Shown piece by piece: positions 1 through 64,000 of a DNA stretch of 64,000 nt (position 1 is its first letter; each line of letters begins with the position of its first letter). The notes below the pieces were generated by a model. It did not search any database and had not been told where the DNA came from. It saw only the letters and a list, made by a program, of their open reading frames with translations. The position numbers and the translations under genes are program-made. Origin of the DNA: Sinorhizobium medicae (GTDB lineage Bacteria > Pseudomonadota > Alphaproteobacteria > Rhizobiales > Rhizobiaceae); NCBI RefSeq assembly GCF_007827695.1, contig NZ_VITA01000001.1, positions 496,001-560,000 of the forward strand. The letters run 5' to 3'.

Positions 1-436
1 TCCCCTCTCCCGCCGTCGGGCCGGGGCTCGGGCGATGCTCCGCCCGCCTGCCGCGCCGCGAACGCCCTGTCCATGTCGCCGCGCGTAACACGGCCATCCC
101 GGCCGGTGCCGGTGATGGTCGCAGGATCGAAGCCATATTCTTCCGCTGCCCGTCGCACGGCGGGGGAATAATGCGGCGCATCTTCGCCTCCGGCAAGCTC
201 GCTGCCGATCCGGCCGAGAACGGCGCCGGGCCTGGCATCGTCGCCGTTCCGCATCAGGATCTCGAGAAGCACCCCGTCGGCAGGAGCCGCCACCTCCTGG
301 GTCACCTTATCCGTTTCAAGCTCGACCAGCGGGTCGCCCGATTTGACCTTTTCGCCGATTTCCCTGAGCCAGTTGCGAACAACCGCTTTCGTCCCCTCCT
401 GCTCCAAAGGAGCCTGAATGTCGATGAGGTCGACCA
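1..436 (-). CDS. 2-oxoacid dehydrogenase E2 component (dihydrolipoyl acyltransferase), N-terminal part
   Basis: This is the first 145 codons of a lipoyl-bearing acyltransferase; the C-terminus lies beyond the left edge. Read from the ATG at 436, a biotinyl/lipoyl domain covers about residues 2-76 with the lipoyl lysine in ETDKVTQEV (K44). It is followed by an E3-binding domain at about residues 88-122 (YSPAVRRAAEEYGFDP...GTGRDGRVTRGD). The catalytic domain is not in the window. E2 proteins of this family carry acyl groups on lipoyl-lysine between E1 and CoA. It starts 4 bp after the stop of the E1 fusion gene, so the two are almost certainly one operon encoding one complex. Whether the substrate is pyruvate, a branched-chain keto acid or acetoin cannot be told from this fragment. 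Confidence 0.88.
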
Positions 437-440
437 TGAT

Positions 441-2519
441 TCAGAACTCCAGAAGGTCGTTGATCTTCTTGCGTATCCGTTCCGGCGAGGGAACGACCCA
501 GTCGAGCAGGACGGGATTATGGGGGCTCGGAATGTCGGGCATGGTCAAGCGCGAGATCGGCGCATCGAGATCGATGAAGGCTTCCTGGGCGACGACGGCG
601 GCAATCTCCGCGCCGAAACCTGCCGTTCCGAGGTCCTCGTGGACGATGAGGCACCGGCGGGTACGGCGTACTGAGGCGATGACCGCCTCGCTGTCCCAGG
701 GCATCAGGCTTCTCAGATCGATCACGTCGGCGGAGATACCCTCTGCCGCCGCTTCGCAACGCGGGACCATGGCACCCCACGTGACGATGGTGATGTCGCC
801 GCCTTCGCGCGTAAACTTCGCCTTGCCGAAAGGCAGGCCGAAAGCATCGCCGGGGTAGGGTCGCCGCGCCCAGGGATGATCGAGCATGGCCCGGTGTTCG
901 AAAAAGATCACCGGATCGTTTCCCCGCAATGCGGTGCGCAGCAGCCCCACCGCATCCTCGGCATTGGAGGGAACGGCGATCTTCCAGCCGGGCTGGTGAA
1001 CGAAGGCGACCTCATTCGTCTGACTGTGCCACGGATCGCCGCATTTGAAGAAGCCGCCGGCCATCCGCACGATGATCGGCGCGGCGAAACGATTGCTGGT
1101 TCGCCAGCGGATCGTGCCGCAGTCGTTCAGCTGCTCGATTGCAGGCTCGGCATATTTGCGGAACTGGATTTCCGGGACGGGCACGAGGCCCGCAAGAGCC
1201 ATCCCGACCGCCCGGCCGATGATGCCCTCCTCGGAAAGCGACGTGTCGAAGACGCGCACGACACCATATTTTTCCTGCAGGCCGAGGGTCACCGCGTGAA
1301 CGCCGCCCTTCGCGCCGATGTCCTCCCCAAAGAGGACGACCCGCTCGTTCACCGACATCTCGTGGTCTAGCGTGCGGCGAATCGCCGTCACCATGTTGAT
1401 CCGCTCACCGGCGCTTGTCGCCCTCTCCGTCGTTTCCGGCGGACAGTAGCCGGCACAGTGCTGCCCGCCCATGATCTGCATCCGCCCTTCGAAAAAGACG
1501 TTGCCGGTGACGGTCTCGGGATCGGCGACGGGCCTGGATTCAGCCTCGATGCGCGCCCGCTCCGCCTCTCTCTTCGCGGCTCGCGCCGCGTCGTTCCATT
1601 CCTCGGCGGTCAACATCGCGGGCACAAGATGGTCCCTTAGCCGCGGCAGCGGGTCATGCGCCCATTCGCTCTTCACGAGCTCCTCGCTCTTGTAGGCCTG
1701 GGTATCCTGGAAACTGTGCCCTTCGAGGCGGGGTACCTCAAGCCGGAGCAGCACCGGCATCCGCCCTTCACGTACGCGTTCCACCGCGCTTTTCGTCAAC
1801 CGGGCTGCTTCTGCCGGGTCCGAGCCGTCGCCGTCGAGGACGGTCAGGTTCTTCCAGCCGGCGAGATTGCCGGCAATGTTGCCCTCGGGCGTCTGGAAGC
1901 TCGAGGGGACGGAAATGCCGAAACCGTTGTCTTCGATATAGAAGAGCAGCGGCAAGCCTTGCGTCGTCGCGATCGTCAGCGCCGACCAGAACCCGTTCGA
2001 GGCGACCGAACCGTCGCCGCCCAGGACGACGGCAATGTCCTCCCGGTATTCCTCGTTCCCGAGAACCTGGTTGAAATAGGTAATCGCCTGCGCCCAGCCG
2101 GCGGTCGGCGTGTACTGGCTGCCGACGCCGCCGCACATTGGCAGCGCCGAGGCGCCATCCGGATTGGGATAGTTGAAGACCACGCCGATATCGCGCCCAT
2201 CTGAATACCCTCCCGCGCGTCCCATCGCCGAGCCGAGCGCGTCGGCGGGATCGACGCCCAGTGCAAGCAGCAGCGGGCGCGAGCGGTAATAGCCGCAAGC
2301 CGCATCGTGCCTGCCCGTCAGCTGCAGACCCAGGAGAATCTGCGCCATGTCATGGCCGCGCGCCGAAAACTGGTAGAGAACCTTTTTCTCGGGGACGAGG
2401 CGTCGTTCCTCCATCTCGTCGAGTTCGCGTGACAGAAGCAGAAGCTGCACGACACGCTTCCAGTCGATGTTCTCGTCCGGTGCGTTGCGCCGGTCCTTTT
2501 TAAGTGCGGCCTGCGTCAT
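441..2519 (-). CDS. 2-oxoacid dehydrogenase E1, alpha and beta subunits fused
   Basis: A 692-residue thiamine-diphosphate enzyme that decarboxylates a 2-oxo acid and passes the acyl group to E2. The N-terminal half is E1-alpha-like, with the ThDP motif starting GDG at residues 168-170 and ending at N198 (IEDNGFGIS). The C-terminal half from about residue 372 is E1-beta-like (FGEDIGAKGGVH, EEGIIGRAVGMALAG). Most bacteria encode these halves as two genes, so this is a fusion, although such fusions are known. The ATG at 2519 has a strong GGAGGAG ribosome site. The E2 gene follows at 436 and an Lrp/AsnC regulator is divergent at 2640, which favours an amino-acid-derived keto acid as substrate; that is inference. 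Confidence 0.9.
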   Translation of the reverse strand: MTQAALKKDRRNAPDENIDWKRVVQLLLLSRELDEMEERRLVPEKKVLYQFSARGHDMAQILLGLQLTGRHDAACGYYRSRPLLLALGVDPADALGSAMGRAGGYSDGRDIGVVFNYPNPDGASALPMCGGVGSQYTPTAGWAQAITYFNQVLGNEEYREDIAVVLGGDGSVASNGFWSALTIATTQGLPLLFYIEDNGFGISVPSSFQTPEGNIAGNLAGWKNLTVLDGDGSDPAEAARLTKSAVERVREGRMPVLLRLEVPRLEGHSFQDTQAYKSEELVKSEWAHDPLPRLRDHLVPAMLTAEEWNDAARAAKREAERARIEAESRPVADPETVTGNVFFEGRMQIMGGQHCAGYCPPETTERATSAGERINMVTAIRRTLDHEMSVNERVVLFGEDIGAKGGVHAVTLGLQEKYGVVRVFDTSLSEEGIIGRAVGMALAGLVPVPEIQFRKYAEPAIEQLNDCGTIRWRTSNRFAAPIIVRMAGGFFKCGDPWHSQTNEVAFVHQPGWKIAVPSNAEDAVGLLRTALRGNDPVIFFEHRAMLDHPWARRPYPGDAFGLPFGKAKFTREGGDITIVTWGAMVPRCEAAAEGISADVIDLRSLMPWDSEAVIASVRRTRRCLIVHEDLGTAGFGAEIAAVVAQEAFIDLDAPISRLTMPDIPSPHNPVLLDWVVPSPERIRKKINDLLEF

Positions 2520-2639
2520 CCGGATCTCCTCCAGTTCCTTCGATACGAGACTACGCTGTTCGGAGCGTAAAACGGTTTCAATCTCGTCGTTTTTTGGCTA
2601 AGGATTGATGAGAACGTTTCGGCTTTTGGGGCGACTGTG

Positions 2640-3107
2640 ATGAATTCATTCAATCTCGACCCTATCGACCGAAAAATTCTAAGAATTCTCCAGGATCGGG
2701 GCGACATCAGCCATGCGGCAATCGCCGAGGCGGTCGGCGCTTCGCCGGCATCCTGCTGGCGGCGGATCAAAGCCCTGGAGACGGCGGGCGTTCTGGTGAA
2801 GACCGTAAGCCTCGTCGATCCCGACCTGGTCGGACGCGGATTGAACGTGTTCTGCCAGGTGCGCATGAAGTCTCATGATCCGCTGGCGCGGCGCAATTTC
2901 GAGCGCTTCGTGGAAAGCCATGAGGAGGTCCTCGAATGCTATTCCATGTCGGGCGACTGGGACTATCTTTTAAGGGTCCTCGTCGCTGACGTCGCCGACT
3001 ATGAGCGCCTGCTGATGCGAGGTATCCTCACCCATGAGGCCGTCGCCAATTCTTCGTCTCATTTCGCCTTGAAGAGCGTCAAATACTCGACCGCCGTTCC
3101 GGTGTAG
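2640..3107 (+). CDS. Lrp/AsnC family transcriptional regulator
   Basis: A 155-residue regulator with an N-terminal winged HTH (LDPIDRKILRILQDRG, then ASPASCWRRIKALETAG) and a C-terminal RAM/AsnC ligand-binding domain (GDWDYLLRVLVADVADYERLL). Family members sense amino acids and usually control neighbouring catabolic genes. It is divergent from the E1-E2 operon with about 120 bp between, so it probably controls that operon and itself. A GTG lies directly before the ATG and would add one residue; the ATG is preferred. Confidence 0.87.
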   Translation: MNSFNLDPIDRKILRILQDRGDISHAAIAEAVGASPASCWRRIKALETAGVLVKTVSLVDPDLVGRGLNVFCQVRMKSHDPLARRNFERFVESHEEVLECYSMSGDWDYLLRVLVADVADYERLLMRGILTHEAVANSSSHFALKSVKYSTAVPV

Positions 3108-3182
3108 GACCTTAGTCCGATGCGGCCTGCCATAGGTCCTATCAAGGTTGCGTGCCGTTTTGCCCTCGCCTATTCGTTGGTT

Positions 3183-3280
3183 GCGCGCCGGGACAATGGA
3201 CAAGCCCCAATTGCCATCCCGGCGCGCGAGGGTCGCAGAGCGGCGCGCCCCAGCCCCATCTGTATCGCTCTGCGACCCTC
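3183..3280. repeat. Two adjacent large palindromes, RIME1-like intergenic element
   Basis: Two perfect inverted repeats lie back to back in a gene-free stretch (3108-3758). The first has 11-bp arms at 3183-3193 and 3217-3227 (GCGCGCCGGGA / TCCCGGCGCGC). The second has 15-bp arms at 3228-3242 and 3266-3280 (GAGGGTCGCAGAGCG / CGCTCTGCGACCCTC). Both have 23-bp loops. The ~100-bp two-palindrome layout matches the description of Rhizobium-specific intergenic mosaic elements (RIME1, 108 bp). Assignment is by architecture only. Confidence 0.6.
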
Positions 3281-3563
3281 GCCTGGATCACGACGACCTC
3301 AGGTCAAATCGATCTGAAATCACGAACGTCATCGGTCCAACAGGTTGAGACGCGCCGGCCGAATCCGGCCTTTCCTGTAATAATTCTCGATCCTTATTCC
3401 TCCGCTTGTCACAAGCACCGCAAACGCGGCGCTGATGAACGCCTGCGAGACAAGCAGGGAATGCGGCTGAAAAGCCCGACAGCAGCCAATTATGTCGGAA
3501 CCATCCGCCGGGCGAAGCGTTAGACGCGGTCGCTTTTGCCCGAAGCGACTGAACGTGGAAGAG

Positions 3564-3605
3564 GGTCGACTCATCGCTCCCTCCCCTACAACAGACGAGT
3601 CGACC
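3564..3605. other. Inverted repeat (12-bp arms, one mismatch)
   Basis: Arms at 3564-3575 and 3594-3605 (GGTCGACTCATC / GACGAGTCGACC) are separated by 18 bp. It lies about 155 bp before the dienelactone hydrolase-like gene, so it could be an operator or part of a repeat. The rest of 3281-3758 shows nothing I can assign. Confidence 0.35.
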
Positions 3606-3758
3606 GACAGGCGGCGCCCTTTCTCCTCCCTCGGGGGCGCCGCCACCCCCCAATTCATATTTCGCAAGGGCCGCGCCGCTCCGGCGCGTGACGAACTGCC
3701 TATTGCCGCCGGCAATCCGGCGTGGTCAAGTGACGCCTCCCGACCACAGGATACGACC

Positions 3759-4325
3759 ATGGCGACAGTGATCCTCTTCCATTCCGTATACGGGCTGCGC
3801 CCGTTCGAACGGGCTGTCGCCGAGCGGTTGGCAGTCGCAGGGCACGAGGTCTTCACGCCCGACCTCTATGAAGGCCGGGTTGCCTCTTCGATTGACGAGG
3901 GCTTTGCCATCAAGGAAGAAATCGGTTGGCGCGCTCTTTGCGAGCGCGCCGAGCGGGCGGTCGCCGGGCTGCCTGCCGATGCCGTTCTCGGCGGCTTTTC
4001 GATGGGCGCTGCGGTCGCTGCCAGCCTTTGGCCGAAGCGACCTGAGACAGCCGGCGTTCTCTTCCTGCACAGCATCGCCGAAATTCCGGCAAATGCACGC
4101 CCTGGAGTGCCGGTGCAGGTCCATCTCGCCGATCCGGATGTCTTCGAGCCGGCAGATGAGGTCACCGCCTGGCGCAGCGCCGCCGAAACGACGCCGATCG
4201 ATCTTGAGGTTTTCACCTACGCCGGCGCCGGACACCTTTATACCGACGCCACGCTTCCGGACTACGATTCCGAAGCCGCTCACCTCACCTGGAGCCGCGT
4301 CGAACGTTGCCTCGCCGCGCTTTGA
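3759..4325 (+). CDS. Dienelactone hydrolase family protein
   Basis: A 188-residue cytosolic alpha/beta hydrolase. The strand-helix opening MATVILFHSVYGLRP, the nucleophile-elbow-like GGFSMGAA (serine about residue 83) and the late GAGHLYTD with the catalytic histidine fit the DLH fold. DLH usually has a cysteine nucleophile in GxCxG; here the elbow reads G-F-S-M-G, as in esterase-like members, so the substrate is unknown. The reading frame is open upstream to 3492, but the ATG at 3759 begins exactly at the conserved beta-strand. It is convergent with the 5-oxoprolinase gene. Confidence 0.8.
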   Translation: MATVILFHSVYGLRPFERAVAERLAVAGHEVFTPDLYEGRVASSIDEGFAIKEEIGWRALCERAERAVAGLPADAVLGGFSMGAAVAASLWPKRPETAGVLFLHSIAEIPANARPGVPVQVHLADPDVFEPADEVTAWRSAAETTPIDLEVFTYAGAGHLYTDATLPDYDSEAAHLTWSRVERCLAAL

Positions 4326-4355
4326 GCGGGTGCCGAAGTGTGGCTCGGCTTTGGC

Positions 4356-7300
4356 CTAGAACTGCCCTTCCTCCGGCCCCTCATCCTTCCCATAGCCGCC
4401 GCCCGTCGGCGTCACCACTGTAAAGGCCTCGCCCGCTTCGAGCACCGTATGAGCCGAGCCAGGCAGTTCTTCGATGCGACCGTCATTGCGGCGAACATAG
4501 TTGCGGCCCGGTTCGCCCGGCTCTCCGCCCTTCAGCCCGAAGGGCCGGACACGCCGATGGCCGGAAAGGATCGCGAAGTCGAGCCGCTGGCGCGCCCGGA
4601 TCGTTCGCTCGGTGCCATCGCCGGCCGACCACTTGCCGCACCCGCCGGAATCCTTGCGGATGTGAAAATCTTCAAGAACTACCGGGAAGCGCGTCTCGAG
4701 AATCTCCGGGTCGGTCAGACGTGAATTGGTCATATGGGTGTGGACCGCATCGGCGCCGTCATAGCCGGGACCGGCCGGCGCGCCGGAGCATATCGTCTCG
4801 TAATATTGGTACTCGGCATTGCCGAACGTCAGATTGTTCATCGTTCCCTGCGCGGCTGCCTGCGCCCCGACCGCACCGAAGAGACAATTGGTGACCGCCT
4901 GGCTGACCTCGACATTGCCGGCGACGACCGCCGCCGGGTAGCGTGGCGAAAGCATGGTGCCGTCCGGGATGACGATGCGGATGGGCCTCAGGCAGCCGGC
5001 ATTCATCGGGATGTCGGCCTCTACCAGCACCCGAAAGACATAGAGCACGGCGGCGCGCGTCACCGGCTCCGGCGCATTGAAATTGTCGGCGCGCTGCTCC
5101 GACGTTCCGGTGAAATCGACCGTTGCTTCGCGGCTCCCCCGATCGATGGAGATTTTCACGACGATGCGGCAACCCTGGTCCATCTCGTAGCAGAATTCGC
5201 CATCCGGCAACTGATCGATCACGCGGCGCACGCTTTCGGCCGCATTGTCCTGAACGTGGCCCATATAGGCCTCGACCACGTCCTCGCCGAACTGCGCGAT
5301 CATCTTTTTGAGTTCCGCGACACCCTTCTCGTTGGCCGCGACCTGGGCTTTGAGATCGTTGACGTTCTGAAGGAGATTGCGCACCGGGTAACGCGCGCCG
5401 GTCAGGAGCTTCTCGAGTCCCTCCTCGCAGAATCGGCCGCGGTCGATGAGCCTGAAATTGTCGATATAGACGCCCTCCTCTTCGATATCGGTGGCGAGCG
5501 GCGACATGGAGCCCGGCGAGATACCTCCGATATCCGCATGATGGCCCCGGCTTGCGACCCAGAAGCGGATCTCGCGGCCCGCATCGTCGAAGACCGGCGT
5601 GCAAACCGTCAGGTCAGGAAGATGCGTGCCGCCATTGTAGGGTGCATTGATCAGGAACACGTCGCCCGGATGGATCACCGGGTTTTCGCGGATGGCAGTC
5701 GCAACCGAGGCATCCATGGAGCCCAGATGTACCGGCATGTGCGGCGCATTGGCGACCAGACTGCCCCCGCTGTCGAAGACAGCACAGGAGAAATCGAGCC
5801 GCTCCTTGATGTTGACGGAATAAGCCGTGTTCTGCAGCGTCACGCCCATCTGCTCGGCGATGGACATGAAGAGGTTGTTGAAGATTTCCAGCATGACCGG
5901 ATCTGCCTTCGTGCCTATCGCGGTACGCTCGGGCAGCGCCTTGACGCGTCTCAGCACGATGTGGTCCTTCGTCGTCAACTCCGCCTGCCAGCCGTCTTCG
6001 ACCACGATCGTCTGGTTGGGCTCGATAATGATCGCAGGACCGGCGAGTTTCTGGCCGGGCTGGACTTGCGAACGCAGCGCCACCGGCGCGTCGTGAAACA
6101 TGCCTTGCGAATAGAAACGGATTCGCTGGTCGGGAACAAGCTCACCGGCCGTGGCGGCAAGGCCCTCCGCCTCCATTTCTGCAGCCCCGCCACCCACCGT
6201 TTCGACTTCGACGGCATCGATCATCAGAGCCTTGTTCTCGGCGATGAAACCGAAGCGGCGCTTGTGTAAATGCTCGAAGTCACGGCGGAGCCGCGCCTGG
6301 TCGTCCTGATCGGGAAAGGCCGCTTCGACCGGCAGAACCGTATCGGTGCCGGCATAGCGAATATGGGCGCGCAAATGCGTGCGGATCCGCTCCAGGGCGA
6401 TCCCCTGCGCCTCCAGTTCAACCAGGCATTCCGATTGCAGTTTGTGACCGAGCTCCAGAATCGCGTGCGGTGCCGCCTCGTCCAGCGCGACGCCCAGTGC
6501 TTTCTGCCGCGTGGCTCTGATATCGGCGAGGCCCATGCCGTAAGCCGAAAGAAGACCAGACATCGGATGCAGGAGTATGCTCTTCATGCCGAGCGCATCG
6601 GCCACGAGGCAGGCGTGCTGCCCGCCGGCACCGCCAAAGCAGTTGAGCGCATAACGCGTCACGTCATAGCCGCGGCTCACCGAAATCTTCTTGATCGCCT
6701 CGACCATGTTCGCAACCGCAATGCGGATGAAACCGTCAGCGACATCTTCGGGGCTGCGCCCGTCGCCGATCTCGGCCGCAAGGGCCGCGAAACGCTCGCG
6801 CACCGTCTCGACGTCGAGGGGCTGGTTCTGCTCCGGTCCGAAGATCGCCGGAAAATGCTCGGGCAGCAACTTGCCCAGCATGACATTTGCGTCGGTGACG
6901 GCGAGCGGTCCGCCGTTGCGGTAGCAGGCGGGGCCTGGATTGGCGCCGGCCGAATCCGGGCCCACGCGGAAGCGACCCCCGTCGAAATGGAGGATCGAGC
7001 CTCCGCCGGCAGCAACCGTGTGGATCAGCATCATCGGCGCGCGCACCCGCACACCGGCAACCTCGGTCTCGAAGGCGCGCTCGTACTCCCCGTCAAAATG
7101 GGCGACGTCCGTCGACGTTCCGCCCATGTCGAAGCCGATGACGCGGTCGAAGCCGGCCGCCTCGCCCGTGCGCGCAAGGCCGACGACGCCGCCCGCCGGC
7201 CCGGAAAGGATTGCGTCCTTGCCCTGGAACATCTCCGCCGCCGTCAGTCCGCCGGACGACATCATGAACATGACGCGGGCGCCGGAGCGGCCCACGTCGA

Positions 7301-7994
7301 GTTCTTGCGAAACCTGTGCCACGTACCGGCCGAGCACGGGCGAAAGATAGGCATCGATCACCGTCGTATCGCCGCGGCCGACATATTTGACGAGCGGCGA
7401 GACCTCGTGACTGACAGATACCTGCTCGAACCCGATCGAGCGCGCGAGGTGGGCGACCGTCATCTCGTGAGCGGGATATTTGTAAGCGTGCAGCAGGACG
7501 ATGGCGACGGCACCGTAACCATCCGCCTTCAAGCTTTCGAGCGCCCGCCGCGCCGCCGCCTCGTCCAGCGGCAGCTCAACCGTGCCATCCGCAAGCACTC
7601 GTTCGTCAAGCTCCACGACACCAGAATAGAGTGCCTCCGGCTTGATGATCTCGGTCGCGAAAATCTTCTTGCGTTCCTGATAGCCGATCCGGAGCGCATC
7701 GCGGAACCCGCGCGTCGTGACGAGCCCAAGCCGCTCGCCCTTGCGCTCCAGCAGCGCATTGGTGGCCACGGTGGTGCCCATCCTGACCTCGCCGATGAGG
7801 CCGTGCGGCACCGGCTCGCCGGAGCCAAGGCCGAGATGCAGCCGGATGCCGTGGACCGCCGCATCGCGATAGGCACCGGGGTTTTCCGAAAGAACCTTCA
7901 ATGCGCGCAGGGCGCCCGACGGATCGCGGCCGATGACGTCGGTGAAGGTGCCGCCGCGATCCACCCAGAAATCCCAAGTTCCCGTCAAGCTCAT
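4356..7994 (-). CDS. 5-oxoprolinase / hydantoinase A-B fusion, ATP-dependent
   Basis: A 1212-residue cytosolic enzyme of the oxoprolinase/hydantoinase superfamily, which uses ATP to open 5-oxoproline or hydantoin rings. The N-terminal HyuA-like half has [16 protein letters not shown], the [14 protein letters not shown] segment and the actin-like nucleotide motif [11 protein letters not shown]. From about residue 650 it continues as a HyuB-like half ([20 protein letters not shown] onward). The single-chain organisation and length match 5-oxoprolinase rather than split N-methylhydantoinases. The ATG at 7994 follows a GAGGAACTG ribosome site. It is transcribed away from the pseudouridine synthase gene. 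Preference for 5-oxoproline is inferred from the fused architecture. Confidence 0.87.
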
Positions 7995-8181
7995 ATTCAG
8001 TTCCTCCGCACTTCGCCGGCCGGATCCGGCGCGGCGTCGGCGTTTTTTATGGGCCGCCGACGATCGGCAGGCAAGGGAAGAAGCAGTCCGGCCAACTCAC
8101 CCCTATCGTGAGAGGCAACTCTGGCCTCGCACTGCCATTTATGTCAGATGAAGCACGGTCAACAGCGAGGAGACCGAACCG

Positions 8182-8964
8182 GTGAAGCAACACCGCCCAG
8201 CGGCAGGAAAGCGGGTGGATGGCGGGAGAGAACGAGCGGGAAAGCGCGTGACGCTCGCCCGCGCGCTCTCGAAGCTCGGCTATTGCACTCGGACCCAGGC
8301 CGAGAAGCTGATTGCCGAGGGACGTGTCAGCGTCGGCGGCAGGAGAGTTACCGATCTGGCTCACTGGGTCGATATCGAAGCGGACAGGATTGCCGTGGAC
8401 GGCACCGTCATCGCCGCGCAGCCGAAGGTCTATCTGATGCTGAACAAGCCGCGGGGGCTCGTAACCACCCGCGACGATCCGGAGGGTCGGCCGACCGTCT
8501 TCACCTGTCTCGAAACCGTCGACGCCCCGTCTCTCTCACCAGTCGGCAGGCTGGACAAAGCGAGCGAGGGGCTCCTCCTCTTCACCAACGACACGGTGCT
8601 GGCGCAGCGCCTGCTCGACCCGCAAACCCATCTCGGCAAACGGTACCACGTTCAGGTGCGTGGCTTCCTCGGCGAGGCCATGGCGGCGCGGATGGTCGAG
8701 GGCGTAACGGAGGGCGGCGAACTGCTGAGAGCCGCGCGGGTCGCGCTCCTGCGGGGCGGCGACAGGAACAGCTGGATCGAGGTGGAGCTCACGGAGGGGC
8801 GCAACCGCCAGATCCGCCGCATGCTCGACGCACTTGGCTTCGAATGCCTGCGCCTGCTGCGCGTCGCGATCGGCGAGGTAAGGCTCGGCGACCTGCCGAA
8901 AGGGGCAAGCCGGCCGCTGGCGGAAGCGGAGATTCGCTATCTCAGGCGCCGAACCGGCCTTTAG
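8182..8964 (+). CDS. Pseudouridine synthase, RsuA/RluB/E/F family
   Basis: A 260-residue RNA-modifying enzyme. An S4 RNA-binding domain lies at about residues 24-65 (LARALSKLGYCTRTQAEKL), followed by the catalytic domain with Asp125 in VGRLDKASEG and the family motif EGRNRQIRRM near residue 208. This family isomerises single uridines in rRNA; which site cannot be read from sequence. The N-terminal basic tail is slightly longer than in E. coli RluE. The start is a GTG with GAGGAG upstream. A palindromic repeat begins exactly at its TAG stop and may act as its terminator. Confidence 0.88.
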   Translation: MKQHRPAAGKRVDGGRERAGKRVTLARALSKLGYCTRTQAEKLIAEGRVSVGGRRVTDLAHWVDIEADRIAVDGTVIAAQPKVYLMLNKPRGLVTTRDDPEGRPTVFTCLETVDAPSLSPVGRLDKASEGLLLFTNDTVLAQRLLDPQTHLGKRYHVQVRGFLGEAMAARMVEGVTEGGELLRAARVALLRGGDRNSWIEVELTEGRNRQIRRMLDALGFECLRLLRVAIGEVRLGDLPKGASRPLAEAEIRYLRRRTGL

Positions 8965-9066
8965 ATCACGATGTTTTCAGGGACCCTGGAAACATGAACG
9001 TGATCGATGCCAATAAGTCAAAGCGGGATGCGGGCGGAAACCGCGCACACTTCTCCTCATCCCGCT
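8964..9066 (+). repeat. Rhizobial intergenic palindromic repeat, two stem-loops
   Basis: The first hairpin, 8964-9005, pairs GATCACGATG-side sequence with CATGAACGTGATC. The second has arms AGCGGGATG (9022-9030) and CATCCCGCT (9058-9066). Related halves occur at 21442-21487 (second hairpin) and 32958-33004 (first hairpin, other strand), with shorter fragments at about 27946 and 51686. The remainder up to 9309 is the leader of the tct genes, with no further feature seen. Confidence 0.7.
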
Positions 9067-9309
9067 CTAGCGGAACGGCTTCCGCCGCGGGCAGGCTGGT
9101 GGTGCGAAGCGCCGATGTGCGGAAATCCACCCATGAGCGGGCTCCTTTGTTTCCGAATCCACCCATTTGGCACGTTCACGCGCGGGAAAAACATGAAACC
9201 GCCTCGAACCGCGGTTGTCTGTGTTAAAATCAAGATTGCTAATGGGTGAACCCAGAACCGGCGGGAGGAACCATGCCGGCGGGTCGAACTATTCATCCGG
9301 GAGGAAAAG

Positions 9310-10287
9310 ATGAAAATTCTGAACGCGCTTCTGAGCGCAGCCGCGGCCGTTTCTCTTTTTGCCGTTTCGGCGAGCGCCCAGACCTATCCGGAGCGCACGA
9401 TCACCATGGTGGTGCCGTTCTCGGCCGGCGGCCCGACCGATACGGTTGCCCGCCTGGTCGCCGAGTCCATGTCCAAGGATCTCGGTCAGCAGATCATCGT
9501 CGAGAATGTCGGCGGCGCCGGCGGGACGCTGGGAGCCGGCCGCGTCGCCCAGGCCGAGCCGGACGGCTATACGCTGCTTCTGCATCATATCGGCATGGCC
9601 ACCAGCGCCACGCTCTATCGCAAGCTCGCCTATGACACGCTGAATGCCTTCGAATATGTCGGCCTCGTCACCGAGGTTCCGATGACGATCGTCGCCCGCA
9701 AGGACTTCGAACCGACCGACCTGAAGAGCCTGATCGAACACGTCAAGGCCAACAAGGACACGGTGACTGTCGCCAATGCCGGCATCGGCGCCGCGTCCCA
9801 TCTTTGCGGCATGATGTTCATGAGCGCGATCGAAACGCCGCTGACGACCGTGCCCTACAAAGGCACCGGCCCGGCGATGACCGACCTGCTCGGCGGCCAG
9901 GTCGATATCATGTGCGATCAGACGACGAACACGACGAAGCAGATCCAGGGCGGCACGATCAAGGCCTATGCCGTGACCTCGCCGGAGCGGCTCAAGATCT
10001 TCCCTGACCTGCCGACCGCCGAGGAAGCGGGTCTTTCCGGCTTCCAGGTCGGCATCTGGCACGGCGTCTATGCACCGAAGGGCACGCCTGCCGAAGTGAC
10101 CGACCGCCTGTCGAAATCGCTGCAGAAAGCGCTCAAGGACGAGAACGTGGTTGCCCGCTTCGGCGAACTCGGCACCGAGCCGTCAAGCGACGCCGACGCC
10201 ACGCCGGCGGCACTGAAGGCGAAGCTGGAAAGCGAGATTGCCCGCTGGAAGCCGGTGATCGAAGCGGCCGGCCAGTACGCCGACTGA
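9310..10287 (+). CDS. tctC: Tripartite tricarboxylate transporter substrate-binding protein (TctC family)
   Basis: A 325-residue periplasmic binding protein. A signal peptide ends near residue 23 (AAAAVSLFAVSASAQ). The TctC/Bug fold begins YPERTITMVVPFSAGGPTD and continues with GGAGGTLGAGRVA, typical of Bug proteins that clamp carboxylates through water-mediated contacts. It delivers substrate to the TctAB membrane pair encoded immediately downstream. The ATG has GGGAGG at good spacing. The ligand (citrate, tartrate or another acid) cannot be inferred. Confidence 0.92.
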   Translation: MKILNALLSAAAAVSLFAVSASAQTYPERTITMVVPFSAGGPTDTVARLVAESMSKDLGQQIIVENVGGAGGTLGAGRVAQAEPDGYTLLLHHIGMATSATLYRKLAYDTLNAFEYVGLVTEVPMTIVARKDFEPTDLKSLIEHVKANKDTVTVANAGIGAASHLCGMMFMSAIETPLTTVPYKGTGPAMTDLLGGQVDIMCDQTTNTTKQIQGGTIKAYAVTSPERLKIFPDLPTAEEAGLSGFQVGIWHGVYAPKGTPAEVTDRLSKSLQKALKDENVVARFGELGTEPSSDADATPAALKAKLESEIARWKPVIEAAGQYAD

Positions 10288-10344
10288 TTGCACGTCAGCC
10301 ATCTCCACCCGTGCGGGCGTTCATAAGGATGTGCCCGCGCGGGC

Positions 10345-10360
10345 GTTGACAGGTGTCAAC
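10345..10360. other. Near-perfect 16-bp palindrome related to the parS-like sites
   Basis: GTTGACAGGTGTCAAC differs at one central base from the perfect palindrome found twice beside repC. It sits in the 205-bp gap between tctC and tctB. It lacks the GC core of the repABC parS consensus, so it may be a weak or accidental site. Confidence 0.3.
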
Positions 10361-10492
10361 AGGCAATGCTTCGGTTGCCCGGTGTTGGGGCGATATGCAT
10401 CAGTCAGCAGGACATGCGAAGATGTTCGCCAAAAAACAGCGGCTCGGTTCCTCGGGAAGGGAATCGGCGCTCGCGGAAATAACGGGGAAACA

Positions 10493-10954
10493 ATGAAATC
10501 CATCTCCTTCGACGCGACCAATGCGCTGTGTGGCGGCATCCTGACGGCGGTTGGAATTTTCTTTGCGTGGCAGTCGTTCGGACTCGAACTCGGCACCGCC
10601 TTGCGCATGGGCCCCGGTTATTTCCCGCTGGTTCTATCCGCCGTGCTGATCCTGCTCGGCCTGACAATCCTGGTGCAATCGGCCCGGGTCAAGGGCGAGC
10701 CGATGGGACCGATCGCCATTCGCGGGATCTTCTTCATCCTGCCGGCGCCGATCTTCTTCGGGCTCACGGTACGCGGCCTCGGCTTCGTCCCCGCAATCTT
10801 CGTCACGGCGCTGATCGCCTGTTTTGCTTCCAGCCGGATGAAGCCGCTCTGGGCGATCGCCGTTTCGCTCGGCCTGACGATCTTTTCGGTCGCCGTCTTC
10901 AGCTACGGCCTCAACCTGCCCTTCGAGCGGTTCGGCCCGTGGACCCGGTTCTAG
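10493..10954 (+). CDS. tctB: Tripartite tricarboxylate transporter small membrane subunit (TctB family)
   Basis: A 153-residue integral membrane protein with four predicted hydrophobic segments (about residues 10-30, 42-62, 74-95 and 100-142). The family motif RMGPGYFPLVLSAVLILLG follows the first segment. It forms the membrane part of the TTT transporter with TctA. The frame is open further upstream, but ATG 10493 is preceded by ACGGGGAAACA and starts just before the first membrane segment. Gene order C-B-A is standard. Confidence 0.9.
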   Translation: MKSISFDATNALCGGILTAVGIFFAWQSFGLELGTALRMGPGYFPLVLSAVLILLGLTILVQSARVKGEPMGPIAIRGIFFILPAPIFFGLTVRGLGFVPAIFVTALIACFASSRMKPLWAIAVSLGLTIFSVAVFSYGLNLPFERFGPWTRF

Positions 10955-11064
10955 GCCGTTTCCCTGTTTTATTTACACAGGGTAACGACCTGGCTTTTTA
11001 AAATTACCCACTTCCGGTCGGAAAACGGTTTTCAAGTTTTCCTGGAAGTCCTTCAGAGGCGACG

Positions 11065-12570
11065 ATGGAACTCTTCAGCAATCTTGCCCTCGGCTTCGCG
11101 ACCGCCGGCTCACCGGCGAACCTTTTCTTCTGCCTGATCGGCGTACTCCTCGGGACCCTGATCGGCGTGCTGCCCGGGATCGGAGCCACGGCGACCATCG
11201 CGATGCTGCTGCCGATCACCTTCCAGCTTGAACCGGTCTCATCGTTGATCATGCTCGCCGGGATTTATTACGGCGCCCAATATGGCGGCTCGACGACCGC
11301 TATCCTGATCAACATGCCCGGGGAGTCGTCTTCCGCCGTGACCGCCATTGACGGCTACCAGATGGCGCGCAAGGGCCGCGCCGGCGCGGCGCTGGCGATT
11401 GCGGCGCTCGGTTCGTTCTTCGCCGGTACCGTCTCGACATTCCTCGTCGCGCTCTTCGCGCCGCCGCTGACCGAGATCGCGCTCGAATTCGGCGCGGCTG
11501 AATATTTCTCGCTGATGATCGTCGGCCTCGTTTCCTCGATCGCGCTTGCGCACGGATCGGTTGTCAAGGCGCTTGCCATGGTGGCCCTCGGTCTTCTTCT
11601 CGGCCTTGTTGGAACCGACATCTACACCGGCACGCCGCGCTTCACCCTGGGCATCCGCGAATATTCCGACGGACTCAATTTCGTGGCGCTGGCGGTCGGC
11701 GTCTTCGGTATCGCCGAAATCCTCCGCAATCTGGAAAGCGAGAAAACGCGCGAAGTGCTTATGGCCAAGGTAACCGACTTGATGCCGACGCGGGAAGACT
11801 TCAGGCAGATGGTCGCACCGGTGCTGCGCGGCACCGCGATCGGCTCGGCGCTCGGCGTGCTCCCGGGGGGCGGCGCCATTCTCGCCGCCTTCGCGTCCTA
11901 CACGGTGGAAAAGCGCCTCTCCGACCGTCCGGAGGAATTCGGCCGCGGCGCAGTCGCCGGCGTCGCCGGACCGGAAAGCGCCAATAATGCCGGTGCGCAG
12001 ACCTCGTTCATTCCGCTGCTCACCCTCGGCATTCCGGCAAACCCCGTCATGGCGCTGATGATCGGTGCAATGATCATCCAGGGCATCGTTCCGGGACCGA
12101 ACGTCGCGACGGAGCAACCCGCGCTCTTCTGGGGCATCATCGCCTCGATGTGGATCGGCAATCTGATGCTGGTGGTCCTCAACCTACCGCTGATCGGCCT
12201 TTGGGTGAAGCTCCTGACAATCCCTTATTTCGTGCTCTTCCCAATCATCATGGCCTTCTGTTCGATCGGCGTCTACAGCGTCAATTCCAACGTTTACGAC
12301 CTCTACGCCGTCGCCTTCTTCGGCCTTGTGGGCTACCTGCTGCTCAAGCTGCGCTGCGAGCCGGCGCCGCTCCTCCTCGGCTTTGTTCTCGGACCGCTGC
12401 TCGAGGAAAACCTCAGGCGCGCCATGATCCTTTCGCGCGGCGACGCGTCCACCTTCGTCACCCGGCCGATCAGCGCAACCCTACTCCTCCTTGCCGCCGC
12501 CGTGCTCGTCATTGTCTTCCTGCCGAGCGTCAAGAAGAAGCGCGAACAGGTCTTCGTCGAGGAGGATTGA
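11065..12570 (+). CDS. tctA: Tripartite tricarboxylate transporter large permease (TctA family)
   Basis: A 501-residue inner-membrane protein with about ten to twelve hydrophobic segments. It has the conserved GVLPGIGATATIAMLLPIT motif near the N-terminus and the related GVLPGGGAILAAF near residue 270, the internal repeat of TctA proteins. It forms the transport channel, probably cation-coupled in this family. The RBS is AGAGGCGACG before ATG 11065. It ends before a strong hairpin at 12585-12613. Confidence 0.92.
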   Translation: MELFSNLALGFATAGSPANLFFCLIGVLLGTLIGVLPGIGATATIAMLLPITFQLEPVSSLIMLAGIYYGAQYGGSTTAILINMPGESSSAVTAIDGYQMARKGRAGAALAIAALGSFFAGTVSTFLVALFAPPLTEIALEFGAAEYFSLMIVGLVSSIALAHGSVVKALAMVALGLLLGLVGTDIYTGTPRFTLGIREYSDGLNFVALAVGVFGIAEILRNLESEKTREVLMAKVTDLMPTREDFRQMVAPVLRGTAIGSALGVLPGGGAILAAFASYTVEKRLSDRPEEFGRGAVAGVAGPESANNAGAQTSFIPLLTLGIPANPVMALMIGAMIIQGIVPGPNVATEQPALFWGIIASMWIGNLMLVVLNLPLIGLWVKLLTIPYFVLFPIIMAFCSIGVYSVNSNVYDLYAVAFFGLVGYLLLKLRCEPAPLLLGFVLGPLLEENLRRAMILSRGDASTFVTRPISATLLLLAAAVLVIVFLPSVKKKREQVFVEED

Positions 12571-12584
12571 GGTGTAGTCGAGAA

Positions 12585-12613
12585 GCGCTGCCACGGAAAA
12601 CCTGTGGCAGCGC
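12585..12613. terminator. Stem-loop between convergent tctA and aminotransferase genes
   Basis: Perfect 10-bp arms GCGCTGCCAC (12585-12594) and GTGGCAGCGC (12604-12613) with a 9-bp loop sit between two convergent genes. There is no clear T-run, so a bidirectional attenuating hairpin is more likely than a classic terminator. Confidence 0.55.
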
Positions 12614-12658
12614 GGCGCATATGGAGCTTGAGCGGTCGGCACGCCCCGCATCAGGATG

Positions 12659-13474
12659 TCAGATAGAAAGCGCCGGTTCGGCTATATAGGCCTTGTGCAG
12701 CAGTTCTATGAACGGCTTCGCCTCCGGCAGAACCACCTGGCCGATGGTTGTGACCGGTACGCCGGGCGTCCAGGAATTCATTACGGCCGCCCCCTGCAAG
12801 TGTTTGAGGTTTTCGAGAGTGATCTCTTCCCGTCGTTGCGGGATGCCGAGCCTCTTCAGCTGCCGGCTGACGACCCCCATGGTAACGCCGGCCAGGACCG
12901 CCGCTTCCGGCCAGACGACCGCTTCACCGTCCCAGTAGACGAGATTCCAGATCGTCGCCTCGCTCAGTCTGCCGCGCCGGTCGACGAAGGCCGCATCGTC
13001 GAAACCTTGCCGGACCGCCTGATGCAGGTAGTAGGTTTTGGCCGCCTCACCGACGTGTTTGACAGTGGGAAGCGGCCGTTCGAAATTGACCACTGCAAGC
13101 CTCAGCGGGCCAATCGGCCCCTTCGAGGGCGGCCCCGTTCGAACGAGCGCAGCCGGTTCGCTGCCGATACCCGCCGATGTGAACTCGCCGCTTCGCGAAA
13201 AAATCGTCACCGTCAGAGATTGCTCGCAAGAGCCGTCCTCAATGGCGATCCTCATGAAAGAGCGCAGGCTTTCGTCCGGGAGAGCCGCCCCGAAGAAATC
13301 CACCGAGGCTGCCCGCAGGCGCGCCAGGTGAAGATCCATTCCCCTGACCTTGCCGTCTCGAACCTGCATGGCGGTGAAATGGGCAAAGCCGGCGAAAACC
13401 AAAGGGTTCAGCTCCTCAGGGGCCGCCTTACGGCCGTCAAGGACAATTTGGAAAGAGTTCACACTGGCTGCCAT
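12659..13474 (-). CDS. Class-IV aminotransferase family protein
   Basis: A 271-residue PLP-dependent enzyme of fold type IV (branched-chain/D-amino-acid aminotransferase and aminodeoxychorismate lyase family). The segment GEAAKTYYLHQAVRQG carries the likely PLP lysine, and the downstream RGRLSEATIWNLVYWDG corresponds to the family's SE-x-N-F region. Substrate is not determinable. The frame is open back to 13543, but ATG 13474 leaves room for a promoter and matches the usual start. It is divergent from the MerR gene. Confidence 0.78.
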   Translation of the reverse strand: MAASVNSFQIVLDGRKAAPEELNPLVFAGFAHFTAMQVRDGKVRGMDLHLARLRAASVDFFGAALPDESLRSFMRIAIEDGSCEQSLTVTIFSRSGEFTSAGIGSEPAALVRTGPPSKGPIGPLRLAVVNFERPLPTVKHVGEAAKTYYLHQAVRQGFDDAAFVDRRGRLSEATIWNLVYWDGEAVVWPEAAVLAGVTMGVVSRQLKRLGIPQRREEITLENLKHLQGAAVMNSWTPGVPVTTIGQVVLPEAKPFIELLHKAYIAEPALSI

Positions 13475-13521
13475 GGCTGGGCTCCTGATGGGTTCACACA
13501 AAAGAGCCCAAGGTTTAAGGT

Positions 13522-13537
13522 CTGACAGCACTGTCAG
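13522..13537. promoter_or_regulatory. MerR-type operator, 16-bp perfect palindrome
   Basis: CTGACAG-CA-CTGTCAG lies 14 bp before the MerR-family start and 48 bp before the divergent aminotransferase start. MerR regulators bind such dyads in promoter spacers, so this is the likely operator for one or both genes. Confidence 0.6.
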
Positions 13538-13551
13538 GGTCAAGGGGGCGT

Positions 13552-13935
13552 ATGAAAATCGGTGAGCTGTCGCGACGGACCGGCGTGAGCATTCGGATGC
13601 TGCGTTACTACGAGGCGGAAGGTCTCCTTGCGCCGCATCGCACTTCCGCAGGCTACCGGGAATACGGGCGTGCCGACGAACGGACCGTGGACCGGATCAG
13701 ATTGCTTGGAGCCGCTGGAATGACGCTTGCGACCATCAAGCAGTTCCTGCCCTGCGTGCGGGGCGAAGGGCCCGTATTCGAGCCGTGCGACGAGCTGCGC
13801 GTTACGCTCAATGAACAGATCAGCCTTGTGGATCATAAAATGGAGAGACTTGCCGCAAGCAGGGACGTCCTGAGCAAGTTCCTTCACGACATAGAGAAGG
13901 CTGATAGGATGATCGGCTCTGCAACGCAGTCTTGA
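13552..13935 (+). CDS. MerR family transcriptional regulator
   Basis: A 127-residue regulator with an N-terminal winged HTH (MKIGELSRRTGVSIRMLRYY, then EGLLAPHRTSAGYREY) and a dimerising coiled-coil helix at about residues 75-120. Two cysteines (LPCVRG and EPCDEL) occur in the linker, but the pattern is not diagnostic of a known metal sensor, so the inducer is unknown. It lies next to a 16-bp palindrome and divergent from a class-IV aminotransferase gene, its most likely target. Confidence 0.88.
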   Translation: MKIGELSRRTGVSIRMLRYYEAEGLLAPHRTSAGYREYGRADERTVDRIRLLGAAGMTLATIKQFLPCVRGEGPVFEPCDELRVTLNEQISLVDHKMERLAASRDVLSKFLHDIEKADRMIGSATQS

Positions 13936-13987
13936 TGTCCGTTCTCCAGGCTGCTGTGACTGCAGAGGCAACAAAATTTCGCGTCGA

Positions 13988-14014
13988 TGTCACACCAGCC
14001 ATTCCTGTCTCGTC
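13988..14014 (+). promoter_or_regulatory. ECF41-type promoter upstream of the AhpD-like gene
   Basis: TGTCACA (13988-13994), exactly 16 bp, then CGTC (14011-14014). This is the published target consensus of ECF41 sigma factors. It lies 35 bp before the AhpD-like gene, whose operon encodes an ECF41 sigma factor, which implies positive autoregulation. Confidence 0.82.
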
Positions 14015-14048
14015 ATGATGTCGGAACTAACGAAAAGGAGACGTCACC

Positions 14049-14522
14049 ATGACAGCCAGACTTGATCCCTTTGCAGCCGCTCCTTCGCTGATGAAGAACT
14101 GGTTCAGCATATCGACCGCGGTCGCTTCGAGCCTTGAGCCGAGCCTCATCGAGCTTGTCAAGATTCGTGCGTCGCAGATCAACGGCTGCGCCAATTGCAT
14201 CAACATGCATACGGCAGAAGCTCGGGCCAAGGGCGAGACCGAGCAACGCATCTACCTGCTCTCGGCGTGGCGCGAGGCCCCGTGCTATACCGATCGCGAA
14301 CGCGCAGCACTCGCCTGGACGGAGGCTCTGACACGGCTTTCCGAGGGACATGAGCATGAACACGCCTATCCGGCGCTGGAGACAGAGTTCACGCAGGAAG
14401 AGCAGGTGAAGCTCACGCTCATGATCAATGTCATCAACGGGTGGAACCGCCTCGCCGTCGGCTTCGGCCTGTGGGTCGAGCCTGCAGCAGCGACAGCAAT
14501 CGCCGAAAAGGCAGTCGCCTGA
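14049..14522 (+). CDS. Carboxymuconolactone decarboxylase / AhpD-like protein
   Basis: A 157-residue protein of the CMD/AhpD-like fold. The redox motif CANCINMHTAEA (CxxC plus histidine, about residues 47-53) is that of alkylhydroperoxidase-type members rather than true decarboxylases. It is translationally coupled to the sigma gene (stop and start overlap by one base). Pairing of a carboxymuconolactone decarboxylase-like protein with an ECF41 sigma factor is a known conserved context. It probably reduces peroxides or senses the redox state, the latter being inference. Confidence 0.87.
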   Translation: MTARLDPFAAAPSLMKNWFSISTAVASSLEPSLIELVKIRASQINGCANCINMHTAEARAKGETEQRIYLLSAWREAPCYTDRERAALAWTEALTRLSEGHEHEHAYPALETEFTQEEQVKLTLMINVINGWNRLAVGFGLWVEPAAATAIAEKAVA

Positions 14523-15379
14523 TGACGCCGGCCACGCAGGCCGAGGCAGCGGCAAGTTTCGATCCGCTGCGTCCGAAGCTGATGCGTGTCGCCTATCGTA
14601 TGCTCGGCTCCGTGGCCGATGCCGAGGACATGGTGCAGGAGGCCTTCATCCGCTGGATGGGGGCCGACCGCGCGACGGTGCGCGAGCCGGAGGCCTTCCT
14701 GCGCCGCACCGTTACCCGGCTCTGCCTCGACCAGCTGAAATCGGCGCGGCGCCAGCGCGAAACCTATGTCGGTCCCTGGCTTCCGGATCCCGTCGTTGAA
14801 GAGGAGGAAGAAGAAGACGTCACTTTGCCGCTGATGTTGGCGCTGGAACGCCTTTCCCCTCTCGAAAGAGCGGCGTTCCTGCTGCATGACGTGTTCGGGC
14901 TCAGCTTCGAAGAGGTCGCGGCGACGGTCCAGCGCGACACCGCCGCCTGCCGCCAGCTGGCCGCCCGCGCGCGCACCCATATCCGCGAGGCGAGACCTCG
15001 CTTCCATGTCGAGAAGGAGCGCGGTCTCGAGCTTGCCGAGGCCTTCTTCACCGCCTCTCGCAGCGGCGACATGAACGCGCTCGGCGCGATGCTTGCGGCC
15101 GACGTCAGCATTCATGCCGACGGCGGCGGCAAGCGGCCGGCCGCAACTGTGCCGATCCTTGGGCTCGATGCCGTAATGAAAGTTCATGAAAAACTGGCTG
15201 CCCTTTTCCAGGCGAACGGCTCGAAGCTTCTGCGCGTCGGCTTCCTCAACGGGCTGCCCGGCTTCATCACGATGGAGGCGGACGGTGAAATCCAGACCAC
15301 CGCCCTCGATATAAAGGGCGGCAAAGTCGCGGCTATCTATGTGGTGCGCAATCCCGACAAGCTGAGGCACCTGCACTGA
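14522..15379 (+). CDS. ECF41-family RNA polymerase sigma factor (SigJ-like)
   Basis: A 285-residue extracytoplasmic-function sigma factor. Sigma-2 is at about residues 18-80 (LMRVAYRMLGSVADAEDMVQ) and sigma-4 at about 105-165 (LSFEEVAATVQRDTAACRQL). These are followed by a SnoaL-like C-terminal domain of about 110 residues. The ECF41 signature motifs are all present: WLPDP in the linker, DGGGK in the extension and NPDKL at the C-terminus. In this family the extension replaces a separate anti-sigma factor and modulates activity. ATG 14522 overlaps the stop of the AhpD-like gene. Confidence 0.92.
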   Translation: MTPATQAEAAASFDPLRPKLMRVAYRMLGSVADAEDMVQEAFIRWMGADRATVREPEAFLRRTVTRLCLDQLKSARRQRETYVGPWLPDPVVEEEEEEDVTLPLMLALERLSPLERAAFLLHDVFGLSFEEVAATVQRDTAACRQLAARARTHIREARPRFHVEKERGLELAEAFFTASRSGDMNALGAMLAADVSIHADGGGKRPAATVPILGLDAVMKVHEKLAALFQANGSKLLRVGFLNGLPGFITMEADGEIQTTALDIKGGKVAAIYVVRNPDKLRHLH

Positions 15380-15399
15380 GGCCAGCCTAAATGCACGAA

Positions 15400-15427
15400 A
15401 TACGAAGCCGCCGCGGCGGCTTCGTAT
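15400..15427. terminator. 28-bp perfect palindrome between convergent genes
   Basis: Positions 15400-15413 are mirrored exactly by 15414-15427 (arm ATACGAAGCCGCCG), with no loop. It lies between the ends of the sigma-factor gene and the AztD-like gene, so it is probably a bidirectional terminator. Confidence 0.62.
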
Positions 15428-15445
15428 CGGCGGCGGCCGCTTGGA

Positions 15446-16684
15446 TCAATGCGACGCGCCCGAACCGCCGACGGCGACGATCGCAAAGGGCTGACCCTCG
15501 ACGGAAATGGTACGGATTTCCTTCAGCGTCTCCGCATCGACAACGCGCACGAGCGAGTGCCGCGGGTCGGTGATCGCGATCTGACCGTCCGCTGCCGCAA
15601 GACGCGGGCGCGGATCGCGCCAATGGCCGTCCTTGCTGTACGGCTCCGTCACCCTGCCCTTACGAACGATCTCGCCCTTGACGACGTCCAGCACATGAAG
15701 ATCGCCGTCCTCCGTCAGAATATAGGCATTGGCCGGGATGGCAGGATCCAGCAGGAAATCGACACGCCGCGTCGGCAGGGTGATCAGGCGATAGGGTTCG
15801 CTGCTGTCCGGATCGATGAGGACGACCTTGTCGTCACCGTAATTGCCCAGGAAGAACTGCATCGCTTTTCCCCCGAGCAGCGTGCCGGTATGGCCTTTCG
15901 GGAAATCGGACGGGTACGGGAGCAATTCAAGCTTGGGTCCGTCGATGCCGCCGGGCCGGGCGACAAGTACCCCTTCCTTGCAGCCGAAGGCGACGAGGCG
16001 GGCCGACATCGCCTCACCATGAAGATCCGTGCATTCGCTGATCTCGCCGACCTGGTTGCCTTTCTCGTCGACGACACGCAGGCCGATACGCGGAGGCAGC
16101 TTGTCCGGCTCCGGCTCGATTTCCGTGTTCGGCACCGAGACGAGAACGTGCTGCCCCATGGTGATGGCAACACCGTGATGCGGCTTCGTCGCATCGACGG
16201 TCCTGACTTGCGCCTTCTTGCCTTCGAGAAGCGCTGCTTCGTCGACGATTTCCGCCACGCCGCCGCGGTCGTAGAAAATGATCGCGTGATCGTCATGCGG
16301 TACGACATGGACGGGTCGCTTGCCTTCGAGTGCCACGGGAAGAAGCGCAGCGTCGGAAACCTTCAGATCACGGTGCTCCCCGTGCTCGGAGAAGTCGATT
16401 CCGGTCTTGATGAGATGGACGATGTCCTGGTCCGACTGCGCGGCGAAAACCGTCTGCCCGGAGGCGCTGACCGTCAGGGCGGCATATCCCTTCACGTCAT
16501 AGCGGCCCAGTTCCTTGCCGTCGGCGAAATCGATCGCCCGCACGACCGGCTGCTTGTGATCGGCGACGAACAGGCGCCAGGCCTCCTCCGTCTCATGGTC
16601 GTCTGCGCGCGCGCCGACGGCGGTGAACACAAGGGTTGCCGCTACCGCGGCCATCAGGTGGGCCCGGGTAAGTGACAGTGTCAT
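15446..16684 (-). CDS. aztD: Zinc metallochaperone AztD-like periplasmic protein
   Basis: A 412-residue exported protein. A signal peptide (MTLSLTRAHLMAAVAATLVF...GARA) precedes an acidic/histidine stretch DDHETEE. The rest is beta-propeller-like (repeated strands such as GKRPVHVVPHDDHAIIFYDRG and HTGTLLGGKAMQFFLGNYGDD). AztD delivers zinc to the AztABC ABC importer in Paracoccus. The three transporter genes are not adjacent here, so this copy is an orphan in the window. ATG 16684 is favoured over 16708 by AAAGGA upstream and a clean signal peptide. A Zur-box-like palindrome lies 118 bp upstream. Confidence 0.78.
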   Translation of the reverse strand: MTLSLTRAHLMAAVAATLVFTAVGARADDHETEEAWRLFVADHKQPVVRAIDFADGKELGRYDVKGYAALTVSASGQTVFAAQSDQDIVHLIKTGIDFSEHGEHRDLKVSDAALLPVALEGKRPVHVVPHDDHAIIFYDRGGVAEIVDEAALLEGKKAQVRTVDATKPHHGVAITMGQHVLVSVPNTEIEPEPDKLPPRIGLRVVDEKGNQVGEISECTDLHGEAMSARLVAFGCKEGVLVARPGGIDGPKLELLPYPSDFPKGHTGTLLGGKAMQFFLGNYGDDKVVLIDPDSSEPYRLITLPTRRVDFLLDPAIPANAYILTEDGDLHVLDVVKGEIVRKGRVTEPYSKDGHWRDPRPRLAAADGQIAITDPRHSLVRVVDAETLKEIRTISVEGQPFAIVAVGGSGASH

Positions 16685-16801
16685 CGGAGTTCCTTTCTTG
16701 ACTTGCAAACATTCGAGGCCTTGCCGGCGCCGTCCCGGCGGTCTGCGTGCCGGCCGGCCATTCCCAATCCGGCAAGTGCGAAGACGTTCGGGAAATTCGC
16801 T

Positions 16802-16837
16802 ATGTTATTACGTTACAATTCTCAAACGTAATAACAT
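16802..16837. promoter_or_regulatory. Zur-like operator pair upstream of aztD
   Basis: Perfect 13-bp arms ATGTTATTACGTT (16802-16814) and AACGTAATAACAT (16825-16837) with a 10-bp spacer. Each arm region also resembles, at about 14 of 18 bases, the alphaproteobacterial Zur consensus as I recall it (GTAATGTTATAACATTAC). Zinc-dependent repression of aztD is the natural reading. Confidence 0.62.
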
Positions 16838-16915
16838 TACCCATCCTGCCACTGTCAATCCCCGGTAGCGTGAGACAGATCAGCGACCCACAGCCCGAGC
16901 TCTTCGGGCTGCCGG

Positions 16916-18340
16916 TCATGCAAGGGCCATCAGCGCTTCGAGCTCCCGGAAGAGCCGATCGTCTTGCGACTGGGCGACGTTGAAGCGCAAAAAGCCGGCA
17001 GCCGTTTGTGCGTGACTGAAGACATTGCCTGGTGCAAGCACGATGCCTTTGCCGAGAGATTCCCTTGCGAGTTTGGCGGCGTCTATGCCATCCGGCAGGC
17101 GGCACCAGAGGAACATGCCGGCCTGCGGTTCTATCCAGGGCGTGATGCCGATCCGGGCGAGCCTTTCCGCAACGTCGGCCATCGCCTTAGCGAGGCGCTG
17201 GCGCACCGCCTCAAGATGTTTGCGATAGCTGCCGTCCTTCAAGAGCGCCATCACCAATTCCGAAGAGAACCCGGCTGCACCGAAGCACGTCGCGATCTTC
17301 AGGTCGGTCAAGGCCTCCACCCAATCACGAGGCGCCACGATGAAACCGCACCGAACGGCCGCCGAGAGCGTTTTCGAGAAGCTGCCGATGTGCACCACCC
17401 GTTCGAGGCCGTCGAAGGCCGCAAGACGCGGCGCGGGCGCTTCTTCAAAATCGGCGAAGATATCATCCTCGATGATCGTCAACCCGGATTGTTCGGCGAG
17501 CTTGAGCAGGCGATGGCCGACGAGCGGCGACAGGGTTGCGCCGGTCGGATTGTGAAGGGCTGAATTGGTAATGTAAAGTCGCGGCTTGTGCTCAGTGAGC
17601 GCTTCGGCGAAGCGGCCTATATCCGGTCCGCTGGGCGTGTAGGGAACGCCGACGATTCTTGCCTGATGCGCCCTGAGGAGTGCGTGAAAATTGAAATAGC
17701 AGGGGTCGTCTACGAGCACCGCATCTCCGGGCTTCAGCAGGAAGCGGCAAAGCAAATCGATTGCCTGCGTGCCGGATTCGGTGAGCAATATCTGGTCCGG
17801 CGATGCCTCGATGCCGTGCTGCGCCACGCGCCGTGCCAGAAGCTGGCGCAAGGGCTGCAATCCAAGCGGAGCACCATAATCAACGAGCGTCGCGCTGCTC
17901 CCGCGGGCAATGCCGCGCAAGGCGCGTCGCAATCCTTCCTCCGGCATCCAGGACGGCGGCAGCCAACCGCAGCCGGGCCGGAGCACGCCCTCCCCCGGCT
18001 CCAGCGCCTGGCGCGAGATCCATAAGGGATCGACGGCCCGGTCGACAGGCGGACCGATCTCGGCGAGCGTCAGCGGCGCTAACGGCGCCGCTACGTAAAA
18101 ACCGGAGCCCGGCCGCGAACGAATCAGGCCTTCGGCCTGAAGGCGTTCATAGGCCTCGACGACGGTGGACTTTGAGACTTTCATCGACAAGGCGAAAGAG
18201 CGAATGGAAGGGAGCCGGGAACCCGGCGTCAAACTCCGTGCCGCAATCCGCTGCTGCACCGTACCCATGACCTTGGCAATGAGGCTCTCGCCCAGCGAAC
18301 TCGCCGCATTCCGCTGCATCTGTACCGGCTCTCTCTCCAT
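16916..18340 (-). CDS. MocR-type (GntR/aminotransferase) transcriptional regulator
   Basis: A 474-residue PLP-dependent regulator. A GntR winged HTH lies at about residues 15-80 (TPGSRLPSIRSFALSMKVSK and EGLIRSRPGSGFYV). A fold-type-I aminotransferase domain follows, with the PLP-lysine motif SFSKTLSAAVRCGF. MocR proteins use PLP or amino compounds as effectors and often regulate a divergent transporter or PLP enzyme. Here the divergent gene is an EamA exporter, with an inverted repeat between them. Confidence 0.9.
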   Translation of the reverse strand: MEREPVQMQRNAASSLGESLIAKVMGTVQQRIAARSLTPGSRLPSIRSFALSMKVSKSTVVEAYERLQAEGLIRSRPGSGFYVAAPLAPLTLAEIGPPVDRAVDPLWISRQALEPGEGVLRPGCGWLPPSWMPEEGLRRALRGIARGSSATLVDYGAPLGLQPLRQLLARRVAQHGIEASPDQILLTESGTQAIDLLCRFLLKPGDAVLVDDPCYFNFHALLRAHQARIVGVPYTPSGPDIGRFAEALTEHKPRLYITNSALHNPTGATLSPLVGHRLLKLAEQSGLTIIEDDIFADFEEAPAPRLAAFDGLERVVHIGSFSKTLSAAVRCGFIVAPRDWVEALTDLKIATCFGAAGFSSELVMALLKDGSYRKHLEAVRQRLAKAMADVAERLARIGITPWIEPQAGMFLWCRLPDGIDAAKLARESLGKGIVLAPGNVFSHAQTAAGFLRFNVAQSQDDRLFRELEALMALA

Positions 18341-18341
18341 A

Positions 18342-18359
18342 ACAGTTCTTCGAAACTGT
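18342..18359. promoter_or_regulatory. Candidate MocR operator
   Basis: The dyad ACAGTT-CTTCGA-AACTGT lies in the 80-bp divergent promoter region between the MocR-type gene and the EamA gene. A related ACTGT half occurs at about 18365. Confidence 0.45.
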
Positions 18360-18420
18360 ACCTGACTGTCTCTGGAAGAGCCAGCGTTCCCGCCCGATAC
18401 CGGGGAAAAAGGAGCATCCT

Positions 18421-19281
18421 ATGGACAAGTCAGCAAGCGGTTGGATGAGCGGCTTTATCGGCGTGGTGATTTTCAGCGGCTCGCTGCCGGCTACGCGCGT
18501 GGCTGTCATGGACTTCGATCCGATCTTCCTCACCGTAGCGCGGGCGACGATCGCAGGTATCATTGCCGTCACCCTGCTCTTCACCTTCCGTGAACGACGG
18601 CCCGATCGGGGTGACATCGTCCCGCTGATCGTGGTCTCGCTCGGCGTCGTCGTCGGCTTCCCGCTGTTGACTGCGCTTGCACTGCGGCACGTGACGTCCG
18701 CCCATTCCATCGTCTTCATCGGTCTTCTGCCGCTTGCGACTGCCATCTTCGGCGTGATCCGAGGCGGCGAGCGTCCGCGACCGGCATTCTGGCTGTTCTC
18801 GTGCATTGGCAGCGCGATCGTCGTCGGCTTCGCCTCCCGCCAAGGCTTTTCGGCCTCGCCGGTGGGGGATCTCCTGATGCTCGCGGCCGTCATTGCCTGC
18901 GGGCTCGGCTACGCGGAGGGCGCGAAGCTGTCTCGGAAGCTCGGCGGCTGGCAGGTCATCTCCTGGGCCCTTGCCCTCTCCCTTCCGCTCATGACGGTCC
19001 TCATGCTCGCAACCATGCCTGCAAGCTTTGCGGACTTGAGCGCGGCGTCCTGGATCGGTTTCGGATACGTTTCGGTTTTCAGCATGCTCGTCGGTTTCAT
19101 CTTCTGGTATCGCGGCCTTGCGCTGGGCGGGACCGTCGCGGTGGGGCAGTTGCAATTGTTGCAGCCCTTCTTCGGTCTGGCATTGGCAGCGACTTTGCTG
19201 GGGGAGGCGGTGAGCTGGGGCATGCTCGCTGCGACGCTTGCGATCGTCGCCTGCGTCGCCGGCGCAAGAAAATTCGCCTGA
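18421..19281 (+). CDS. EamA/DMT family membrane transporter
   Basis: A 286-residue inner-membrane protein with about ten hydrophobic segments arranged as two EamA repeats. The second repeat contains WIGFGYVSVFSMLVGFIFWY and GGTVAVGQLQLLQPFFGLAL, typical of drug/metabolite exporters. The family exports amino acids and metabolites; the substrate is unknown. It has a strong AAGGAG ribosome site and is divergent from the MocR regulator, its probable controller. Confidence 0.88.
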   Translation: MDKSASGWMSGFIGVVIFSGSLPATRVAVMDFDPIFLTVARATIAGIIAVTLLFTFRERRPDRGDIVPLIVVSLGVVVGFPLLTALALRHVTSAHSIVFIGLLPLATAIFGVIRGGERPRPAFWLFSCIGSAIVVGFASRQGFSASPVGDLLMLAAVIACGLGYAEGAKLSRKLGGWQVISWALALSLPLMTVLMLATMPASFADLSAASWIGFGYVSVFSMLVGFIFWYRGLALGGTVAVGQLQLLQPFFGLALAATLLGEAVSWGMLAATLAIVACVAGARKFA

Positions 19282-19363
19282 GTTGCGGCTGTTCCATTCG
19301 GCAAGAAGTCGGCCGTCACCGCGCGTAGCGCCGATAATAGGATCCGGTCCTGCCGCACGTGCC

Positions 19364-19388
19364 GGAACCTTCAGATCGGTGCGCCGTT
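19364..19388 (+). promoter_or_regulatory. RpoE2-like promoter
   Basis: GGAAC-N16-CGTT matches the rhizobial general-stress sigma (RpoE2) consensus and lies 54 bp before the start of the exported hypothetical protein. Confidence 0.6.
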
Positions 19389-19441
19389 TCATCCGGACTT
19401 AGGTTGATCCACGAAAACCATCGTGATCTAACGGGAGGGCC

Positions 19442-19978
19442 ATGACGATGAAGCGGCGACAATTGTTTCGGCTCCTGCTTGTCTGGCTCGTGCTTTCCGC
19501 CGAAATGCTTCCCGTCGAGACGAATGCTGCACCCGCCGACGAGGCGGCCTTTCTTGGTTCACTCGAGGGCCGATGGACGGGTGGCGGCACGGTGCTTCTC
19601 CGAATCGACAAAGAGGCGATCAATGTTTCCTGCAACTTCGATTCGCAAGCGAACGGCACCGCCCTCTCGATGAGAGGAACCTGCCGTGGCCTGCTCGTGG
19701 TGTCGCGATCGATCAGCGCGGATCTGAGATCCGACGGTTCCCGCTACACCGGCATCTATGTCGGCCCGAGGGGCGGGCGCTCCGCGCTGTCAGGCAGGCG
19801 CCGCGGCAACGCGATCAATCTCACCGTCACCTGGGCAAGGGAAGTCAATGGCGATCGGAAGGCGACGCTCATCGTGCAGAAGCTCGGCGAGAACGGAATG
19901 CGCCTGAGTACCGTCGATGTGGACCCGGCTTCCGGGAAGCGTGTAGTGACGAGTGAGCTGAATCTCCGTCGCAGCTGA
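19442..19978 (+). CDS. Exported hypothetical protein
   Basis: A 178-residue protein with a Sec signal peptide (basic MTMKRRQ, hydrophobic core, cleavage near TNAAP at about residue 30). The mature part looks beta-rich (LEGRWTGGGTVLLRI, RYTGIYVGPRGGRSALSGRR) and probably forms a small barrel in the periplasm. I do not recognise a named family. An RpoE2-like promoter stands upstream, suggesting induction by general stress. It is convergent with the DUF1612 gene. Confidence 0.72.
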   Translation: MTMKRRQLFRLLLVWLVLSAEMLPVETNAAPADEAAFLGSLEGRWTGGGTVLLRIDKEAINVSCNFDSQANGTALSMRGTCRGLLVVSRSISADLRSDGSRYTGIYVGPRGGRSALSGRRRGNAINLTVTWAREVNGDRKATLIVQKLGENGMRLSTVDVDPASGKRVVTSELNLRRS

Positions 19979-19998
19979 AACCGTCGGCCTTTCGGCGT

Positions 19999-21147
19999 TC
20001 AGAGGACACCCCACCCGCGATAACGTCCCCTGCCCGTCATCTCTCGCACCCCAAGTTCGCGCACGAGATTGAGCGCGCCGCGAGGCGTGATACCCAGATG
20101 GCGCGCGATCAAAGGACCGGAGACGATTGGCCTCGACAGCACGAGGTCGATCAGTCCTGGAAGATTGCTGTTCGAACGGCGGTCCCTGATCCGCATTTCC
20201 ATCTGCGTTTTGGCAAGCGACAGGCGATCGAGCTCCTTCATTCCGAGCTCTGCTGCGGCAGACATGGCTTCCAGAAAGCCGGCAAGACGCGTCAGCCGGT
20301 CTTTCGAACGCCGTCGTTCATGACGGATTGTCTTCAGGCCAGTATTGTAGGCAAGCACGTGCGAATCTACCTTGCCGCGAAGGCGCAGATAGGCGCCGAC
20401 GAGGAGCGAGCCTAGCCAATGCTGCCGGCGCAGTGGTTCGATACGTTCCCATGCATCGAAAAGAACGGCGGCCCCAAGAGTGGCGGGCAATTGGTCGGCG
20501 ACCGGCAGCACGGCGCGCCAGGCATCCAGCCGAGCGGCCTCATCCCATTCCTCGTCGAAAAGCAGGCCAAGCTGGCCCGTCGGCTCCATTCTAGAGGTCT
20601 GCAATTCGACAGCGGCACTATCGGCCTCCGTCACGCTTCCAGCGTGAATCTCCAGCAGCCGCTCGGACCTGGCGATTGCGGCATCGATCTCCGCGAACGC
20701 GTCGGAGAGGGAACCGTCCATCGGGTCGTCCGGTGCATCCGTCGGATTCGCTTCCCCCTCGGGATCCGAGCGTTCACGAGGTTCATAATTGGGGACCGCC
20801 CCTCCCTCGCCTCTCAAGGCACTTAATCCAGACGTTGAAAATGCCCAATCGGCATCGGCCAGCTCCAGGCGTCGCCTCGCCCTTAGCACCGCATGCGCAA
20901 TCGTCAGTTCGTGCGAGGGCGCGCGCGCATCCATATGCGAATCGTGCAGAACGAGATCCTCGACATGGACGAGTTCTCCGGCCACCCAAAGGGCAGCCGT
21001 CGCATCGAAAAACTGGCCGCGCTCCCTGAACCCCGCGGCGACCGCATGACGACCTGTCCGCTCGTCCAGCCGGGCAAGCGCGTCTTCGGCGGTCATCAGT
21101 GCCGGCAGCAGCGCCGGGTCGAGCGGATCTGGAAATTCATATCTCAT
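19999..21147 (-). CDS. DUF1612 / helix-turn-helix protein (RHE_PE00001 family)
   Basis: A 382-residue protein of a family common on rhizobial plasmids. The N-terminal part (ALARLDERTGRHAVAAGF, LWVAGELVHVEDLVLHD) matches the DUF1612 type. The C-terminal 60 residues look like an HTH (SGPLIARHLGITPRGALNLV). Its function is not established. Its position close to repABC is typical, and a replicon-maintenance or regulatory role is only a guess. The central region is acidic and probably flexible. Confidence 0.75.
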   Translation of the reverse strand: MRYEFPDPLDPALLPALMTAEDALARLDERTGRHAVAAGFRERGQFFDATAALWVAGELVHVEDLVLHDSHMDARAPSHELTIAHAVLRARRRLELADADWAFSTSGLSALRGEGGAVPNYEPRERSDPEGEANPTDAPDDPMDGSLSDAFAEIDAAIARSERLLEIHAGSVTEADSAAVELQTSRMEPTGQLGLLFDEEWDEAARLDAWRAVLPVADQLPATLGAAVLFDAWERIEPLRRQHWLGSLLVGAYLRLRGKVDSHVLAYNTGLKTIRHERRRSKDRLTRLAGFLEAMSAAAELGMKELDRLSLAKTQMEMRIRDRRSNSNLPGLIDLVLSRPIVSGPLIARHLGITPRGALNLVRELGVREMTGRGRYRGWGVL

Positions 21148-21294
21148 TAAAAAAGCAACGCATTGGCGGCAGGACGGAAGGTAGCACGCCCCTCCCTTCC
21201 ATCACAGACATTTGGGGGTTTTCCACTCTTATTGCACATCGGCCGATCGTTCGCGGCCCCAGATCCCCGACGTTCGAGCGCGGGAGGCGGCTGA

Positions 21295-21310
21295 GTTGAC
21301 AGCTGTCAAC
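21295..21310. other. parS: parS-like partition site 1
   Basis: The perfect 16-bp palindrome GTTGACAGCTGTCAAC fits the repABC parS consensus GTTNNCNGCNGNNAAC. An identical copy lies at 22449. It is 1.6 kb beyond the end of repC. RepB is expected to bind it. Confidence 0.75.
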
Positions 21311-21441
21311 CGCGTTGCACCTCCATATCTATCCAGCACCGCTGTTCTGCGAACGCCGATGGAAGCATCGTCAGCCCGTCTTCTGGGAGCGTCCGCTAGC
21401 TTCGATAGTAAGAGATTTTCGCTTTTAACTTATGTGGAATA

Positions 21442-21487
21442 AGTTAAAAGCCGGATGCGAGCGGAATGCCGCACTCCACATCCCGCT
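21442..21487. repeat. Partial copy of the rhizobial palindromic repeat
   Basis: This matches the second hairpin of the element at 8964-9066: a GGATGCGxGCGGAA-type 5' half and CATCCCGCT at the 3' end. It lies in the 440-bp gap (21148-21587) that also holds parS-like site 1; nothing else is seen there. Confidence 0.55.
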
Positions 21488-21587
21488 CCAGTGAACTGCA
21501 AACTCCACTCGCGTTCAGACAGGCGCAAATGCCAACAGTGCGGCTTGCCCTGGCGCAAGCGCCGCTAGCAAAAGATGGACGAAAACA

Positions 21588-22430
21588 ATGGCATCCGAGG
21601 TTCTCGCCGCAAGCGGCGGAGTCAAACAGCTTATCTGTATAAACTGGGGCACAAAGTATGGTGCGCCGTTCATCAATCGCCTCTACGCGATGGTTGCGCG
21701 CAACATAACGCCCCCCTTCACCTTCACGTGCTTTACAGATAATCGCGAGGGCCTCCGGCCCGAAATACTCTGCGAGGACCTTCCGCCTCTCGATGTCGAG
21801 AGAATGCCGGTAAACTCCAAAGGAATCTGGCCCAAGGCGCGCCTCTGGGGGCCTAAGCTCGGCAATCTGAAAGGGCCCGTCCTGTTTTTGGATCTTGACC
21901 TGGTGGTCGTCGGATCGCTCGACGCATTTTTTGAAATCGGCGGACCGGACGACGTGATGATGACCCGCAACCAGACGACGCCGCTGGAGCGTCTGGGGCA
22001 GACGTCGCTGTTCCGCTTTCCTGTCGGCAAGCTGATGCCGTTGCAGGAGAAGTTCCGCGCCGACCCGCAGAAAGTGGCTGACGAGTACGAGTTCGAGCAA
22101 CGCTTCGTAACGCGCAATGCGCCGGGCGGAGCTAAATTCTTCCCCCGGCGCTTCGTCCTGCATTTTCGCCAGGATTGCCGGCGGCCATTTCCCTTGAACT
22201 ACTTCCTGCCGCCGCGGCTGCCGGCAGATGCCCGGGTGGTTATCTTTCCGCGCGGTTTGCTGCCGCAACATGCGATCGACGGACAGTTCGGCTATAAGGG
22301 GAGGGCGGTTTCTCCCCTGACCCATGTTCGCGGCCTGTTTTCGTCGGACAGGCGGGAGAAGAATGCGTTCCGCTACCTCCGCCACTATATTCTTCCCAGT
22401 CCGTGGGTCGCTGAGCATTGGCGCGAATAG
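21588..22430 (+). CDS. Putative glycosyltransferase
   Basis: A 280-residue soluble protein resembling family-8-like glycosyltransferases. A Rossmann-like start (LICINWGTKYGAPFINRLYA) is followed by the acidic metal-binding DxD motif in VLFLDLDLVVVGSLDAFF. The acceptor is unknown. It lies between two identical parS-like palindromes downstream of repC and runs opposite to repABC, so it sits inside the partition region. The ATG has only a weak ribosome site (GATGGACGAAAACA). Confidence 0.72.
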   Translation: MASEVLAASGGVKQLICINWGTKYGAPFINRLYAMVARNITPPFTFTCFTDNREGLRPEILCEDLPPLDVERMPVNSKGIWPKARLWGPKLGNLKGPVLFLDLDLVVVGSLDAFFEIGGPDDVMMTRNQTTPLERLGQTSLFRFPVGKLMPLQEKFRADPQKVADEYEFEQRFVTRNAPGGAKFFPRRFVLHFRQDCRRPFPLNYFLPPRLPADARVVIFPRGLLPQHAIDGQFGYKGRAVSPLTHVRGLFSSDRREKNAFRYLRHYILPSPWVAEHWRE

Positions 22431-22444
22431 CCGGTAAGCGTCTG

Positions 22445-22468
22445 CGCTGTTGACAGCTGTCAACAGCG
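22445..22468. other. parS: parS-like partition site 2 in a 24-bp perfect palindrome
   Basis: The core GTTGACAGCTGTCAAC (22449-22464) is identical to site 1, and four further bases on each side extend the dyad to 24 bp. It lies about 410 bp downstream of the repC stop. Positions 22469-22875 show no other feature. Confidence 0.8.
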
Positions 22469-22875
22469 ATCACGTGGCTTGATACCTGCTGATCGCGCGA
22501 TATGAATTTTCACAATGTTTGGCTTAGAGGAGAGGCGGGTGCAGGATTGAACTTGCATCGTCTGAGGTCGTCCACGTGACGGAAATTATCACCGATATAG
22601 CTTCCGCATCGGAGGGATGCCGCCTTTTTTGCCAACGCTTTACGATAGAACTAAAAATCTTAAGAAACGGCGACCAAGTTGGCAAAAACGCGCGCGACGC
22701 CGCGAATCCGCGACTGAAGAGAGTTTCTCCTATTCAGCTTGCGAAATCAATCGAGGGCTCACACCGCCGTAGGCTTAGAGTACCCGCCCTCAGAGGATCG
22801 TCTTCAAACGAAGCGCTCGATCCGTTGGACTGCGCAGGACGCCACGGTGTTGTAGAGCAGGCGCGCACGAGCTCA

Positions 22876-24189
22876 TCAACTCGCAAGCGCCGTGCCTGCC
22901 GTCATTCGTGCGCGGCTCAGGGCAGCGACCATCGGGCCAAGCGAAAAGGCCTGCCGTCGCGCTCTTGCGGTAAGGTCCCGGAGGTAACCGCCCGGCGAAC
23001 TTATTCGGTCGGCCCTTTCGAGCATGCAGGAAACGACGGTGGCGGCGTTTTCCGGCCCAAGCACTGAGCACGCATCGTCATAGGCGTCGGTACTCACACC
23101 CAGCATGGTCCTGACGACGACCGCGGCGCTCGTAAGGTCCTTCCATGTCGCTATCCGGCCCTGTGGTCCGTAGTCGGCAATCTGTAGGCAAGCCGAGAGG
23201 AGAACGGGCAGCGGAACCTGCGGGGCGTGCCGGGAGATCGTCGGTGGTGGAAGTAAAGGGCGAGCCGGTGGCTCATCAGCAGTTAGGGCCGAAATCCCGG
23301 AGGGGTTTGGTCTGCATGCTGTACCGTGGATCCTGTAGGTCAATGGATTGGTGGAAAACGTGTCCCGACCTTTTCCCAAGCTTGGTTCAGATTCAGATTT
23401 AGAGTCTGGTTCTGAATTCTGTATGTGACGCCCATTATGGCGATCATTGGCATCCAGTTTTGCTGAATTTAGTAATTTCTCCAATTGATTGGCGAGATCG
23501 CTGCGCAATTTCGACATGGCATTGTAAACGGCTTCCACATCGTTGGCCGAAGCTTTGCGCGAGAGAGGTGTCGCAAGCTCCTCGTATCGCAGTTGTTGCT
23601 GTTCCCAGTCCACCGACGTGGCCGATTCACGAAGGAGCTCGAGAAGCTTTGCGGCGTCGCGCCGGCAAAGGCTCAGCCTTTCGCGCATGAGGCGGAGCGA
23701 TTGCCTCGCTGCAGCAAGTTCGGCAGCGGCGGTGCTGAACTCGTTGGCGCGTACAACAAGCGGAGAGAGATCGAACCCGAAGGCTTCTCCCACGCTTCCG
23801 CTGCGACCCCGTCGTGCGTAGCGCTTGCCGTTAGGGCTGTCGCGTCGCAGGATCAGGCCGGCCTCCACCAGGCACGCAAGATGCCGACGCAGGGTCGTGC
23901 CTGCCATTCCGTGCGTGCGGAGAGAGAGCTGCGCATTGGACGGAAAAACGACGAGACCACTTTCTCCGGTGAGCTCGGAGCCCGGATAGAAGCTCAAAAG
24001 GGCATTCAACACCGCAAGCGACCGATCGGACACACCGATCACGGTCTTCGCTTCGCAGAGAGAACGGAATAATTTCCACTTGTCCACCGACCGGTCCGGC
24101 GGTACGTCACCTGCCGCGATCTGACTTGCGAGCATGCCAAGCGTCATCGCTCGCCGCCCGAAGGGCGTCGTTACACTTCCACGTTCCAT
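22876..24189 (-). CDS. repC: Plasmid replication initiator RepC
   Basis: A 437-residue initiator essential for repABC replicons. The N-terminal DNA-binding domain (TTPFGRRAMTLGMLASQIAAG, then PSNAQLSLRTHGMAGTTLRR) and the C-terminal domain ending PGGYLRDLTARARRQAFSLG are characteristic. RepC acts in cis at an origin inside its own gene, and an A+T-rich stretch is present at about 23375-23490. A TTG at 24207 would add six residues, but ATG 24189 has AAGGTG upstream and gives the usual MERGSVTTPFGRR start. The antisense RNA lies in the gap to repB and should limit RepC synthesis. Confidence 0.95.
   Translation of the reverse strand: MERGSVTTPFGRRAMTLGMLASQIAAGDVPPDRSVDKWKLFRSLCEAKTVIGVSDRSLAVLNALLSFYPGSELTGESGLVVFPSNAQLSLRTHGMAGTTLRRHLACLVEAGLILRRDSPNGKRYARRGRSGSVGEAFGFDLSPLVVRANEFSTAAAELAAARQSLRLMRERLSLCRRDAAKLLELLRESATSVDWEQQQLRYEELATPLSRKASANDVEAVYNAMSKLRSDLANQLEKLLNSAKLDANDRHNGRHIQNSEPDSKSESEPSLGKGRDTFSTNPLTYRIHGTACRPNPSGISALTADEPPARPLLPPPTISRHAPQVPLPVLLSACLQIADYGPQGRIATWKDLTSAAVVVRTMLGVSTDAYDDACSVLGPENAATVVSCMLERADRISSPGGYLRDLTARARRQAFSLGPMVAALSRARMTAGTALAS
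23375..23490. other. oriV: Putative origin of replication (A+T-rich tract inside repC)
   Basis: This central part of repC is visibly richer in A and T than its surroundings and encodes a low-complexity hydrophilic linker (SEPDSKSESEPS). In characterised repABC plasmids the origin maps to such a tract within repC. No iterons are visible. Confidence 0.5.
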
Positions 24190-24247
24190 TTTCTTCACCT
24201 TTTCCAAGGCAAAAGAAATTCGTTCGCCGAAACGACGTCAAAAATGC

Positions 24248-24333
24248 TTGACACTGATTCGCGGAAATGGGATTCTCTAGTTGCTACACGAGAGAAGGGT
24301 TTCCGCAGCGCTAGTCGTTCGGAAGCCTTTTTC
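24248..24333 (+). ncRNA. Counter-transcribed incompatibility RNA (ctRNA, incA)
   Basis: The gap between repB and repC carries, on the strand opposite to repABC, a promoter TTGACA (24248-24253), 17 bp, GATTCT (24271-24276). An intrinsic terminator follows, with an 11-bp stem (24295-24305 with 24320-24330) and a T-rich tail. The expected transcript starts near 24283 and is about 50 nt. This matches the ctRNAs that repress repC in all studied repABC replicons and cause incompatibility. Confidence 0.88.
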
Positions 24334-24344
24334 TTTTGCTCTGT

Positions 24345-25346
24345 TCAGTCTCCTGTTTCACGTTGATATTCGAGGTAGAGCGCTTCGAGCCTCTGCCTCA
24401 CGAAATCCGCAAAGCCCGGCGCCGCCTTCTTGCTGAAAGCGAGCATCATTTCCGCATCGGTATCACGAATGCGGACCGGGCGGCTTCTGTCCGGCGCAAT
24501 CCAGGCTTCCGCCTTTGATGGTTTCCTGGCGCGGCTCAGCAGCGCAAAGAGCTTATCAAAACGCTGATCGCTCTCCAGCGCCTGGAATTCGGCTGCTCCG
24601 ATGAAATCCAGGGCCTTAGACCGACGTTCAGCGGTATCGATGAGATCAGCCAAATCCATCCAGCGCCTCCGCCCGAAACCTGGAGCGGCGCCGATGGCTT
24701 CGATGACATCCAGAGGCAATCGGCGCACGACGGCAATCATCTTGGAGAGTGCCGCTTTGTCGACGCCGAGCGCCGACATGATCGTATCCCGCGAGAAGCC
24801 GCGATCTTCGAGACGCGCTGCGAACAATGCGCGCTCGATGAAGGAAAGGTCGGTTCGGGCGTTGTTCTCCTGTCCCTGAGAGATGACGAGTTGCTCGTCG
24901 CTTAGCTCCCGGATGACCGCTTTGACCCTGCTGCCGATTTCGCGCAAGGCGGCAAGCCGCCTGTGTCCATAGGCCACCTGGTAGCGGCCGCTCTCCGTTG
25001 GATGCGGCCGCACGAGGATCGGGACCTGTTGTCCGTGGTCCCGAATCTGCTGAACGAGCATGGCCTGAACCTCGGGTGCGACTCCCAGCCGGTCGATGAT
25101 AAAGGAAGAGTCGATCAATGCGGGCTCGAGCTCGACGATCGCGTGCCCTTCAACAAGCTGGCGCTCTAGTTCTTCCGCTCGTTCGACCTTTTGTGTGATG
25201 TTCGAGAGGGATCTGGTGATGCCGCCGACGAGGCCATTCGATCGCTGGGAAGCGAGGCCCGCGATCGGGCGGCCAACGGCCGGGCGCTCCCCGTCCCCGG
25301 GAGCGGCGGAGCTGTCGGAAATGCCGATCAGGTTCTTGCGTGCCAT
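24345..25346 (-). CDS. repB: Plasmid partition protein RepB (ParB family)
   Basis: A 333-residue centromere-binding protein. The N-terminal leader MARKNLIGISDSS is typical for RepB. The ParB/Spo0J nuclease-like domain follows at about residues 65-160 (QVPILVRPHPTESGRYQVAYGHRRLAAL), then a central HTH (GFSRDTIMSALGVDKAALSKM). It binds parS and stimulates RepA. Its ATG is 3 bp after the repA stop, so the two are translationally coupled. Confidence 0.95.
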   Translation of the reverse strand: MARKNLIGISDSSAAPGDGERPAVGRPIAGLASQRSNGLVGGITRSLSNITQKVERAEELERQLVEGHAIVELEPALIDSSFIIDRLGVAPEVQAMLVQQIRDHGQQVPILVRPHPTESGRYQVAYGHRRLAALREIGSRVKAVIRELSDEQLVISQGQENNARTDLSFIERALFAARLEDRGFSRDTIMSALGVDKAALSKMIAVVRRLPLDVIEAIGAAPGFGRRRWMDLADLIDTAERRSKALDFIGAAEFQALESDQRFDKLFALLSRARKPSKAEAWIAPDRSRPVRIRDTDAEMMLAFSKKAAPGFADFVRQRLEALYLEYQRETGD

Positions 25347-25349
25347 CGG

Positions 25350-26546
25350 TTACTTCCTCCCCCAGACCTTGCGGATCATCTCTTCGATCTCCGCATTGAC
25401 GAGCGAGAGCGAATCCATCGCACGGTCGTAGGTGCCGCGTATGAACTGCGCGCGCTCCACCTCATAGAGCGTTTGCTTGGTCACGCCGGCATCCGAAATC
25501 GCAGTCGATTTCACCATGGCATTCTGCAGCATACGATTGCCGAAGATCGCCCGCATGAAACCCGTCATCTGGCTCTGCGGGCCGTCATTCGGCTCGAAAC
25601 GCGTGACGAGGTAGCGCATCCAGTCATAGCTGGTACGCCCGCCGGCATTCTCGACGACGGCCATGAGTTCGCTGGTCATCGACAGAAACTGCGACATCGA
25701 CATAACGTCGAGCATTTGTGGATGTACGGTGATGAGCACGGAGGTTGCGGCGCAGAGCGCCGACATGGTCAGAAAGCCGAGCTGCGGCGGGCAGTCGATC
25801 ACGACAATGTCGTAGAAGCCTTCGATTTCGGAAAGCACCTCGCCGATTCGTGCGAAGAACATGGTTTCGGCGGAGCCCGCGATCATCGCCTTCGGGGTCT
25901 CGTGCTCGAACTCCATAAGTTCGAGATTGCCCGGGATGAGGTGAAGATTAGCAGTATAGGTCGAGCGCACCACCTCCGCCACGGGGCGAGGGGCCTCGTA
26001 ACGGATGGCTCCATAAAGCGTTTCTCCCTCCCCGACATCGAGCTCCGGCTGATGGCCGAAGAGGGCGGAGAGCGATGCCTGCGGATCAAGGTCGATCGCC
26101 AGCACCCGATAGCCGCGCAAGGCAAGATATTGCGCAAGGTGCGCGGACGTGGTCGTCTTGCCCGAGCCGCCTTTGAAATTCATCACGGAGATGACCTGCA
26201 GCTTTTCGCCCGGCCGGCGGTGAGGAATATATTTGCCGGTTTTGCTGCCTTCGTCGAGAACTCGGCGAATGCGGTCGATGTCCTCCACCGTATACATGCG
26301 GCGGCCGTTTGACAGCGGCTGCGGGCCGTGTCCTTCTGAGGCGATCTGGCGCAGATAGCCCTCGCCGATTCCGATGAAGGCCGCTGCCTCGGCTGGGCTG
26401 AAGAGCCGCATCGTTTTCTGCGAAGTCGGAGAGAAGATCTTCCTTTGATGCTCCTGCAACTGGTGAGCGAGTTCCCGAGCGTCGGCAGACAAGAGCGACG
26501 GCAGATGCTCCTGCTCTTCAAGACTCTGGATTCTCTGCTGCAACAT
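25350..26546 (-). CDS. repA: Plasmid partition ATPase RepA (ParA family)
   Basis: A 398-residue ParA-type ATPase. A winged-HTH-like N-terminal region (FSPAEAAAFIGIGEGYLRQI) precedes the deviant Walker A motif KGGSGKTTTSAHLAQYLA at about residues 125-140 and the Walker B-like FYDIVVIDCPPQLGF. It segregates the replicon with RepB and represses the repABC promoter. It is the first gene of the operon. An inverted repeat (26561-26601) lies directly upstream. Confidence 0.95.
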   Translation of the reverse strand: MLQQRIQSLEEQEHLPSLLSADARELAHQLQEHQRKIFSPTSQKTMRLFSPAEAAAFIGIGEGYLRQIASEGHGPQPLSNGRRMYTVEDIDRIRRVLDEGSKTGKYIPHRRPGEKLQVISVMNFKGGSGKTTTSAHLAQYLALRGYRVLAIDLDPQASLSALFGHQPELDVGEGETLYGAIRYEAPRPVAEVVRSTYTANLHLIPGNLELMEFEHETPKAMIAGSAETMFFARIGEVLSEIEGFYDIVVIDCPPQLGFLTMSALCAATSVLITVHPQMLDVMSMSQFLSMTSELMAVVENAGGRTSYDWMRYLVTRFEPNDGPQSQMTGFMRAIFGNRMLQNAMVKSTAISDAGVTKQTLYEVERAQFIRGTYDRAMDSLSLVNAEIEEMIRKVWGRK

Positions 26547-26560
26547 CCCTACTCTCCGAA

Positions 26561-26601
26561 AACTGCGCTAAATTCGCCGATAAAAGCTGATCTGCGCAGT
26601 T
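26561..26601. promoter_or_regulatory. Candidate repA operator
   Basis: Arms AACTGCGC (26561-26568) and GCGCAGTT (26594-26601) are located 15-55 bp upstream of the repA start. RepA autorepression through palindromic operators in this position is known for repABC operons. Confidence 0.5.
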
Positions 26602-26699
26602 ATACTATGCGCCGATTCGTTGCCATTTTACAAACGCTTAACAAAAACCCCGATTGTGCCGCCCGGAGCGCGGCTGTTTTTCTTTCCGCTCCTCAATTG

Positions 26700-26715
26700 G
26701 TTGTCCGCGGACAAC
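26700..26715. other. parS: parS-like partition site 3
   Basis: GTTGTCCGCGGACAAC is a perfect 16-bp palindrome that fits GTTNNCNGCNGNNAAC, about 155 bp upstream of repA. Its inner bases differ from sites 1 and 2. The rest of 26547-27182 holds no convincing gene. Confidence 0.55.
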
Positions 26716-27182
26716 TCGGGCTGAGCGATCGGAGACGGAGACGGGAGCCGGAGCACATCCCGATAGATCATAAATTCAGTAGACTATTGACAGAAGCTCG
26801 CATTCTGGCAGGATCGTGCCGCAAGGTCGGAAAAGAGAAGGGATGCGGCATGTTCTATCTCGGCGGAATGACCCTCGGCTACCTCGTGCCACCCGTACGC
26901 GGCAGCGCAGCACGCAAGACTGCAGCGATCGATAAACCGGCGGAAGTCTCTCCCGGCCGGGAGAGGGCGCCGAGCGACGGCGAACGGGATCAGGAGTGGG
27001 CACGCGCTTTCCTGGGGCCATGGCATCTCTTTTACTGATCACCTGATGAAAGAAGATGGCAATTCTCCATAGGACTCGATCTGCCGATCGGAGTGTCGGG
27101 GCTACAAGACGCACTCAGAAGGGCTGTCCTCGTGGCGCGAAATGAGTAAGGTACGGGGCCGTTTACGAGCGAGGGTCCCACC

Positions 27183-27938
27183 ATTTCCAGCAATCGTGCC
27201 TACACCGAAGAAAAACGCCAGGAACAGCCCCTGTCGCTTCATCAGAAAATTCTGAGCGAGGTCGAGGGCCATATTCTTTCCGGCGACTGGCCGCCGGGAT
27301 ACCGCATTCCCTTCGAGCACGAATTAACACAGCAATACGGCTGCTCGCGAATGACGGTGAACAAGGCCTTGAGCGAACTCGTGAAGCGGGGACTGATCGA
27401 GCGGCGGCGCAAATCCGGGAGCTATGTCAGTTTTCCGCAAGCCCAATCCGCGGTGATGGAGATCCACGAAGTCAAGCGGGAGGTGCAGTCGCTCGGGCTC
27501 GATTACGCCTACCGGCTCGGCGAGAGGGTGGTGCGCAAGATGACTTCCGGCGACAAGGGGCGCATCGATCTGCCGGGATCGTCACGGCTTCTCGACATTA
27601 CCTGCAGCCATTTCGCCGGCGGGCGCGTCTTTTGTCTCGAAGAGCGCCTGATCAACCTTTCGGCGGTACCGGAAGCCGAGACCGAGACGTTCGAGGCCGC
27701 CGCCCCAGGCTCGTGGCTGCTTGGAAAGGTGCCCTGGAGCACGGCGGAACATCGCATCAGGGCCGTTGCGGCAAGCCGTACGACGGCGCAGGCGCTCGAA
27801 ATTGCTATCGGTGCGGCCTGCCTTGTCATCGAGCGCCGGACTTGGAGCGGCGGCGTACCGGTGACGAGCGTGCTGCTCACCTATCCGGGCGACCGCCACG
27901 AGCTCATCGCCGAATTCGCACCCAGCGCGACCGCTTAG
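27183..27938 (+). CDS. hutC: HutC-type GntR transcriptional repressor with non-canonical start
   Basis: A GntR/UTRA regulator of about 251 residues. The full winged HTH is encoded (SLHQKILSEVEGHILSG, FEHELTQQYGCSRMTVNKAL), followed by the UTRA effector domain ending VTSVLLTYPGDRHELIAEF, as in histidine-utilisation repressors. The first in-frame ATG (27351) falls inside the HTH and would delete half of it. The frame is open from 27150 without ATG, GTG or TTG; the best start is ATT at 27183, with GAGGG seven bases upstream. No hut catabolic genes are in the window. Confidence 0.75.
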   Translation: MSSNRAYTEEKRQEQPLSLHQKILSEVEGHILSGDWPPGYRIPFEHELTQQYGCSRMTVNKALSELVKRGLIERRRKSGSYVSFPQAQSAVMEIHEVKREVQSLGLDYAYRLGERVVRKMTSGDKGRIDLPGSSRLLDITCSHFAGGRVFCLEERLINLSAVPEAETETFEAAAPGSWLLGKVPWSTAEHRIRAVAASRTTAQALEIAIGAACLVIERRTWSGGVPVTSVLLTYPGDRHELIAEFAPSATA

Positions 27939-28022
27939 ACTTTTCCTCATCCTGCTCTGGCGCTTTCGCGCGTCCAGGGGCATCCTGTCCTCAGTGTCAT
28001 CCTGGCAGAGGGAGGAACGCCG

Positions 28023-29984
28023 ATGCGCTGCTTTACTGTACTCGGTCCTTCGCAGATCGGAAAATCCACGCTCGTGGAAAGGGTTGGCTCGCTGGAAGGC
28101 GAGCCGAAGAAATCAGTTACTCCATATGGTTTGGGCCTCGTCGAATTCGAATTCGGTGGTGAAGTCTGGTGCGCGCTCGACGTCTCCGGCAATAACGAGG
28201 CGCTCGCGCATGCGCAGCACGCGCTGCTCGCAAGCGACGCCTGCGTTCTCTGTGTTTCGCCGGTACTGGAGGAGGCCGTTCTTGCCGCCCCTTATTTGCG
28301 CATGATCGAGGCGTCCGGCACGCCCTGCATCCTCTTCGTCAATCGCATGGACGAGCCACGAGGGCGCATAAGAGATATCGTCGCCGCCTTGCAGGATTTC
28401 TGCAGCCGGCCACTCATCCTGCGGCAGGTTCCCATTCGCGAGGGCGACAAGATCATCGGCAGCTGTGATCTCATCTCGGAACGCGCCTGGCGCTATCGCG
28501 AGGGCCAGCCTTCCTCCCTTTTCGAAATCCCGGAAAGTGCGGCCGAACGTGAGAACGAGGCGCGTGCAGAGCTGCTCGAGCATCTTTCGGAATTTGACGA
28601 TTGGCTGCTGGAGGAGCTCATCGAGGATCGCGCGCCTGGAAGCGATGCCATCTATTCGATCTCGACAAGAGTTCTGAACGAAAACAAGATCATCCCAGTG
28701 CTACTCGGCTCGGCCAGTCACAGCAACGGCCTGATGAGGCTGATGAAGGCGCTCCGCCACGAGGCGCCGCGCGCCGAAGCGCTGAGGAAACGTCTGGCTG
28801 CCGGCGCCGGGGTCGGCGAAGCGAACCTCCTCGCCGTCAGCTTCCATGCCCATTACCGCCAGAGCGTCGGCAAGACGGTTCTCGCCCGCGCCCTCCAAAA
28901 CGGTGTCAAACAGGGAGCTGCTCTTGGCGGCTCCAGCCTCGGTGCTCTGCAGGATCCCGCAAGCGGCCGGCCGATAGGTTCGGGGGTTACGGAAGCTGGC
29001 CAGCTCTTCGCGGCCGTGAAATCCGACCACCTGCCCGTGCCCTCGCTGCTGACGGCCGGTGCGGCACTCGCTCCGCCCGATTGGACGACGCCACCGACCC
29101 CCATGCTCGAGCGGATATTGGTGCCTGCGAGTGAGCGCGACGAGACCAAGCTCTCCGAGACCCTGGCTAAACTCGCCGAGACGGACCGCGGCCTGAACGT
29201 GATGCAGGAGGAGGGGACAGGGGCGCAGCTTGTTTGCGCTCAGGGGCCGGTACACCTGCGCGAAGTCTGCAGGATGTTATCGGACGTCTTTCATGTCGAG
29301 GTGAGCGATCGGCCACCGAGTCCGGTCTACCGCGAGACCGTGTCGAAATCCTCGGAAGTTCATTACCGCCATCGCAAGCAAACCGGCGGGGCCGGCCAAT
29401 TCGCCGATGTGAAGCTCAGCGTACATCCGAACGGGCGAGGCGATGGATTTTCTTTCGCGGAGACGGTCAAGGGCGGTGCGGTGCCGCGCAACTTCATTCC
29501 TGCGGTCGAGGCGGGCGCACGCGAGGCGATGGAGAAGGGCCCTCTTGGCTTCAAAGTGATCGACGTCGGCGTGATGCTCACCGATGGCCAGCACCATTCT
29601 GTCGACAGTTCCGAATATGCTTTCCGGACGGCCGGGAAGCTTGGCGTAAGGCAGGCATTGTCGCAGGCCGCTTCCGTGCTGATGCAGCCGGTTTTTCGCG
29701 TCGATGTCCATGTCCCGTCCATCTATTCGGGCAGTCTGGTCCCGATCGTTGCGTCGCTGAAGGGCCAGGTTCTCGGCTTTGACAGGGACGAGGAGGCGAA
29801 GGGGTGGGACATCTTCCGCGCCCTTCTACCGGGCAGCGCTCTCGACGATCTGGCGCGCTCGCTCAGATCCGCCACTCAGGGCATCGGCTATTTTGCCAAG
29901 AGCTTCGACCATTTCGAGGAACTCTATGGCAAGGAAGCCCAGGCGATCGTTACCGCGCATGGGGCGCCGGCCAACGAACATTGA
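28023..29984 (+). CDS. Divergent elongation factor G-like protein
   Basis: A 653-residue protein with the EF-G domain order. The GTPase domain is aberrant: the P-loop reads GPSQIGKST (residues 8-16), the DTPGH motif is DVSGN (53-57, catalytic histidine absent), the switch-I RGITI motif is not visible, and NKMD is NRMD (107-110). Domains III-V are conserved, including YRETVSKSSEVHYRHRKQTG and the C-terminal VPSIYSGSLVPIVASLKG. It is shorter than canonical EF-G (~700). It probably does not act as the housekeeping translocase. The ATG has GGGAGGAA upstream. Confidence 0.8.
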   Translation: MRCFTVLGPSQIGKSTLVERVGSLEGEPKKSVTPYGLGLVEFEFGGEVWCALDVSGNNEALAHAQHALLASDACVLCVSPVLEEAVLAAPYLRMIEASGTPCILFVNRMDEPRGRIRDIVAALQDFCSRPLILRQVPIREGDKIIGSCDLISERAWRYREGQPSSLFEIPESAAERENEARAELLEHLSEFDDWLLEELIEDRAPGSDAIYSISTRVLNENKIIPVLLGSASHSNGLMRLMKALRHEAPRAEALRKRLAAGAGVGEANLLAVSFHAHYRQSVGKTVLARALQNGVKQGAALGGSSLGALQDPASGRPIGSGVTEAGQLFAAVKSDHLPVPSLLTAGAALAPPDWTTPPTPMLERILVPASERDETKLSETLAKLAETDRGLNVMQEEGTGAQLVCAQGPVHLREVCRMLSDVFHVEVSDRPPSPVYRETVSKSSEVHYRHRKQTGGAGQFADVKLSVHPNGRGDGFSFAETVKGGAVPRNFIPAVEAGAREAMEKGPLGFKVIDVGVMLTDGQHHSVDSSEYAFRTAGKLGVRQALSQAASVLMQPVFRVDVHVPSIYSGSLVPIVASLKGQVLGFDRDEEAKGWDIFRALLPGSALDDLARSLRSATQGIGYFAKSFDHFEELYGKEAQAIVTAHGAPANEH

Positions 29985-30053
29985 CCGAAGCGCGCCATAT
30001 CGGTACAGCGCGCTTCCGGTCGTTGCGGAATTGAAGCTCCGCCATGTCCAAGC

Positions 30054-30503
30054 TCAGGCGCCTGCACCGCGCGCGGCCCGCAGCGGCAGGGCCGCCTGTC
30101 GCGAGCCGACGGCCGCGGCTTTGCCGAGCCCTATGCTTGCCACCAGCAGAAGGATTCGCGCCACGACGAAGGGAGCTTCGGTTTGCGTCGGCGCCAGCAC
30201 TTGCAGTGCCGGAACCTTCAAAAAACTCTGCACGACAAGAACGAAGAGTTTGAGATAGAGCGCGAACGTCGCGCTTACGGCATAGGCCGGCCTCGCCCAG
30301 CCGCGAGGCGTCAAAGCAACGAGTGCGGCAAAGGCGACGCCGAGGGTGAGGACGGAAATCGCACCGACCACCAGTGCGGGCGTGATCCCGCTGAAGGGGA
30401 AGAGGAAGCCAGTGATGCTGGTCGCCGCGGTGGTTATAAGAAAAACCGCCTGCCATTGGCCGAGCCATCGGCCGGCGCCGAGCGCCGGGGGGGGCGGCGG
30501 CAT
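30054..30503 (-). CDS. Hypothetical membrane protein
   Basis: A 149-residue protein with four hydrophobic segments (about residues 18-37, 42-66, 77-100 and 112-130), probably in the inner membrane. I recognise no family. The ribosome site is weak (CAGGCGCAGCGGCG) and the proline-rich start makes the exact N-terminus uncertain. It is convergent with the EF-G-like gene. Confidence 0.5.
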   Translation of the reverse strand: MPPPPPALGAGRWLGQWQAVFLITTAATSITGFLFPFSGITPALVVGAISVLTLGVAFAALVALTPRGWARPAYAVSATFALYLKLFVLVVQSFLKVPALQVLAPTQTEAPFVVARILLLVASIGLGKAAAVGSRQAALPLRAARGAGA

Positions 30504-30556
30504 CGCCGCTGCGCCTGGAGGTGGCTGACGATATAGACGCCGGGTACTGTCGGTGA

Positions 30557-31384
30557 TCAGATTTCGATGAACTTGAGCAGGTCTGCGTTGAATCGGTCCT
30601 GATAGGTCTGCGTCAGGCCATGATCGGCGCCTTCGTAAACCTTCAGCACGGCGTGCCTGACGATCTTGACGGTCGAATGCGCAGAGGCGCCGATCGGCAC
30701 GATCTGGTCGTCGTCGCCGGGGAGCACCAGGGTAGGCTTGTCGAACTTCGCCAGGTCGGCATTGAAGTCGCTTTCGGAGAAGGCGCGGATGCTGTCGAGA
30801 TGGCCCTTGAGGCCGCCCATCATGCCCTGTAGCCAGAAGCTCTCGCGGATACCCTCCGAGATGACGGCACCCTCGCGATTGTAGCCGTAAAAGGGGGTGA
30901 CCAAATCCCTGAAGAATTGCGAGCGGTTATCGTAGGTGCCCTTGCGGATGCCGTCGAAGACGTCGATCGGCAGGCCGCCGGGGTTCGCCTCGGTCTTCAG
31001 CATGAGCGGCGGCACCGCGCCGATCAGCGCCACCTTTGCCACACGCCCGGTGCCGTGCCGACCGATAAAGCGGGTAACCTCGCCGCCGCCCGTCGAATGC
31101 CCGACGAGGATCACGTCACGCAAATCCAGCGCCTCGATCAACTCGGCGAGGTCGTCGGCGTATTGGTCCATGGTATTGTTGTCCCACACCTGGTCCGAGC
31201 GGCCGTGGCTTCGGCGATCGTGAGCGACGACGCGATAGCCCTTGCTTGCGAAGAAGACCATTTGCGGGTCCCAGACGTCGGCCGTGAGCGGCCAGCCATG
31301 TGAGAAGACAATGGGCTAGGCGTTGCGAGGGCCCCAGTCCTTGTAGAAGATGCGGGTGCCGTCCTTCATGGTGATCTTAGCCAT
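30557..31384 (-). pseudogene. Alpha/beta hydrolase (chloroperoxidase-like) interrupted by an amber codon
   Basis: Read from ATG 31384, the frame encodes a 275-residue hydrolase of the non-haem chloroperoxidase/esterase type. The start (MAKITMKDGTRIFYKDWG) and the continuation [18 protein letters not shown] are typical, but codon 23 (31316-31318) is TAG where a CAG is expected. The rest is intact: nucleophile elbow VGHSTGGGE, acid region PGDDDQIVP and the histidine in EGADHGL. Only a truncated product could start at the internal ATG at 31261, which would lose the first strands and the oxyanion HGWP loop. It is divergent from a GlxA-type regulator. Confidence 0.82.
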
Positions 31385-31533
31385 TTTCTTCATCCTCTTC
31401 AGTGGTTGGTCTCTTTCCAGAGGCTCGCTGCATGTGCCGCGCGCCCCGTGCTTGAAGATTTAGGCCGTTTGCGAAATGATCGGGATTGGCGGATCGGACA
31501 TTAGACGGGCCGAAACCGACAAAGAGGTACCAC

Positions 31534-32559
31534 ATGCCAAAGGCAGCGCTGCGCTCGAAAGCTGAAATCGGTCTCATGCTTTATCCGGGCTGCCAGATGG
31601 CGATGGTTCACGGCATGACGGACCTCATCAACATAGCCCGTCAATTCTCCGCCGAGCGGGGCGGGGCGGTGGCACGGATCAGTCACTGGCGGCTTCGGGA
31701 CGACGGCTGTCTTGCGCGAAGTTTCGACACCCATCCCGAACTCGGATCACGGGAGATGCCGGAGATACTGCTTGTCCCCCACAGGTTGACCGGGCCGATG
31801 GAAGCGGAGGAGGCCGCGCCCTATGCTCGCTGGCTGCTCGACGGGCATGCCCAAGGCGCGACCCTCGCATCGACTTGCGGCGGGACCTTCGTGCTTGCGG
31901 CGACGGGCCTGCTCAAGGGCCGGCCAGCGACGACGCACTGGCTCTTCGCCAATGCTTTCCGTGACCGGTTTCCGGATGTCCGGCTCGACACGGACAAGAT
32001 CGTGATCGAGGACGGCGACATCGTAACTGCCGGCGGCCTCATGGCATGGACAGACCTCGGCATGCGCCTCGTGGATCGTCTGTTCGGTCCGACGGTAACG
32101 GTCGAGACCGGGCGTTTCCTTCTTATCGACCCCGCCGGACGCGAGCAGCGGCACTATTCCAGCTTTTCGCCGCGCCTCAATCACGGCGACGAAGTGATCC
32201 TGAAGGTGCAGCATTGGCTGCAAGCGCGTGAGGCTCGCGCCGTCAGCGTTGCGCAGATGGCAAAAGTGGTGGCGATGGAGGAGCATACTTTCCTGCGCCG
32301 TTTCAAGGCGGCGACCGGAATGAAGCCGATCGAATATGCCCAGCATCTGCGCGTCGGTAAGGCGCGGGAACTCCTGGAGTTCACCAGACGTTCGGTTGAA
32401 CAGGTCGCCTGGGCAGTCGGCTACGAGGACGCGGCCGCCTTTCGCAAGCTGTTCCATAGGATCGTCGGGCTGTCGCGAGGTGATTACCGGCATCGATTCG
32501 CGGTAGCGGGCGAGGCCTTTTCGCGCCCCGTCACCGGCTTGGAACAAATTGACGTTTGA
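31534..32559 (+). CDS. GlxA-type AraC family transcriptional regulator
   Basis: A 341-residue regulator. An N-terminal DJ-1/PfpI-like amidotransferase fold at about residues 10-195 includes the nucleophile-like cysteine in LASTCGGTFVLAATGLL. A C-terminal AraC double HTH follows (VAQMAKVVAMEEHTFLRRF, then RRSVEQVAWAVGYEDAAAFRK). Family members sense small nitrogenous or aldehyde compounds. ATG 31534 is chosen for its GAGG ribosome site. The divergent gene is the amber-interrupted hydrolase, probably its former target. Confidence 0.88.
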   Translation: MPKAALRSKAEIGLMLYPGCQMAMVHGMTDLINIARQFSAERGGAVARISHWRLRDDGCLARSFDTHPELGSREMPEILLVPHRLTGPMEAEEAAPYARWLLDGHAQGATLASTCGGTFVLAATGLLKGRPATTHWLFANAFRDRFPDVRLDTDKIVIEDGDIVTAGGLMAWTDLGMRLVDRLFGPTVTVETGRFLLIDPAGREQRHYSSFSPRLNHGDEVILKVQHWLQAREARAVSVAQMAKVVAMEEHTFLRRFKAATGMKPIEYAQHLRVGKARELLEFTRRSVEQVAWAVGYEDAAAFRKLFHRIVGLSRGDYRHRFAVAGEAFSRPVTGLEQIDV

Positions 32560-32617
32560 AGAATTAACAGGTGTCGCTTCTGTCCCCCAGCGACATTCAG
32601 GACCCCAACCTGTTGCA

Positions 32618-32645
32618 GTGCCCGCGTCATCCCCTGCGCGGGCAC
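32618..32645. terminator. Stem-loop downstream of the GlxA-type gene
   Basis: Perfect 9-bp arms GTGCCCGCG (32618-32626) and CGCGGGCAC (32637-32645), 58 bp after the stop. A smaller dyad TGTCGCT/AGCGACA lies just before it (32572-32595). Confidence 0.45.
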
Positions 32646-32957
32646 TCGCATTTCCATATTCGAAGTTCCCGCTTCCCTCCTCAGCCGGTCGATCCAAGGA
32701 GGGGTTCTGCCATCGTGGCAAAACCCCGCCCCAGATATCGCTGAAAAGGTCTAGGTTCTTGTATAGGTGGGAAGGCACGAAGCTAGGGTGCGATCCGCAC
32801 CCATCTATAGGACCTTGGTCCGAGCTCGTCTGGGCAAAAGTCCTAGGCCGGTTGCCAGGGGCGCCTCACAGTCCATATTCCTCCAAGCGCCGCCGGAGCT
32901 TGAAGCGGATGCGCGGGCGTTCCGCCGGCCGCATACCGCTCTGGCTCCTTGCACCGG

Positions 32958-33004
32958 TCACGTTCCATGACTTTGGGTCGACAGGGCCTAAAGTCATCGT
33001 GATC
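32958..33004 (-). repeat. Rhizobial palindromic repeat, first-hairpin copy
   Basis: On the minus strand this reads GATCACGATGACTTTAGG... ending CATGGAACGTGA. It has the same closing sequences as the hairpin at 8964-9005 but a different inner stem that still pairs (ATGACTTT/AAAGTCAT). The region 32646-33041 otherwise shows nothing. Confidence 0.6.
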
Positions 33005-33041
33005 TCGGCGAAGGACAACTCAGACCGGATGGATTTCTCCC

Positions 33042-33425
33042 ATGGCATTGTCGGACTACGAACGAAATAATACTATTTCTGAAATCTGCATCAGGACAAT
33101 TACCCACCCGCTTACGAACGTGATTTGCATTATAGCCGTTGTTTCACTCGCTGCCTTTGCGAGCGTACCGACGGGAATTCCCCCCTACATGCTCGCGCCG
33201 ATCGGCTTCATGCTGGCGATAACCATCGACCCGGCGGACCTTATATCGAGATTGAGAGCGCGCCCTGCGAAGCCAGGCTCCACGGCTGCTCGCACGCAAT
33301 CCGGCGACCGCAGCCGCCGGGCCAGTGGGAACGGCTGGAGCTTGAGATTTTCGAGGCAAGTCCAGCACGTCGAGCGGAAGGCGCAGGCCGAGCGGCGCGT
33401 ATGCAAGGGGACGCGCGGCCGATAG
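33042..33425 (+). other. Possible small ORF with two hydrophobic segments, doubtful
   Basis: The first 70 codons encode a plausible small membrane protein (two hydrophobic stretches, THPLTNVICIIAVVSLAAFA and GIPPYMLAPIGFMLAITI). The remaining 55 codons are arginine-rich and look like non-coding sequence read through. There is no good ribosome site. It may be a decayed gene. Confidence 0.25.
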
Positions 33426-33493
33426 GCACCGCGCAAAGCCGATTCTGAACGGCCCGACGGCGATACCCGGAAACGCTCAGGGTATCGCCGAGA

Positions 33494-33710
33494 CGATTGA
33501 ATGCTCCAACTCTTCTCCTCGGAGGCCTCCGGCGCACTGGCAAAGCCGGCGCTCGGCAGGTCCCTTCGTCGCGATCAATTGCGACGCGCTGCCGGCGGGC
33601 ATTTTCGCAAGCGAAGTCCTCGGCCGTGCCTGCCTTCATCGGCGCGCTGCCGACCGATCTCCTGTCCTCGCCGCCGCCAAGGGCGACCTCAGGACGAGGC
33701 GCCGTTGACA
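33494..33710 (+). pseudogene. Remnant of a sigma-54-dependent activator (AAA+ domain)
   Basis: In two reading frames one finds fragments of the NtrC-type ATPase domain. One is a degraded Walker A (LLLGGLRRTGKAGAR), then GPFVAINCDALPAGIFASEV, which matches the GRPFVAINCAALPE block of this family, then FIGALPTDLLSS resembling the GAFTGA loop region. Frame changes separate them, and the following sensor and HTH regions are absent. It is a short relic, not a gene. Confidence 0.5.
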
Positions 33711-33837
33711 AATGTAATGGTATAACATAAGTCCCATGCGTGACCAGGCATTGCCGCGGCATGAGCCGGTCGCATGTGCGGACACAAACGTCGCCTCCCT
33801 CCTTGACCGGCGGCTGCGTTCCACATTAACTGGGACC

Positions 33838-34037
33838 GACGGTTCCCCTACCCGAGAGGTGGAGGGGATTAATAGGGAACACGGTGCGGACGACCCAAAA
33901 GGGACCAAAACCGTGGCTGCCCCCGCAACTGTAAGCGGATCGTCGTTCATCCTCGTGGTGCCGAGGCACCAGCCACTGCGCGACGCGCGGGAAGGTAGAT
34001 GAGCGACTTCTGTCCGTGAGCCAGGAGACCTGCCGTC
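33838..34037 (+). ncRNA. Cobalamin (B12) riboswitch
   Basis: All the signatures are present in order: GGGATTAATAGGGAAC, the B12 box GCCCCCGCAACTGTAAGCGG near 33928, GCCACTG, GGGAAGG and the 3' block GAGCCAGGAGACCTGCC. A closing stem P1 forms between GACGG (33838-33842) and CCGTC (34033-34037). Binding of adenosylcobalamin is expected to reduce expression of the downstream transporter operon. Confidence 0.95.
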
Positions 34038-34087
34038 AAATTCGATCCATCGTCACGGGCGGGGATGCCCGGAACAGGAGCTAAGCC

Positions 34088-34201
34088 ATGACCACCTACT
34101 GCGCCCTGCCGCGCAAGCTTTTATTGCTGTCCCCTTGCAAACGGATGCCGATCGTCCGCCGGAACCGTTTAATCGGCCGACTGATTTTCGCGGCCGCATA
34201 G
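34088..34201 (+). CDS. Putative 37-residue leader peptide downstream of the riboswitch
   Basis: A short ORF beginning MTTYCALPRKLLLL and ending IFAAA, basic and partly hydrophobic, has a perfect AGGAG site seven bases before its ATG. It ends 29 bp before the binding-protein start. It could be the first translated element controlled by the riboswitch, or chance. No similar protein is known to me. Confidence 0.4.
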   Translation: MTTYCALPRKLLLLSPCKRMPIVRRNRLIGRLIFAAA

Positions 34202-34230
34202 CGGCGTCCCATCACATTAGGGGAATGTTC

Positions 34231-35334
34231 ATGAACAGTTTTCTCAAAGGGCCGCTCGCTGCGGGCCTCATCCTTTTTTCCATCGGCATATCCGGCTTCG
34301 GCAGCCCTGCCGCTGCTGCCGAAACGGCTTACCCGCTGACGCTCGAGAATTGCGGACGGCAGGTCACTTTCGAGCGAAGGCCGACGCGCACTGTCTCGAT
34401 CGGTCAGAGCAGCACTGAAATTCTCTATCTGCTCGGGCTTGCGGACAAGGTCGTCGGCACAGCCCTGTGGGTCGGTCAGGTGCTCAAAGGCTACGAGGAA
34501 ATCAACGCCAAGGTCGAACGCCTGGCCGACAATGATCCGAGTTTCGAGAGCGTGCTTGCCAAGAAGCCGGACATGGTGGCGGTACAGTTTCAGTGGCAGG
34601 TCGGCCCGGAAGGTGTCGTCGCCAGGCCGGAGCAGTTCGAGGAGCTCGGCATACCGGTCTATACCTCGCCGGCCGATTGCACCGGCAAGGAGAATTCTGC
34701 GGCGAGCGACGGTGTCCGCCGTCAGCCATTCACCATGGATCTCGTCTATCGGGAGATCCGTGAACTGGCGCAGATCTACGACGTTCAGGACACGGGCGCG
34801 GCGGTCGTCGCCGGGCTGAAGAGCCGGGAAGAGGCGGCGCGCGCCAAGGTCGCGTCGGTGGAGGGAAAGTTGTCGGCGGTCTTCTGGTTCTCCAGCGCTG
34901 CCGATGCCGACCCCTATGTCGCCGGCAGCAATGGTGCCCCCGGCTACATCATGGCGGCGCTCGGGATCGAAAATATCATCAAGACGGAAGACGAATGGCC
35001 GACGGTCGGGTGGGAAACCATTGCCAAGGCCGAGCCGAGCATGATCGTTGCCGGTTCGATGGAACGCCGTCGCTATCCGCTCGACAGCCTCGAGGCGAAG
35101 CTCGAATTCCTGAAGGGGGATCCGGTGGCGAGCCTCATGCCGGCTGTGGCCAAGGGCCACGTGTTCGGCATGGATGCACAGGCGATGAACCCGACGATCC
35201 GCACGATCGATGGTATCGAAGCGCTGGCGGAGGCCATCGTGGAGGCCGGACTTGCCTCGAAGGGCGGACTTGGCTCAAAAAGCGGACTTGGCTCAGACGG
35301 CGGGCTGGCCGACAGGGCAGGACTGGCCAAGTGA
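34231..35334 (+). CDS. ABC transporter periplasmic binding protein, corrinoid/iron type (BtuF-like)
   Basis: A 367-residue periplasmic protein. A signal peptide spans about residues 1-30 (cleavage near PAAAAE). The class-III binding-protein fold shows RRPTRTVSIGQSSTEILYLLG and the DPSFESVLAKKPDMVAVQF region. The last 30 residues are a tandem hexapeptide tail (AGLASK-GGLGSK-SGLGSD type). The B12 riboswitch upstream makes corrinoid the most likely ligand. Start 34231 is chosen over 34225 by spacing to AGGGG. It overlaps the permease gene by four bases. Confidence 0.88.
   Translation: MNSFLKGPLAAGLILFSIGISGFGSPAAAAETAYPLTLENCGRQVTFERRPTRTVSIGQSSTEILYLLGLADKVVGTALWVGQVLKGYEEINAKVERLADNDPSFESVLAKKPDMVAVQFQWQVGPEGVVARPEQFEELGIPVYTSPADCTGKENSAASDGVRRQPFTMDLVYREIRELAQIYDVQDTGAAVVAGLKSREEAARAKVASVEGKLSAVFWFSSAADADPYVAGSNGAPGYIMAALGIENIIKTEDEWPTVGWETIAKAEPSMIVAGSMERRRYPLDSLEAKLEFLKGDPVASLMPAVAKGHVFGMDAQAMNPTIRTIDGIEALAEAIVEAGLASKGGLGSKSGLGSDGGLADRAGLAK
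35245..35334 (+). repeat. Five tandem 18-bp repeats at the end of the binding-protein gene
   Basis: Each unit encodes a hexapeptide with a central G-L (consensus x-G-L-x-S/D-x). Units 1-3 are nearly identical in DNA (GGACTTGGCTCA core) and units 4-5 have drifted. The tail lies after the conserved fold. Confidence 0.75.
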
Positions 35335-36374
35335 GCCGCGTGCTGACATTGGCCGGGCGAACGGGGACGGGACGCGTGGGCGCGGTCCTCGCAGCGCTTC
35401 TCATTCTGATCGCGGCGCTCTGGTTGGGCGCCGCGATCGGTGAAACGGCAATTCCATTCAAAACCGTCGCGCAGACAGTCGCGAACCGGGTGTGGAATGC
35501 CGGCTATCCTCTGCAACCGATCGACGAGGGCATCATCTGGAGCTATCGGCTGAGCCGGGCGGTAGTGGCCGCGTCCTGCGGGGCCGCGCTCGCGCTTTCC
35601 GGAGCGGTGCTGCAGTCGTTGCTGCGCAATCCGCTGGCCGATCCATACATCCTCGGCATCTCGGCCGGCGCATCGACCGGGGCGGTCAGTGTCGCCATTC
35701 TCGGGGTGGGCGCCGGCCTGTTGACGCTGCCGCTCGGCGCCTTCATCGGCGCGCTGGTCGCTTTTGTCCTGGTGAGCCTGCTCGCAGCGAAAGCCGGTCG
35801 CGGCACCGCAGCGATCATCCTGGCGGGCGTCGCGGGATCTCAGCTCTTCAACGCGCTCACCTCATTCATCGTCACCAAGGCGGCGACGGCCGAGCAGGCG
35901 CGCGGCATCATGTTCTGGCTGCTCGGCAACCTTTCAGGCGTGCGTTGGCCGGATGCCTGGCTCGCCGTGCCGGCAACGCTTCTGGGTCTCGTCGTCTGTC
36001 TCTGGCATGCACGTTCACTGGACGCCTTCACTTTCGGGTCGGAATCGGCCGCCTCGCTCGGCATTTCGGTAAGACGGACCTATTTCGCGCTTGTCGGCGT
36101 CTCGGCGATGATGACGGCGGTGATGGTCTCGATCGTGGGTTCGATTGGCTTCGTCGGGCTTGTCATCCCCCACTCGGCGCGCATGCTCGTCGGCGTTCGG
36201 CATGGCGTTCTGCTCCCCGCTGCGGCGCTCATCGGTGCCGTCTTCATGATCCTTGCAGACATTTTGTCGCGCATTCTCATCCCTGGCCAGGTTCTGCCGA
36301 TCGGCGTGATCACGGCGCTCGTCGGTGCCCCGGCCTTCGCACTTATACTCGGACAAAGGAGGGACCGCGCATGA
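35331..36374 (+). CDS. ABC transporter permease, BtuC/FecCD family
   Basis: A 347-residue inner-membrane permease with about ten transmembrane segments. The family motifs LSGAVLQSLLRNPLADPYILGISAGAS and GSIGFVGLVIPHSARMLVG (ATPase coupling region) are intact. It forms the corrinoid or iron-chelate channel with the ATPase encoded next. The GTG start overlaps the stop of the binding-protein gene (GTGA), and its own stop overlaps the ATPase start (ATGA), so the three are translationally coupled. Confidence 0.92.
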   Translation: MSRVLTLAGRTGTGRVGAVLAALLILIAALWLGAAIGETAIPFKTVAQTVANRVWNAGYPLQPIDEGIIWSYRLSRAVVAASCGAALALSGAVLQSLLRNPLADPYILGISAGASTGAVSVAILGVGAGLLTLPLGAFIGALVAFVLVSLLAAKAGRGTAAIILAGVAGSQLFNALTSFIVTKAATAEQARGIMFWLLGNLSGVRWPDAWLAVPATLLGLVVCLWHARSLDAFTFGSESAASLGISVRRTYFALVGVSAMMTAVMVSIVGSIGFVGLVIPHSARMLVGVRHGVLLPAAALIGAVFMILADILSRILIPGQVLPIGVITALVGAPAFALILGQRRDRA

Positions 36375-37177
36375 CTCTATCAGCGCGCGAAATCTCGTGG
36401 TCGGCCGGCGGGACCGACATCCTCAAGGAGGTCTCCCTGACCCTCGAGACGGGAGAGTTTCTCGGCATCATCGGCCCGAACGGTTCCGGCAAGACCAGCC
36501 TGATGTCGCTCATCGCCGGGATCCGCAAGCCGAGAAAAGGAGAGGTGTTTCTGGACGGTTCTCCGATCGCTGCGCTCGGCCGCCGTGCGGTCGCCCAAAG
36601 GCTCGCACTGGTGGAACAACAGGCCGAGACCGGCGAGCGGATAACCGCGCGCCAGGCAGTCGAACTCGGCCGCACACCCTATCTCGGGCCGCTTTCGCCC
36701 TGGTCGCCTCAGGATGACGCAATCGTCGACGCGGCGTTGAGGAACGTCGACATGGGCCATCTTGCCGATCGCCTATGGCACACGCTCTCGGGCGGTGAGC
36801 GGCAAAGGCTGCACATTGCGCGGGCACTGGCGCAGGAATCGAAGATTTTGCTCCTCGACGAACCGACCAACCACCTCGACATCGGCCATCAGATCAGCCT
36901 GCTGGATCTCGTCCGCCGCCAGGACCGGACGGTGGTCGCCGCTCTCCACGACCTCAATCACGCCGCCATGTTCTGCGACCGGATCGCGGTCATGCAGGGC
37001 GGTCGGCTTGTGGCACTCGGCCGCCCGCAGGAGGTGCTGACGGTCGAGCGCATCCGCGCAGTCTTCGGGATCGAAGTCGAGGTCGAGCAGGAATTCGACG
37101 GAAGCTGCTTCATCCGCTACCGCGCAAGACGCCGGCAGCCGCGCCCGTTTTCCGCAATTGCCGCTGTCGGAGCCTGA
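36371..37177 (+). CDS. ABC transporter ATP-binding protein, BtuD/FecE family
   Basis: A 268-residue ATPase with Walker A GPNGSGKTSL (about residues 37-46), signature LSGGERQRLHIARALAQ, Walker B ILLLDEPTNHLD and the H-loop in VVAALHDLNHAAMF. The C-terminal extension is arginine/proline-rich. It powers uptake through the permease encoded upstream. Confidence 0.93.
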   Translation: MTLSAREISWSAGGTDILKEVSLTLETGEFLGIIGPNGSGKTSLMSLIAGIRKPRKGEVFLDGSPIAALGRRAVAQRLALVEQQAETGERITARQAVELGRTPYLGPLSPWSPQDDAIVDAALRNVDMGHLADRLWHTLSGGERQRLHIARALAQESKILLLDEPTNHLDIGHQISLLDLVRRQDRTVVAALHDLNHAAMFCDRIAVMQGGRLVALGRPQEVLTVERIRAVFGIEVEVEQEFDGSCFIRYRARRRQPRPFSAIAAVGA

Positions 37178-37181
37178 TATC

Positions 37182-37961
37182 ATGGACATTCGCAACCACC
37201 ATCTGAAGGATGACATCCGCGAATACTGGTCGAAGCGGTCGGAAACCTTCGACCTCGCTTTCGGTCATCGCATTCCACGTGGGCCGGAGTTCGACGCCTG
37301 GGCGGCGGCGGTGCGGAGCGCACTTGGGGCAAGGCCGCTGAAGGTTCTCGAACTCGCATGCGGGACGGGCGAAGTGACCGGCGTGCTGCTTTCGCTCGGG
37401 CATGACGTGACCGCGCTCGATTTCTCCGAGACCATGCTCGCGGTCGCGCGGCGCAAACATGCCGGGAACGATAAGGTCCGCTTCATACTGGCCGATGCCG
37501 AACGCACGATGGAGCCGGACGGAACCTATGACGCCGTGGTCTGCCGGCACCTTGTCTGGACCCTCACCGAGCCGGAACAGGCGCTTGCAGAGTGGCTCCG
37601 CCTGCTGAAGCCCGGCGGCAGGCTGCTCGTCTTCGATGGGGACTGGTCGAAGCCTACGCCGCTCGGTCGGCTGGCCTCGCTTGCGGTGGCTGCCCTCGAG
37701 CGCATCATCGGGTACGACCCGCATTATGACGGGGCCATGAGCGAACGCCACGCGAAGATCATGGAGCGTCTGCCCTTCGGCGACGGTCTCACAGTCGAAA
37801 GGCTTGTGCCTCTGATCGAGGCCGCCGGCTTTGAAAACATCTTGCTGCCGTCCCGCCGGCCGATTGCGGCTGCCCAGCGCAGGAATGCAGACCTTAGAAA
37901 CAGGCTGAGAACATTTTTCTACCGCCGGTTCGTCCTCGTCTGTTCGAGGCCGTCGGGGTAA
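37182..37961 (+). CDS. Class I SAM-dependent methyltransferase
   Basis: A 259-residue cytosolic methyltransferase. Motif I is VLELACGTGEVTGVL (about residue 55-69), followed by VTALDFSETMLAVARRK and LKPGGRLLVFDGDW. Its start is 4 bp after the ATPase stop, so it belongs to the riboswitch-controlled operon. The substrate is unknown; modification of an imported corrinoid or chelate is an idea from context only. A TTG at 37158 is an alternative start but ATG 37182 has GGAG upstream. Confidence 0.88.
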   Translation: MDIRNHHLKDDIREYWSKRSETFDLAFGHRIPRGPEFDAWAAAVRSALGARPLKVLELACGTGEVTGVLLSLGHDVTALDFSETMLAVARRKHAGNDKVRFILADAERTMEPDGTYDAVVCRHLVWTLTEPEQALAEWLRLLKPGGRLLVFDGDWSKPTPLGRLASLAVAALERIIGYDPHYDGAMSERHAKIMERLPFGDGLTVERLVPLIEAAGFENILLPSRRPIAAAQRRNADLRNRLRTFFYRRFVLVCSRPSG

Positions 37962-38052
37962 AAAGGCAACGTGAAACGGCTGAAACCAAGCCTCAGGCAA
38001 CGCCGCAATACACCTGTTAAAGTCCGAGCCGGCACCGGGCTGCACGTCAGTT

Positions 38053-38952
38053 CTATTCCAGCATTGCCATGTGCGCTGGGAGCTGCCGTTCGAAGAATTT
38101 CGAGAAGGATGCGATGCGGGGCGGTAGCGCCTGGTAGGGCGGATAGTACAGTGTGAGCCACAGATCCTGCGGCGACCACTCGCGAAGGATATGAACCAAC
38201 CTTCCGGTTCGCAGATGTTCGGCGACGTGGAAGCCCGGCAGCATTGCGACACCGGCACCATCAGCCGCCATATCGGCCAGCACCTCTCCACTGTTGGCGC
38301 TGAATGCGCGGCCGGCTGAAATCGTCATGCTGGATCCGCCGTCAGAAAGCACCCAGGTTTCGCGTCGGCTCTCGCCGCTATAGGCCAGACAGTCGTCGGG
38401 CGACAACTGGCCAGGATGCTCCATAGCATGGAATCGGCTTCCCGGTGCCGCGACCAGGACTCGTCGGACGACGCTGATCTTGCGCCAGATCGTGAACTTG
38501 TCAGATGGAGCCGACGATATGCGGATTGCCAGATCGTAGTCACCGTCGACGATGTCGACCAGCCCATCCGACAACGAGATCTCGAAACTCATCTTCGGAT
38601 AAAGTTCGCGAAAGCCTGAAAGGATGGGCGGCAGAATGGTCTTGCCGAGCCATGTTGGGGCGCTAATCCTCAGTCGCCCCTGATCGGCCTTGTTCGCATT
38701 CCTGACGTCGCGTCGCGCATTATCGAGGACAGCAACGGCTGGCTGGACCTGAGCGGCAAAGATGGCACCGTCTGTCGTCAGCGAAACTTGCCTGGTCGTT
38801 CGCACGAAGAGTTGGATGCCAAGGTCATATTCCAGGGCGGCTATCGCGCGTGTGACACCGGCTGGCGTCATGTCCAACTCGCGCGCGACCTGCGCGAAAT
38901 TCCGCTTTTCGGCAGCGAGGAGAAAGATTTTCAAAGCTTTGTAGTCGTTCAT
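38053..38952 (-). CDS. LysR family transcriptional regulator
   Basis: A 299-residue regulator with an N-terminal HTH (FLLAAEKRNFAQVARELDMT, AGVTRAIAALEYDLG) and a C-terminal substrate-binding domain (RLRISAPTWLGKTILPPILSG). It resembles the group of LysR proteins that control quinone- or aromatic-related detoxification genes. It is divergent from the ring-cleaving dioxygenase gene with 118 bp of A+T-rich spacer, so it very likely controls the dioxygenase-hydrolase pair. Confidence 0.9.
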   Translation of the reverse strand: MNDYKALKIFLLAAEKRNFAQVARELDMTPAGVTRAIAALEYDLGIQLFVRTTRQVSLTTDGAIFAAQVQPAVAVLDNARRDVRNANKADQGRLRISAPTWLGKTILPPILSGFRELYPKMSFEISLSDGLVDIVDGDYDLAIRISSAPSDKFTIWRKISVVRRVLVAAPGSRFHAMEHPGQLSPDDCLAYSGESRRETWVLSDGGSSMTISAGRAFSANSGEVLADMAADGAGVAMLPGFHVAEHLRTGRLVHILREWSPQDLWLTLYYPPYQALPPRIASFSKFFERQLPAHMAMLE

Positions 38953-39070
38953 TCCAACTATTTCAAAAAACGCAATTCACTGGCAATTATTATTACAATT
39001 CCTTGCGCCAATCAACCCGGCTACACCTTCACTCAACAGAGACGAACAACTCGAACAAGAGGGCGCAACG

Positions 39071-40003
39071 ATGATCAAGGATATCAAGGGACTGCATCAC
39101 GTAACCTCGATGGCGTCGGATGCACAGGAGAACAACAGGTTCTTCACCGACGTCCTCGGCTTCCGGCGTGTGAAGAAGACCGTCAACTTCGACGATCCCA
39201 GCGTCTACCATCTTTACTACGGTGACGAGAAGGGCACGCCCGGCACGGTCATGACCTACTTCCCGTTCTCCCACATGATGACCGGTCGCCCGGGCGTCGG
39301 TGAGGTCGGTGAAACGCAGTTCTCCGTTCCTAAGGGATCGCTCGCTTTCTGGAAGGACCGCCTTATTGCTTACGGCGTGGGCGGCATTCAGGCCGACGCG
39401 ACCTTCGGTGTCGAGCGCCTCCGCTTCGCCGGTCCCGATGGCGATAGGCTGGCCTTGATCGAAACGGTCGACGATGCACGTGCTCCCTGGCTTGTGGACG
39501 GGATCTCCGAGGAAGAGGCCATTCGCGGCTTCTCGGGCGCAAGATTCAATCTGCATGACACTGCGGCCACGGAAGAACTCCTTCGCTTCATGGGTTATGA
39601 ACGCACCGAGGTCGAGGGGGACGTCACCCGGTTCACTACTCCAGGTGGCAACGGCGCGGCCACGATCGACCTAGTGGCGCTCCCCCAGACACCGTTCGCG
39701 CGTCAGGGCGCGGGCTCCGTTCACCACATCGCCTTCGCGGTCGAAAATCGCGAAAAGCAGTTGGAGGTTCGCAAAGCCCTGATGGATACCGGTTATCAGG
39801 TGACGCCAGTCATCGATCGCGACTATTTCTGGGCGATCTACTTCCGGACTCCCGGCGGGATCCTGTTCGAAATCGCCACAAACGAGCCCGGGTTCGACCG
39901 GGATGAGGATACCGCTCATCTCGGGGAAGCACTCAAGCTGCCGACCCGCTATGAGCCCTTCCGCGAAAAGATCGAGGCCGGCCTGGAGCCACTGGCAGCA
40001 TAA
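39071..40003 (+). CDS. Ring-cleaving dioxygenase (glyoxalase/VOC superfamily, MhqO-like)
   Basis: A 310-residue protein made of two VOC modules, residues 1-145 and 150-290. Metal ligands are visible: His in GLHHVTSMASD, the later HHIAFAV and the glutamate of GGILFEIATNEPG. The family includes MhqO/MhqA-type dioxygenases involved in hydroquinone and catechol detoxification. The substrate is inferred only from family. The ATG follows an AGAGGGCGC site. Confidence 0.88.
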   Translation: MIKDIKGLHHVTSMASDAQENNRFFTDVLGFRRVKKTVNFDDPSVYHLYYGDEKGTPGTVMTYFPFSHMMTGRPGVGEVGETQFSVPKGSLAFWKDRLIAYGVGGIQADATFGVERLRFAGPDGDRLALIETVDDARAPWLVDGISEEEAIRGFSGARFNLHDTAATEELLRFMGYERTEVEGDVTRFTTPGGNGAATIDLVALPQTPFARQGAGSVHHIAFAVENREKQLEVRKALMDTGYQVTPVIDRDYFWAIYFRTPGGILFEIATNEPGFDRDEDTAHLGEALKLPTRYEPFREKIEAGLEPLAA

Positions 40004-40143
40004 GCCGGCGCATCTGATCCTCGCCTTCCGACCCACTCGTCCATGGCCCTACAAAGACGGCTGCCTGCCTCAGGCAGCCGACCGGCGAAGGCTTGCAATT
40101 AAATGCCGGCAACGGCAACCAAACTTCAAACGGAGAAATCAAA

Positions 40144-40833
40144 GTGTCTAAGCTCGAAGTCCTGACCCCCGAAAACAGCCAGCTCATCTTCATCGACCAG
40201 CAGCCGCAGATGGCATTTGGCGTCCAGTCGATCGATCGGCAGGTGCTGAAGAACAATGTCGTCGGCCTTGCCAAGGCCGCCAAGATCTTCAACGTCCCGA
40301 CGACCATCACGACCGTCGAGACGGAATCCTTCTCCGGCAACACCTTCCCGGAACTGCTCGCCGTATTTCCCGAAAACGACATTCTGGAACGAACGTCGAT
40401 GAACTCCTGGGACGACCAGAACGTCCGTGATGCTTTGGCAAAGAATGCCGCAAACGGCCGCAAGAAGATCGTCGTCTCCGGTCTGTGGACGGAGGTCTGC
40501 AATACGACCTTCGCGCTTTCAGCTCTCCACGATGTCCCCGATTACGAGATCTACATGGTTGCCGACGCGTCCGGCGGCACGTCGGCCGATGCGCACAAAT
40601 ATGCCATGGATCGCATGGCTCAGGCCGGCGTCATTCCGGTCACCTGGCAGCAGGTTCTGCTCGAGTGGCAGCGTGACTGGGCACGGAAGGAGACCTATGA
40701 CGCCGTCACGACGCTCGTGAAGGAACATTCCGGCGCCTACGGCATGGGCATAGATTATGCGTATACCATGGTCCACAAGGCCGCGGAACGCGTCGCTCAC
40801 GGCAAGCGGATCGGCCCAAACCCTGCGAAATAG
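40144..40833 (+). CDS. Isochorismatase-family cysteine hydrolase
   Basis: A 229-residue hydrolase. The catalytic aspartate lies in LIFIDQQPQMAFG, a basic residue in the family's KIVVSGLWTEVCN segment, and the nucleophilic cysteine is in TEVCNTTFALSAL. The cis-peptide-like region and spacing are as in nicotinamidase-like hydrolases; the substrate is unknown. GTG 40144 is chosen for its GGAG site. It is probably cotranscribed with the dioxygenase and closed by a terminator hairpin at 40845-40885. Confidence 0.87.
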   Translation: MSKLEVLTPENSQLIFIDQQPQMAFGVQSIDRQVLKNNVVGLAKAAKIFNVPTTITTVETESFSGNTFPELLAVFPENDILERTSMNSWDDQNVRDALAKNAANGRKKIVVSGLWTEVCNTTFALSALHDVPDYEIYMVADASGGTSADAHKYAMDRMAQAGVIPVTWQQVLLEWQRDWARKETYDAVTTLVKEHSGAYGMGIDYAYTMVHKAAERVAHGKRIGPNPAK

Positions 40834-40844
40834 TCAAGCAGAAC

Positions 40845-40885
40845 AGGGGCGCTCCACAAGGTAAAGAGCTTGGGAGCGGCCCTTT
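40845..40885 (+). terminator. Intrinsic terminator-like hairpin
   Basis: AGGGGCGCTCC (40845-40855) pairs with GGAGCGGCCCT (40873-40883) with one mismatch, followed by TTTC, 12 bp after the hydrolase stop. The remainder to 41272 holds only the RpoE2-like site. Confidence 0.55.
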
Positions 40886-41198
40886 CATCGCTGTGATCCT
40901 GGGCCGCTCGAAACCGGGCGGCGACCTCTACTGAATGAACATAACCGTTGCTCAGCGGTTACCGGAGCCAGCCCTCTCGATCGCCGCCGGAGCCTCCCGG
41001 CCGCGGTCACGCCGCTTGTGCTCGCAGCCAAATGGCATTGGCGTTGCGGGCTTAGCGACAACATGAACCGATGATCGCGCTTCCGCTGGAGGAACGAAGT
41101 TCGCGATGATCTTCAATCCACTGCAACCCTAACCGGCTTTGAATCAGCGCCAGACGATTGCTCTCTGCCTTGCGCCAAATCCAATTTCCACCTGAAAA

Positions 41199-41224
41199 GG
41201 AACTCCCGGCCCCCGCCCGCCGTT
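41199..41224 (+). promoter_or_regulatory. RpoE2-like promoter
   Basis: GGAAC-N17-CGTT, 48 bp before the start of the 132-residue coiled-coil membrane protein. Confidence 0.65.
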
Positions 41225-41272
41225 TCCGGGTAGCTATCCCTGACGAGTTAGGACCCAGACACGGAGGAACAT

Positions 41273-41671
41273 ATGGCACAGGAGAAGCGACTCGGTTCCA
41301 CAATACCGCGGGGGGTCGTCGATACGAAGAACGGATCGGTCGGCGTTCCGAATCAAGCGAGCATCGAAGAGGAGGTCAGGTCGCTGCGCGAGCAGGTGAA
41401 TGCGCTGAGCGAAAGGCTCTCGGAGCTGGGCATTTCTTCCGGTAGGGCGATCGCCAATACGGGCCGAAGAGCGGGCGAAATGGCAAGGGAGCACCCCGCC
41501 TGGACGGCACTCGCAGTGATCGGCCTGCTCGGGCTGCTCGCTGCAGGCACGAGCCGTCCTTACTGGCATTCGCGGAGTTCGTCGCGGATTGAAGATCTGA
41601 TCGCCGATATCGAGGACCGGCTGAGCGATCTGAAGAGCCGTTACTGGTCGAATAGCTGGCGGCCCTGGTAA
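41273..41671 (+). CDS. Small membrane-anchored coiled-coil protein, DUF883-like
   Basis: A 132-residue protein. A coiled coil at about residues 30-52 (EEEVRSLREQVNALSERLSE) leads to an amphipathic stretch and a single transmembrane segment (TALAVIGLLGLLAAG). The end is short, with IEDLIADIEDRLSDLKSRYW. The arrangement recalls YqjD/DUF883-type inner-membrane proteins that respond to stress. The RpoE2-like promoter fits this. Confidence 0.7.
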   Translation: MAQEKRLGSTIPRGVVDTKNGSVGVPNQASIEEEVRSLREQVNALSERLSELGISSGRAIANTGRRAGEMAREHPAWTALAVIGLLGLLAAGTSRPYWHSRSSSRIEDLIADIEDRLSDLKSRYWSNSWRPW

Positions 41672-41718
41672 GATCACGGCCTTCCTGCCGGGGACGGTGT
41701 GCCTCCGGCAGGGCAGGG

Positions 41719-42123
41719 TCAGAATCGTTCCTTGGTTTCTTCCGCCGGAAGGCTGGGACCGCTGTCATCCCAGGGAAGCCGGCTCTCAACGCCGTAATGA
41801 TCTGTTGGAGCCAGGCCTTCCGGCCAGTCGAGTGTCCCGGCCGTGAACCGCAGCCTGGGGTCGTCGTCGTATTGAAGAAACAGCGGACTACCGCAATCGG
41901 GGCAAAACCCTCTGACCGCGATCGGGGACGAGCGGTAGAGGGCGGGTGGAGTGTTCCAATGCACTGATGACCCCTCCGTTCGCACGAGGACGGTGAACGG
42001 CCCGCCCGTCGCGCGCCTGCACATGGAGCAGTGGCAGTATCCGACGTGCGAAGGCGGCCCCTTGAAGGCATAGCGCCGCTTGCCGCAAAGGCAGCCACCT
42101 GTAATGAGGTTTGCGCCAGGCAT
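41719..42123 (-). CDS. GFA family glutathione/zinc protein
   Basis: A 134-residue protein with the GFA zinc-binding cysteines: CLCGKRRY, GYCHCSMCRRATG and GFCPDCGSPLF. This fold was named after the glutathione-dependent formaldehyde-activating enzyme Gfa, but most members are of unknown function. It starts 4 bp after the stop of the 17M-like gene and so is the second gene of that stress operon. The upstream ATG at 42171 would overlap the preceding gene; the shorter start is preferred. Confidence 0.86.
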   Translation of the reverse strand: MPGANLITGGCLCGKRRYAFKGPPSHVGYCHCSMCRRATGGPFTVLVRTEGSSVHWNTPPALYRSSPIAVRGFCPDCGSPLFLQYDDDPRLRFTAGTLDWPEGLAPTDHYGVESRLPWDDSGPSLPAEETKERF

Positions 42124-42127
42124 GACT

Positions 42128-42892
42128 TTACTCTGAGTTTCTGCCTGATGGCGAAAGTCCATTGCTGCCATGTGGCCGGTCTCCATCCCAACCCACGCGA
42201 TCCTTTCCAAGCCTGTCGCCCCCGGCTCGCTCCGTCGCCGGTGCACCGTAGGATGGCTCGCCGAAAGGCTGTCCTTCGTCACGGTTGGTGAAGGATGAAG
42301 CATCACCGGAACTCTCCACCGGCTTTGCACCCGCTTCGCTCCGGTATGCCCGGACGGTCGCGGAACTTCGGGCATGGTCTCGCGTGATGCTGGGGCTGGC
42401 GTGATCACCGGCGGCGGCGCCAAAGGTTTCTTCCGTCGGAGCCCTTGTATCCATCCCCGGCGAAGTACTGCGCTGCCAGCCGCTCCAGCCGTCGCGCCGC
42501 CAGAGGTCGACGCGCTCGTCCAGGTCGATCGTTCCCTCGTCGTCGAGGATGTCGCGCGCAGTCATGTAGCCGGCATCGTCGATCCCGGAAACCGTGACGA
42601 GATAACCACCCCGGCGCAGGCCTTCGGCGTAGATCTCGCGATCCTCGCTGGGAAAGAAGAAGTTCTCCAGCGCGGTCCAGATGCCGTCCGGTGCGGCGGG
42701 CGCAGAGCCCTCGCCGCTGCCGAGGACCAGTTGAACAGTGGCAGCACCGAGTTCCGCTTCGCGGAGGCGCTCGACGGTGGCCTCGGCTTGCGAGCGGTTG
42801 TCGAACAAGGCGGTTATCGTGCTGGTCCGCGCGGCGCCTTCGGCCGAGGGGCCGACGCCCGGCGCTCCATATTCGCTATCGGTATCGGACAT
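42128..42892 (-). CDS. General stress protein 17M-like
   Basis: A 254-residue protein. The N-terminal 110 residues carry the 17M-like fold (ITALFDNRSQAEATVERL, then GGYLVTVSGIDDAGYMTARDIL). The C-terminal 130 residues are hydrophilic, low-complexity and probably disordered. Function is unknown beyond stress association. ATG 42892 has AGGAGAAAGG upstream, and an RpoE2-like promoter lies 45 bp further. It forms an operon with the GFA gene. Confidence 0.84.
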   Translation of the reverse strand: MSDTDSEYGAPGVGPSAEGAARTSTITALFDNRSQAEATVERLREAELGAATVQLVLGSGEGSAPAAPDGIWTALENFFFPSEDREIYAEGLRRGGYLVTVSGIDDAGYMTARDILDDEGTIDLDERVDLWRRDGWSGWQRSTSPGMDTRAPTEETFGAAAGDHASPSITRDHARSSATVRAYRSEAGAKPVESSGDASSFTNRDEGQPFGEPSYGAPATERAGGDRLGKDRVGWDGDRPHGSNGLSPSGRNSE

Positions 42893-42936
42893 CAGACCTT
42901 TCTCCTGTCTGGGTACTTTCAGGTGACGGGAAGGCA

Positions 42937-42961
42937 AACCCGCGCCCCCGTCGAATGTTCC
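42937..42961 (-). promoter_or_regulatory. RpoE2-like promoter (minus strand)
   Basis: On the minus strand GGAAC-N16-GGTT, 45 bp before the 17M-like gene. It is divergent from the site at 42997, only 35 bp away. Confidence 0.6.
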
Positions 42962-42996
42962 AGACGCAGCGTCGATCGAACCGCGTCCTTCGCCGA

Positions 42997-43021
42997 GGAA
43001 CCGATCGCTTCCCCGCTTGTT
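42997..43021 (+). promoter_or_regulatory. RpoE2-like promoter
   Basis: GGAAC-N16-TGTT, 71 bp before the KGG-like small protein gene. Confidence 0.6.
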
Positions 43022-43092
43022 CGGCCCCAGTGTCAGACCCTGCCGGTACAGTGGATGTGCCGACCGATCGAGCAGAGCGGATGGAGGCCGAT

Positions 43093-43278
43093 ATGGACGA
43101 GAAAACGGACAGAGCGAAGAACAAGGGAGAAAGCGGCACCGCCAAGAAAAAACAGCCGGGTCACGTGGGCGGCGACGAGGCCCGCAAGGCGCAGGAGTGG
43201 GGCGGCGGCTCCAAAGCCTCGAAAGGGGGCGTCAGTGACGGAGACAAGCGCAACCCGAACTCGAGTGCGAAAAGCTAA
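43093..43278 (+). CDS. KGG-like small stress protein
   Basis: A 61-residue, very hydrophilic lysine/glycine-rich protein (MDEKTDRAKNKGESGTAKKK, GGSKASKGGVSDGDKRNPNS), reminiscent of the KGG/stress-induced proteins of other bacteria. GGAGG lies five bases before ATG 43093; the in-frame ATG at 43081 overlaps that site and is less likely. The RpoE2-like promoter supports a stress role. Confidence 0.7.
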   Translation: MDEKTDRAKNKGESGTAKKKQPGHVGGDEARKAQEWGGGSKASKGGVSDGDKRNPNSSAKS

Positions 43279-43315
43279 GCTGTCTGAGGTCTTCCCGCCG
43301 GTCGCGACATTGGCG

Positions 43316-43894
43316 TCAAACCACGAAGTCGAAGCGGCCGAATTTGCCGTCCTCCGTGTCGCGCAGGTCGAGCAGCAGCGAAGGAGAATAAAGGCGGTCG
43401 CCGTCGTTCTGGGGCTCGTTGGGAAAGAAGAGCTGCGTCGTCAGGACGGGGGCGCCGGGACGGCGCACGCGGAAGTGATAATGGCGGGTTCGTCCGGGGT
43501 AGAGTGCCGGAATGATGGTGCTGAACCACCAGCGTCCCCGTTCATCGGTCACCTGGTGTCCACGTAGCCTGTAGCCGCGCGTATCGTAGGCGCCGGTCTC
43601 GTCCGCATGCCAGATTTCGACGAGGCTGCGGGCGATCGGACGGCAATTTCCGTCGAGAACGTAGCCGGCGATGGTGATGCGTTCGCCGTCCGGGGCGTCG
43701 CCGGAAAGGTCGTGCCTGAGCGGCGCATCGGGCTTGTAGAACGGACCCGCCGTAAGTGCGGGCGTCAGGTCGTCATCGTCGCGGCAAGCGGGCGTGAGCG
43801 GTAGTGTCGGTTGCTGAGCCGCGGCTCGATTGCAAACGGGCAGCGCGGGCACGGCGAGAAATGCGGTCAGAAGGGAGCGTCGGGTAGGCAGCAT
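43316..43894 (-). CDS. Exported intradiol ring-cleavage dioxygenase-like protein
   Basis: A 192-residue protein with a twin-arginine-like signal (MLPTRRSLLTAFLAVPALP). The intradiol dioxygenase core follows: IAGYVLDGNCRPIARSLVEIW, then GRTRHYHFRVRRPG with the Fe(III) ligands Tyr-x-His, and an upstream tyrosine in RGYRLRG. Export of such an enzyme is seen in a subfamily of unknown substrate. ATG 43894 has GGAGG upstream. Confidence 0.83.
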   Translation of the reverse strand: MLPTRRSLLTAFLAVPALPVCNRAAAQQPTLPLTPACRDDDDLTPALTAGPFYKPDAPLRHDLSGDAPDGERITIAGYVLDGNCRPIARSLVEIWHADETGAYDTRGYRLRGHQVTDERGRWWFSTIIPALYPGRTRHYHFRVRRPGAPVLTTQLFFPNEPQNDGDRLYSPSLLLDLRDTEDGKFGRFDFVV

Positions 43895-44144
43895 AAAAGC
43901 CTCCTTCCTTGCCGTGCGCGGGTTTCGCAGGAACGCCGCGTTGGACGTAGGCCAGTACGCAGAATATAGCACTTTCCATCCGATGGCAGCGGGCCCAGGC
44001 GCGATGGATGCCGGTTTTGTTCGATCTCTGGCGGTTCGCGCTCAACGCAGGCATGATTGACGCTGGCGGCGATTGCGCTGTCGTCCCGGGCCCGCGCCCC
44101 TGCAGCGGGGCCCGGATGCAACCAGAACCCCTCAGGAGGAAACC

Positions 44145-44354
44145 GTGGGCGAGCACGTCTATAAGAAGATCGAGCTGATCGGTAGCTCACCGAACTCGAT
44201 AACCGAAGCCATCGATGGCGCGATTTCGCGTGCTTCGAAAACCACGCGGAATCTCGACTGGTTCGAAGTGGACGAGATTCGCGGTCAGATCGTAAACGGG
44301 AAGGTCGCGCATTATCAGGTGGTGATGAAGGTGGGCTTCCGGATCGACGAATAA
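44145..44354 (+). CDS. Dodecin
   Basis: A 69-residue flavin-binding protein that assembles as a dodecamer and buffers flavins. The whole sequence matches the family (VYKKIELIGSSPNSITEAID, LDWFEVDEIRG with the flavin-stacking tryptophan, HYQVVMKVGFRI). The GTG start has CAGGAGGAA upstream. No RpoE2-like box was found before it. Confidence 0.93.
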   Translation: MGEHVYKKIELIGSSPNSITEAIDGAISRASKTTRNLDWFEVDEIRGQIVNGKVAHYQVVMKVGFRIDE

Positions 44355-44365
44355 GGGTGCGGTTC

Positions 44366-45595
44366 CTACTCTTCTGCCGGCAGCACCGTGTTGCGCGACT
44401 GGACTTCGCTCCGGACCGCATTCATCACGAATATGCCGAACAGGCAGTAGATGCCCATGCCTGCGATTTGCCACGAATAGGGGACGCCGGCGTCTATTAG
44501 AAAGCCCGTGATGCCGGGCCCCATCGCCGTCGCGAACACCATCAGCGCGACGATCACGGCACGTATGCTGCCGAGATGCCGCACGCCGTAAATCTCCGGC
44601 CAGAGTGCTCCGAACAGGGTGGTGGACGAGCCGAGCGACGCCCCTAGCAGCGCCATGAAGGCGAAGGCGCTCCATTGAGAATCGATGAATGCGAGGGTGA
44701 AGCAAGCGGCGGCGAGCGGCACGAGATAGAAAGGCAGGATGTCGACGGCCGAATATCTGTCGATCAGGTAACCCGTGACCAACGAAAACACCACCGTCAG
44801 GGTAGACGACACGACAAAAGCTCCGGCGAACACCTCGAGCGACCAGTGGCGAAGCTCGACCAGGTAGACCTGGTGGAAAAAGATGGTCGTGGCGATGAAA
44901 CCCGGCGCAAGCACGCCGGAGAGCGCGAACCAGAAAACCGGATCGCGCAGGACCTCCGAGCGTGTCCAATGCCGCGCCGCGAACCGGCGCTCGGGCCCGT
45001 CGCTGGCACTTGGCATTCGCTCGGTCCGTATGAGCACATAGATCGCCGGGAGACCGACGAGGAGAATGGCGGCAGCCGAAAAAAGCCAGGTCTGCCGCCA
45101 GCCTATAAGTGGCGCGAGTGCAACGAAGACGAGGGGGAACAACGCCTCGCCCGCCTGGTTGCCGAGGCTCGCGATTGAAACCGCCCTTCCGCGCTGTGCG
45201 GAAAACCATCGGCCCATCGCTGTCATGGCGTTGTGCGTCATCATGCCCTGACCGAACAGCCGCAGCAGATAGATCGTTGCAAAGAGCCAGAGCCAGGTCG
45301 AGGCATAGGCCATCGAGAGCGTTGCGAAGGCCAGCAGCGGCAGCGTCAGCAGAAGGACATGACAGGCCCGGATGTGGTCCACGATCCGTCCCAACTGGGG
45401 AAGGGTCAGGGCGCTCAAAAGCGTGGCCGCCATGTAGAGAGTACCGAAGCTGCCGTGGCTGAGGCCATACTCTCGGCGGATGTCACCCGCAGAGAGCGAT
45501 ATGAAGAAGGTCTGACCGAAGGAAGAGAAGAAGCAAAGCAGAAACCCGCCTGCGAGCCATCGGCAATTTCGGACAAGGAAGGTCGAAAACGGCAT
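44366..45595 (-). CDS. Major facilitator superfamily transporter
   Basis: A 409-residue membrane protein with twelve hydrophobic segments. MFS signatures include LPQLGRIVDHIR between TM2 and TM3 and a related loop GYLIDRYSAVDILPF in the second half. The substrate is not evident; it resembles oxalate/formate-like and monocarboxylate carriers in length. It is convergent with dodecin, with only 11 bp between stops. Confidence 0.87.
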   Translation of the reverse strand: MPFSTFLVRNCRWLAGGFLLCFFSSFGQTFFISLSAGDIRREYGLSHGSFGTLYMAATLLSALTLPQLGRIVDHIRACHVLLLTLPLLAFATLSMAYASTWLWLFATIYLLRLFGQGMMTHNAMTAMGRWFSAQRGRAVSIASLGNQAGEALFPLVFVALAPLIGWRQTWLFSAAAILLVGLPAIYVLIRTERMPSASDGPERRFAARHWTRSEVLRDPVFWFALSGVLAPGFIATTIFFHQVYLVELRHWSLEVFAGAFVVSSTLTVVFSLVTGYLIDRYSAVDILPFYLVPLAAACFTLAFIDSQWSAFAFMALLGASLGSSTTLFGALWPEIYGVRHLGSIRAVIVALMVFATAMGPGITGFLIDAGVPYSWQIAGMGIYCLFGIFVMNAVRSEVQSRNTVLPAEE

Positions 45596-45720
45596 GAGGG
45601 CTCTCGACTGCAGGGTAGGAAGAGAGAGGGGATCGTGAGGATATACGCGATCCGAACAGGCGGAAGGGATGAGAACTTATAACCCCGGGATGATCCGATT
45701 CAACCCGGGGACGGCGAAAT

Positions 45721-47214
45721 TCAATGGGCTGGAGTGAGGGCCGCGCCCGCCTCTTCGCTCTTGTCGTGCACGGCGAAGCGGTCGAGCATATGGGCGCTTG
45801 CCTCGTTGAGGCCGATCACCTCCACCGCCACGCCGTGGCGACGATATTTCAGCACCACCTTGTCGAGCGCGCCGACTGCGGTGATGTCCCATAGATGCGC
45901 CCCGCTCACGTCGATGACGACCTTGTCCAGCGGTTCGGCGAAATCGAAGGCGCCGACGAAACCCTCCGTCGAGGCAAAAAAGATCTGGCCGTCGACGTAA
46001 TAGGTGCGCTCCCGGCCGCTTTGGTCAAGTATCGAGCGGACATGGAAGAGGCGCGCGACCTTGCCGGCGAAGAATATCCCGGACAAGAGCACGCCGACCA
46101 GAACGCCTTTTGCGAGATCATGGGTTCCGACGGTGGTAACGACCGTTGCCAGCATTACGACGGAGGAGGGCAGGGGATTGCGGCGCAGGTCCAGGATCGA
46201 ACGCCAGGAGAAGGTGCCGATTGAGACCATGATCATCACCGCCACCAGTGCCGCCATCGGAATGATGCGCACGATGTCGTCGAGGACGAGGATGAGAAAG
46301 AGAAGGAGGGCACCGGCCACGAAGGTTGATAGCCGCCCGCGTCCCCCGGAGGTCACGTTGATGACCGACTGGCCGATCATCGCACAGCCGCCCATTCCGC
46401 CGATGAGGCCGGATGCGATGTTGCTTGCGCCCTGGCCGATGCATTCCTGGCTCTTGTTGCTCGTCGTATCCGTCATGTCGTCGACGATTTGCGCAGTCAA
46501 AAGGGACTCGAGCAGTCCGACCGCGGCAAGTCCCACCGAGTAGGGGAAGACGATCTGCAGCGTCTCGAAGGTGAGCGGCACCTGCGGAAGGGCGAAGATC
46601 GGCAGGCTTGACGGCAATTCGCCGAGGTCGCCTACGGTGCGGATGTCCATGCCGGTCCAGACGGCGATCGCTGTCAGGGCGGCGATTGCGACGAGCGGCG
46701 ACGGAACCGCCTTGGTGACATAGGGGAAGAGATAGATGATCGCGAGCCCCGCCCCGATCATCGCATAGGTTACGTGCGGCACGCCGATGAGTTCGGGAAG
46801 CTGCGCCATGAAAATCAGGATCGCAAGCGCATTGACGAATCCGGTGATGACAGAACGCGACACGAAGCGCATGACCCGCCCGAGCTTCAGAAAGCCCGCG
46901 GCTATCTGGATGAGCCCCATCAGCAGGGTGGCGGCAAACAGGTATTCGAGGCCGTATTCCTTGACGAGCGTCACCATCAGCACGGCGGTGGCGGCGGTCG
47001 CCGCTGAAATCATGCCCGGACGGCCGCCGGTGAAGGCGGAAACGCATGCAATGGCGAAGGAGGCGAACAGGCCGACCTTCGGATCGACGCCGGCAATGAC
47101 AGAAAAGCCGATGGCCTCCGGGATCAGCGCAAGCGCCACGACGATGCCTGAAAGGACGTCACCGCGGATGTTGGAGAACCATTCGCGTTTATAACTCGTA
47201 AATGTCAGCTTCAT
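45721..47214 (-). CDS. SulP family anion permease with STAS domain
   Basis: A 497-residue inner-membrane protein. The N-terminal SulP core has about ten to twelve segments, with [22 protein letters not shown] near residues 20-45 and [20 protein letters not shown]. The C-terminal cytosolic STAS domain is at about residues 380-480 ([23 protein letters not shown]). SulP proteins move sulfate, bicarbonate or dicarboxylates; the substrate is open. ATG 47214 is chosen over GTG 47238. A CCCCGGG/CCCGGGG dyad follows the stop (45683-45710). Confidence 0.9.
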
Positions 47215-47431
47215 TGATTTTCTTCGCAATAGTAGCACACCCGGCCGGCGGACTATCCGGCTCGCTACGGTTTGATGCTGTTGCGTTGTCTGGCGGATCG
47301 GCGGCCAGAAGAGCCACCCGGGGTTTCACCGGGTCCGGGGTGAGTTCCCGCTTTATAAGCATTGGCTGGGCGCGGCGCAATGAAGAATTGTGCGCTGCCG
47401 CATCTCGCGGCAGCGCCGTCTTCAGCACGCC

Positions 47432-48622
47432 TCAGTTTGCTGCAGCCAAAGGCTCGCCGCACTCGCCGCGCCGGTCGAGAAGGCCGCTCCAAAGCGTGAG
47501 CAGGAGCGCGCCTGAGACGAGGATTGCGCCGACCCAGGGGGTGGAGGCAAGTCCGAGCGGAGAGCCGACCACCCGGCCGCCGAGCCAGGCGCCAAGCGCG
47601 ATGCCGAGATTGAAGGCCGCGATGTTGAGCGCGGAGGCGACGTCGACGGCACCGGGGCGATGCTCCTTGGCAAGCTGCACCACGTAGAGCTGCAGGCCCG
47701 GCACATTGGCGAAGGACAGGAAGCCGAGAGCGGTAAGTGTCACCAGAGTGAGTGCCGGCGAGGCGGCAGTGAAGCTGAAGATAACCAATACGAGCGCCTG
47801 GAGAAGGAAAAGGCCGATGAGCGCCTTGACGGGGTTGGTGTTGGCGATCCGCCCGCCGGCGATGTTGCCGCCGGCGATCGCGACGCCGTAGAGCACCAGG
47901 ATCAGGCTGACGCTGTTTTCGGAAAAGCCGGTGACCTCCTGCAGGATCGGCGCCAGAAAGGTGAAGGCGACGAAGGTGCCCCCATAGCCGAGTGCGGTCA
48001 TGGCGAAGACCAACAGCAGCCTGCCGGAGCCGAGCACTCGCACCTGGTCGAGAAGGCTCGCCGGAGCGGCTTTGGTGAGCGAGCCCGGCAGCAGGGTGGC
48101 AATTCCGGCAAAGGCTACGACGCCGAGTGCAGCAACGCCCCAGAAGGTGGCCCGCCAGCCGAAAGCCTGGCCGATATAGGTCCCGATCGGCACGCCCGTG
48201 ACGATCGCGACCGTGAGGCCCATGAACATCATGGCGATAGCCGAAGCGCGGCGGTCTTCCGGCACGAGGTCGGCGGCTATCGTCGCGCCGACCGAGAAGA
48301 AGACGCCGTGAGCGAAGGCGGAAAGTACGCGGGCGACGAGCAGCATTTCGTAGTTCGGGGATAGTGCGGCCACCGTGTTGCCGCCGATGAAGAGCGCCAT
48401 CAGGCCGAGAAGCAGGGGCTTGCGTTCGATCCGCCTTGACAAAGCCGTGAGCACCGGCGCCCCGAACGTGACGCCGAGGGCGTAGACGCTGACGATGAGG
48501 CCGGCAAGCGGCAGGCTGATCGCGAGGTCGGTTGCGACCGTCGGCAAGAGACCGACGATCACGAATTCGGTGGTGCCGATCGCATAGGCCGCGATCGTCA
48601 ATGCGAAGATTGCCAGAGGCAT
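47432..48622 (-). CDS. MFS transporter, DHA1 (AraJ/YdhP) type
   Basis: A 396-residue twelve-segment drug:proton antiporter-like protein. The start MPLAIFALTIAAYAIGTTEF and motif A (GVTFGAPVLTALSRRIERK) are characteristic of the AraJ/CmlA/YdhP group, which exports drugs or sugars. ATG 48622 follows GGAAAGGA. The longer frame to 48733 is not needed. Confidence 0.9.
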   Translation of the reverse strand: MPLAIFALTIAAYAIGTTEFVIVGLLPTVATDLAISLPLAGLIVSVYALGVTFGAPVLTALSRRIERKPLLLGLMALFIGGNTVAALSPNYEMLLVARVLSAFAHGVFFSVGATIAADLVPEDRRASAIAMMFMGLTVAIVTGVPIGTYIGQAFGWRATFWGVAALGVVAFAGIATLLPGSLTKAAPASLLDQVRVLGSGRLLLVFAMTALGYGGTFVAFTFLAPILQEVTGFSENSVSLILVLYGVAIAGGNIAGGRIANTNPVKALIGLFLLQALVLVIFSFTAASPALTLVTLTALGFLSFANVPGLQLYVVQLAKEHRPGAVDVASALNIAAFNLGIALGAWLGGRVVGSPLGLASTPWVGAILVSGALLLTLWSGLLDRRGECGEPLAAAN

Positions 48623-48849
48623 GACAAATCCTTTCCAGCCGCCAATCGCCAAGGCGAAGCGGGCTCGAAGATGTTGGCGATGGTTGACGTTTCGCGGTGA
48701 AATATGCGGCATTCGGGCGACTGCGATAAGCACCTCGCCAGTCGCAATGCCTGTGAATGAAATTCACGAATGGAGGACAGTTTTGCCGTTGGTGCGGGCG
48801 GAGTTCATTCGGCGGGTGCAGGGCACGGGCGCCTCATCTCCCGCCGGGA

Positions 48850-48878
48850 CCTTCTCCCCGTTTCTGACGGGGAGAAGG
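48850..48878. repeat. Palindromic hairpin element
   Basis: CCTTCTCCCCGT (48850-48861) and ACGGGGAGAAGG (48867-48878) form a perfect 12-bp stem with a 5-base loop, in the 390-bp gap between the MFS gene and the sugar-binding gene. This sequence type is common between rhizobial genes. Nothing else is seen in 48623-49012. Confidence 0.6.
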
Positions 48879-49012
48879 GACAAGTGGCACGCGGCGACAT
48901 GACTTCCATGCGGCGGTGAAGACGTGCGGAATGCTGCCGCGAGTCCCCTCCGTCCGCTTGCGGAGAGAACGTCCCGGCAGGGGGGACGAGGGGGTCTCCC
49001 GCCGTTGCCGCC

Positions 49013-49942
49013 TTACTGATTTGCCGTCGCGTAGTCCTTCATGTTCTCCGGCGTCACCAGTTCGAAGGGAACCCAGATCTGCCGCTCGGTCTCCTGGTCG
49101 CGCGAGAGCGCGACTGCGGCGTCCATTGCGGCCGCTCCCTGAGCGATCGCGTTCTGAAAGACGGTCACGTCCAGGTCGCCGGCAGCCATGGCGGCCAATC
49201 CGTCCGGCGTCGCGTCGATGCCGCCCACCACGACCTTCGACATGTCGATCCCGGCCGCCTTCATGGCCTGGATCGCGCCGATCGCCATCTCGTCATTATT
49301 GGCGATCACCGCGTCGAACTCTCGTCCGGCGGAGAGCCAGTTCGTCATGATGTTGGCGGCCTCGAGCCGGTCCCAATTGGCGCTCTGCTCCTCGATGACG
49401 CTCATGCCCTTGCATTCGTCGGTGGCGATGACGTCATGGATGTCTTTCGTGCGGATCAGAGAGGAGTGGTTGTTGAGCGGTCCCATGAGGACGTAGGCCG
49501 CACCCTTGCCGCCGAGCAACCGGCAGACTTCCTTCGTCTCGAGCGTGCCGGAATCGATCTCGTTGGAGCCGACGAAGGCCGCCGTCTCGGGGAGCTTGTC
49601 GACATCGGCCGGCGGATGATTCGCATAGACGATCGGAATGCCCGCATCGGTCGCTATTTTCGTCAGCGCCGGCGTGCCATCGCCGTCGACGGCAACGACG
49701 ATGATCGCATCGACGCCGGAGGAGACAAAGTTCTGCACCTGGTCGAGCTGCCGGCTGGTGTCGTTCTGCGCGTCCTCCACCTGGACGGTGACGCCATCGA
49801 GCTTGCCAGCCTGATCCTGCATGCCATTACGCAGAATGGTGAGGAACGCGCTGTCGGAACGGGCAATTGAGATGCCGATGTTTTCGGCGTGGGCCGTGCC
49901 GGCAATGAGCGCCAGGACGGCAGCGGACAGTAGACGTTTCAC
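49013..49942 (-). CDS. Sugar ABC transporter substrate-binding protein (inositol/rhizopine-like), orphan
   Basis: A 309-residue periplasmic protein of the ribose-binding (class I) family. A signal peptide spans residues 1-19 (KRLLSAAVLALIAGTAHA). Family features are DAIIVVAVDGDGTPALTKIA, AFDAVIANNDEMAIGAIQAM-type region and VVVGGIDATPDGLAAM. It most resembles inositol- or rhizopine-binding proteins. No ATPase or permease gene is nearby, so partners must be encoded elsewhere. The GTG start has GGGAGG upstream, and a perfect 14-bp-arm palindrome lies 63 bp before it. Confidence 0.88.
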   Translation of the reverse strand: MKRLLSAAVLALIAGTAHAENIGISIARSDSAFLTILRNGMQDQAGKLDGVTVQVEDAQNDTSRQLDQVQNFVSSGVDAIIVVAVDGDGTPALTKIATDAGIPIVYANHPPADVDKLPETAAFVGSNEIDSGTLETKEVCRLLGGKGAAYVLMGPLNNHSSLIRTKDIHDVIATDECKGMSVIEEQSANWDRLEAANIMTNWLSAGREFDAVIANNDEMAIGAIQAMKAAGIDMSKVVVGGIDATPDGLAAMAAGDLDVTVFQNAIAQGAAAMDAAVALSRDQETERQIWVPFELVTPENMKDYATANQ

Positions 49943-50004
49943 GGAAATAACCTCCCTTGGCCAGATCTTTGAGTCGGGAGGAAATGGAATACGAATTCCG
50001 ATGA

Positions 50005-50038
50005 AAATCAATATGAAATTTTCATTTCATATTGATTT
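50005..50038. promoter_or_regulatory. Candidate operator for the sugar-binding protein gene
   Basis: Perfect arms AAATCAATATGAAA (50005-50018) and TTTCATATTGATTT (50025-50038) with a 6-bp spacer, in an A+T-rich stretch upstream of the minus-strand gene. The length and symmetry suggest a LacI/ROK/IolR-type repressor site. Confidence 0.6.
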
Positions 50039-50056
50039 GGACAGCAGATCGAAGCG

Positions 50057-50099
50057 CTACAGCGACCGTCTGCGTCTAATAAGACCCACGGCGCTGTAG
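50057..50099. repeat. CTACAGCG-type rhizobial palindromic repeat
   Basis: CTACAGCG (50057-50064) and CGCTGTAG (50092-50099) close a hairpin with an inner GTCT/AGAC stem, a repeat class that is common between rhizobial genes. A degenerate copy lies at 62230-62268. Confidence 0.65.
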
Positions 50100-50135
50100 G
50101 GCGTTTCAGCAGAAACGCTCGCAGCTTCAGCTCGC

Positions 50136-50993
50136 TCACAGGAAAGGCTTTCCGCCGGTCACCGCGATGGTCGCGCCGGATACGTAACTCGACATCGGAT
50201 CCGCGAGCATTACGTAGGCCGAGGCGAGTTCTACCGGCTGCCCCGGACGTTTCATCGGCACCTGCTTGCCGAAGTTGGCGACGCTATCCTCGGGCATGGT
50301 GGAGGGGATCAGCGGGGTCCAGATCGGACCGGGCGCTACGACATTCACTCTTATCCCGCGCTCGGCCAGCATCTGCGCGAGACCGGCACTGAAATTGTGG
50401 ATCGCGCCTTTCGTCGTGGCATAGGCAAGCAGGATCGGGTTCGGGACGTCGGCATTGATGGAAGCTGTATTGATGATGACGCTGCCCTTCTTCATGTGCG
50501 GCACGGCTGCCTTGGTCAGGTAGAACATCGCGTGCATGTTCACCCGGAATGTCAGCTCCCATTCCTCGTCGCTTATATCCTCGATGTTCTTGAAAGAGGC
50601 CTGGTGGGCCGCGTTGTTGACGAGAATATCGACACCGCCGAGTTCCCGGACCGCCGTTTCGACGATCCGCCGGCAATGGTCGGAAGATTGGATGTCGCCC
50701 GCGGCGAGGACTGCCTTGCGGCCCGCTTCCTCCACCAGGGCCTTGGTGGCCATGGCGTCTTCATGCTCGCTCAGATAGCTGATAAGGACATCCGCTCCCT
50801 CCCGGGCGAAGGCGAGCGCCACGGCTCTGCCGATACCGCTGTCCCCGCCGGTGATGATGGCTCTCTTGTCTCTCAAGCGTCCGGAGCCCTGGTAAGAGTT
50901 CTCACCGTGGTCGGGAAGCGGCTGCATCTGGTCGGTGGTGCCAGGCATTTCCTGCTTTTGGCGGGGGAAGGGAGGCTGCGGAAATCTTTCCAT
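50136..50993 (-). CDS. Short-chain dehydrogenase (YghA-like)
   Basis: A 285-residue SDR oxidoreductase. A hydrophilic N-terminal extension (about 40 residues) precedes the Rossmann motif TGGDSGIGRAV; NNAA is in ILVNNAAHQ and the catalytic YxxxK is YATTKGA. Length and extension match the YghA/YdaD general-stress group. ATG 50993 is preferred over GTG 50999 for spacing to AAGGAG. An RpoE2-like promoter lies upstream on the minus strand. Confidence 0.9.
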   Translation of the reverse strand: MERFPQPPFPRQKQEMPGTTDQMQPLPDHGENSYQGSGRLRDKRAIITGGDSGIGRAVALAFAREGADVLISYLSEHEDAMATKALVEEAGRKAVLAAGDIQSSDHCRRIVETAVRELGGVDILVNNAAHQASFKNIEDISDEEWELTFRVNMHAMFYLTKAAVPHMKKGSVIINTASINADVPNPILLAYATTKGAIHNFSAGLAQMLAERGIRVNVVAPGPIWTPLIPSTMPEDSVANFGKQVPMKRPGQPVELASAYVMLADPMSSYVSGATIAVTGGKPFL

Positions 50994-51085
50994 GGTCACG
51001 AACTCCTTGGCAGGCTGCGTCTAGGCAAAGCTCTTTCTGGAATGGCATCGGCGTCGCCGGGGCTTTCCCCGCAACACGCGGCCCT

Positions 51086-51111
51086 AACTCAGGCAGACGA
51101 CCCTTTGTTCC
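51086..51111 (-). promoter_or_regulatory. RpoE2-like promoter (minus strand)
   Basis: On the minus strand GGAAC-N17-AGTT, about 93 bp before the SDR gene; divergent from the site at 51141. Confidence 0.5.
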
Positions 51112-51140
51112 GGGCTCGAGCGCTTCGGAAGAGCGCGCAT

Positions 51141-51165
51141 GGAACTTCGTCCAAGGCTTCACGTT
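51141..51165 (+). promoter_or_regulatory. RpoE2-like promoter
   Basis: GGAAC-N16-CGTT, an exact fit to the consensus, 40 bp before the small hydrophilic protein gene at 51206. Confidence 0.68.
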
Positions 51166-51205
51166 GCCCCCACTGACCCGAGGAATTGTGCAGCAGGAGA
51201 GCATG

Positions 51206-51448
51206 ATGGAGAAGACCAAGCGCCAGATGCCGGACCCTTTGGATGTCAAGCCCGATGAACGGCCTGTCGAAAACGATAGCGACCTGCATCCGGAGACCGG
51301 AAAGCCCCCTCTTGAACCGGACGACATCACGAATGCCAAGGCCGCGCGGGAGGCGGCGCGCCTGAAGAGGGACGAGTACATCGTCAAATCGGATCTCGAG
51401 GATGCCGATCAACGCAATCCCCTGCCCGACATGAAGGACCAGGAATGA
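51206..51448 (+). CDS. Small hydrophilic protein, hypothetical
   Basis: An 80-residue, strongly charged protein (MEKTKRQMPDPLDVKPDERP; AAREAARLKRDEYIVKSDLE) with no hydrophobic segment, probably disordered. I recognise no family. AGGAGA lies five to six bases before ATG 51206 (ATG 51203 is too close). It heads a likely stress operon with the next two genes. Confidence 0.68.
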   Translation: MEKTKRQMPDPLDVKPDERPVENDSDLHPETGKPPLEPDDITNAKAAREAARLKRDEYIVKSDLEDADQRNPLPDMKDQE

Positions 51449-51493
51449 GTGCGGTCCGTGTATGCGGGTTCGACTTGTAGAATGGAGAAAACG

Positions 51494-51685
51494 ATGAAAA
51501 CGCCAAAGGAAGGGGCACCCGGCACGACCGAGCAGTCGCCCCGCTGGGAAGGACCGAAGGAGACACGCCCGAGAGGCTATCTCCCCGCCAAGGACGACCC
51601 GGAACGCGACCGCGACGCCGTCGGCGAAAACCTGAAGGATCCGCATCGTGGCAAGCTGTCGGATGCGGGTAAGACGAAGCGCTAG
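51494..51685 (+). CDS. Small hydrophilic protein, hypothetical
   Basis: A 63-residue charged protein (MKTPKEGAPGTTEQSPRWEG; KDDPERDRDAVGENLKDPH), without transmembrane or signal sequence. GGAG is six bases upstream of ATG 51494. It lies 45 bp after the previous small gene and 75 bp before the SDR gene. Function unknown. Confidence 0.65.
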   Translation: MKTPKEGAPGTTEQSPRWEGPKETRPRGYLPAKDDPERDRDAVGENLKDPHRGKLSDAGKTKR

Positions 51686-51760
51686 ATCATGATGTTTCAG
51701 ATCGGGTCGACCCGATCGGGTGCGGTTGCGGCGCCTGCGACCCGCGAATGGAGGAGCGAA

Positions 51761-52774
51761 ATGTTGAATCTTGAAGGTGCGGTGGTCGTCATCACCGGGG
51801 CCTCGTCGGGTGTGGGGCAGGCCACCGCCGAAGCCTTCGCACGACGCGGATCAAAGCTCGTGCTGGCGGCGCGCGACGCGGCAGCACTGCACGAGGTGGC
51901 CCGAACCTGCCGAAAGCTTGGAGCGGAGGTTCTCGTCGCCCCGACGGATGTGACCAATGCCGAGGCGGTCAAGGGCCTCGCCAAGAAGGCGATGAGCTTC
52001 GGCAGGATCGACGTCTGGTTCAGCAATGTCGGCGTCGGCGCAGTCGGCCGCTTCGACGAAACGCCGATCGAAGCGCATGAACAGGTCATCCGCACGAACC
52101 TGATCGGTCATTTCAACGACGCGCATGCCGCGATACCGATTTTTCGGAAGCAGGGCCATGGCACCTTCATCAACATGATCTCACTCGGCGGCTTCGCCTC
52201 TGCGCCCTTCGCTGCGGCCTACAGCGCCAGCAAATTCGGCCTTCGAGGCTTTTCCGAAGCGCTGCGTGCCGAGCTCGCCGAGGAGCGCGATATTCACATC
52301 TGCGACGTATATCCGACTTTCCTGGATACGCCCGGGGTCGTGCACGGCGCCAACTATACCGGCCGCAGGCTCAGCGTTCCTCCTCCCGTCTACAATGCAC
52401 GTCGTGCCGCTCGCGCCATCCTTCGTCTGGCAGAACGCCCGCGTAATAAACTGACCGTGGGTCTTGTCGCCGACCTGACGCGCTTTGCACATTTCGTTGC
52501 CCCTGAAACCACGACGCGGCTCATGGCGCGCATGACCGCCCGCTATTTGAGCCGGGCGCCGCGTGCGGCCACCAGCCACGGCAATCTCTTCAGGCCGCCC
52601 GCAGTAGCCGGGGGGATCGACGGAGGCCTCCGCTCGCGCCACCGGGTTCCGATCGCTGCGACCGCGGCGGTTTGCGTTGTGGGCCTTGCAGTCGCCGCGC
52701 TGGTTCTCGGCAGGCAGGGCGCCGCCGCCCGCCGAGGCCACTCCGGCGTCGCGCGTCTCTTCAGGCGCACCTAG
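51761..52774 (+). CDS. Short-chain dehydrogenase with C-terminal membrane segment
   Basis: A 337-residue SDR. TGASSGVGQATAEAFARRG opens the Rossmann fold, and the catalytic YxxxK is in AAYSASKFGLRGF. After the catalytic domain (~245 residues) there is a linker and one hydrophobic helix (IAATAAVCVVGLAVAALVLG), so the enzyme is probably anchored in the inner membrane. ATG 51761 has GGAGGA upstream. The gap before it carries a GATCATGATG repeat fragment with an ATCGGGTCGACCCGAT palindrome (51711-51726). Confidence 0.87.
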   Translation: MLNLEGAVVVITGASSGVGQATAEAFARRGSKLVLAARDAAALHEVARTCRKLGAEVLVAPTDVTNAEAVKGLAKKAMSFGRIDVWFSNVGVGAVGRFDETPIEAHEQVIRTNLIGHFNDAHAAIPIFRKQGHGTFINMISLGGFASAPFAAAYSASKFGLRGFSEALRAELAEERDIHICDVYPTFLDTPGVVHGANYTGRRLSVPPPVYNARRAARAILRLAERPRNKLTVGLVADLTRFAHFVAPETTTRLMARMTARYLSRAPRAATSHGNLFRPPAVAGGIDGGLRSRHRVPIAATAAVCVVGLAVAALVLGRQGAAARRGHSGVARLFRRT

Positions 52775-52908
52775 GTCCGGGATGAAAAGGGGAAACCCGC
52801 AAGCGACGGAGATTCTTTCGCGTCGTTGACTTTCGACCCGTTCGCAGTGAAGATCGCCGCATACTAATACATATTTTATTTACGCGATTGCGTGAAGGCG
52901 AAGTACGC

Positions 52909-54567
52909 ATGGCGATCACCCGGAATGACGCGACTTTGCGTGCGTATCGTCCCGCCAAGGAATTTGCCGGGGCGGCGCGTGAATGGTTGTTGCGTACCGA
53001 CCCGGAACGCCTGATTTGCCTGGGTCGCGTGATCACCGCAGTCTTTGCGATACTGGCGATCTATCTCGATCCCACCCGTCCGAACTCGATGCTTTACGAG
53101 TCTCGTCTTGTTCTCGGCCTCTACCTTCTCCTCGCGGTTGCCCTGGTGTTTTTTCCACTGCGGTTTTCGTTCGTCAGCCCCGTGCACCTGCTGATCCACG
53201 GCGTCGACGCCGCCGTCGTCGGTTGGCTGACCTTTCTGACGAACGAACTGGCGAGCCCGTTCTTCTCTATTCTGCCTTTCGTGATCCTTGCCATGACGAT
53301 GCGCTGGGGGCTCAAGGGTGCCTCGCTGGGGGCGCTGATCGCGCTGATCGTTCAGCTCGTGGTGGGGCTTCCCGATCTCCTGGATGGGGACGCCGAGCTC
53401 AACATATTCATCATGCGTTCGATCTATTTTGTGCTTATCGCGGCGACGCTCGGCTATTTCGGGGCGTATCGGGAACGAAGCCGGCAGCGCCTTGCGCAGC
53501 TCGCGCAATGGCCGTCTGGCGCGATCGGCGAGGACCGCCTATCCTGGTTGAGCATCGTCCTGCAGCATGCTTCCGGCGTTCTGGGAGATGCGCATCTGCT
53601 CGTCATCTGGCGCGAACAGGAGTTCGAGTCCGGATGCGCCGCATTCTGGACGAGTGGTCGGCTCCAATTGGCTGACCTGAGGGATCCTGAATTCTGGCGG
53701 CGCCATGATCCCGATGGCTGCGACGAACGCCATTCGAGGAGCGGTGAGGCCCTGAACGGCCTTTTCGCCGATCTGCCCCAGATCCACGCGAATGCCGGCC
53801 GGCCAAATTGCAAGGTGGTTTCCGCGGCCTTTTCGAGCCTCCGTTACCGGGGCCGCGTTTTCGTTATAAGCTACGCAAATTCAACCGACGACATGAAAGA
53901 CCTGACTCAGATCATCGCAACGCGCGTCGGGACGGAGCTCGAGCGTGTCGCTCTCATCCAGGCTGCCCGTGCCGAAGGGCGAATGCGACTCGCTCGCGAC
54001 CTGCATGACAGCGTGCTTCAGAATCTCACGGCCGCGCGCCTCAAACTGAAGCTCATCGGTGAAGCTTTCCCCGATGGCGCAAGGCAGAAGCTGATGGAGG
54101 TGGGTTCGCTCATTCTCGAGCAACAGCAATGCGTGCGCAAATTCGTCGATGAGAACCGGCCCGGAGAGGAGGGCAATCTCGCGAGGCTCGATCAGGACCT
54201 GCCGGAATTTCTCGACCTTCTGCGAATGCAGTGGAGTTGCAGCATCGACGTTTCGATCGGATCGCCTGGAATGATGGTCCCGCGATGGATGCTTTTCGAG
54301 ATAATGCAGCTGATTTCCGAGGCTGTCGCCAATGCAGTGCGCCATGGACGAGCCACAGTGGTGCGGATCGGCTTTATCGGGAGCGCAGGCCTTCTGGAAC
54401 TGGATATTTCCGATAACGGCACAGGAATAGCGGATGGACTCACGTCCAAGAAGCCCTTCTCGCTGTCGCAACGTATTGCGGAACTCGGCGGCAGTCTGGC
54501 AATTTGCCGGAGTTCGCCGGGGCTCGGTCTGACGATCACGCTGCCGCTAAAGCCGGGGCTCAGATGA
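52909..54567 (+). CDS. Membrane sensor histidine kinase (NarX/DesK-type)
   Basis: A 552-residue kinase. Five to six N-terminal transmembrane segments (about residues 35-175) are followed by a GAF-like cytosolic region. The HisKA_3 dimerisation domain has the phospho-accepting His366 in RLARDLHDSVLQNLTAARL, and the HATPase domain contains AVANAVRHG and SDNGTGIADG (D502). It phosphorylates the LuxR-type regulator encoded next, whose start overlaps its stop. The signal is unknown. Confidence 0.9.
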   Translation: MAITRNDATLRAYRPAKEFAGAAREWLLRTDPERLICLGRVITAVFAILAIYLDPTRPNSMLYESRLVLGLYLLLAVALVFFPLRFSFVSPVHLLIHGVDAAVVGWLTFLTNELASPFFSILPFVILAMTMRWGLKGASLGALIALIVQLVVGLPDLLDGDAELNIFIMRSIYFVLIAATLGYFGAYRERSRQRLAQLAQWPSGAIGEDRLSWLSIVLQHASGVLGDAHLLVIWREQEFESGCAAFWTSGRLQLADLRDPEFWRRHDPDGCDERHSRSGEALNGLFADLPQIHANAGRPNCKVVSAAFSSLRYRGRVFVISYANSTDDMKDLTQIIATRVGTELERVALIQAARAEGRMRLARDLHDSVLQNLTAARLKLKLIGEAFPDGARQKLMEVGSLILEQQQCVRKFVDENRPGEEGNLARLDQDLPEFLDLLRMQWSCSIDVSIGSPGMMVPRWMLFEIMQLISEAVANAVRHGRATVVRIGFIGSAGLLELDISDNGTGIADGLTSKKPFSLSQRIAELGGSLAICRSSPGLGLTITLPLKPGLR

Positions 54568-55202
54568 TGCATACGGTGCTGCTCGTCGACGATCATCCGT
54601 TGCTCCTCAGGGGCTTGCAAGACATCATTGCCGCGGCGCCGGACTTCACCATCGTGGGCGCGACCGCGAGCGGGGTCGAAGCCATCTCACTCATATCCCG
54701 CCTCCAGCCCGATATTGCCGTCCTTGACGTGGCCATGCCGGGCATGGGCGGATTGGAGATCCTCAGGGCGCTTCGCGGTACCCACCGTTTTACGAGAGTG
54801 ATTTTCCTGACCGCCACCATCAGCGGACCTCAGGTCGCGGAAGCGCTGAAGATGGGCCTCTCCGGTCTTCTTCTGAAGGAGTATGCGCCGGAAGCGCTGC
54901 TGGACTGCATGCGGCAGGTTGCCATGGGCGGAAAGTGGCTTCCCGCCGATCTGATGGAGAAGGCGTCCCAGGTCAGCGAAGATGTGACCCTGGAAAGGTT
55001 CAGTCTGCTGACGCCACGCGAACGTGAGATCGCAGCGCTGATCTGCGGCGGCCTGTCCAACCGTATGATCGCATCCAGGCTCGGAACATCCGAGGGAACG
55101 ATCGGCATCCACCTGCACAATATCTTTCGCAAGCTGGACATCAGCAATCGCGCGACGCTTGCCGCCCTTCACGTTCAGTACACCAACACTCTGAAAGCCT
55201 GA
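54564..55202 (+). CDS. LuxR/NarL-family response regulator
   Basis: A 212-residue regulator. The receiver domain carries LLVDDHPLL, phospho-acceptor D55 (IAVLDVAMPG), and the conserved threonine and lysine (FLTATIS; LLLKEYAPEA). The C-terminal LuxR HTH is LLTPREREIAALICGGLSNR...EGTIGIHLHNIFRKL. Partner of the kinase encoded upstream (ATG 54564 overlaps its TGA). Targets are unknown; the RTX gene downstream is a possible one. Confidence 0.92.
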   Translation: MMHTVLLVDDHPLLLRGLQDIIAAAPDFTIVGATASGVEAISLISRLQPDIAVLDVAMPGMGGLEILRALRGTHRFTRVIFLTATISGPQVAEALKMGLSGLLLKEYAPEALLDCMRQVAMGGKWLPADLMEKASQVSEDVTLERFSLLTPREREIAALICGGLSNRMIASRLGTSEGTIGIHLHNIFRKLDISNRATLAALHVQYTNTLKA

Positions 55203-55857
55203 GTTCGCAATGGGGTCAGCGCGCCGTCCGCGCGAATAGTGAGGGAAATTCGTCCGGATCAATATATAGTCAAGACCAGAGATCCTAGTTTCCCGGAAAA
55301 TAGTGGGCAGACAATTTCTGCTGAGTTCCGAGTATCCTCCGACGTCCGAGATAGTCTTTATCACTATATGGTTCGGTATATTCCCGCCGGTTGTTTGCGG
55401 TGGCAATATCCCACAGGGATATCTTGCGCAACCAAATGCGACCGGGACAGCACGATGCACTTCAGCGATCCGAACAATTCGGAAGTAGACGGCGAAGAGG
55501 ATCGCCGTCCAATCGCGTATGAGCGCGGGGCCCGGCTCCGCATTACCTCGCCGCCTGCTTTCGCTCTGGCTGGACTTTCGAAACAGGGCTGAATGCAATT
55601 TCGTGAAAAGGAACCGCCAAGACCAGATGCTCAGGTCGAGCCGGCCCCACGCCATTGAACAATATTGATTGTTGCATTTCGAGCGGGAAGCGGACAGCCG
55701 CACAGTTTTTGAATCCCGCGCCGGTACCCGGTGGGATTGCGTGAGCGAAAACACCCAAGAAGCGCATCATCACCAGTGCTCGTTTCTTTCACTAATTCTC
55801 TAAGCCGTGGGCGCAGCGTTCCAGCGTCTCATCAGGAGCCTTCAGGGAGGGATTCCA
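55203..55857. other. 655-bp gene-poor spacer upstream of the RTX gene
   Basis: No convincing gene. The A+T content is locally higher (about 55255-55420 and 55660-55690). A short dyad ATATCCC-ACA-GGGATAT occurs at 55406-55422. An open frame at 55239-55592 lacks a good ribosome site and has no recognisable motif. The region probably holds the RTX gene promoter. Confidence 0.5.
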
Positions 55858-58800
55858 ATGGCAGTCATCAACGGCACTTCTGGAAACAATATTCTCATCG
55901 GCACGGGTTCGGACGACAGCCTCAATGGTTTAGCCGGCGACGACCTGCTTCAGGGACTTGGAGGCGCAGACATCATCAATGGCGGCGCGGGTGTGGACAC
56001 GGCCGACTATCGCGAGAAGGCGGCCCCAATCGTAGTCACATTGACCGGTGCGACGGCGGCGACCGTCTTTATCAATGGCGTCGCGGAGGACACGCTTGCC
56101 AACGTAGAGAACGTTTACGGGGGCTCCGGCGACGACTTTATCACCGGCGACGCGCTGAACAATCTCTTCCGGGGAGGCGGCGGAAACGACGTGCTCGACG
56201 GCGGCGGCGGGAATGATACGGCCGACTATACCGACAAGACAGCCTCCGTCGTGGTCACGCTGGCCGGGGCGACACCTGTGACAGTTTTCGTGAACGGCAT
56301 CGCCGAGGACATGATCAGCAACTTCGAAAACGTCTATGGCGGTTCGGGCGACGACATCCTAACGGGCGATGATCGGGACAACATTCTTCGCGGTGAGGTA
56401 GGAAACGACATTCTCAATGGCGGCATTGGCGCCGATTCCCTGTTCGGTGGCGAGGGCAACGATACCGTCGATGGCGGCAACGGGGTCGACACCTTCGACC
56501 TGCGCGAAAAGACATCCTCCGTCCTCGTGCAGCTCAATGGTGCGAATGGAGCTACAGTCTTCGTCGGCGGCGTTGCGGAGGATACGATCCGCAACGTCGA
56601 GAACATCGTAGGTGGATCGGCAGGCGATACGCTTACCGGCGATGCCGCCGCCAACAAGCTCTCGGGTGCGCGCGGCAACGACTGGCTCATGGGCGGCAGC
56701 GGTGCCGACATACTGGACGGCGGCGAGGACAGCGATACGGCGGACTACAGCGACAAGCAGGCTGCCATCGTCGTGGCGCTGAATGGCGGCAATCCCGTCA
56801 CAGTGACAGTCGGCGGCCTTGCCGAGGACTCGATCGCCAAGATCGAAAACATCGTCGGGGGTTCGGGAGACGATACGCTCAGCGGCGATGCCGCTGCCAA
56901 CACGTTTCGCGGTGGTCTTGGCGCCGACGCGCTTGACGGCGGCTCCGGCAGCGATACCGCGGACTTCAGCGACAAGGCGCAATCCGTCGTGCTTGCCCTC
57001 AACGGAGCGATCGATGCCGTTGCGACCGTCGGCGGAACGGCGGAGGACTCGGTCCGAAACATCGAAAACATCATCGGCGGTGCGGGAAACGATCAGCTCA
57101 CGGGCGATGCCGCCGCCAATATGTTCCGTGGCGGCCTCGGCGCCGATGTGCTGGATGGCGCTGCCGGCAGCGACACGGCGGACTTCAGCGACAAGACGTC
57201 ATCGCTTGTCGTAACTCTGGCCGGCGCGAGCCCGGCAACGGTCCTCGTCGGCGGCATCGCGGAGGATACGCTGCGCAACATCGAGAACATCATCGGCGGT
57301 TCGGGCAACGACGTGTTCGTTGGCGACGGCTTGCAGAACGTGTTCGATGGCGGGGCGGGTACCGACACGGCCGACTATTCGGCCTCGGCGAAGGCGATCG
57401 CTGTAACGCTCAACGGCGCCATTGACGCGAGGGTGTTCATAGGCAACGCGGCCGAGGACACGTTGCGCAACGTCGAAAGCATCACTGGAAGCGCCCTGGC
57501 GGATGTGATCACCGGCGATGCGCTGGCAAACAGCCTCCTCGGGGGCGGCGGCGCCGACCTGCTAAAGGGGGGCGGCGGCCAGGACGTTGTGGATGGCGGC
57601 AGCGGATCAGACACCATAGACTTCGGCGACAAGACCGCTGCCGTCGTCCTGACCCTTGCGGGTGTGGCTAATACGACAGCCACTGTCGGCGGGGTGGCCG
57701 AGGACACGGTCCGCAATATCGAGAACATCTTCGGAGGCGCCGGCGCCGACGTGCTGACAGGCGACGGCAACAGCAACACAATCCGCGGCGGGGCCGGGGC
57801 AGACGGCCTGGACGGCGGCGCGGGGGTCGATACGGCCGATTATCGGGACAAGGTGACGTCGGTTGTCGTCACGCTCAGTGGCGCGAATGCCGCGCTTGTC
57901 AAGGTGGGCGGCCTTAACGAAGATACGATCCGCAACTTCGAAAACGTTGCAGGCGGTTCGGCCGGCGACACGCTTGTCGGCGACGACCTGGCCAATGTGC
58001 TGCTTGGCAATGACGGTGCCGATACGCTGAAAGGCGGCTTGGGCAGTGACGTGCTGGATGGCGGCAATGGCATCGACACTGCGGATTACCTCGAGAAAGC
58101 CGACGCGATCTCCGTCACGCTCAACGGGACCACGAACGCGACGGTCTTGGTCGGCGGAGTTGCGGAAGACGTCATTCGCGGTGTAGAAAACATATTGGCG
58201 GGGTCCGGTGCCGACACACTTGTCGGCGATGGCGCGAGCAACACGTTTCGTGGAGCGCTCGGCGCTGACTTCATCGATGGCGGGGCGGGGTCCGATACGG
58301 CCGATTATCGCGAGAAGGCGGCGGCTGTCGATGTGACCCTCTTCGGCGCCGGTGACAGCTTCGTCTTCGTCGGCGGGGTCGCGGAAGACACAATCCGAAA
58401 CATTGAAAACGTATTCGGCGGCAAGGGCAACGATACGCTGACGGGCGACGACTCCGCCAACACCCTCAATGGCAATGACGGCAAGGATTTGCTTACCGGC
58501 GGCGGCGGAGCGGACATTCTTGACGGTGGGGCGGCCTCCGACACGGCGAACTACCGCGACAAGAGTGCATCGGTTTCCGTCACCCTCAACGGTGCCGCCT
58601 CCACGGCTGTCATGGTCGGCGGGGTGGCCGAGGATACGGTCCGCAATATCGAGAACGTCTGGGGCGGGACCGGCAATGACAGCCTGAGCGGCGACGGCAA
58701 TGCAAATCTGCTGTCGGGCGGCGGCGGAAGCGACATGCTGTCCGGCGGCGCGGGGGCGGATATTTTCCAGTTCGACTTCGCTTTGGGAGCGAGCAATGTC

Positions 58801-59076
58801 GACATGGTTCTGGATTTTACCGCCGGAGACCGGCTCTTTCTGTCGAAGAGCGTTTTCACCAGCCTGAGCGGCGGTTCGCTGGCAAGCAACCAGTTCTACG
58901 CGGCGGCCGGCGCAACGGAGGCGCAAGGCGTGAACCAAAGAGTCGTTTACGATACGACGACGGGCGCGCTCTACTATGATGCTGACGGCAACCTTTCGGG
59001 GCATACGGCCGTGCAGTTTGCAGTCCTCTCTACACAGCCGGGACTGACTGCAGGAGATTTCGTGCTCGTCGTGTGA
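55858..59076 (+). CDS. RTX-type calcium-binding protein with twelve modular repeats
   Basis: A 1072-residue acidic protein, presumably secreted by a type I system. After 47 residues of RTX nonapeptides (NGTSGNNILIGTGSDD), twelve modules follow, each starting TADYxxKxxxVxVTL and containing GGVAEDTIRNIENIxGGSG before one to three G-G-x-G-x-D turns. Module lengths are 73, 91, 82, 73, 73, 64, 82, 73, 82, 73 and 82, differing by multiples of nine. The last module leads into a C-terminal region (DMVLDFTAGDRLFL) of the type-I secretion signal kind, ending FVLVV. No adjacent T1SS genes were found. Such proteins are adhesins or matrix proteins in rhizobia. Confidence 0.9.
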   Translation: MAVINGTSGNNILIGTGSDDSLNGLAGDDLLQGLGGADIINGGAGVDTADYREKAAPIVVTLTGATAATVFINGVAEDTLANVENVYGGSGDDFITGDALNNLFRGGGGNDVLDGGGGNDTADYTDKTASVVVTLAGATPVTVFVNGIAEDMISNFENVYGGSGDDILTGDDRDNILRGEVGNDILNGGIGADSLFGGEGNDTVDGGNGVDTFDLREKTSSVLVQLNGANGATVFVGGVAEDTIRNVENIVGGSAGDTLTGDAAANKLSGARGNDWLMGGSGADILDGGEDSDTADYSDKQAAIVVALNGGNPVTVTVGGLAEDSIAKIENIVGGSGDDTLSGDAAANTFRGGLGADALDGGSGSDTADFSDKAQSVVLALNGAIDAVATVGGTAEDSVRNIENIIGGAGNDQLTGDAAANMFRGGLGADVLDGAAGSDTADFSDKTSSLVVTLAGASPATVLVGGIAEDTLRNIENIIGGSGNDVFVGDGLQNVFDGGAGTDTADYSASAKAIAVTLNGAIDARVFIGNAAEDTLRNVESITGSALADVITGDALANSLLGGGGADLLKGGGGQDVVDGGSGSDTIDFGDKTAAVVLTLAGVANTTATVGGVAEDTVRNIENIFGGAGADVLTGDGNSNTIRGGAGADGLDGGAGVDTADYRDKVTSVVVTLSGANAALVKVGGLNEDTIRNFENVAGGSAGDTLVGDDLANVLLGNDGADTLKGGLGSDVLDGGNGIDTADYLEKADAISVTLNGTTNATVLVGGVAEDVIRGVENILAGSGADTLVGDGASNTFRGALGADFIDGGAGSDTADYREKAAAVDVTLFGAGDSFVFVGGVAEDTIRNIENVFGGKGNDTLTGDDSANTLNGNDGKDLLTGGGGADILDGGAASDTANYRDKSASVSVTLNGAASTAVMVGGVAEDTVRNIENVWGGTGNDSLSGDGNANLLSGGGGSDMLSGGAGADIFQFDFALGASNVDMVLDFTAGDRLFLSKSVFTSLSGGSLASNQFYAAAGATEAQGVNQRVVYDTTTGALYYDADGNLSGHTAVQFAVLSTQPGLTAGDFVLVV

Positions 59077-59141
59077 TCGCCTTGGAGCGAACCCGGAGCC
59101 CGCTTCGTGCGGGCATCCGGCTTCGATCACCTCCGATCCTG

Positions 59142-59166
59142 GGAACACCTGCCCCAGCTCCGTGTT
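59142..59166 (+). promoter_or_regulatory. RpoE2-like promoter
   Basis: GGAAC-N16-TGTT, 72 bp before the alcohol dehydrogenase gene. Confidence 0.55.
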
Positions 59167-59238
59167 TGGAGGAATGTGAAGGACGAGCAGAGCGCCGTCC
59201 TTTTCTTTTTCTTCCAGCGATTGACAAGGAGCTCCGAC

Positions 59239-60408
59239 GTGAAAGCGCTGACATGGCACGGCAAGGGCGATATCCGTTGCGAGAGCGTGCCCGATCCTGA
59301 AATCAAGGATGAACGAGACGTCATCATCAAGGTCACGGCCTGTGCGATTTGCGGATCGGACGTTCATATTTTCCACGGCCTCATCCCATCCATGGAGAAT
59401 GGCGACGTTCTGGGCCATGAAACCATGGGAGAGGTCGTGGAAGTCGGCAGCGGCGCCTCCAATCTGAAGGTTGGCGACCGGGTGGTCGTACCGTTTACCA
59501 TTTCCTGCGGGGAGTGCTTTTTCTGCCGGAAGGGCTTCTATTCGGCGTGCGAGCGGACCAACCCCGACCGGGAGAAGGCAGCGAAGCTCTGGGGCAATTC
59601 ACCCGCCGGTCTGTTCGGCTACTCCCATCTCCTCGGAGGCTATAGCGGCGGACAGGCGGAGTATCTCCGGGTGCCGCACGCCGATGTCGGACCGATCAAG
59701 GTCCCGGACGAGCTGACGGACGAGCAGGCGCTCTTCCTCTCCGATATCTTTCCAACCGGCTATATGGCGGCGGAGTTCTGCGACATCGAGCCTGCCCAGA
59801 CGATAGCCGTCTGGGGTTGCGGTCCGGTGGGACAGATGGCGATCCGTTCGGCATTCCTGCTCGGCGCCGAGCGGGTCATCGCGATAGACACGATTGCGGA
59901 GCGGCTGAGACTTGCAGAGACCGCCGGCGCCGTGACGCTCGATTACATAGCGGAGGACATTTACGACCGTATCATGGAGATCACGCACGGCAGGGGGGCC
60001 GATGCCTGTATCGATGCGGTGGGGACGGAGGCTGACAGCCGTGCAAGCCTGGGTTCCCTCGTCGATCGCGTGAAGGTCGCAACGTTCATGGGAACGGACC
60101 GGCCACATGTGCTTCGACAGGCGATCCATTGCTGCAGGAACTTCGGCACTGTTTCCGTCGTCGGTGTCTATGGCGGCTATCTTGATAAGGTCCCGTTCGG
60201 TTCGGCGATCAACCGCGGGCTGACGTTCAGAATGGCTCAGACGCCTGTGCAGCGCTATCTGCCGGCGCTCCTCGACCGCATAGAAAAGGGCGAGATCGAT
60301 CCCTCATTCGTGGTGACCCACCGCGGCGGGCTCGCCGACGGCCCCGAACTCTACAAGACTTTCGCGGAAAGGAAGGACGGCTGCATCAAGGTGGTCCTCA
60401 GACCGTGA
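59239..60408 (+). CDS. Zinc-dependent alcohol dehydrogenase (formaldehyde dehydrogenase-like MDR)
   Basis: A 389-residue medium-chain dehydrogenase. Catalytic-zinc residues are in [12 protein letters not shown] and [12 protein letters not shown], the structural zinc lobe is [15 protein letters not shown], and the Rossmann motif is GCGPVGQMA. The long insert and length place it with glutathione-independent formaldehyde dehydrogenase-like enzymes. GTG 59239 has AAGGAG seven bases upstream. An RpoE2-like site precedes it, so it may serve during stress. Confidence 0.9.
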
Positions 60409-60451
60409 CGGCTCGCCGGCGGGCGGAAAGGCTCGGCCGGGTGATGACGCA

Positions 60452-61162
60452 TCAGAGTTCGAGTATGGCGTAGGGTCTGCCCGTCGGCTTTTCGACATGG
60501 GCGGCGACATTGAAGACCGGAGCCCCGCCGGGTGTCTTTCCTTGATAGGCGCCTTTGTGGGCATGGCCGTGGACGACGGCGCTCACCTTGAAACGGTCGA
60601 TGGTCTCCGCAAGACGCGAGGACCCGAGAAACGGATAGATCTCCTTGGGCTCTCCGTCGACGGTTTCGGGAATGGGCGAGTAGTGCAACACGACGAGCGC
60701 GCGCTCTGCCCTGGTCGCCCTCAATGCGTTTTCGAGCCGGATCGCTTCGTCGACGCTCGTTCCGACCATGGTCTTTATCGCCGCTTCGCCGAAGGCACCC
60801 AGCATGTGCCGCCCGAAGCCGCCGATGAAACCCTTCGTTCCGCAGAAGCCGACGCCCGCGATTTCGATGCTTTGACCATCGAGGAGATGCACACCCGCTT
60901 TCACAAGAATGGACGAGACCTCCTCCACGGCGTCGCATTGATGGTCATGATTGCCGAGCACAGCGACGACCGGAATGGTGCAGGATTTCATATCCGCGGC
61001 GAGCAGTTCTGCTTCCGCAGGCTTTCCCAGGTCCGTCAGGTCGCCGGCAATGACAAGCACATCCGCCGCGCGCGAGACTTCCGCAAACAGGTCCGTGTAG
61101 GAGACCGATCGGTCCTCCTTTACATGCAGGTCCGCCACGGCGGCCACCTTCAGCTTGCTCAT
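60452..61162 (-). CDS. Metallophosphoesterase
   Basis: A 236-residue calcineurin-like phosphoesterase with all metal motifs: ADLHVKED (DxH), VIAGDLTDLG (GD), LGNHDHQCD (GNHD) and VVHGHAHKG (GHxH). The substrate is unknown. Its start overlaps the stop of the nucleotidyltransferase gene (ATGA-type), so the two are translationally coupled and probably act together. Confidence 0.9.
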   Translation of the reverse strand: MSKLKVAAVADLHVKEDRSVSYTDLFAEVSRAADVLVIAGDLTDLGKPAEAELLAADMKSCTIPVVAVLGNHDHQCDAVEEVSSILVKAGVHLLDGQSIEIAGVGFCGTKGFIGGFGRHMLGAFGEAAIKTMVGTSVDEAIRLENALRATRAERALVVLHYSPIPETVDGEPKEIYPFLGSSRLAETIDRFKVSAVVHGHAHKGAYQGKTPGGAPVFNVAAHVEKPTGRPYAILEL

Positions 61163-61977
61163 CAGTCCTTATCCTCAGTTTCCGCGCTGAGGTCGGAGTC
61201 GCCTCCGACGTCAGCGAAACCCCATTCCTTCACATCGATTTCATAGTCGGGTCGAGAGTACATCCTGCCGCGGCAGATCTTCGTCTGGGGCAGTGGCAGG
61301 TCTCTTTGTGCCGCCAGCCGGCTCAAAAGCTCGTCCACCAGCCAGAGCGGAACCTTGTCCCGCTCCGAGGGATAGATCCAGCGGAAGTTCAGGATGTGAA
61401 TGAGCAGGACCTCCCAATGCGCTTCCATGTAACCGAGCAATCTTGTCCAATCGATCCGGTCATAGGCCTTGAGGATCACATGCGCGACGTCGGCACCGTC
61501 GTAGCGGTGGCGAAGCTGAATGAACGACTTGGACCAGACGAGTTCCGTCGGCGCTACGACCTGGCAGATGGAGGGGCCGATCTCCACCGGCAGAGCATTG
61601 GCGAACCAGGAGTCGCTGACCATCATGGTTCCGTTCGGTGATGAGAAGATCACGTCGAAGAAGGATTTGCCCTTGAAAACCTTTCCAAGCCATCGGTCGT
61701 CCTCGATTTCGACGGCATATCCGAGCGCCTTGAAATGATTGAGGATCCGGATGTAGTCACCGGGTTTGCAGAAGACGTCGAGATCCTTTGTCGGCCGCGA
61801 TATTCCGGTATGTGCACTCACGGCAAAAGTCCCCGCGATCAGAAACGGAATTCCCGACCGGCCCAGCTCCGCGATCGCCTCGGCGACGAAGGCCTCGGCT
61901 TCCTCATCCACGAGCTGCGGCAGCGCGAGCGGCTCTGAGGGGCCTTCCGATGGGCTGTGCGGGGTCATTGATGTCAT
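61162..61977 (-). CDS. Nucleotidyltransferase-fold protein
   Basis: A 271-residue protein. Residues 40-75 contain FLIAGTFAVSAHTGISRPTK followed by DLDVF, matching the GG/S...DxD pattern of pol-beta-type nucleotidyltransferases related to the antitoxin/MNT group. The rest (LGKVFKGKSFFDVIF, ELVWSKSFIQLRHRYDGAD) resembles family members of unknown substrate. It is coupled to a metallophosphoesterase and preceded by an RpoE2-like promoter. A nucleotide-signal or protein-modification pair is possible but unproven. Confidence 0.78.
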   Translation of the reverse strand: MTSMTPHSPSEGPSEPLALPQLVDEEAEAFVAEAIAELGRSGIPFLIAGTFAVSAHTGISRPTKDLDVFCKPGDYIRILNHFKALGYAVEIEDDRWLGKVFKGKSFFDVIFSSPNGTMMVSDSWFANALPVEIGPSICQVVAPTELVWSKSFIQLRHRYDGADVAHVILKAYDRIDWTRLLGYMEAHWEVLLIHILNFRWIYPSERDKVPLWLVDELLSRLAAQRDLPLPQTKICRGRMYSRPDYEIDVKEWGFADVGGDSDLSAETEDKD

Positions 61978-62010
61978 ACTGGCCTTCCAAATGAACGGGA
62001 CTCTCGTGAC

Positions 62011-62035
62011 AACACGCCAGTCTTTCGGAAGTTCC
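62011..62035 (-). promoter_or_regulatory. RpoE2-like promoter (minus strand)
   Basis: On the minus strand GGAAC-N16-TGTT, 34 bp before the nucleotidyltransferase gene; divergent from the site at 62135. Confidence 0.55.
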
Positions 62036-62134
62036 GTTGGGGCAGAACGGGCGGCACGCCCTTCAACAACGCGGAATCACTCCTGCAAAATCCGCCGATC
62101 ATTCTGCGGCAATGCGCCCAGGTGCGAACGTGAT

Positions 62135-62160
62135 GGAACCGCCGGCGCGGTCGTGGCGTT
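62135..62160 (+). promoter_or_regulatory. RpoE2-like promoter
   Basis: GGAAC-N17-CGTT, 117 bp before the small protein gene at 62278. Confidence 0.58.
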
Positions 62161-62229
62161 TGTCTGGCAGCTATCGCATGAGTGCCCCGAGCCGAAGCGA
62201 AGGGCAAAACCAATAAGTAAATCAAATCG

Positions 62230-62268
62230 CTACAGCGACCGAGCGCGTCTGTCGATGCGCCGTTGTGG
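62230..62268. repeat. Degenerate CTACAGCG-type repeat
   Basis: The CTACAGCGA arm and inner GCGC...GCGC resemble the hairpin at 50057-50099; the 3' arm has decayed to CGTTGTGG. It ends at the ribosome site of the next gene. Confidence 0.45.
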
Positions 62269-62277
62269 GAGGAGCAT

Positions 62278-62517
62278 ATGCCTGTGATCAGCCCCACCGT
62301 TCATAGCCAGCAGATCAGCCGCGAGCTTGAATGTCAGCGTGCATTAGAGGATGAGTTCCTCGTCCTGACCGCCCTGGCCGAAGAGGCGGGCTGGTCATGG
62401 CAGGAAATCGCGCTCGCGATGATGGAGCTGACCGAGCAATATGTGGCGGCCATGCGCCCCGGTTCGGCGATGGAAGCTCGCTCGCTCCTGCGCATGCACT
62501 CCAAGAGCTTGCACTGA
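62278..62517 (+). CDS. Small hypothetical protein
   Basis: A 79-residue, mostly helical cytosolic protein (DEFLVLTALAEEAGWSWQEI; ALAMMELTEQYVAAMR). I recognise no family. GGAGG lies five bases before ATG 62278. An RpoE2-like promoter is upstream. Confidence 0.7.
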   Translation: MPVISPTVHSQQISRELECQRALEDEFLVLTALAEEAGWSWQEIALAMMELTEQYVAAMRPGSAMEARSLLRMHSKSLH

Positions 62518-62656
62518 CCGAGCCGGGTGGCGAGTGACCGGGGCTGGGTGCCCGTCACCGCCAAAACAGCGCGGAACTGCTCCAAAGTTTTGATTGCCTG
62601 CAATTCCGGGCGGCCCGCGGGCCGCCCTTTCACTTGTCCCCTCGTTCTGAATGCCG

Positions 62657-63290
62657 TCAGAACCTGACCCGCAGTCCGACGGTGCCCAGGGCATGGCTGT
62701 CGCCGAAGTCGGTAAGGCCGGTGGTGGCGCGTAGCTTGCCATAGCGTGCGTATTTGTCGTCGCCCCAATTATAGCTGCCGCCAAGGCCGATCTCGCCGGT
62801 CCTCGGGTTGGCTGTCGAGCGTCACCTCCGACATCCGGGCCCGCATACGGCCCGACATGTCGTGAATGACGTTGGCAATGCCATAGACCCCCATACGGCG
62901 TGTGTCGCCTTGCTGCCCCTGCCAGACATTCTCATAATCGATGCTCATGCCGATCCAGGCACGCAGGCTGTCGCCGTCATCGAGCGAGACACGGGCGGCA
63001 AACGGATCGGTGAAGTCGTCGAAATCGACCGAGGCGCAGCTCAACTGCGCCTGGGGCGTGAGCGCCCAGTTGTCGCCAATGGCGAAGCGCTGGCGGCTTC
63101 GAGAATCAAGCCATAGCCGAAGCCGTCATTGCCGCTGGCGAGATTGCCGAGAATGGCAGAAGGGAGATCGCTGGAGAACCAGCTCAGCCGGCCTGGACAT
63201 CGGCATAGAAGCCGCTCTGGCCATACCAGGTCAGCGCGCCCGTTGACCACCTTGGCCGGCCGCTGCCTACTCTGTAAAGCAAGCCTTGGA
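62657..63290 (-). pseudogene. Decayed autotransporter beta-domain
   Basis: Minus-strand fragments in three frames rebuild the end of an autotransporter barrel: LTWYGQSGFYADVQA, then WFSSDLPSAILGNLASGNDG, then RFAIGDNWALTPQAQLSCAS with VDFDDFTDPFAARVSLDDGD, then GEIGLGGSYNWGDDKYARYG and a terminal VGLRVRF before the stop at 62657. At least three frame changes (near 63200, 63100 and 62815) separate them, and no passenger domain remains in front. Confidence 0.8.
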
Positions 63291-63331
63291 TGAGGCACGC
63301 GGCGACTGGATTCTGCATTCAATGGGTCTGC

Positions 63332-63506
63332 TCTAAGTTACGGCGCCTCCAACCGCCAGGGCCAGCACGAGGAAGACGAGAAAAATGATGACTGCAATGT
63401 AGAACAATATCTTTGCGATCCCCGCCGTCGCGGCCGATATGCCGGAGAAGCCGAGAAACCCGGCGATCAACGAGATTACGAAAAAAATCAGAGCCCATTT
63501 CAGCAT
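63332..63506 (-). pseudogene. DUF1328 small membrane protein, frameshifted at an A8 tract
   Basis: The gene would encode 57 residues: MLKWALIFF, then [13 protein letters not shown] and [21 protein letters not shown], the DUF1328 signature with two transmembrane helices. The A-run at 63480-63487 has eight bases where seven are needed, so the frame shifts after residue 9 and the membrane protein is lost. AAAGGAAC precedes ATG 63506. A sequencing or assembly error in the homopolymer is equally possible. Confidence 0.78.
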
Positions 63507-63552
63507 GATTGTTCCTTTCGTTCAGCCCGGGCGGATTGTGGCCAATGGCGCC

Positions 63553-63699
63553 TTATCGGCTGCCCCTCTGCGGATCCTTCCCGGCCGACTGGCTGCTTTT
63601 CTTGACATCGTCCTTCTTCGCCTGGTCTCCTGCCCGATTTCCACCATGTGTCCCTTTCGAGCTCTTGGCGGCCTTGCCGTCCTTTGCATTCGTAGCCAT
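63553..63699 (-). CDS. 48-residue hydrophilic protein, hypothetical
   Basis: A lysine/glycine/serine-rich small protein (MATNAKDGKAAKSSKGTHGG; GDQAKKDDVKKSSQSAGKD), basic and likely disordered, similar in style to KGG-type stress proteins. GGAGGA is seven bases before ATG 63699. An RpoE2-like promoter lies 45 bp further upstream. Confidence 0.68.
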   Translation of the reverse strand: MATNAKDGKAAKSSKGTHGGNRAGDQAKKDDVKKSSQSAGKDPQRGSR

Positions 63700-63743
63700 T
63701 GCGCTTCCTCCAAACTGAAACCCAAACCTGCGGTCGCAGGTGC

Positions 63744-63768
63744 AACCGAGAAGGGGCGCGAATGTTCC
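63744..63768 (-). promoter_or_regulatory. RpoE2-like promoter (minus strand)
   Basis: On the minus strand GGAAC-N16-GGTT, 45 bp before the 48-residue protein gene. Confidence 0.58.
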
Positions 63769-63922
63769 GACCGCATCTTCAATGCCGAGTCCAGTGCAGG
63801 TTTCCCATTGATCTCGGCCACGGCCGTCGGCGGAACCAATTCCGGCCTGGAAGGTTTGGGGGCCGGATCAGGCGCCCGAGAACGAGGGCCTGAAGTATAA
63901 CGTCTTAGGCCTTGCAGTGCTG

Positions 63923-64000
63923 ATGAGTGTCCCGGAAGCCGCCGCTGACTGCGCCTGGAAGCGGTATGAGGAAGCCTGGGCCCTGCCCGCATCCCACGTC
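63923..64000 (+). CDS. Possible start of a gene running off the right edge
   Basis: An open frame from ATG 63923 (MSVPEAAADCAWKRYEEAWA) continues to the window end. The frame is open upstream to 63812 without another ATG. No ribosome site is clear and no family is recognised in 26 codons; the call is tentative. Confidence 0.25.
   Translation, partial: MSVPEAAADCAWKRYEEAWALPASHV

Follow-up and report, generated by a model that had tools for sequence, protein, structure and literature searches.

The question raised by this locus is whether a series of short GGAAC...TT sites is a closely packed set of true promoters read by RpoE2 (EcfG, ECF15), the sigma factor of the alphaproteobacterial general stress response. 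The window, meaning the whole 64,000-nt stretch analyzed, lies on a pSymB-type megaplasmid of Sinorhizobium medicae. It was scanned in full for GGAAC-N16/17-xxTT, giving 26 rows with 23 distinct -35 boxes; 100 shuffles of the window gave a mean of 10.7 matches and a largest count of 19. The nine sites between 41.2 and 63.8 kb and the further site at 19364 that had been listed in the first-pass annotation were all recovered. All ten are intergenic, with a start codon 37-117 bp past each. Site 59142 lies 72 bp from the start that the annotation of near-identical CP140910.1 gives; the analysis's own gene caller placed a start just 9 bp away. The sites and the genes behind them are given below, with start-codon distances counted from the TT.

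19364..19389, plus strand: RpoE2-type promoter, 53 bp from a hypothetical gene at 19463(19448)-19978; the S. meliloti counterpart locus L233 has GGAAC..CGTT at 294, ahead of the matching stretch.
41199..41224, plus strand: RpoE2-type promoter, 48 bp from the DUF883-like gene.
41273..41671, plus strand: 132-aa coiled-coil and transmembrane protein, DUF883-like by eye.
41719..42186, minus strand: GFA-family protein (Pfam PF04828 with a longer reading of the frame; CP140910.1 annotation).
42128..42892, minus strand: 17M/YflT-related protein.
42937..42961, minus strand: RpoE2-type promoter by placement, 44 bp from the 17M-like/GFA pair.
42997..43021, plus strand: RpoE2-type promoter, 71 bp from the KGG-like small gene; kept in S. 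meliloti.
43093..43278, plus strand: 61-aa hydrophilic protein, KGG-like by eye, with no Pfam match.
50136..50993, minus strand: SDR oxidoreductase (Pfam PF13561/PF00106; annotation).
51086..51111, minus strand: RpoE2-type promoter, 92 bp from the SDR gene; kept in S. meliloti.
51141..51165, plus strand: RpoE2-type promoter, 37 bp from the small hydrophilic genes.
51203..51448, plus strand: 81-aa hydrophilic protein, SMb20074-type.
51494..51685, plus strand: 63-aa hydrophilic protein, SMb20075-type, in an operon with the 81-aa gene.
59142..59167, plus strand: RpoE2-type promoter of the alcohol dehydrogenase gene; kept in S. meliloti.
59239..60408, plus strand: zinc-dependent alcohol dehydrogenase.
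62011..62035, minus strand: RpoE2-type promoter, 42 bp from the nucleotidyltransferase-metallophosphoesterase (NTase-MPE) pair.
62135..62160, plus strand: RpoE2-type promoter, 117 bp from the 79-aa gene; kept in S. meliloti.
62278..62517, plus strand: 79-aa hypothetical protein.
63333..63506, minus strand: DUF1328 membrane protein (Pfam PF07043), probable second gene of its transcript.
63553..63699, minus strand: 48-aa hydrophilic protein, KGG-like by eye.
63744..63768, minus strand: RpoE2-type promoter, 44 bp from the 48-aa/DUF1328 genes; kept in S. meliloti.
63832..63857, plus strand: RpoE2-type promoter, the next plus-strand gene being the YflT/17M gene at 64092; kept in S. meliloti.

The protein at 42128..42892 had no Pfam match of its own; its assignment comes from a single BLASTP comparison (E 3e-9) with the product of the gene at 64092, which matches PF11181 above the cut-off. 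Gene calls were made with a home-made caller and supplemented manually with two genes of the PGAP annotation, one of which makes site 63744 count as placed before a gene.

Across 41-64 kb the scan gave 14 distinct matches, 10 of them in promoter placement. The tenth of these, 63832(+), was absent from the first-pass annotation and lies 235 bp from the gene at 64092; the four matches without promoter placement (45136, 49843, 54480 and 60816) were also absent from its list. Two more placed matches were seen within the window, at 3497 and 34161. The divergent pairs reported earlier (42937/42997, 51086/51141 and 62011/62135) are all real. A fourth is formed by 63744/63832, and two more lie past the window end. 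G precedes the TT in 11/11 window sites (the original ten and 63832), and GGAAC with GTT, spaced by the 16-17 bases of an ECF15 promoter (-35 GGAAC, -10 cGTT), is present in 11/11; C precedes GTT in 4/11.

As GGAAC and TT are short, such sites could be chance matches in GC-rich DNA from which a reader picks those preceding genes. In favor of this, four of the 14 matches in 41-64 kb lack promoter placement, and the raw whole-genome motif count (209+181) showed little excess over a reversed-pattern control (149+158). This raw count carries little information as a test, and the case for promoters was built on placement, spacing and conservation instead. The 10/14 placed matches in 41-64 kb compare with a mean of 0.66 and a maximum of 4 for 29 scrambled -35 boxes. 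When the consensus was scored against controls over 2.316 Mb of the genome, the motif was far commoner before gene starts than expected by chance, with a peak at the RpoE2 spacing: 48/103 GGAAC-N17-GTT and 23/55 GGAAC-N18-GTT matches were placed, compared with 1-9 placed matches for each of 15 other spacers. Against this, the scrambled box CGGAA had 86 placed sites in the same 2.316 Mb (788 matches in total) and GGAAC had 97 (444 in total). Placed sites form two dense clusters, with 13 and 11 per 23 kb, and 5000 random placements gave at most 8 per 23 kb, never reaching the density of either. Chance was rejected for the set as a whole on placement, clustering, spacing and conservation, and we give it almost no probability, while single sites could still be chance matches.

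Conservation was assessed by alignment with S. meliloti. Fourteen of 15 sites are kept there, with identical bases at 112/112 motif positions, 196/244 spacer positions and 490/700 flank positions; the 15 sites compared leave aside 73454 (beyond locus L011), 19364, 3497 and 34161. The exception is 42937: S. meliloti 1021 lacks both this site and, at this position, the 17M-like/GFA pair. Sites 41199 and 51141 align to the S. meliloti promoters published for SMb20065 and SMb20074, whose sequences match the aligned DNA exactly. Table 1 of PMC6180224 lists SMb20065 as RpoE2-dependent in S. meliloti, and likewise SMb20074 and SMb20075, which form an operon. Literature searches for the locus numbers of further cluster genes brought up no paper beyond PMC6180224 and PMC2780559, the latter containing SMb20065. 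The RpoE2 response expected of the driven genes is thus reported for the S. meliloti counterparts of two units (PMC6180224), and the remaining units would probably respond to RpoE2 in S. medicae. The cluster resembles the S. meliloti RpoE2 regulon, as described in PMC3616915 and PMC6180224, in motif, spacing, corresponding replicon and gene order, and differs from it by the added 17M-like/GFA unit.

A second possibility is that the promoters serve mainly another ECF sigma factor of similar specificity, namely RpoE5 or RpoE6, which belongs to ECF26. On overexpression of RpoE6, SMb20065 and SMb20074 rose by 0.7 and 0.9 log2, against 3.3 and 4.6 log2 for RpoE2 in the same table (PMC6180224). An rpoE5-like gene lies inside the second dense cluster, yet RpoE5 overexpression is reported with one putative target, and the ECF26 consensus is given as GGAATA/GT, not GGAAC/GTT (PMC6180224). 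We consider this explanation very unlikely as the main one, although either sigma factor may also act on some of the promoters. Profile searches located an EcfG-type sigma gene in the genome beside nepR and phyR: nepR was found with the NepR profile, and its neighbors match Sigma70_r2/r4_2 and PhyR_sigma2/PhyR_sigma-like/Response_reg. A divergent motif pair stands directly before nepR (C6:162924/162954). The PhyR-NepR-EcfG locus together with GGAAC...GTT promoters is the arrangement of the alphaproteobacterial EcfG general stress response. Taken with the placement, spacing and conservation data, the sites are, with high confidence, a dense cluster of genuine RpoE2 promoters.

Stress would lead phosphorylated PhyR (RsiB1) to bind NepR (RsiA1), freeing RpoE2 to join core polymerase. 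The RpoE2 holoenzyme would then read GGAAC-N17/18-GTT before each unit, and neighboring genes, often in back-to-back pairs, would be switched on together. The sensor kinase at 52909-54567 was considered as an input kinase of the general stress response and rejected. It was kept apart from the stress kinases because it is of HisKA_3 type, the response regulator next to it carries a transcription-factor annotation, and no exact motif is placed upstream of it.

The first-pass annotation had described a dispersed general-stress island. A cluster of stress-sigma promoters is present, but it does not stand alone as an island: the genome scan showed a second such cluster, and this one continues beyond the window to about 73.5 kb. 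The second cluster (C1:160-192 kb, 10/37 genes examined) lies on the same contig. A horizontally acquired island bringing its own promoters would fit the difference in gene content, namely the 17M-like/GFA pair, which S. medicae has and S. meliloti 1021 lacks at this position. Against it, S. meliloti pSymB keeps the same order over most of the cluster, in aligned pieces with 76-87% identity, and the GC content of the window (0.620) is unremarkable beside that of the contig (0.618). We consider acquisition improbable. The passages of PMC3616915 and PMC6180224 covered here do not describe a concentration of the regulon in two dense regions, the word 'cluster' having 0 occurrences in both, and no literature on clustering of such stress genes was found by title or abstract.

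Beyond the window end, Exo_endo_phos, LPG_synthase_TM and PLD genes lie together at w68148-71250, a group that we take to resemble E. coli ybhP-clsB-ybhN. Unlike the E. coli group, the Exo_endo_phos and LPG_synthase_TM genes here share one self-complementary RpoE2-type promoter. The self-complementary form GGAAC-N17/18-GTTCC was seen between these two genes in 10/10 loci with an Exo_endo_phos homologue. In 80 loci, 50 self-complementary sites were counted vs 3.9 expected from other spacers, and CC followed GTT in 100/573 N17/18 matches vs 78/787 for other spacers, each site being counted on both strands. Self-complementary RpoE2-type promoters are noted here as a side observation and not as a general class, showing no excess in 101 family genomes (794 matches vs 1044 for the reversed pattern) or in 2.316 Mb of the S. 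medicae genome (14/158 vs 102/1038). They lay between divergent genes no more often than one-way sites did (23/50 vs 229/473), with some sites filed as tandem where the caller missed LPG_synthase_TM genes.

Homologues of the driven genes were examined for an upstream motif in loci L130-L209 (all 80 loci). The motif was found before the SDR gene in 9/14, the 81-aa SMb20074-type gene in 6/6, the 79-aa gene in 3/3 and the 48-aa gene in 5/7. Against this, few homologues elsewhere carry it for the alcohol dehydrogenase (4/15), the YflT gene (3/12) and GFA (1/7). The unit behind site 62011 consists of two genes.

61162..61968, minus strand: nucleotidyltransferase (NTase), PF14907-like, first gene of the pair.
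60452..61162, minus strand: calcineurin-like metallophosphoesterase (MPE), second gene of the pair (Pfam PF00149; fold).

The two genes are adjacent in 80/80 related loci. Because an exact GGAAC-N17/18-GTT precedes them in 74/80 related loci and in 14/22 loci of a broader sample, the pair has the appearance of a module conserved within the stress regulon. The NTase scores 19.9 bits with the PF14907 profile, below the curated cut-off of 31.2; it was called PF14907-like because most of the 120 relatives listed, 64-81% identical, carry precomputed PF14907. A sequence search of solved structures returned no match for the NTase, and its structure model has a MenT1-like fold (PDB 8an5, 8an4) at 16% identity. 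The likeness to the MenT1 nucleotidyltransferase is in fold alone: compared with the MenT toxin-antitoxin systems, the NTase has a phosphoesterase as its constant neighbor and a stress-sigma promoter in front. Literature searches did not find the pair as an EcfG general stress target. The main text of PMC3892343 and of PMC6599016 contains neither 'nucleotidyl'/'nucleotidyltransferase' nor 'phosphoesterase', and PMC5869019 has one 'nucleotidyltransferase' and no 'metallophosphoesterase'. A speculative reading, to which we give a small chance, is a stress-sigma-driven write/erase module in which the MenT1-like NTase would add nucleotides to a tRNA end, a protein or a small molecule during general stress and the co-translated MPE would remove them.

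The stress role proposed earlier for several hypothetical genes holds in that they share an RpoE2-type promoter; a promoter tells when a gene is expressed, not what its product does, and the gene products would presumably protect the cell. Most of the cluster agrees with the known RpoE2/EcfG regulon, to which it adds new members, and a defined set of uncharacterised genes is placed in the general stress response on comparative rather than single-genome evidence. Over the scanned part of the genome the promoters of the regulon are unevenly distributed, gathering in two clusters on a single contig. The NTase-MPE unit is a patchy but recurrent enzyme pair that retains its stress promoter in different genera, and its function is thereby open to direct testing. 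If the write/erase reading is true, the module would act in the Hyphomicrobiales as a reversible brake under the control of RpoE2.

Matches to GGAAC-N16/17-xxTT were scanned between 41 and 64 kb of the window and counted as placed when they lay outside genes and no more than 300 bp upstream of a same-strand start. The gene model was trained on the same genome, with two small genes added from the CP140910.1 annotation. Ten of 14 distinct matches were placed, whereas 29 permuted -35 boxes averaged 0.66 placed matches and never exceeded 4. The ten comprise the nine sites named in the first-pass annotation for this region plus 63832; the motif search recovered every site named there, 19364 included. 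This last conserved site lies 235 bp upstream of the next gene, at 64092; the long leader (63832-64092) could conceal a small RNA or a short gene.

On contig C1 of a 6.53-Mb genome, the window spans 496001-560000. Its 41-64 kb part matches Sinorhizobium medicae pSymB-type megaplasmids at up to 99.9% identity, and the collinear counterpart in S. meliloti 1021 is pSymB 73.9-94.8 kb. The megaplasmid repABC replication genes lie at 22876-26546, ∼15 kb from the stress cluster.

Genes of cluster 1, in order
DUF883-like coiled-coil protein (Pfam: sub-threshold DUF7310 only)
41719-42961 (promoter included), 17M/YflT-like protein and GFA
61-aa protein
SDR
two small hydrophilic proteins
alcohol dehydrogenase
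60452-61968, minus strand, nucleotidyltransferase and metallophosphoesterase pair (NTase-MPE)
79-aa protein
48-aa protein, plus a DUF1328 protein
past the window end, YflT, PCMT/Erythro_esteras, DUF892, Exo_endo_phos, LPG_synthase_TM (sub-threshold match), PLD and TPP-enzyme genes

The KGG-like and DUF883-like labels were assigned by eye. Flanked by a two-component pair on one side and the alcohol dehydrogenase on the other, 55858-59076 encodes a long RTX-type calcium-binding protein with many internal repeats; CP140910.1 annotates two calcium-binding proteins in this region.

Clustering was scanned over 2.316 Mb (all of contig C1, which holds the window, and parts of C2, C3, C4, C8 and C11), with placed sites taken at ≤250 bp from a start (n = 97). 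The densest 23-kb stretch held 13 sites, starting at 51086 and extending beyond the window end; the second held 11, from C1:164.7 kb, and the third 5. When 97 gene starts were drawn at random in 5000 trials, no 23 kb held more than 8. Counting GTT/ATT sites only, there were 16 sites among the 33 genes of cluster 1 (41-74 kb), 16 among the 37 of cluster 2 (C1:160-193 kb) and 52 among the 2020 elsewhere in the scanned DNA. The Fisher value for this enrichment is post hoc, since the region was picked by the first-pass annotation; the random-placement scan is not. The scanned DNA has ten divergent pairs, of which nine belong to a cluster and six to cluster 1. Cluster 1 extends beyond the window to ∼73.5 kb, and the scanned part of the genome holds one other such cluster.

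Over the same 2.316 Mb, the placed fraction was highest at GGAAC-N17-GTT (48/103), then N18 (23/55); each of the 15 remaining spacers tested gave 1-9 placed matches. G preceded TT in 71/121 placed versus 87/408 unplaced matches. The permuted box CGGAA was an unclean control, with 86 placed of 788 matches versus 97 of 444 for GGAAC.

Cluster 2 (C1:160000-193000; ten genes examined) includes alpha-amylase/CBM48 genes, topoisomerase IB, GST and a sigma factor gene. The promoter of the latter, C1:190407, is very similar to the one published for rpoE5, and by this likeness the gene is probably rpoE5. The site at C1:372292 resembles the published exsG promoter.

Fifteen sites, ten in the window and five beyond, were aligned to S. 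meliloti DNA, where the motif was not required. All eight motif bases were retained at 14 sites (112/112), versus 196/244 spacer and 490/700 flanking bases. The exception, 42937, kept 1/8 because the 17M-like/GFA genes are absent at that place in S. meliloti 1021; with it included, totals were 113/120, 201/261 and 509/750. The cluster promoter boxes are more conserved than their own spacers and flanks. The motif also precedes the S. meliloti counterpart of the 19364 gene (L233). In S. medicae the 17M-like/GFA pair is present at this position and has an RpoE2-type promoter to itself; in S. meliloti 1021 it is missing there.

Published promoter sequences of SMb20065 and SMb20074 are identical to S. 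meliloti L011:5896 and L011:15325, the counterparts of 41199 and 51141. For RpoE2, PMC6180224 gives log2 values of 3.3 for SMb20065, 4.6 for SMb20074 and 3.7 for SMb20075, which shares an operon with SMb20074; RpoE6 overexpression also weakly raised SMb20065 and SMb20074. PMC3616915 describes 76 genes that depend on rpoE2 and have a sigma-E2 motif at a mapped TSS, and further cluster genes may already be among those it lists. In the genome that carries the window, a PhyR-type gene and a 184-aa ECF sigma gene flank a NepR gene, and a divergent motif pair (C6:162924/162954) lies just upstream of the NepR gene. No claim is made of mobility, of gene function or of RpoE2 as sole reader of these promoters.

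Past the window end, a single GGAAC-N17/18-GTTCC site (C1:564885-564912; window numbering 68885-68912) separates the divergent Exo_endo_phos and LPG_synthase_TM genes. It is self-complementary, and these 27-28 bp therefore read as an RpoE2 promoter in either direction; CC after GTT is the sole addition making the consensus two-way. The site was present in all ten related loci with an Exo_endo_phos homologue (L130, L131, L137, L140, L143, L145, L147, L151, L158, L167), the LPG_synthase_TM gene being detected in only eight.

Genomes G408 and G431 each had two NTase matches (L226, L230, L231, L232). The exact promoter motif was absent at these four loci, MPE matches adjoined all four, three NTase matches were only 46-47% identical, and the L226 copy had one internal stop. 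NTase-MPE looks like a conserved member of the RpoE2-type set. The first-pass reading, that RpoE2-regulon genes, often back to back, are concentrated here, was upheld.
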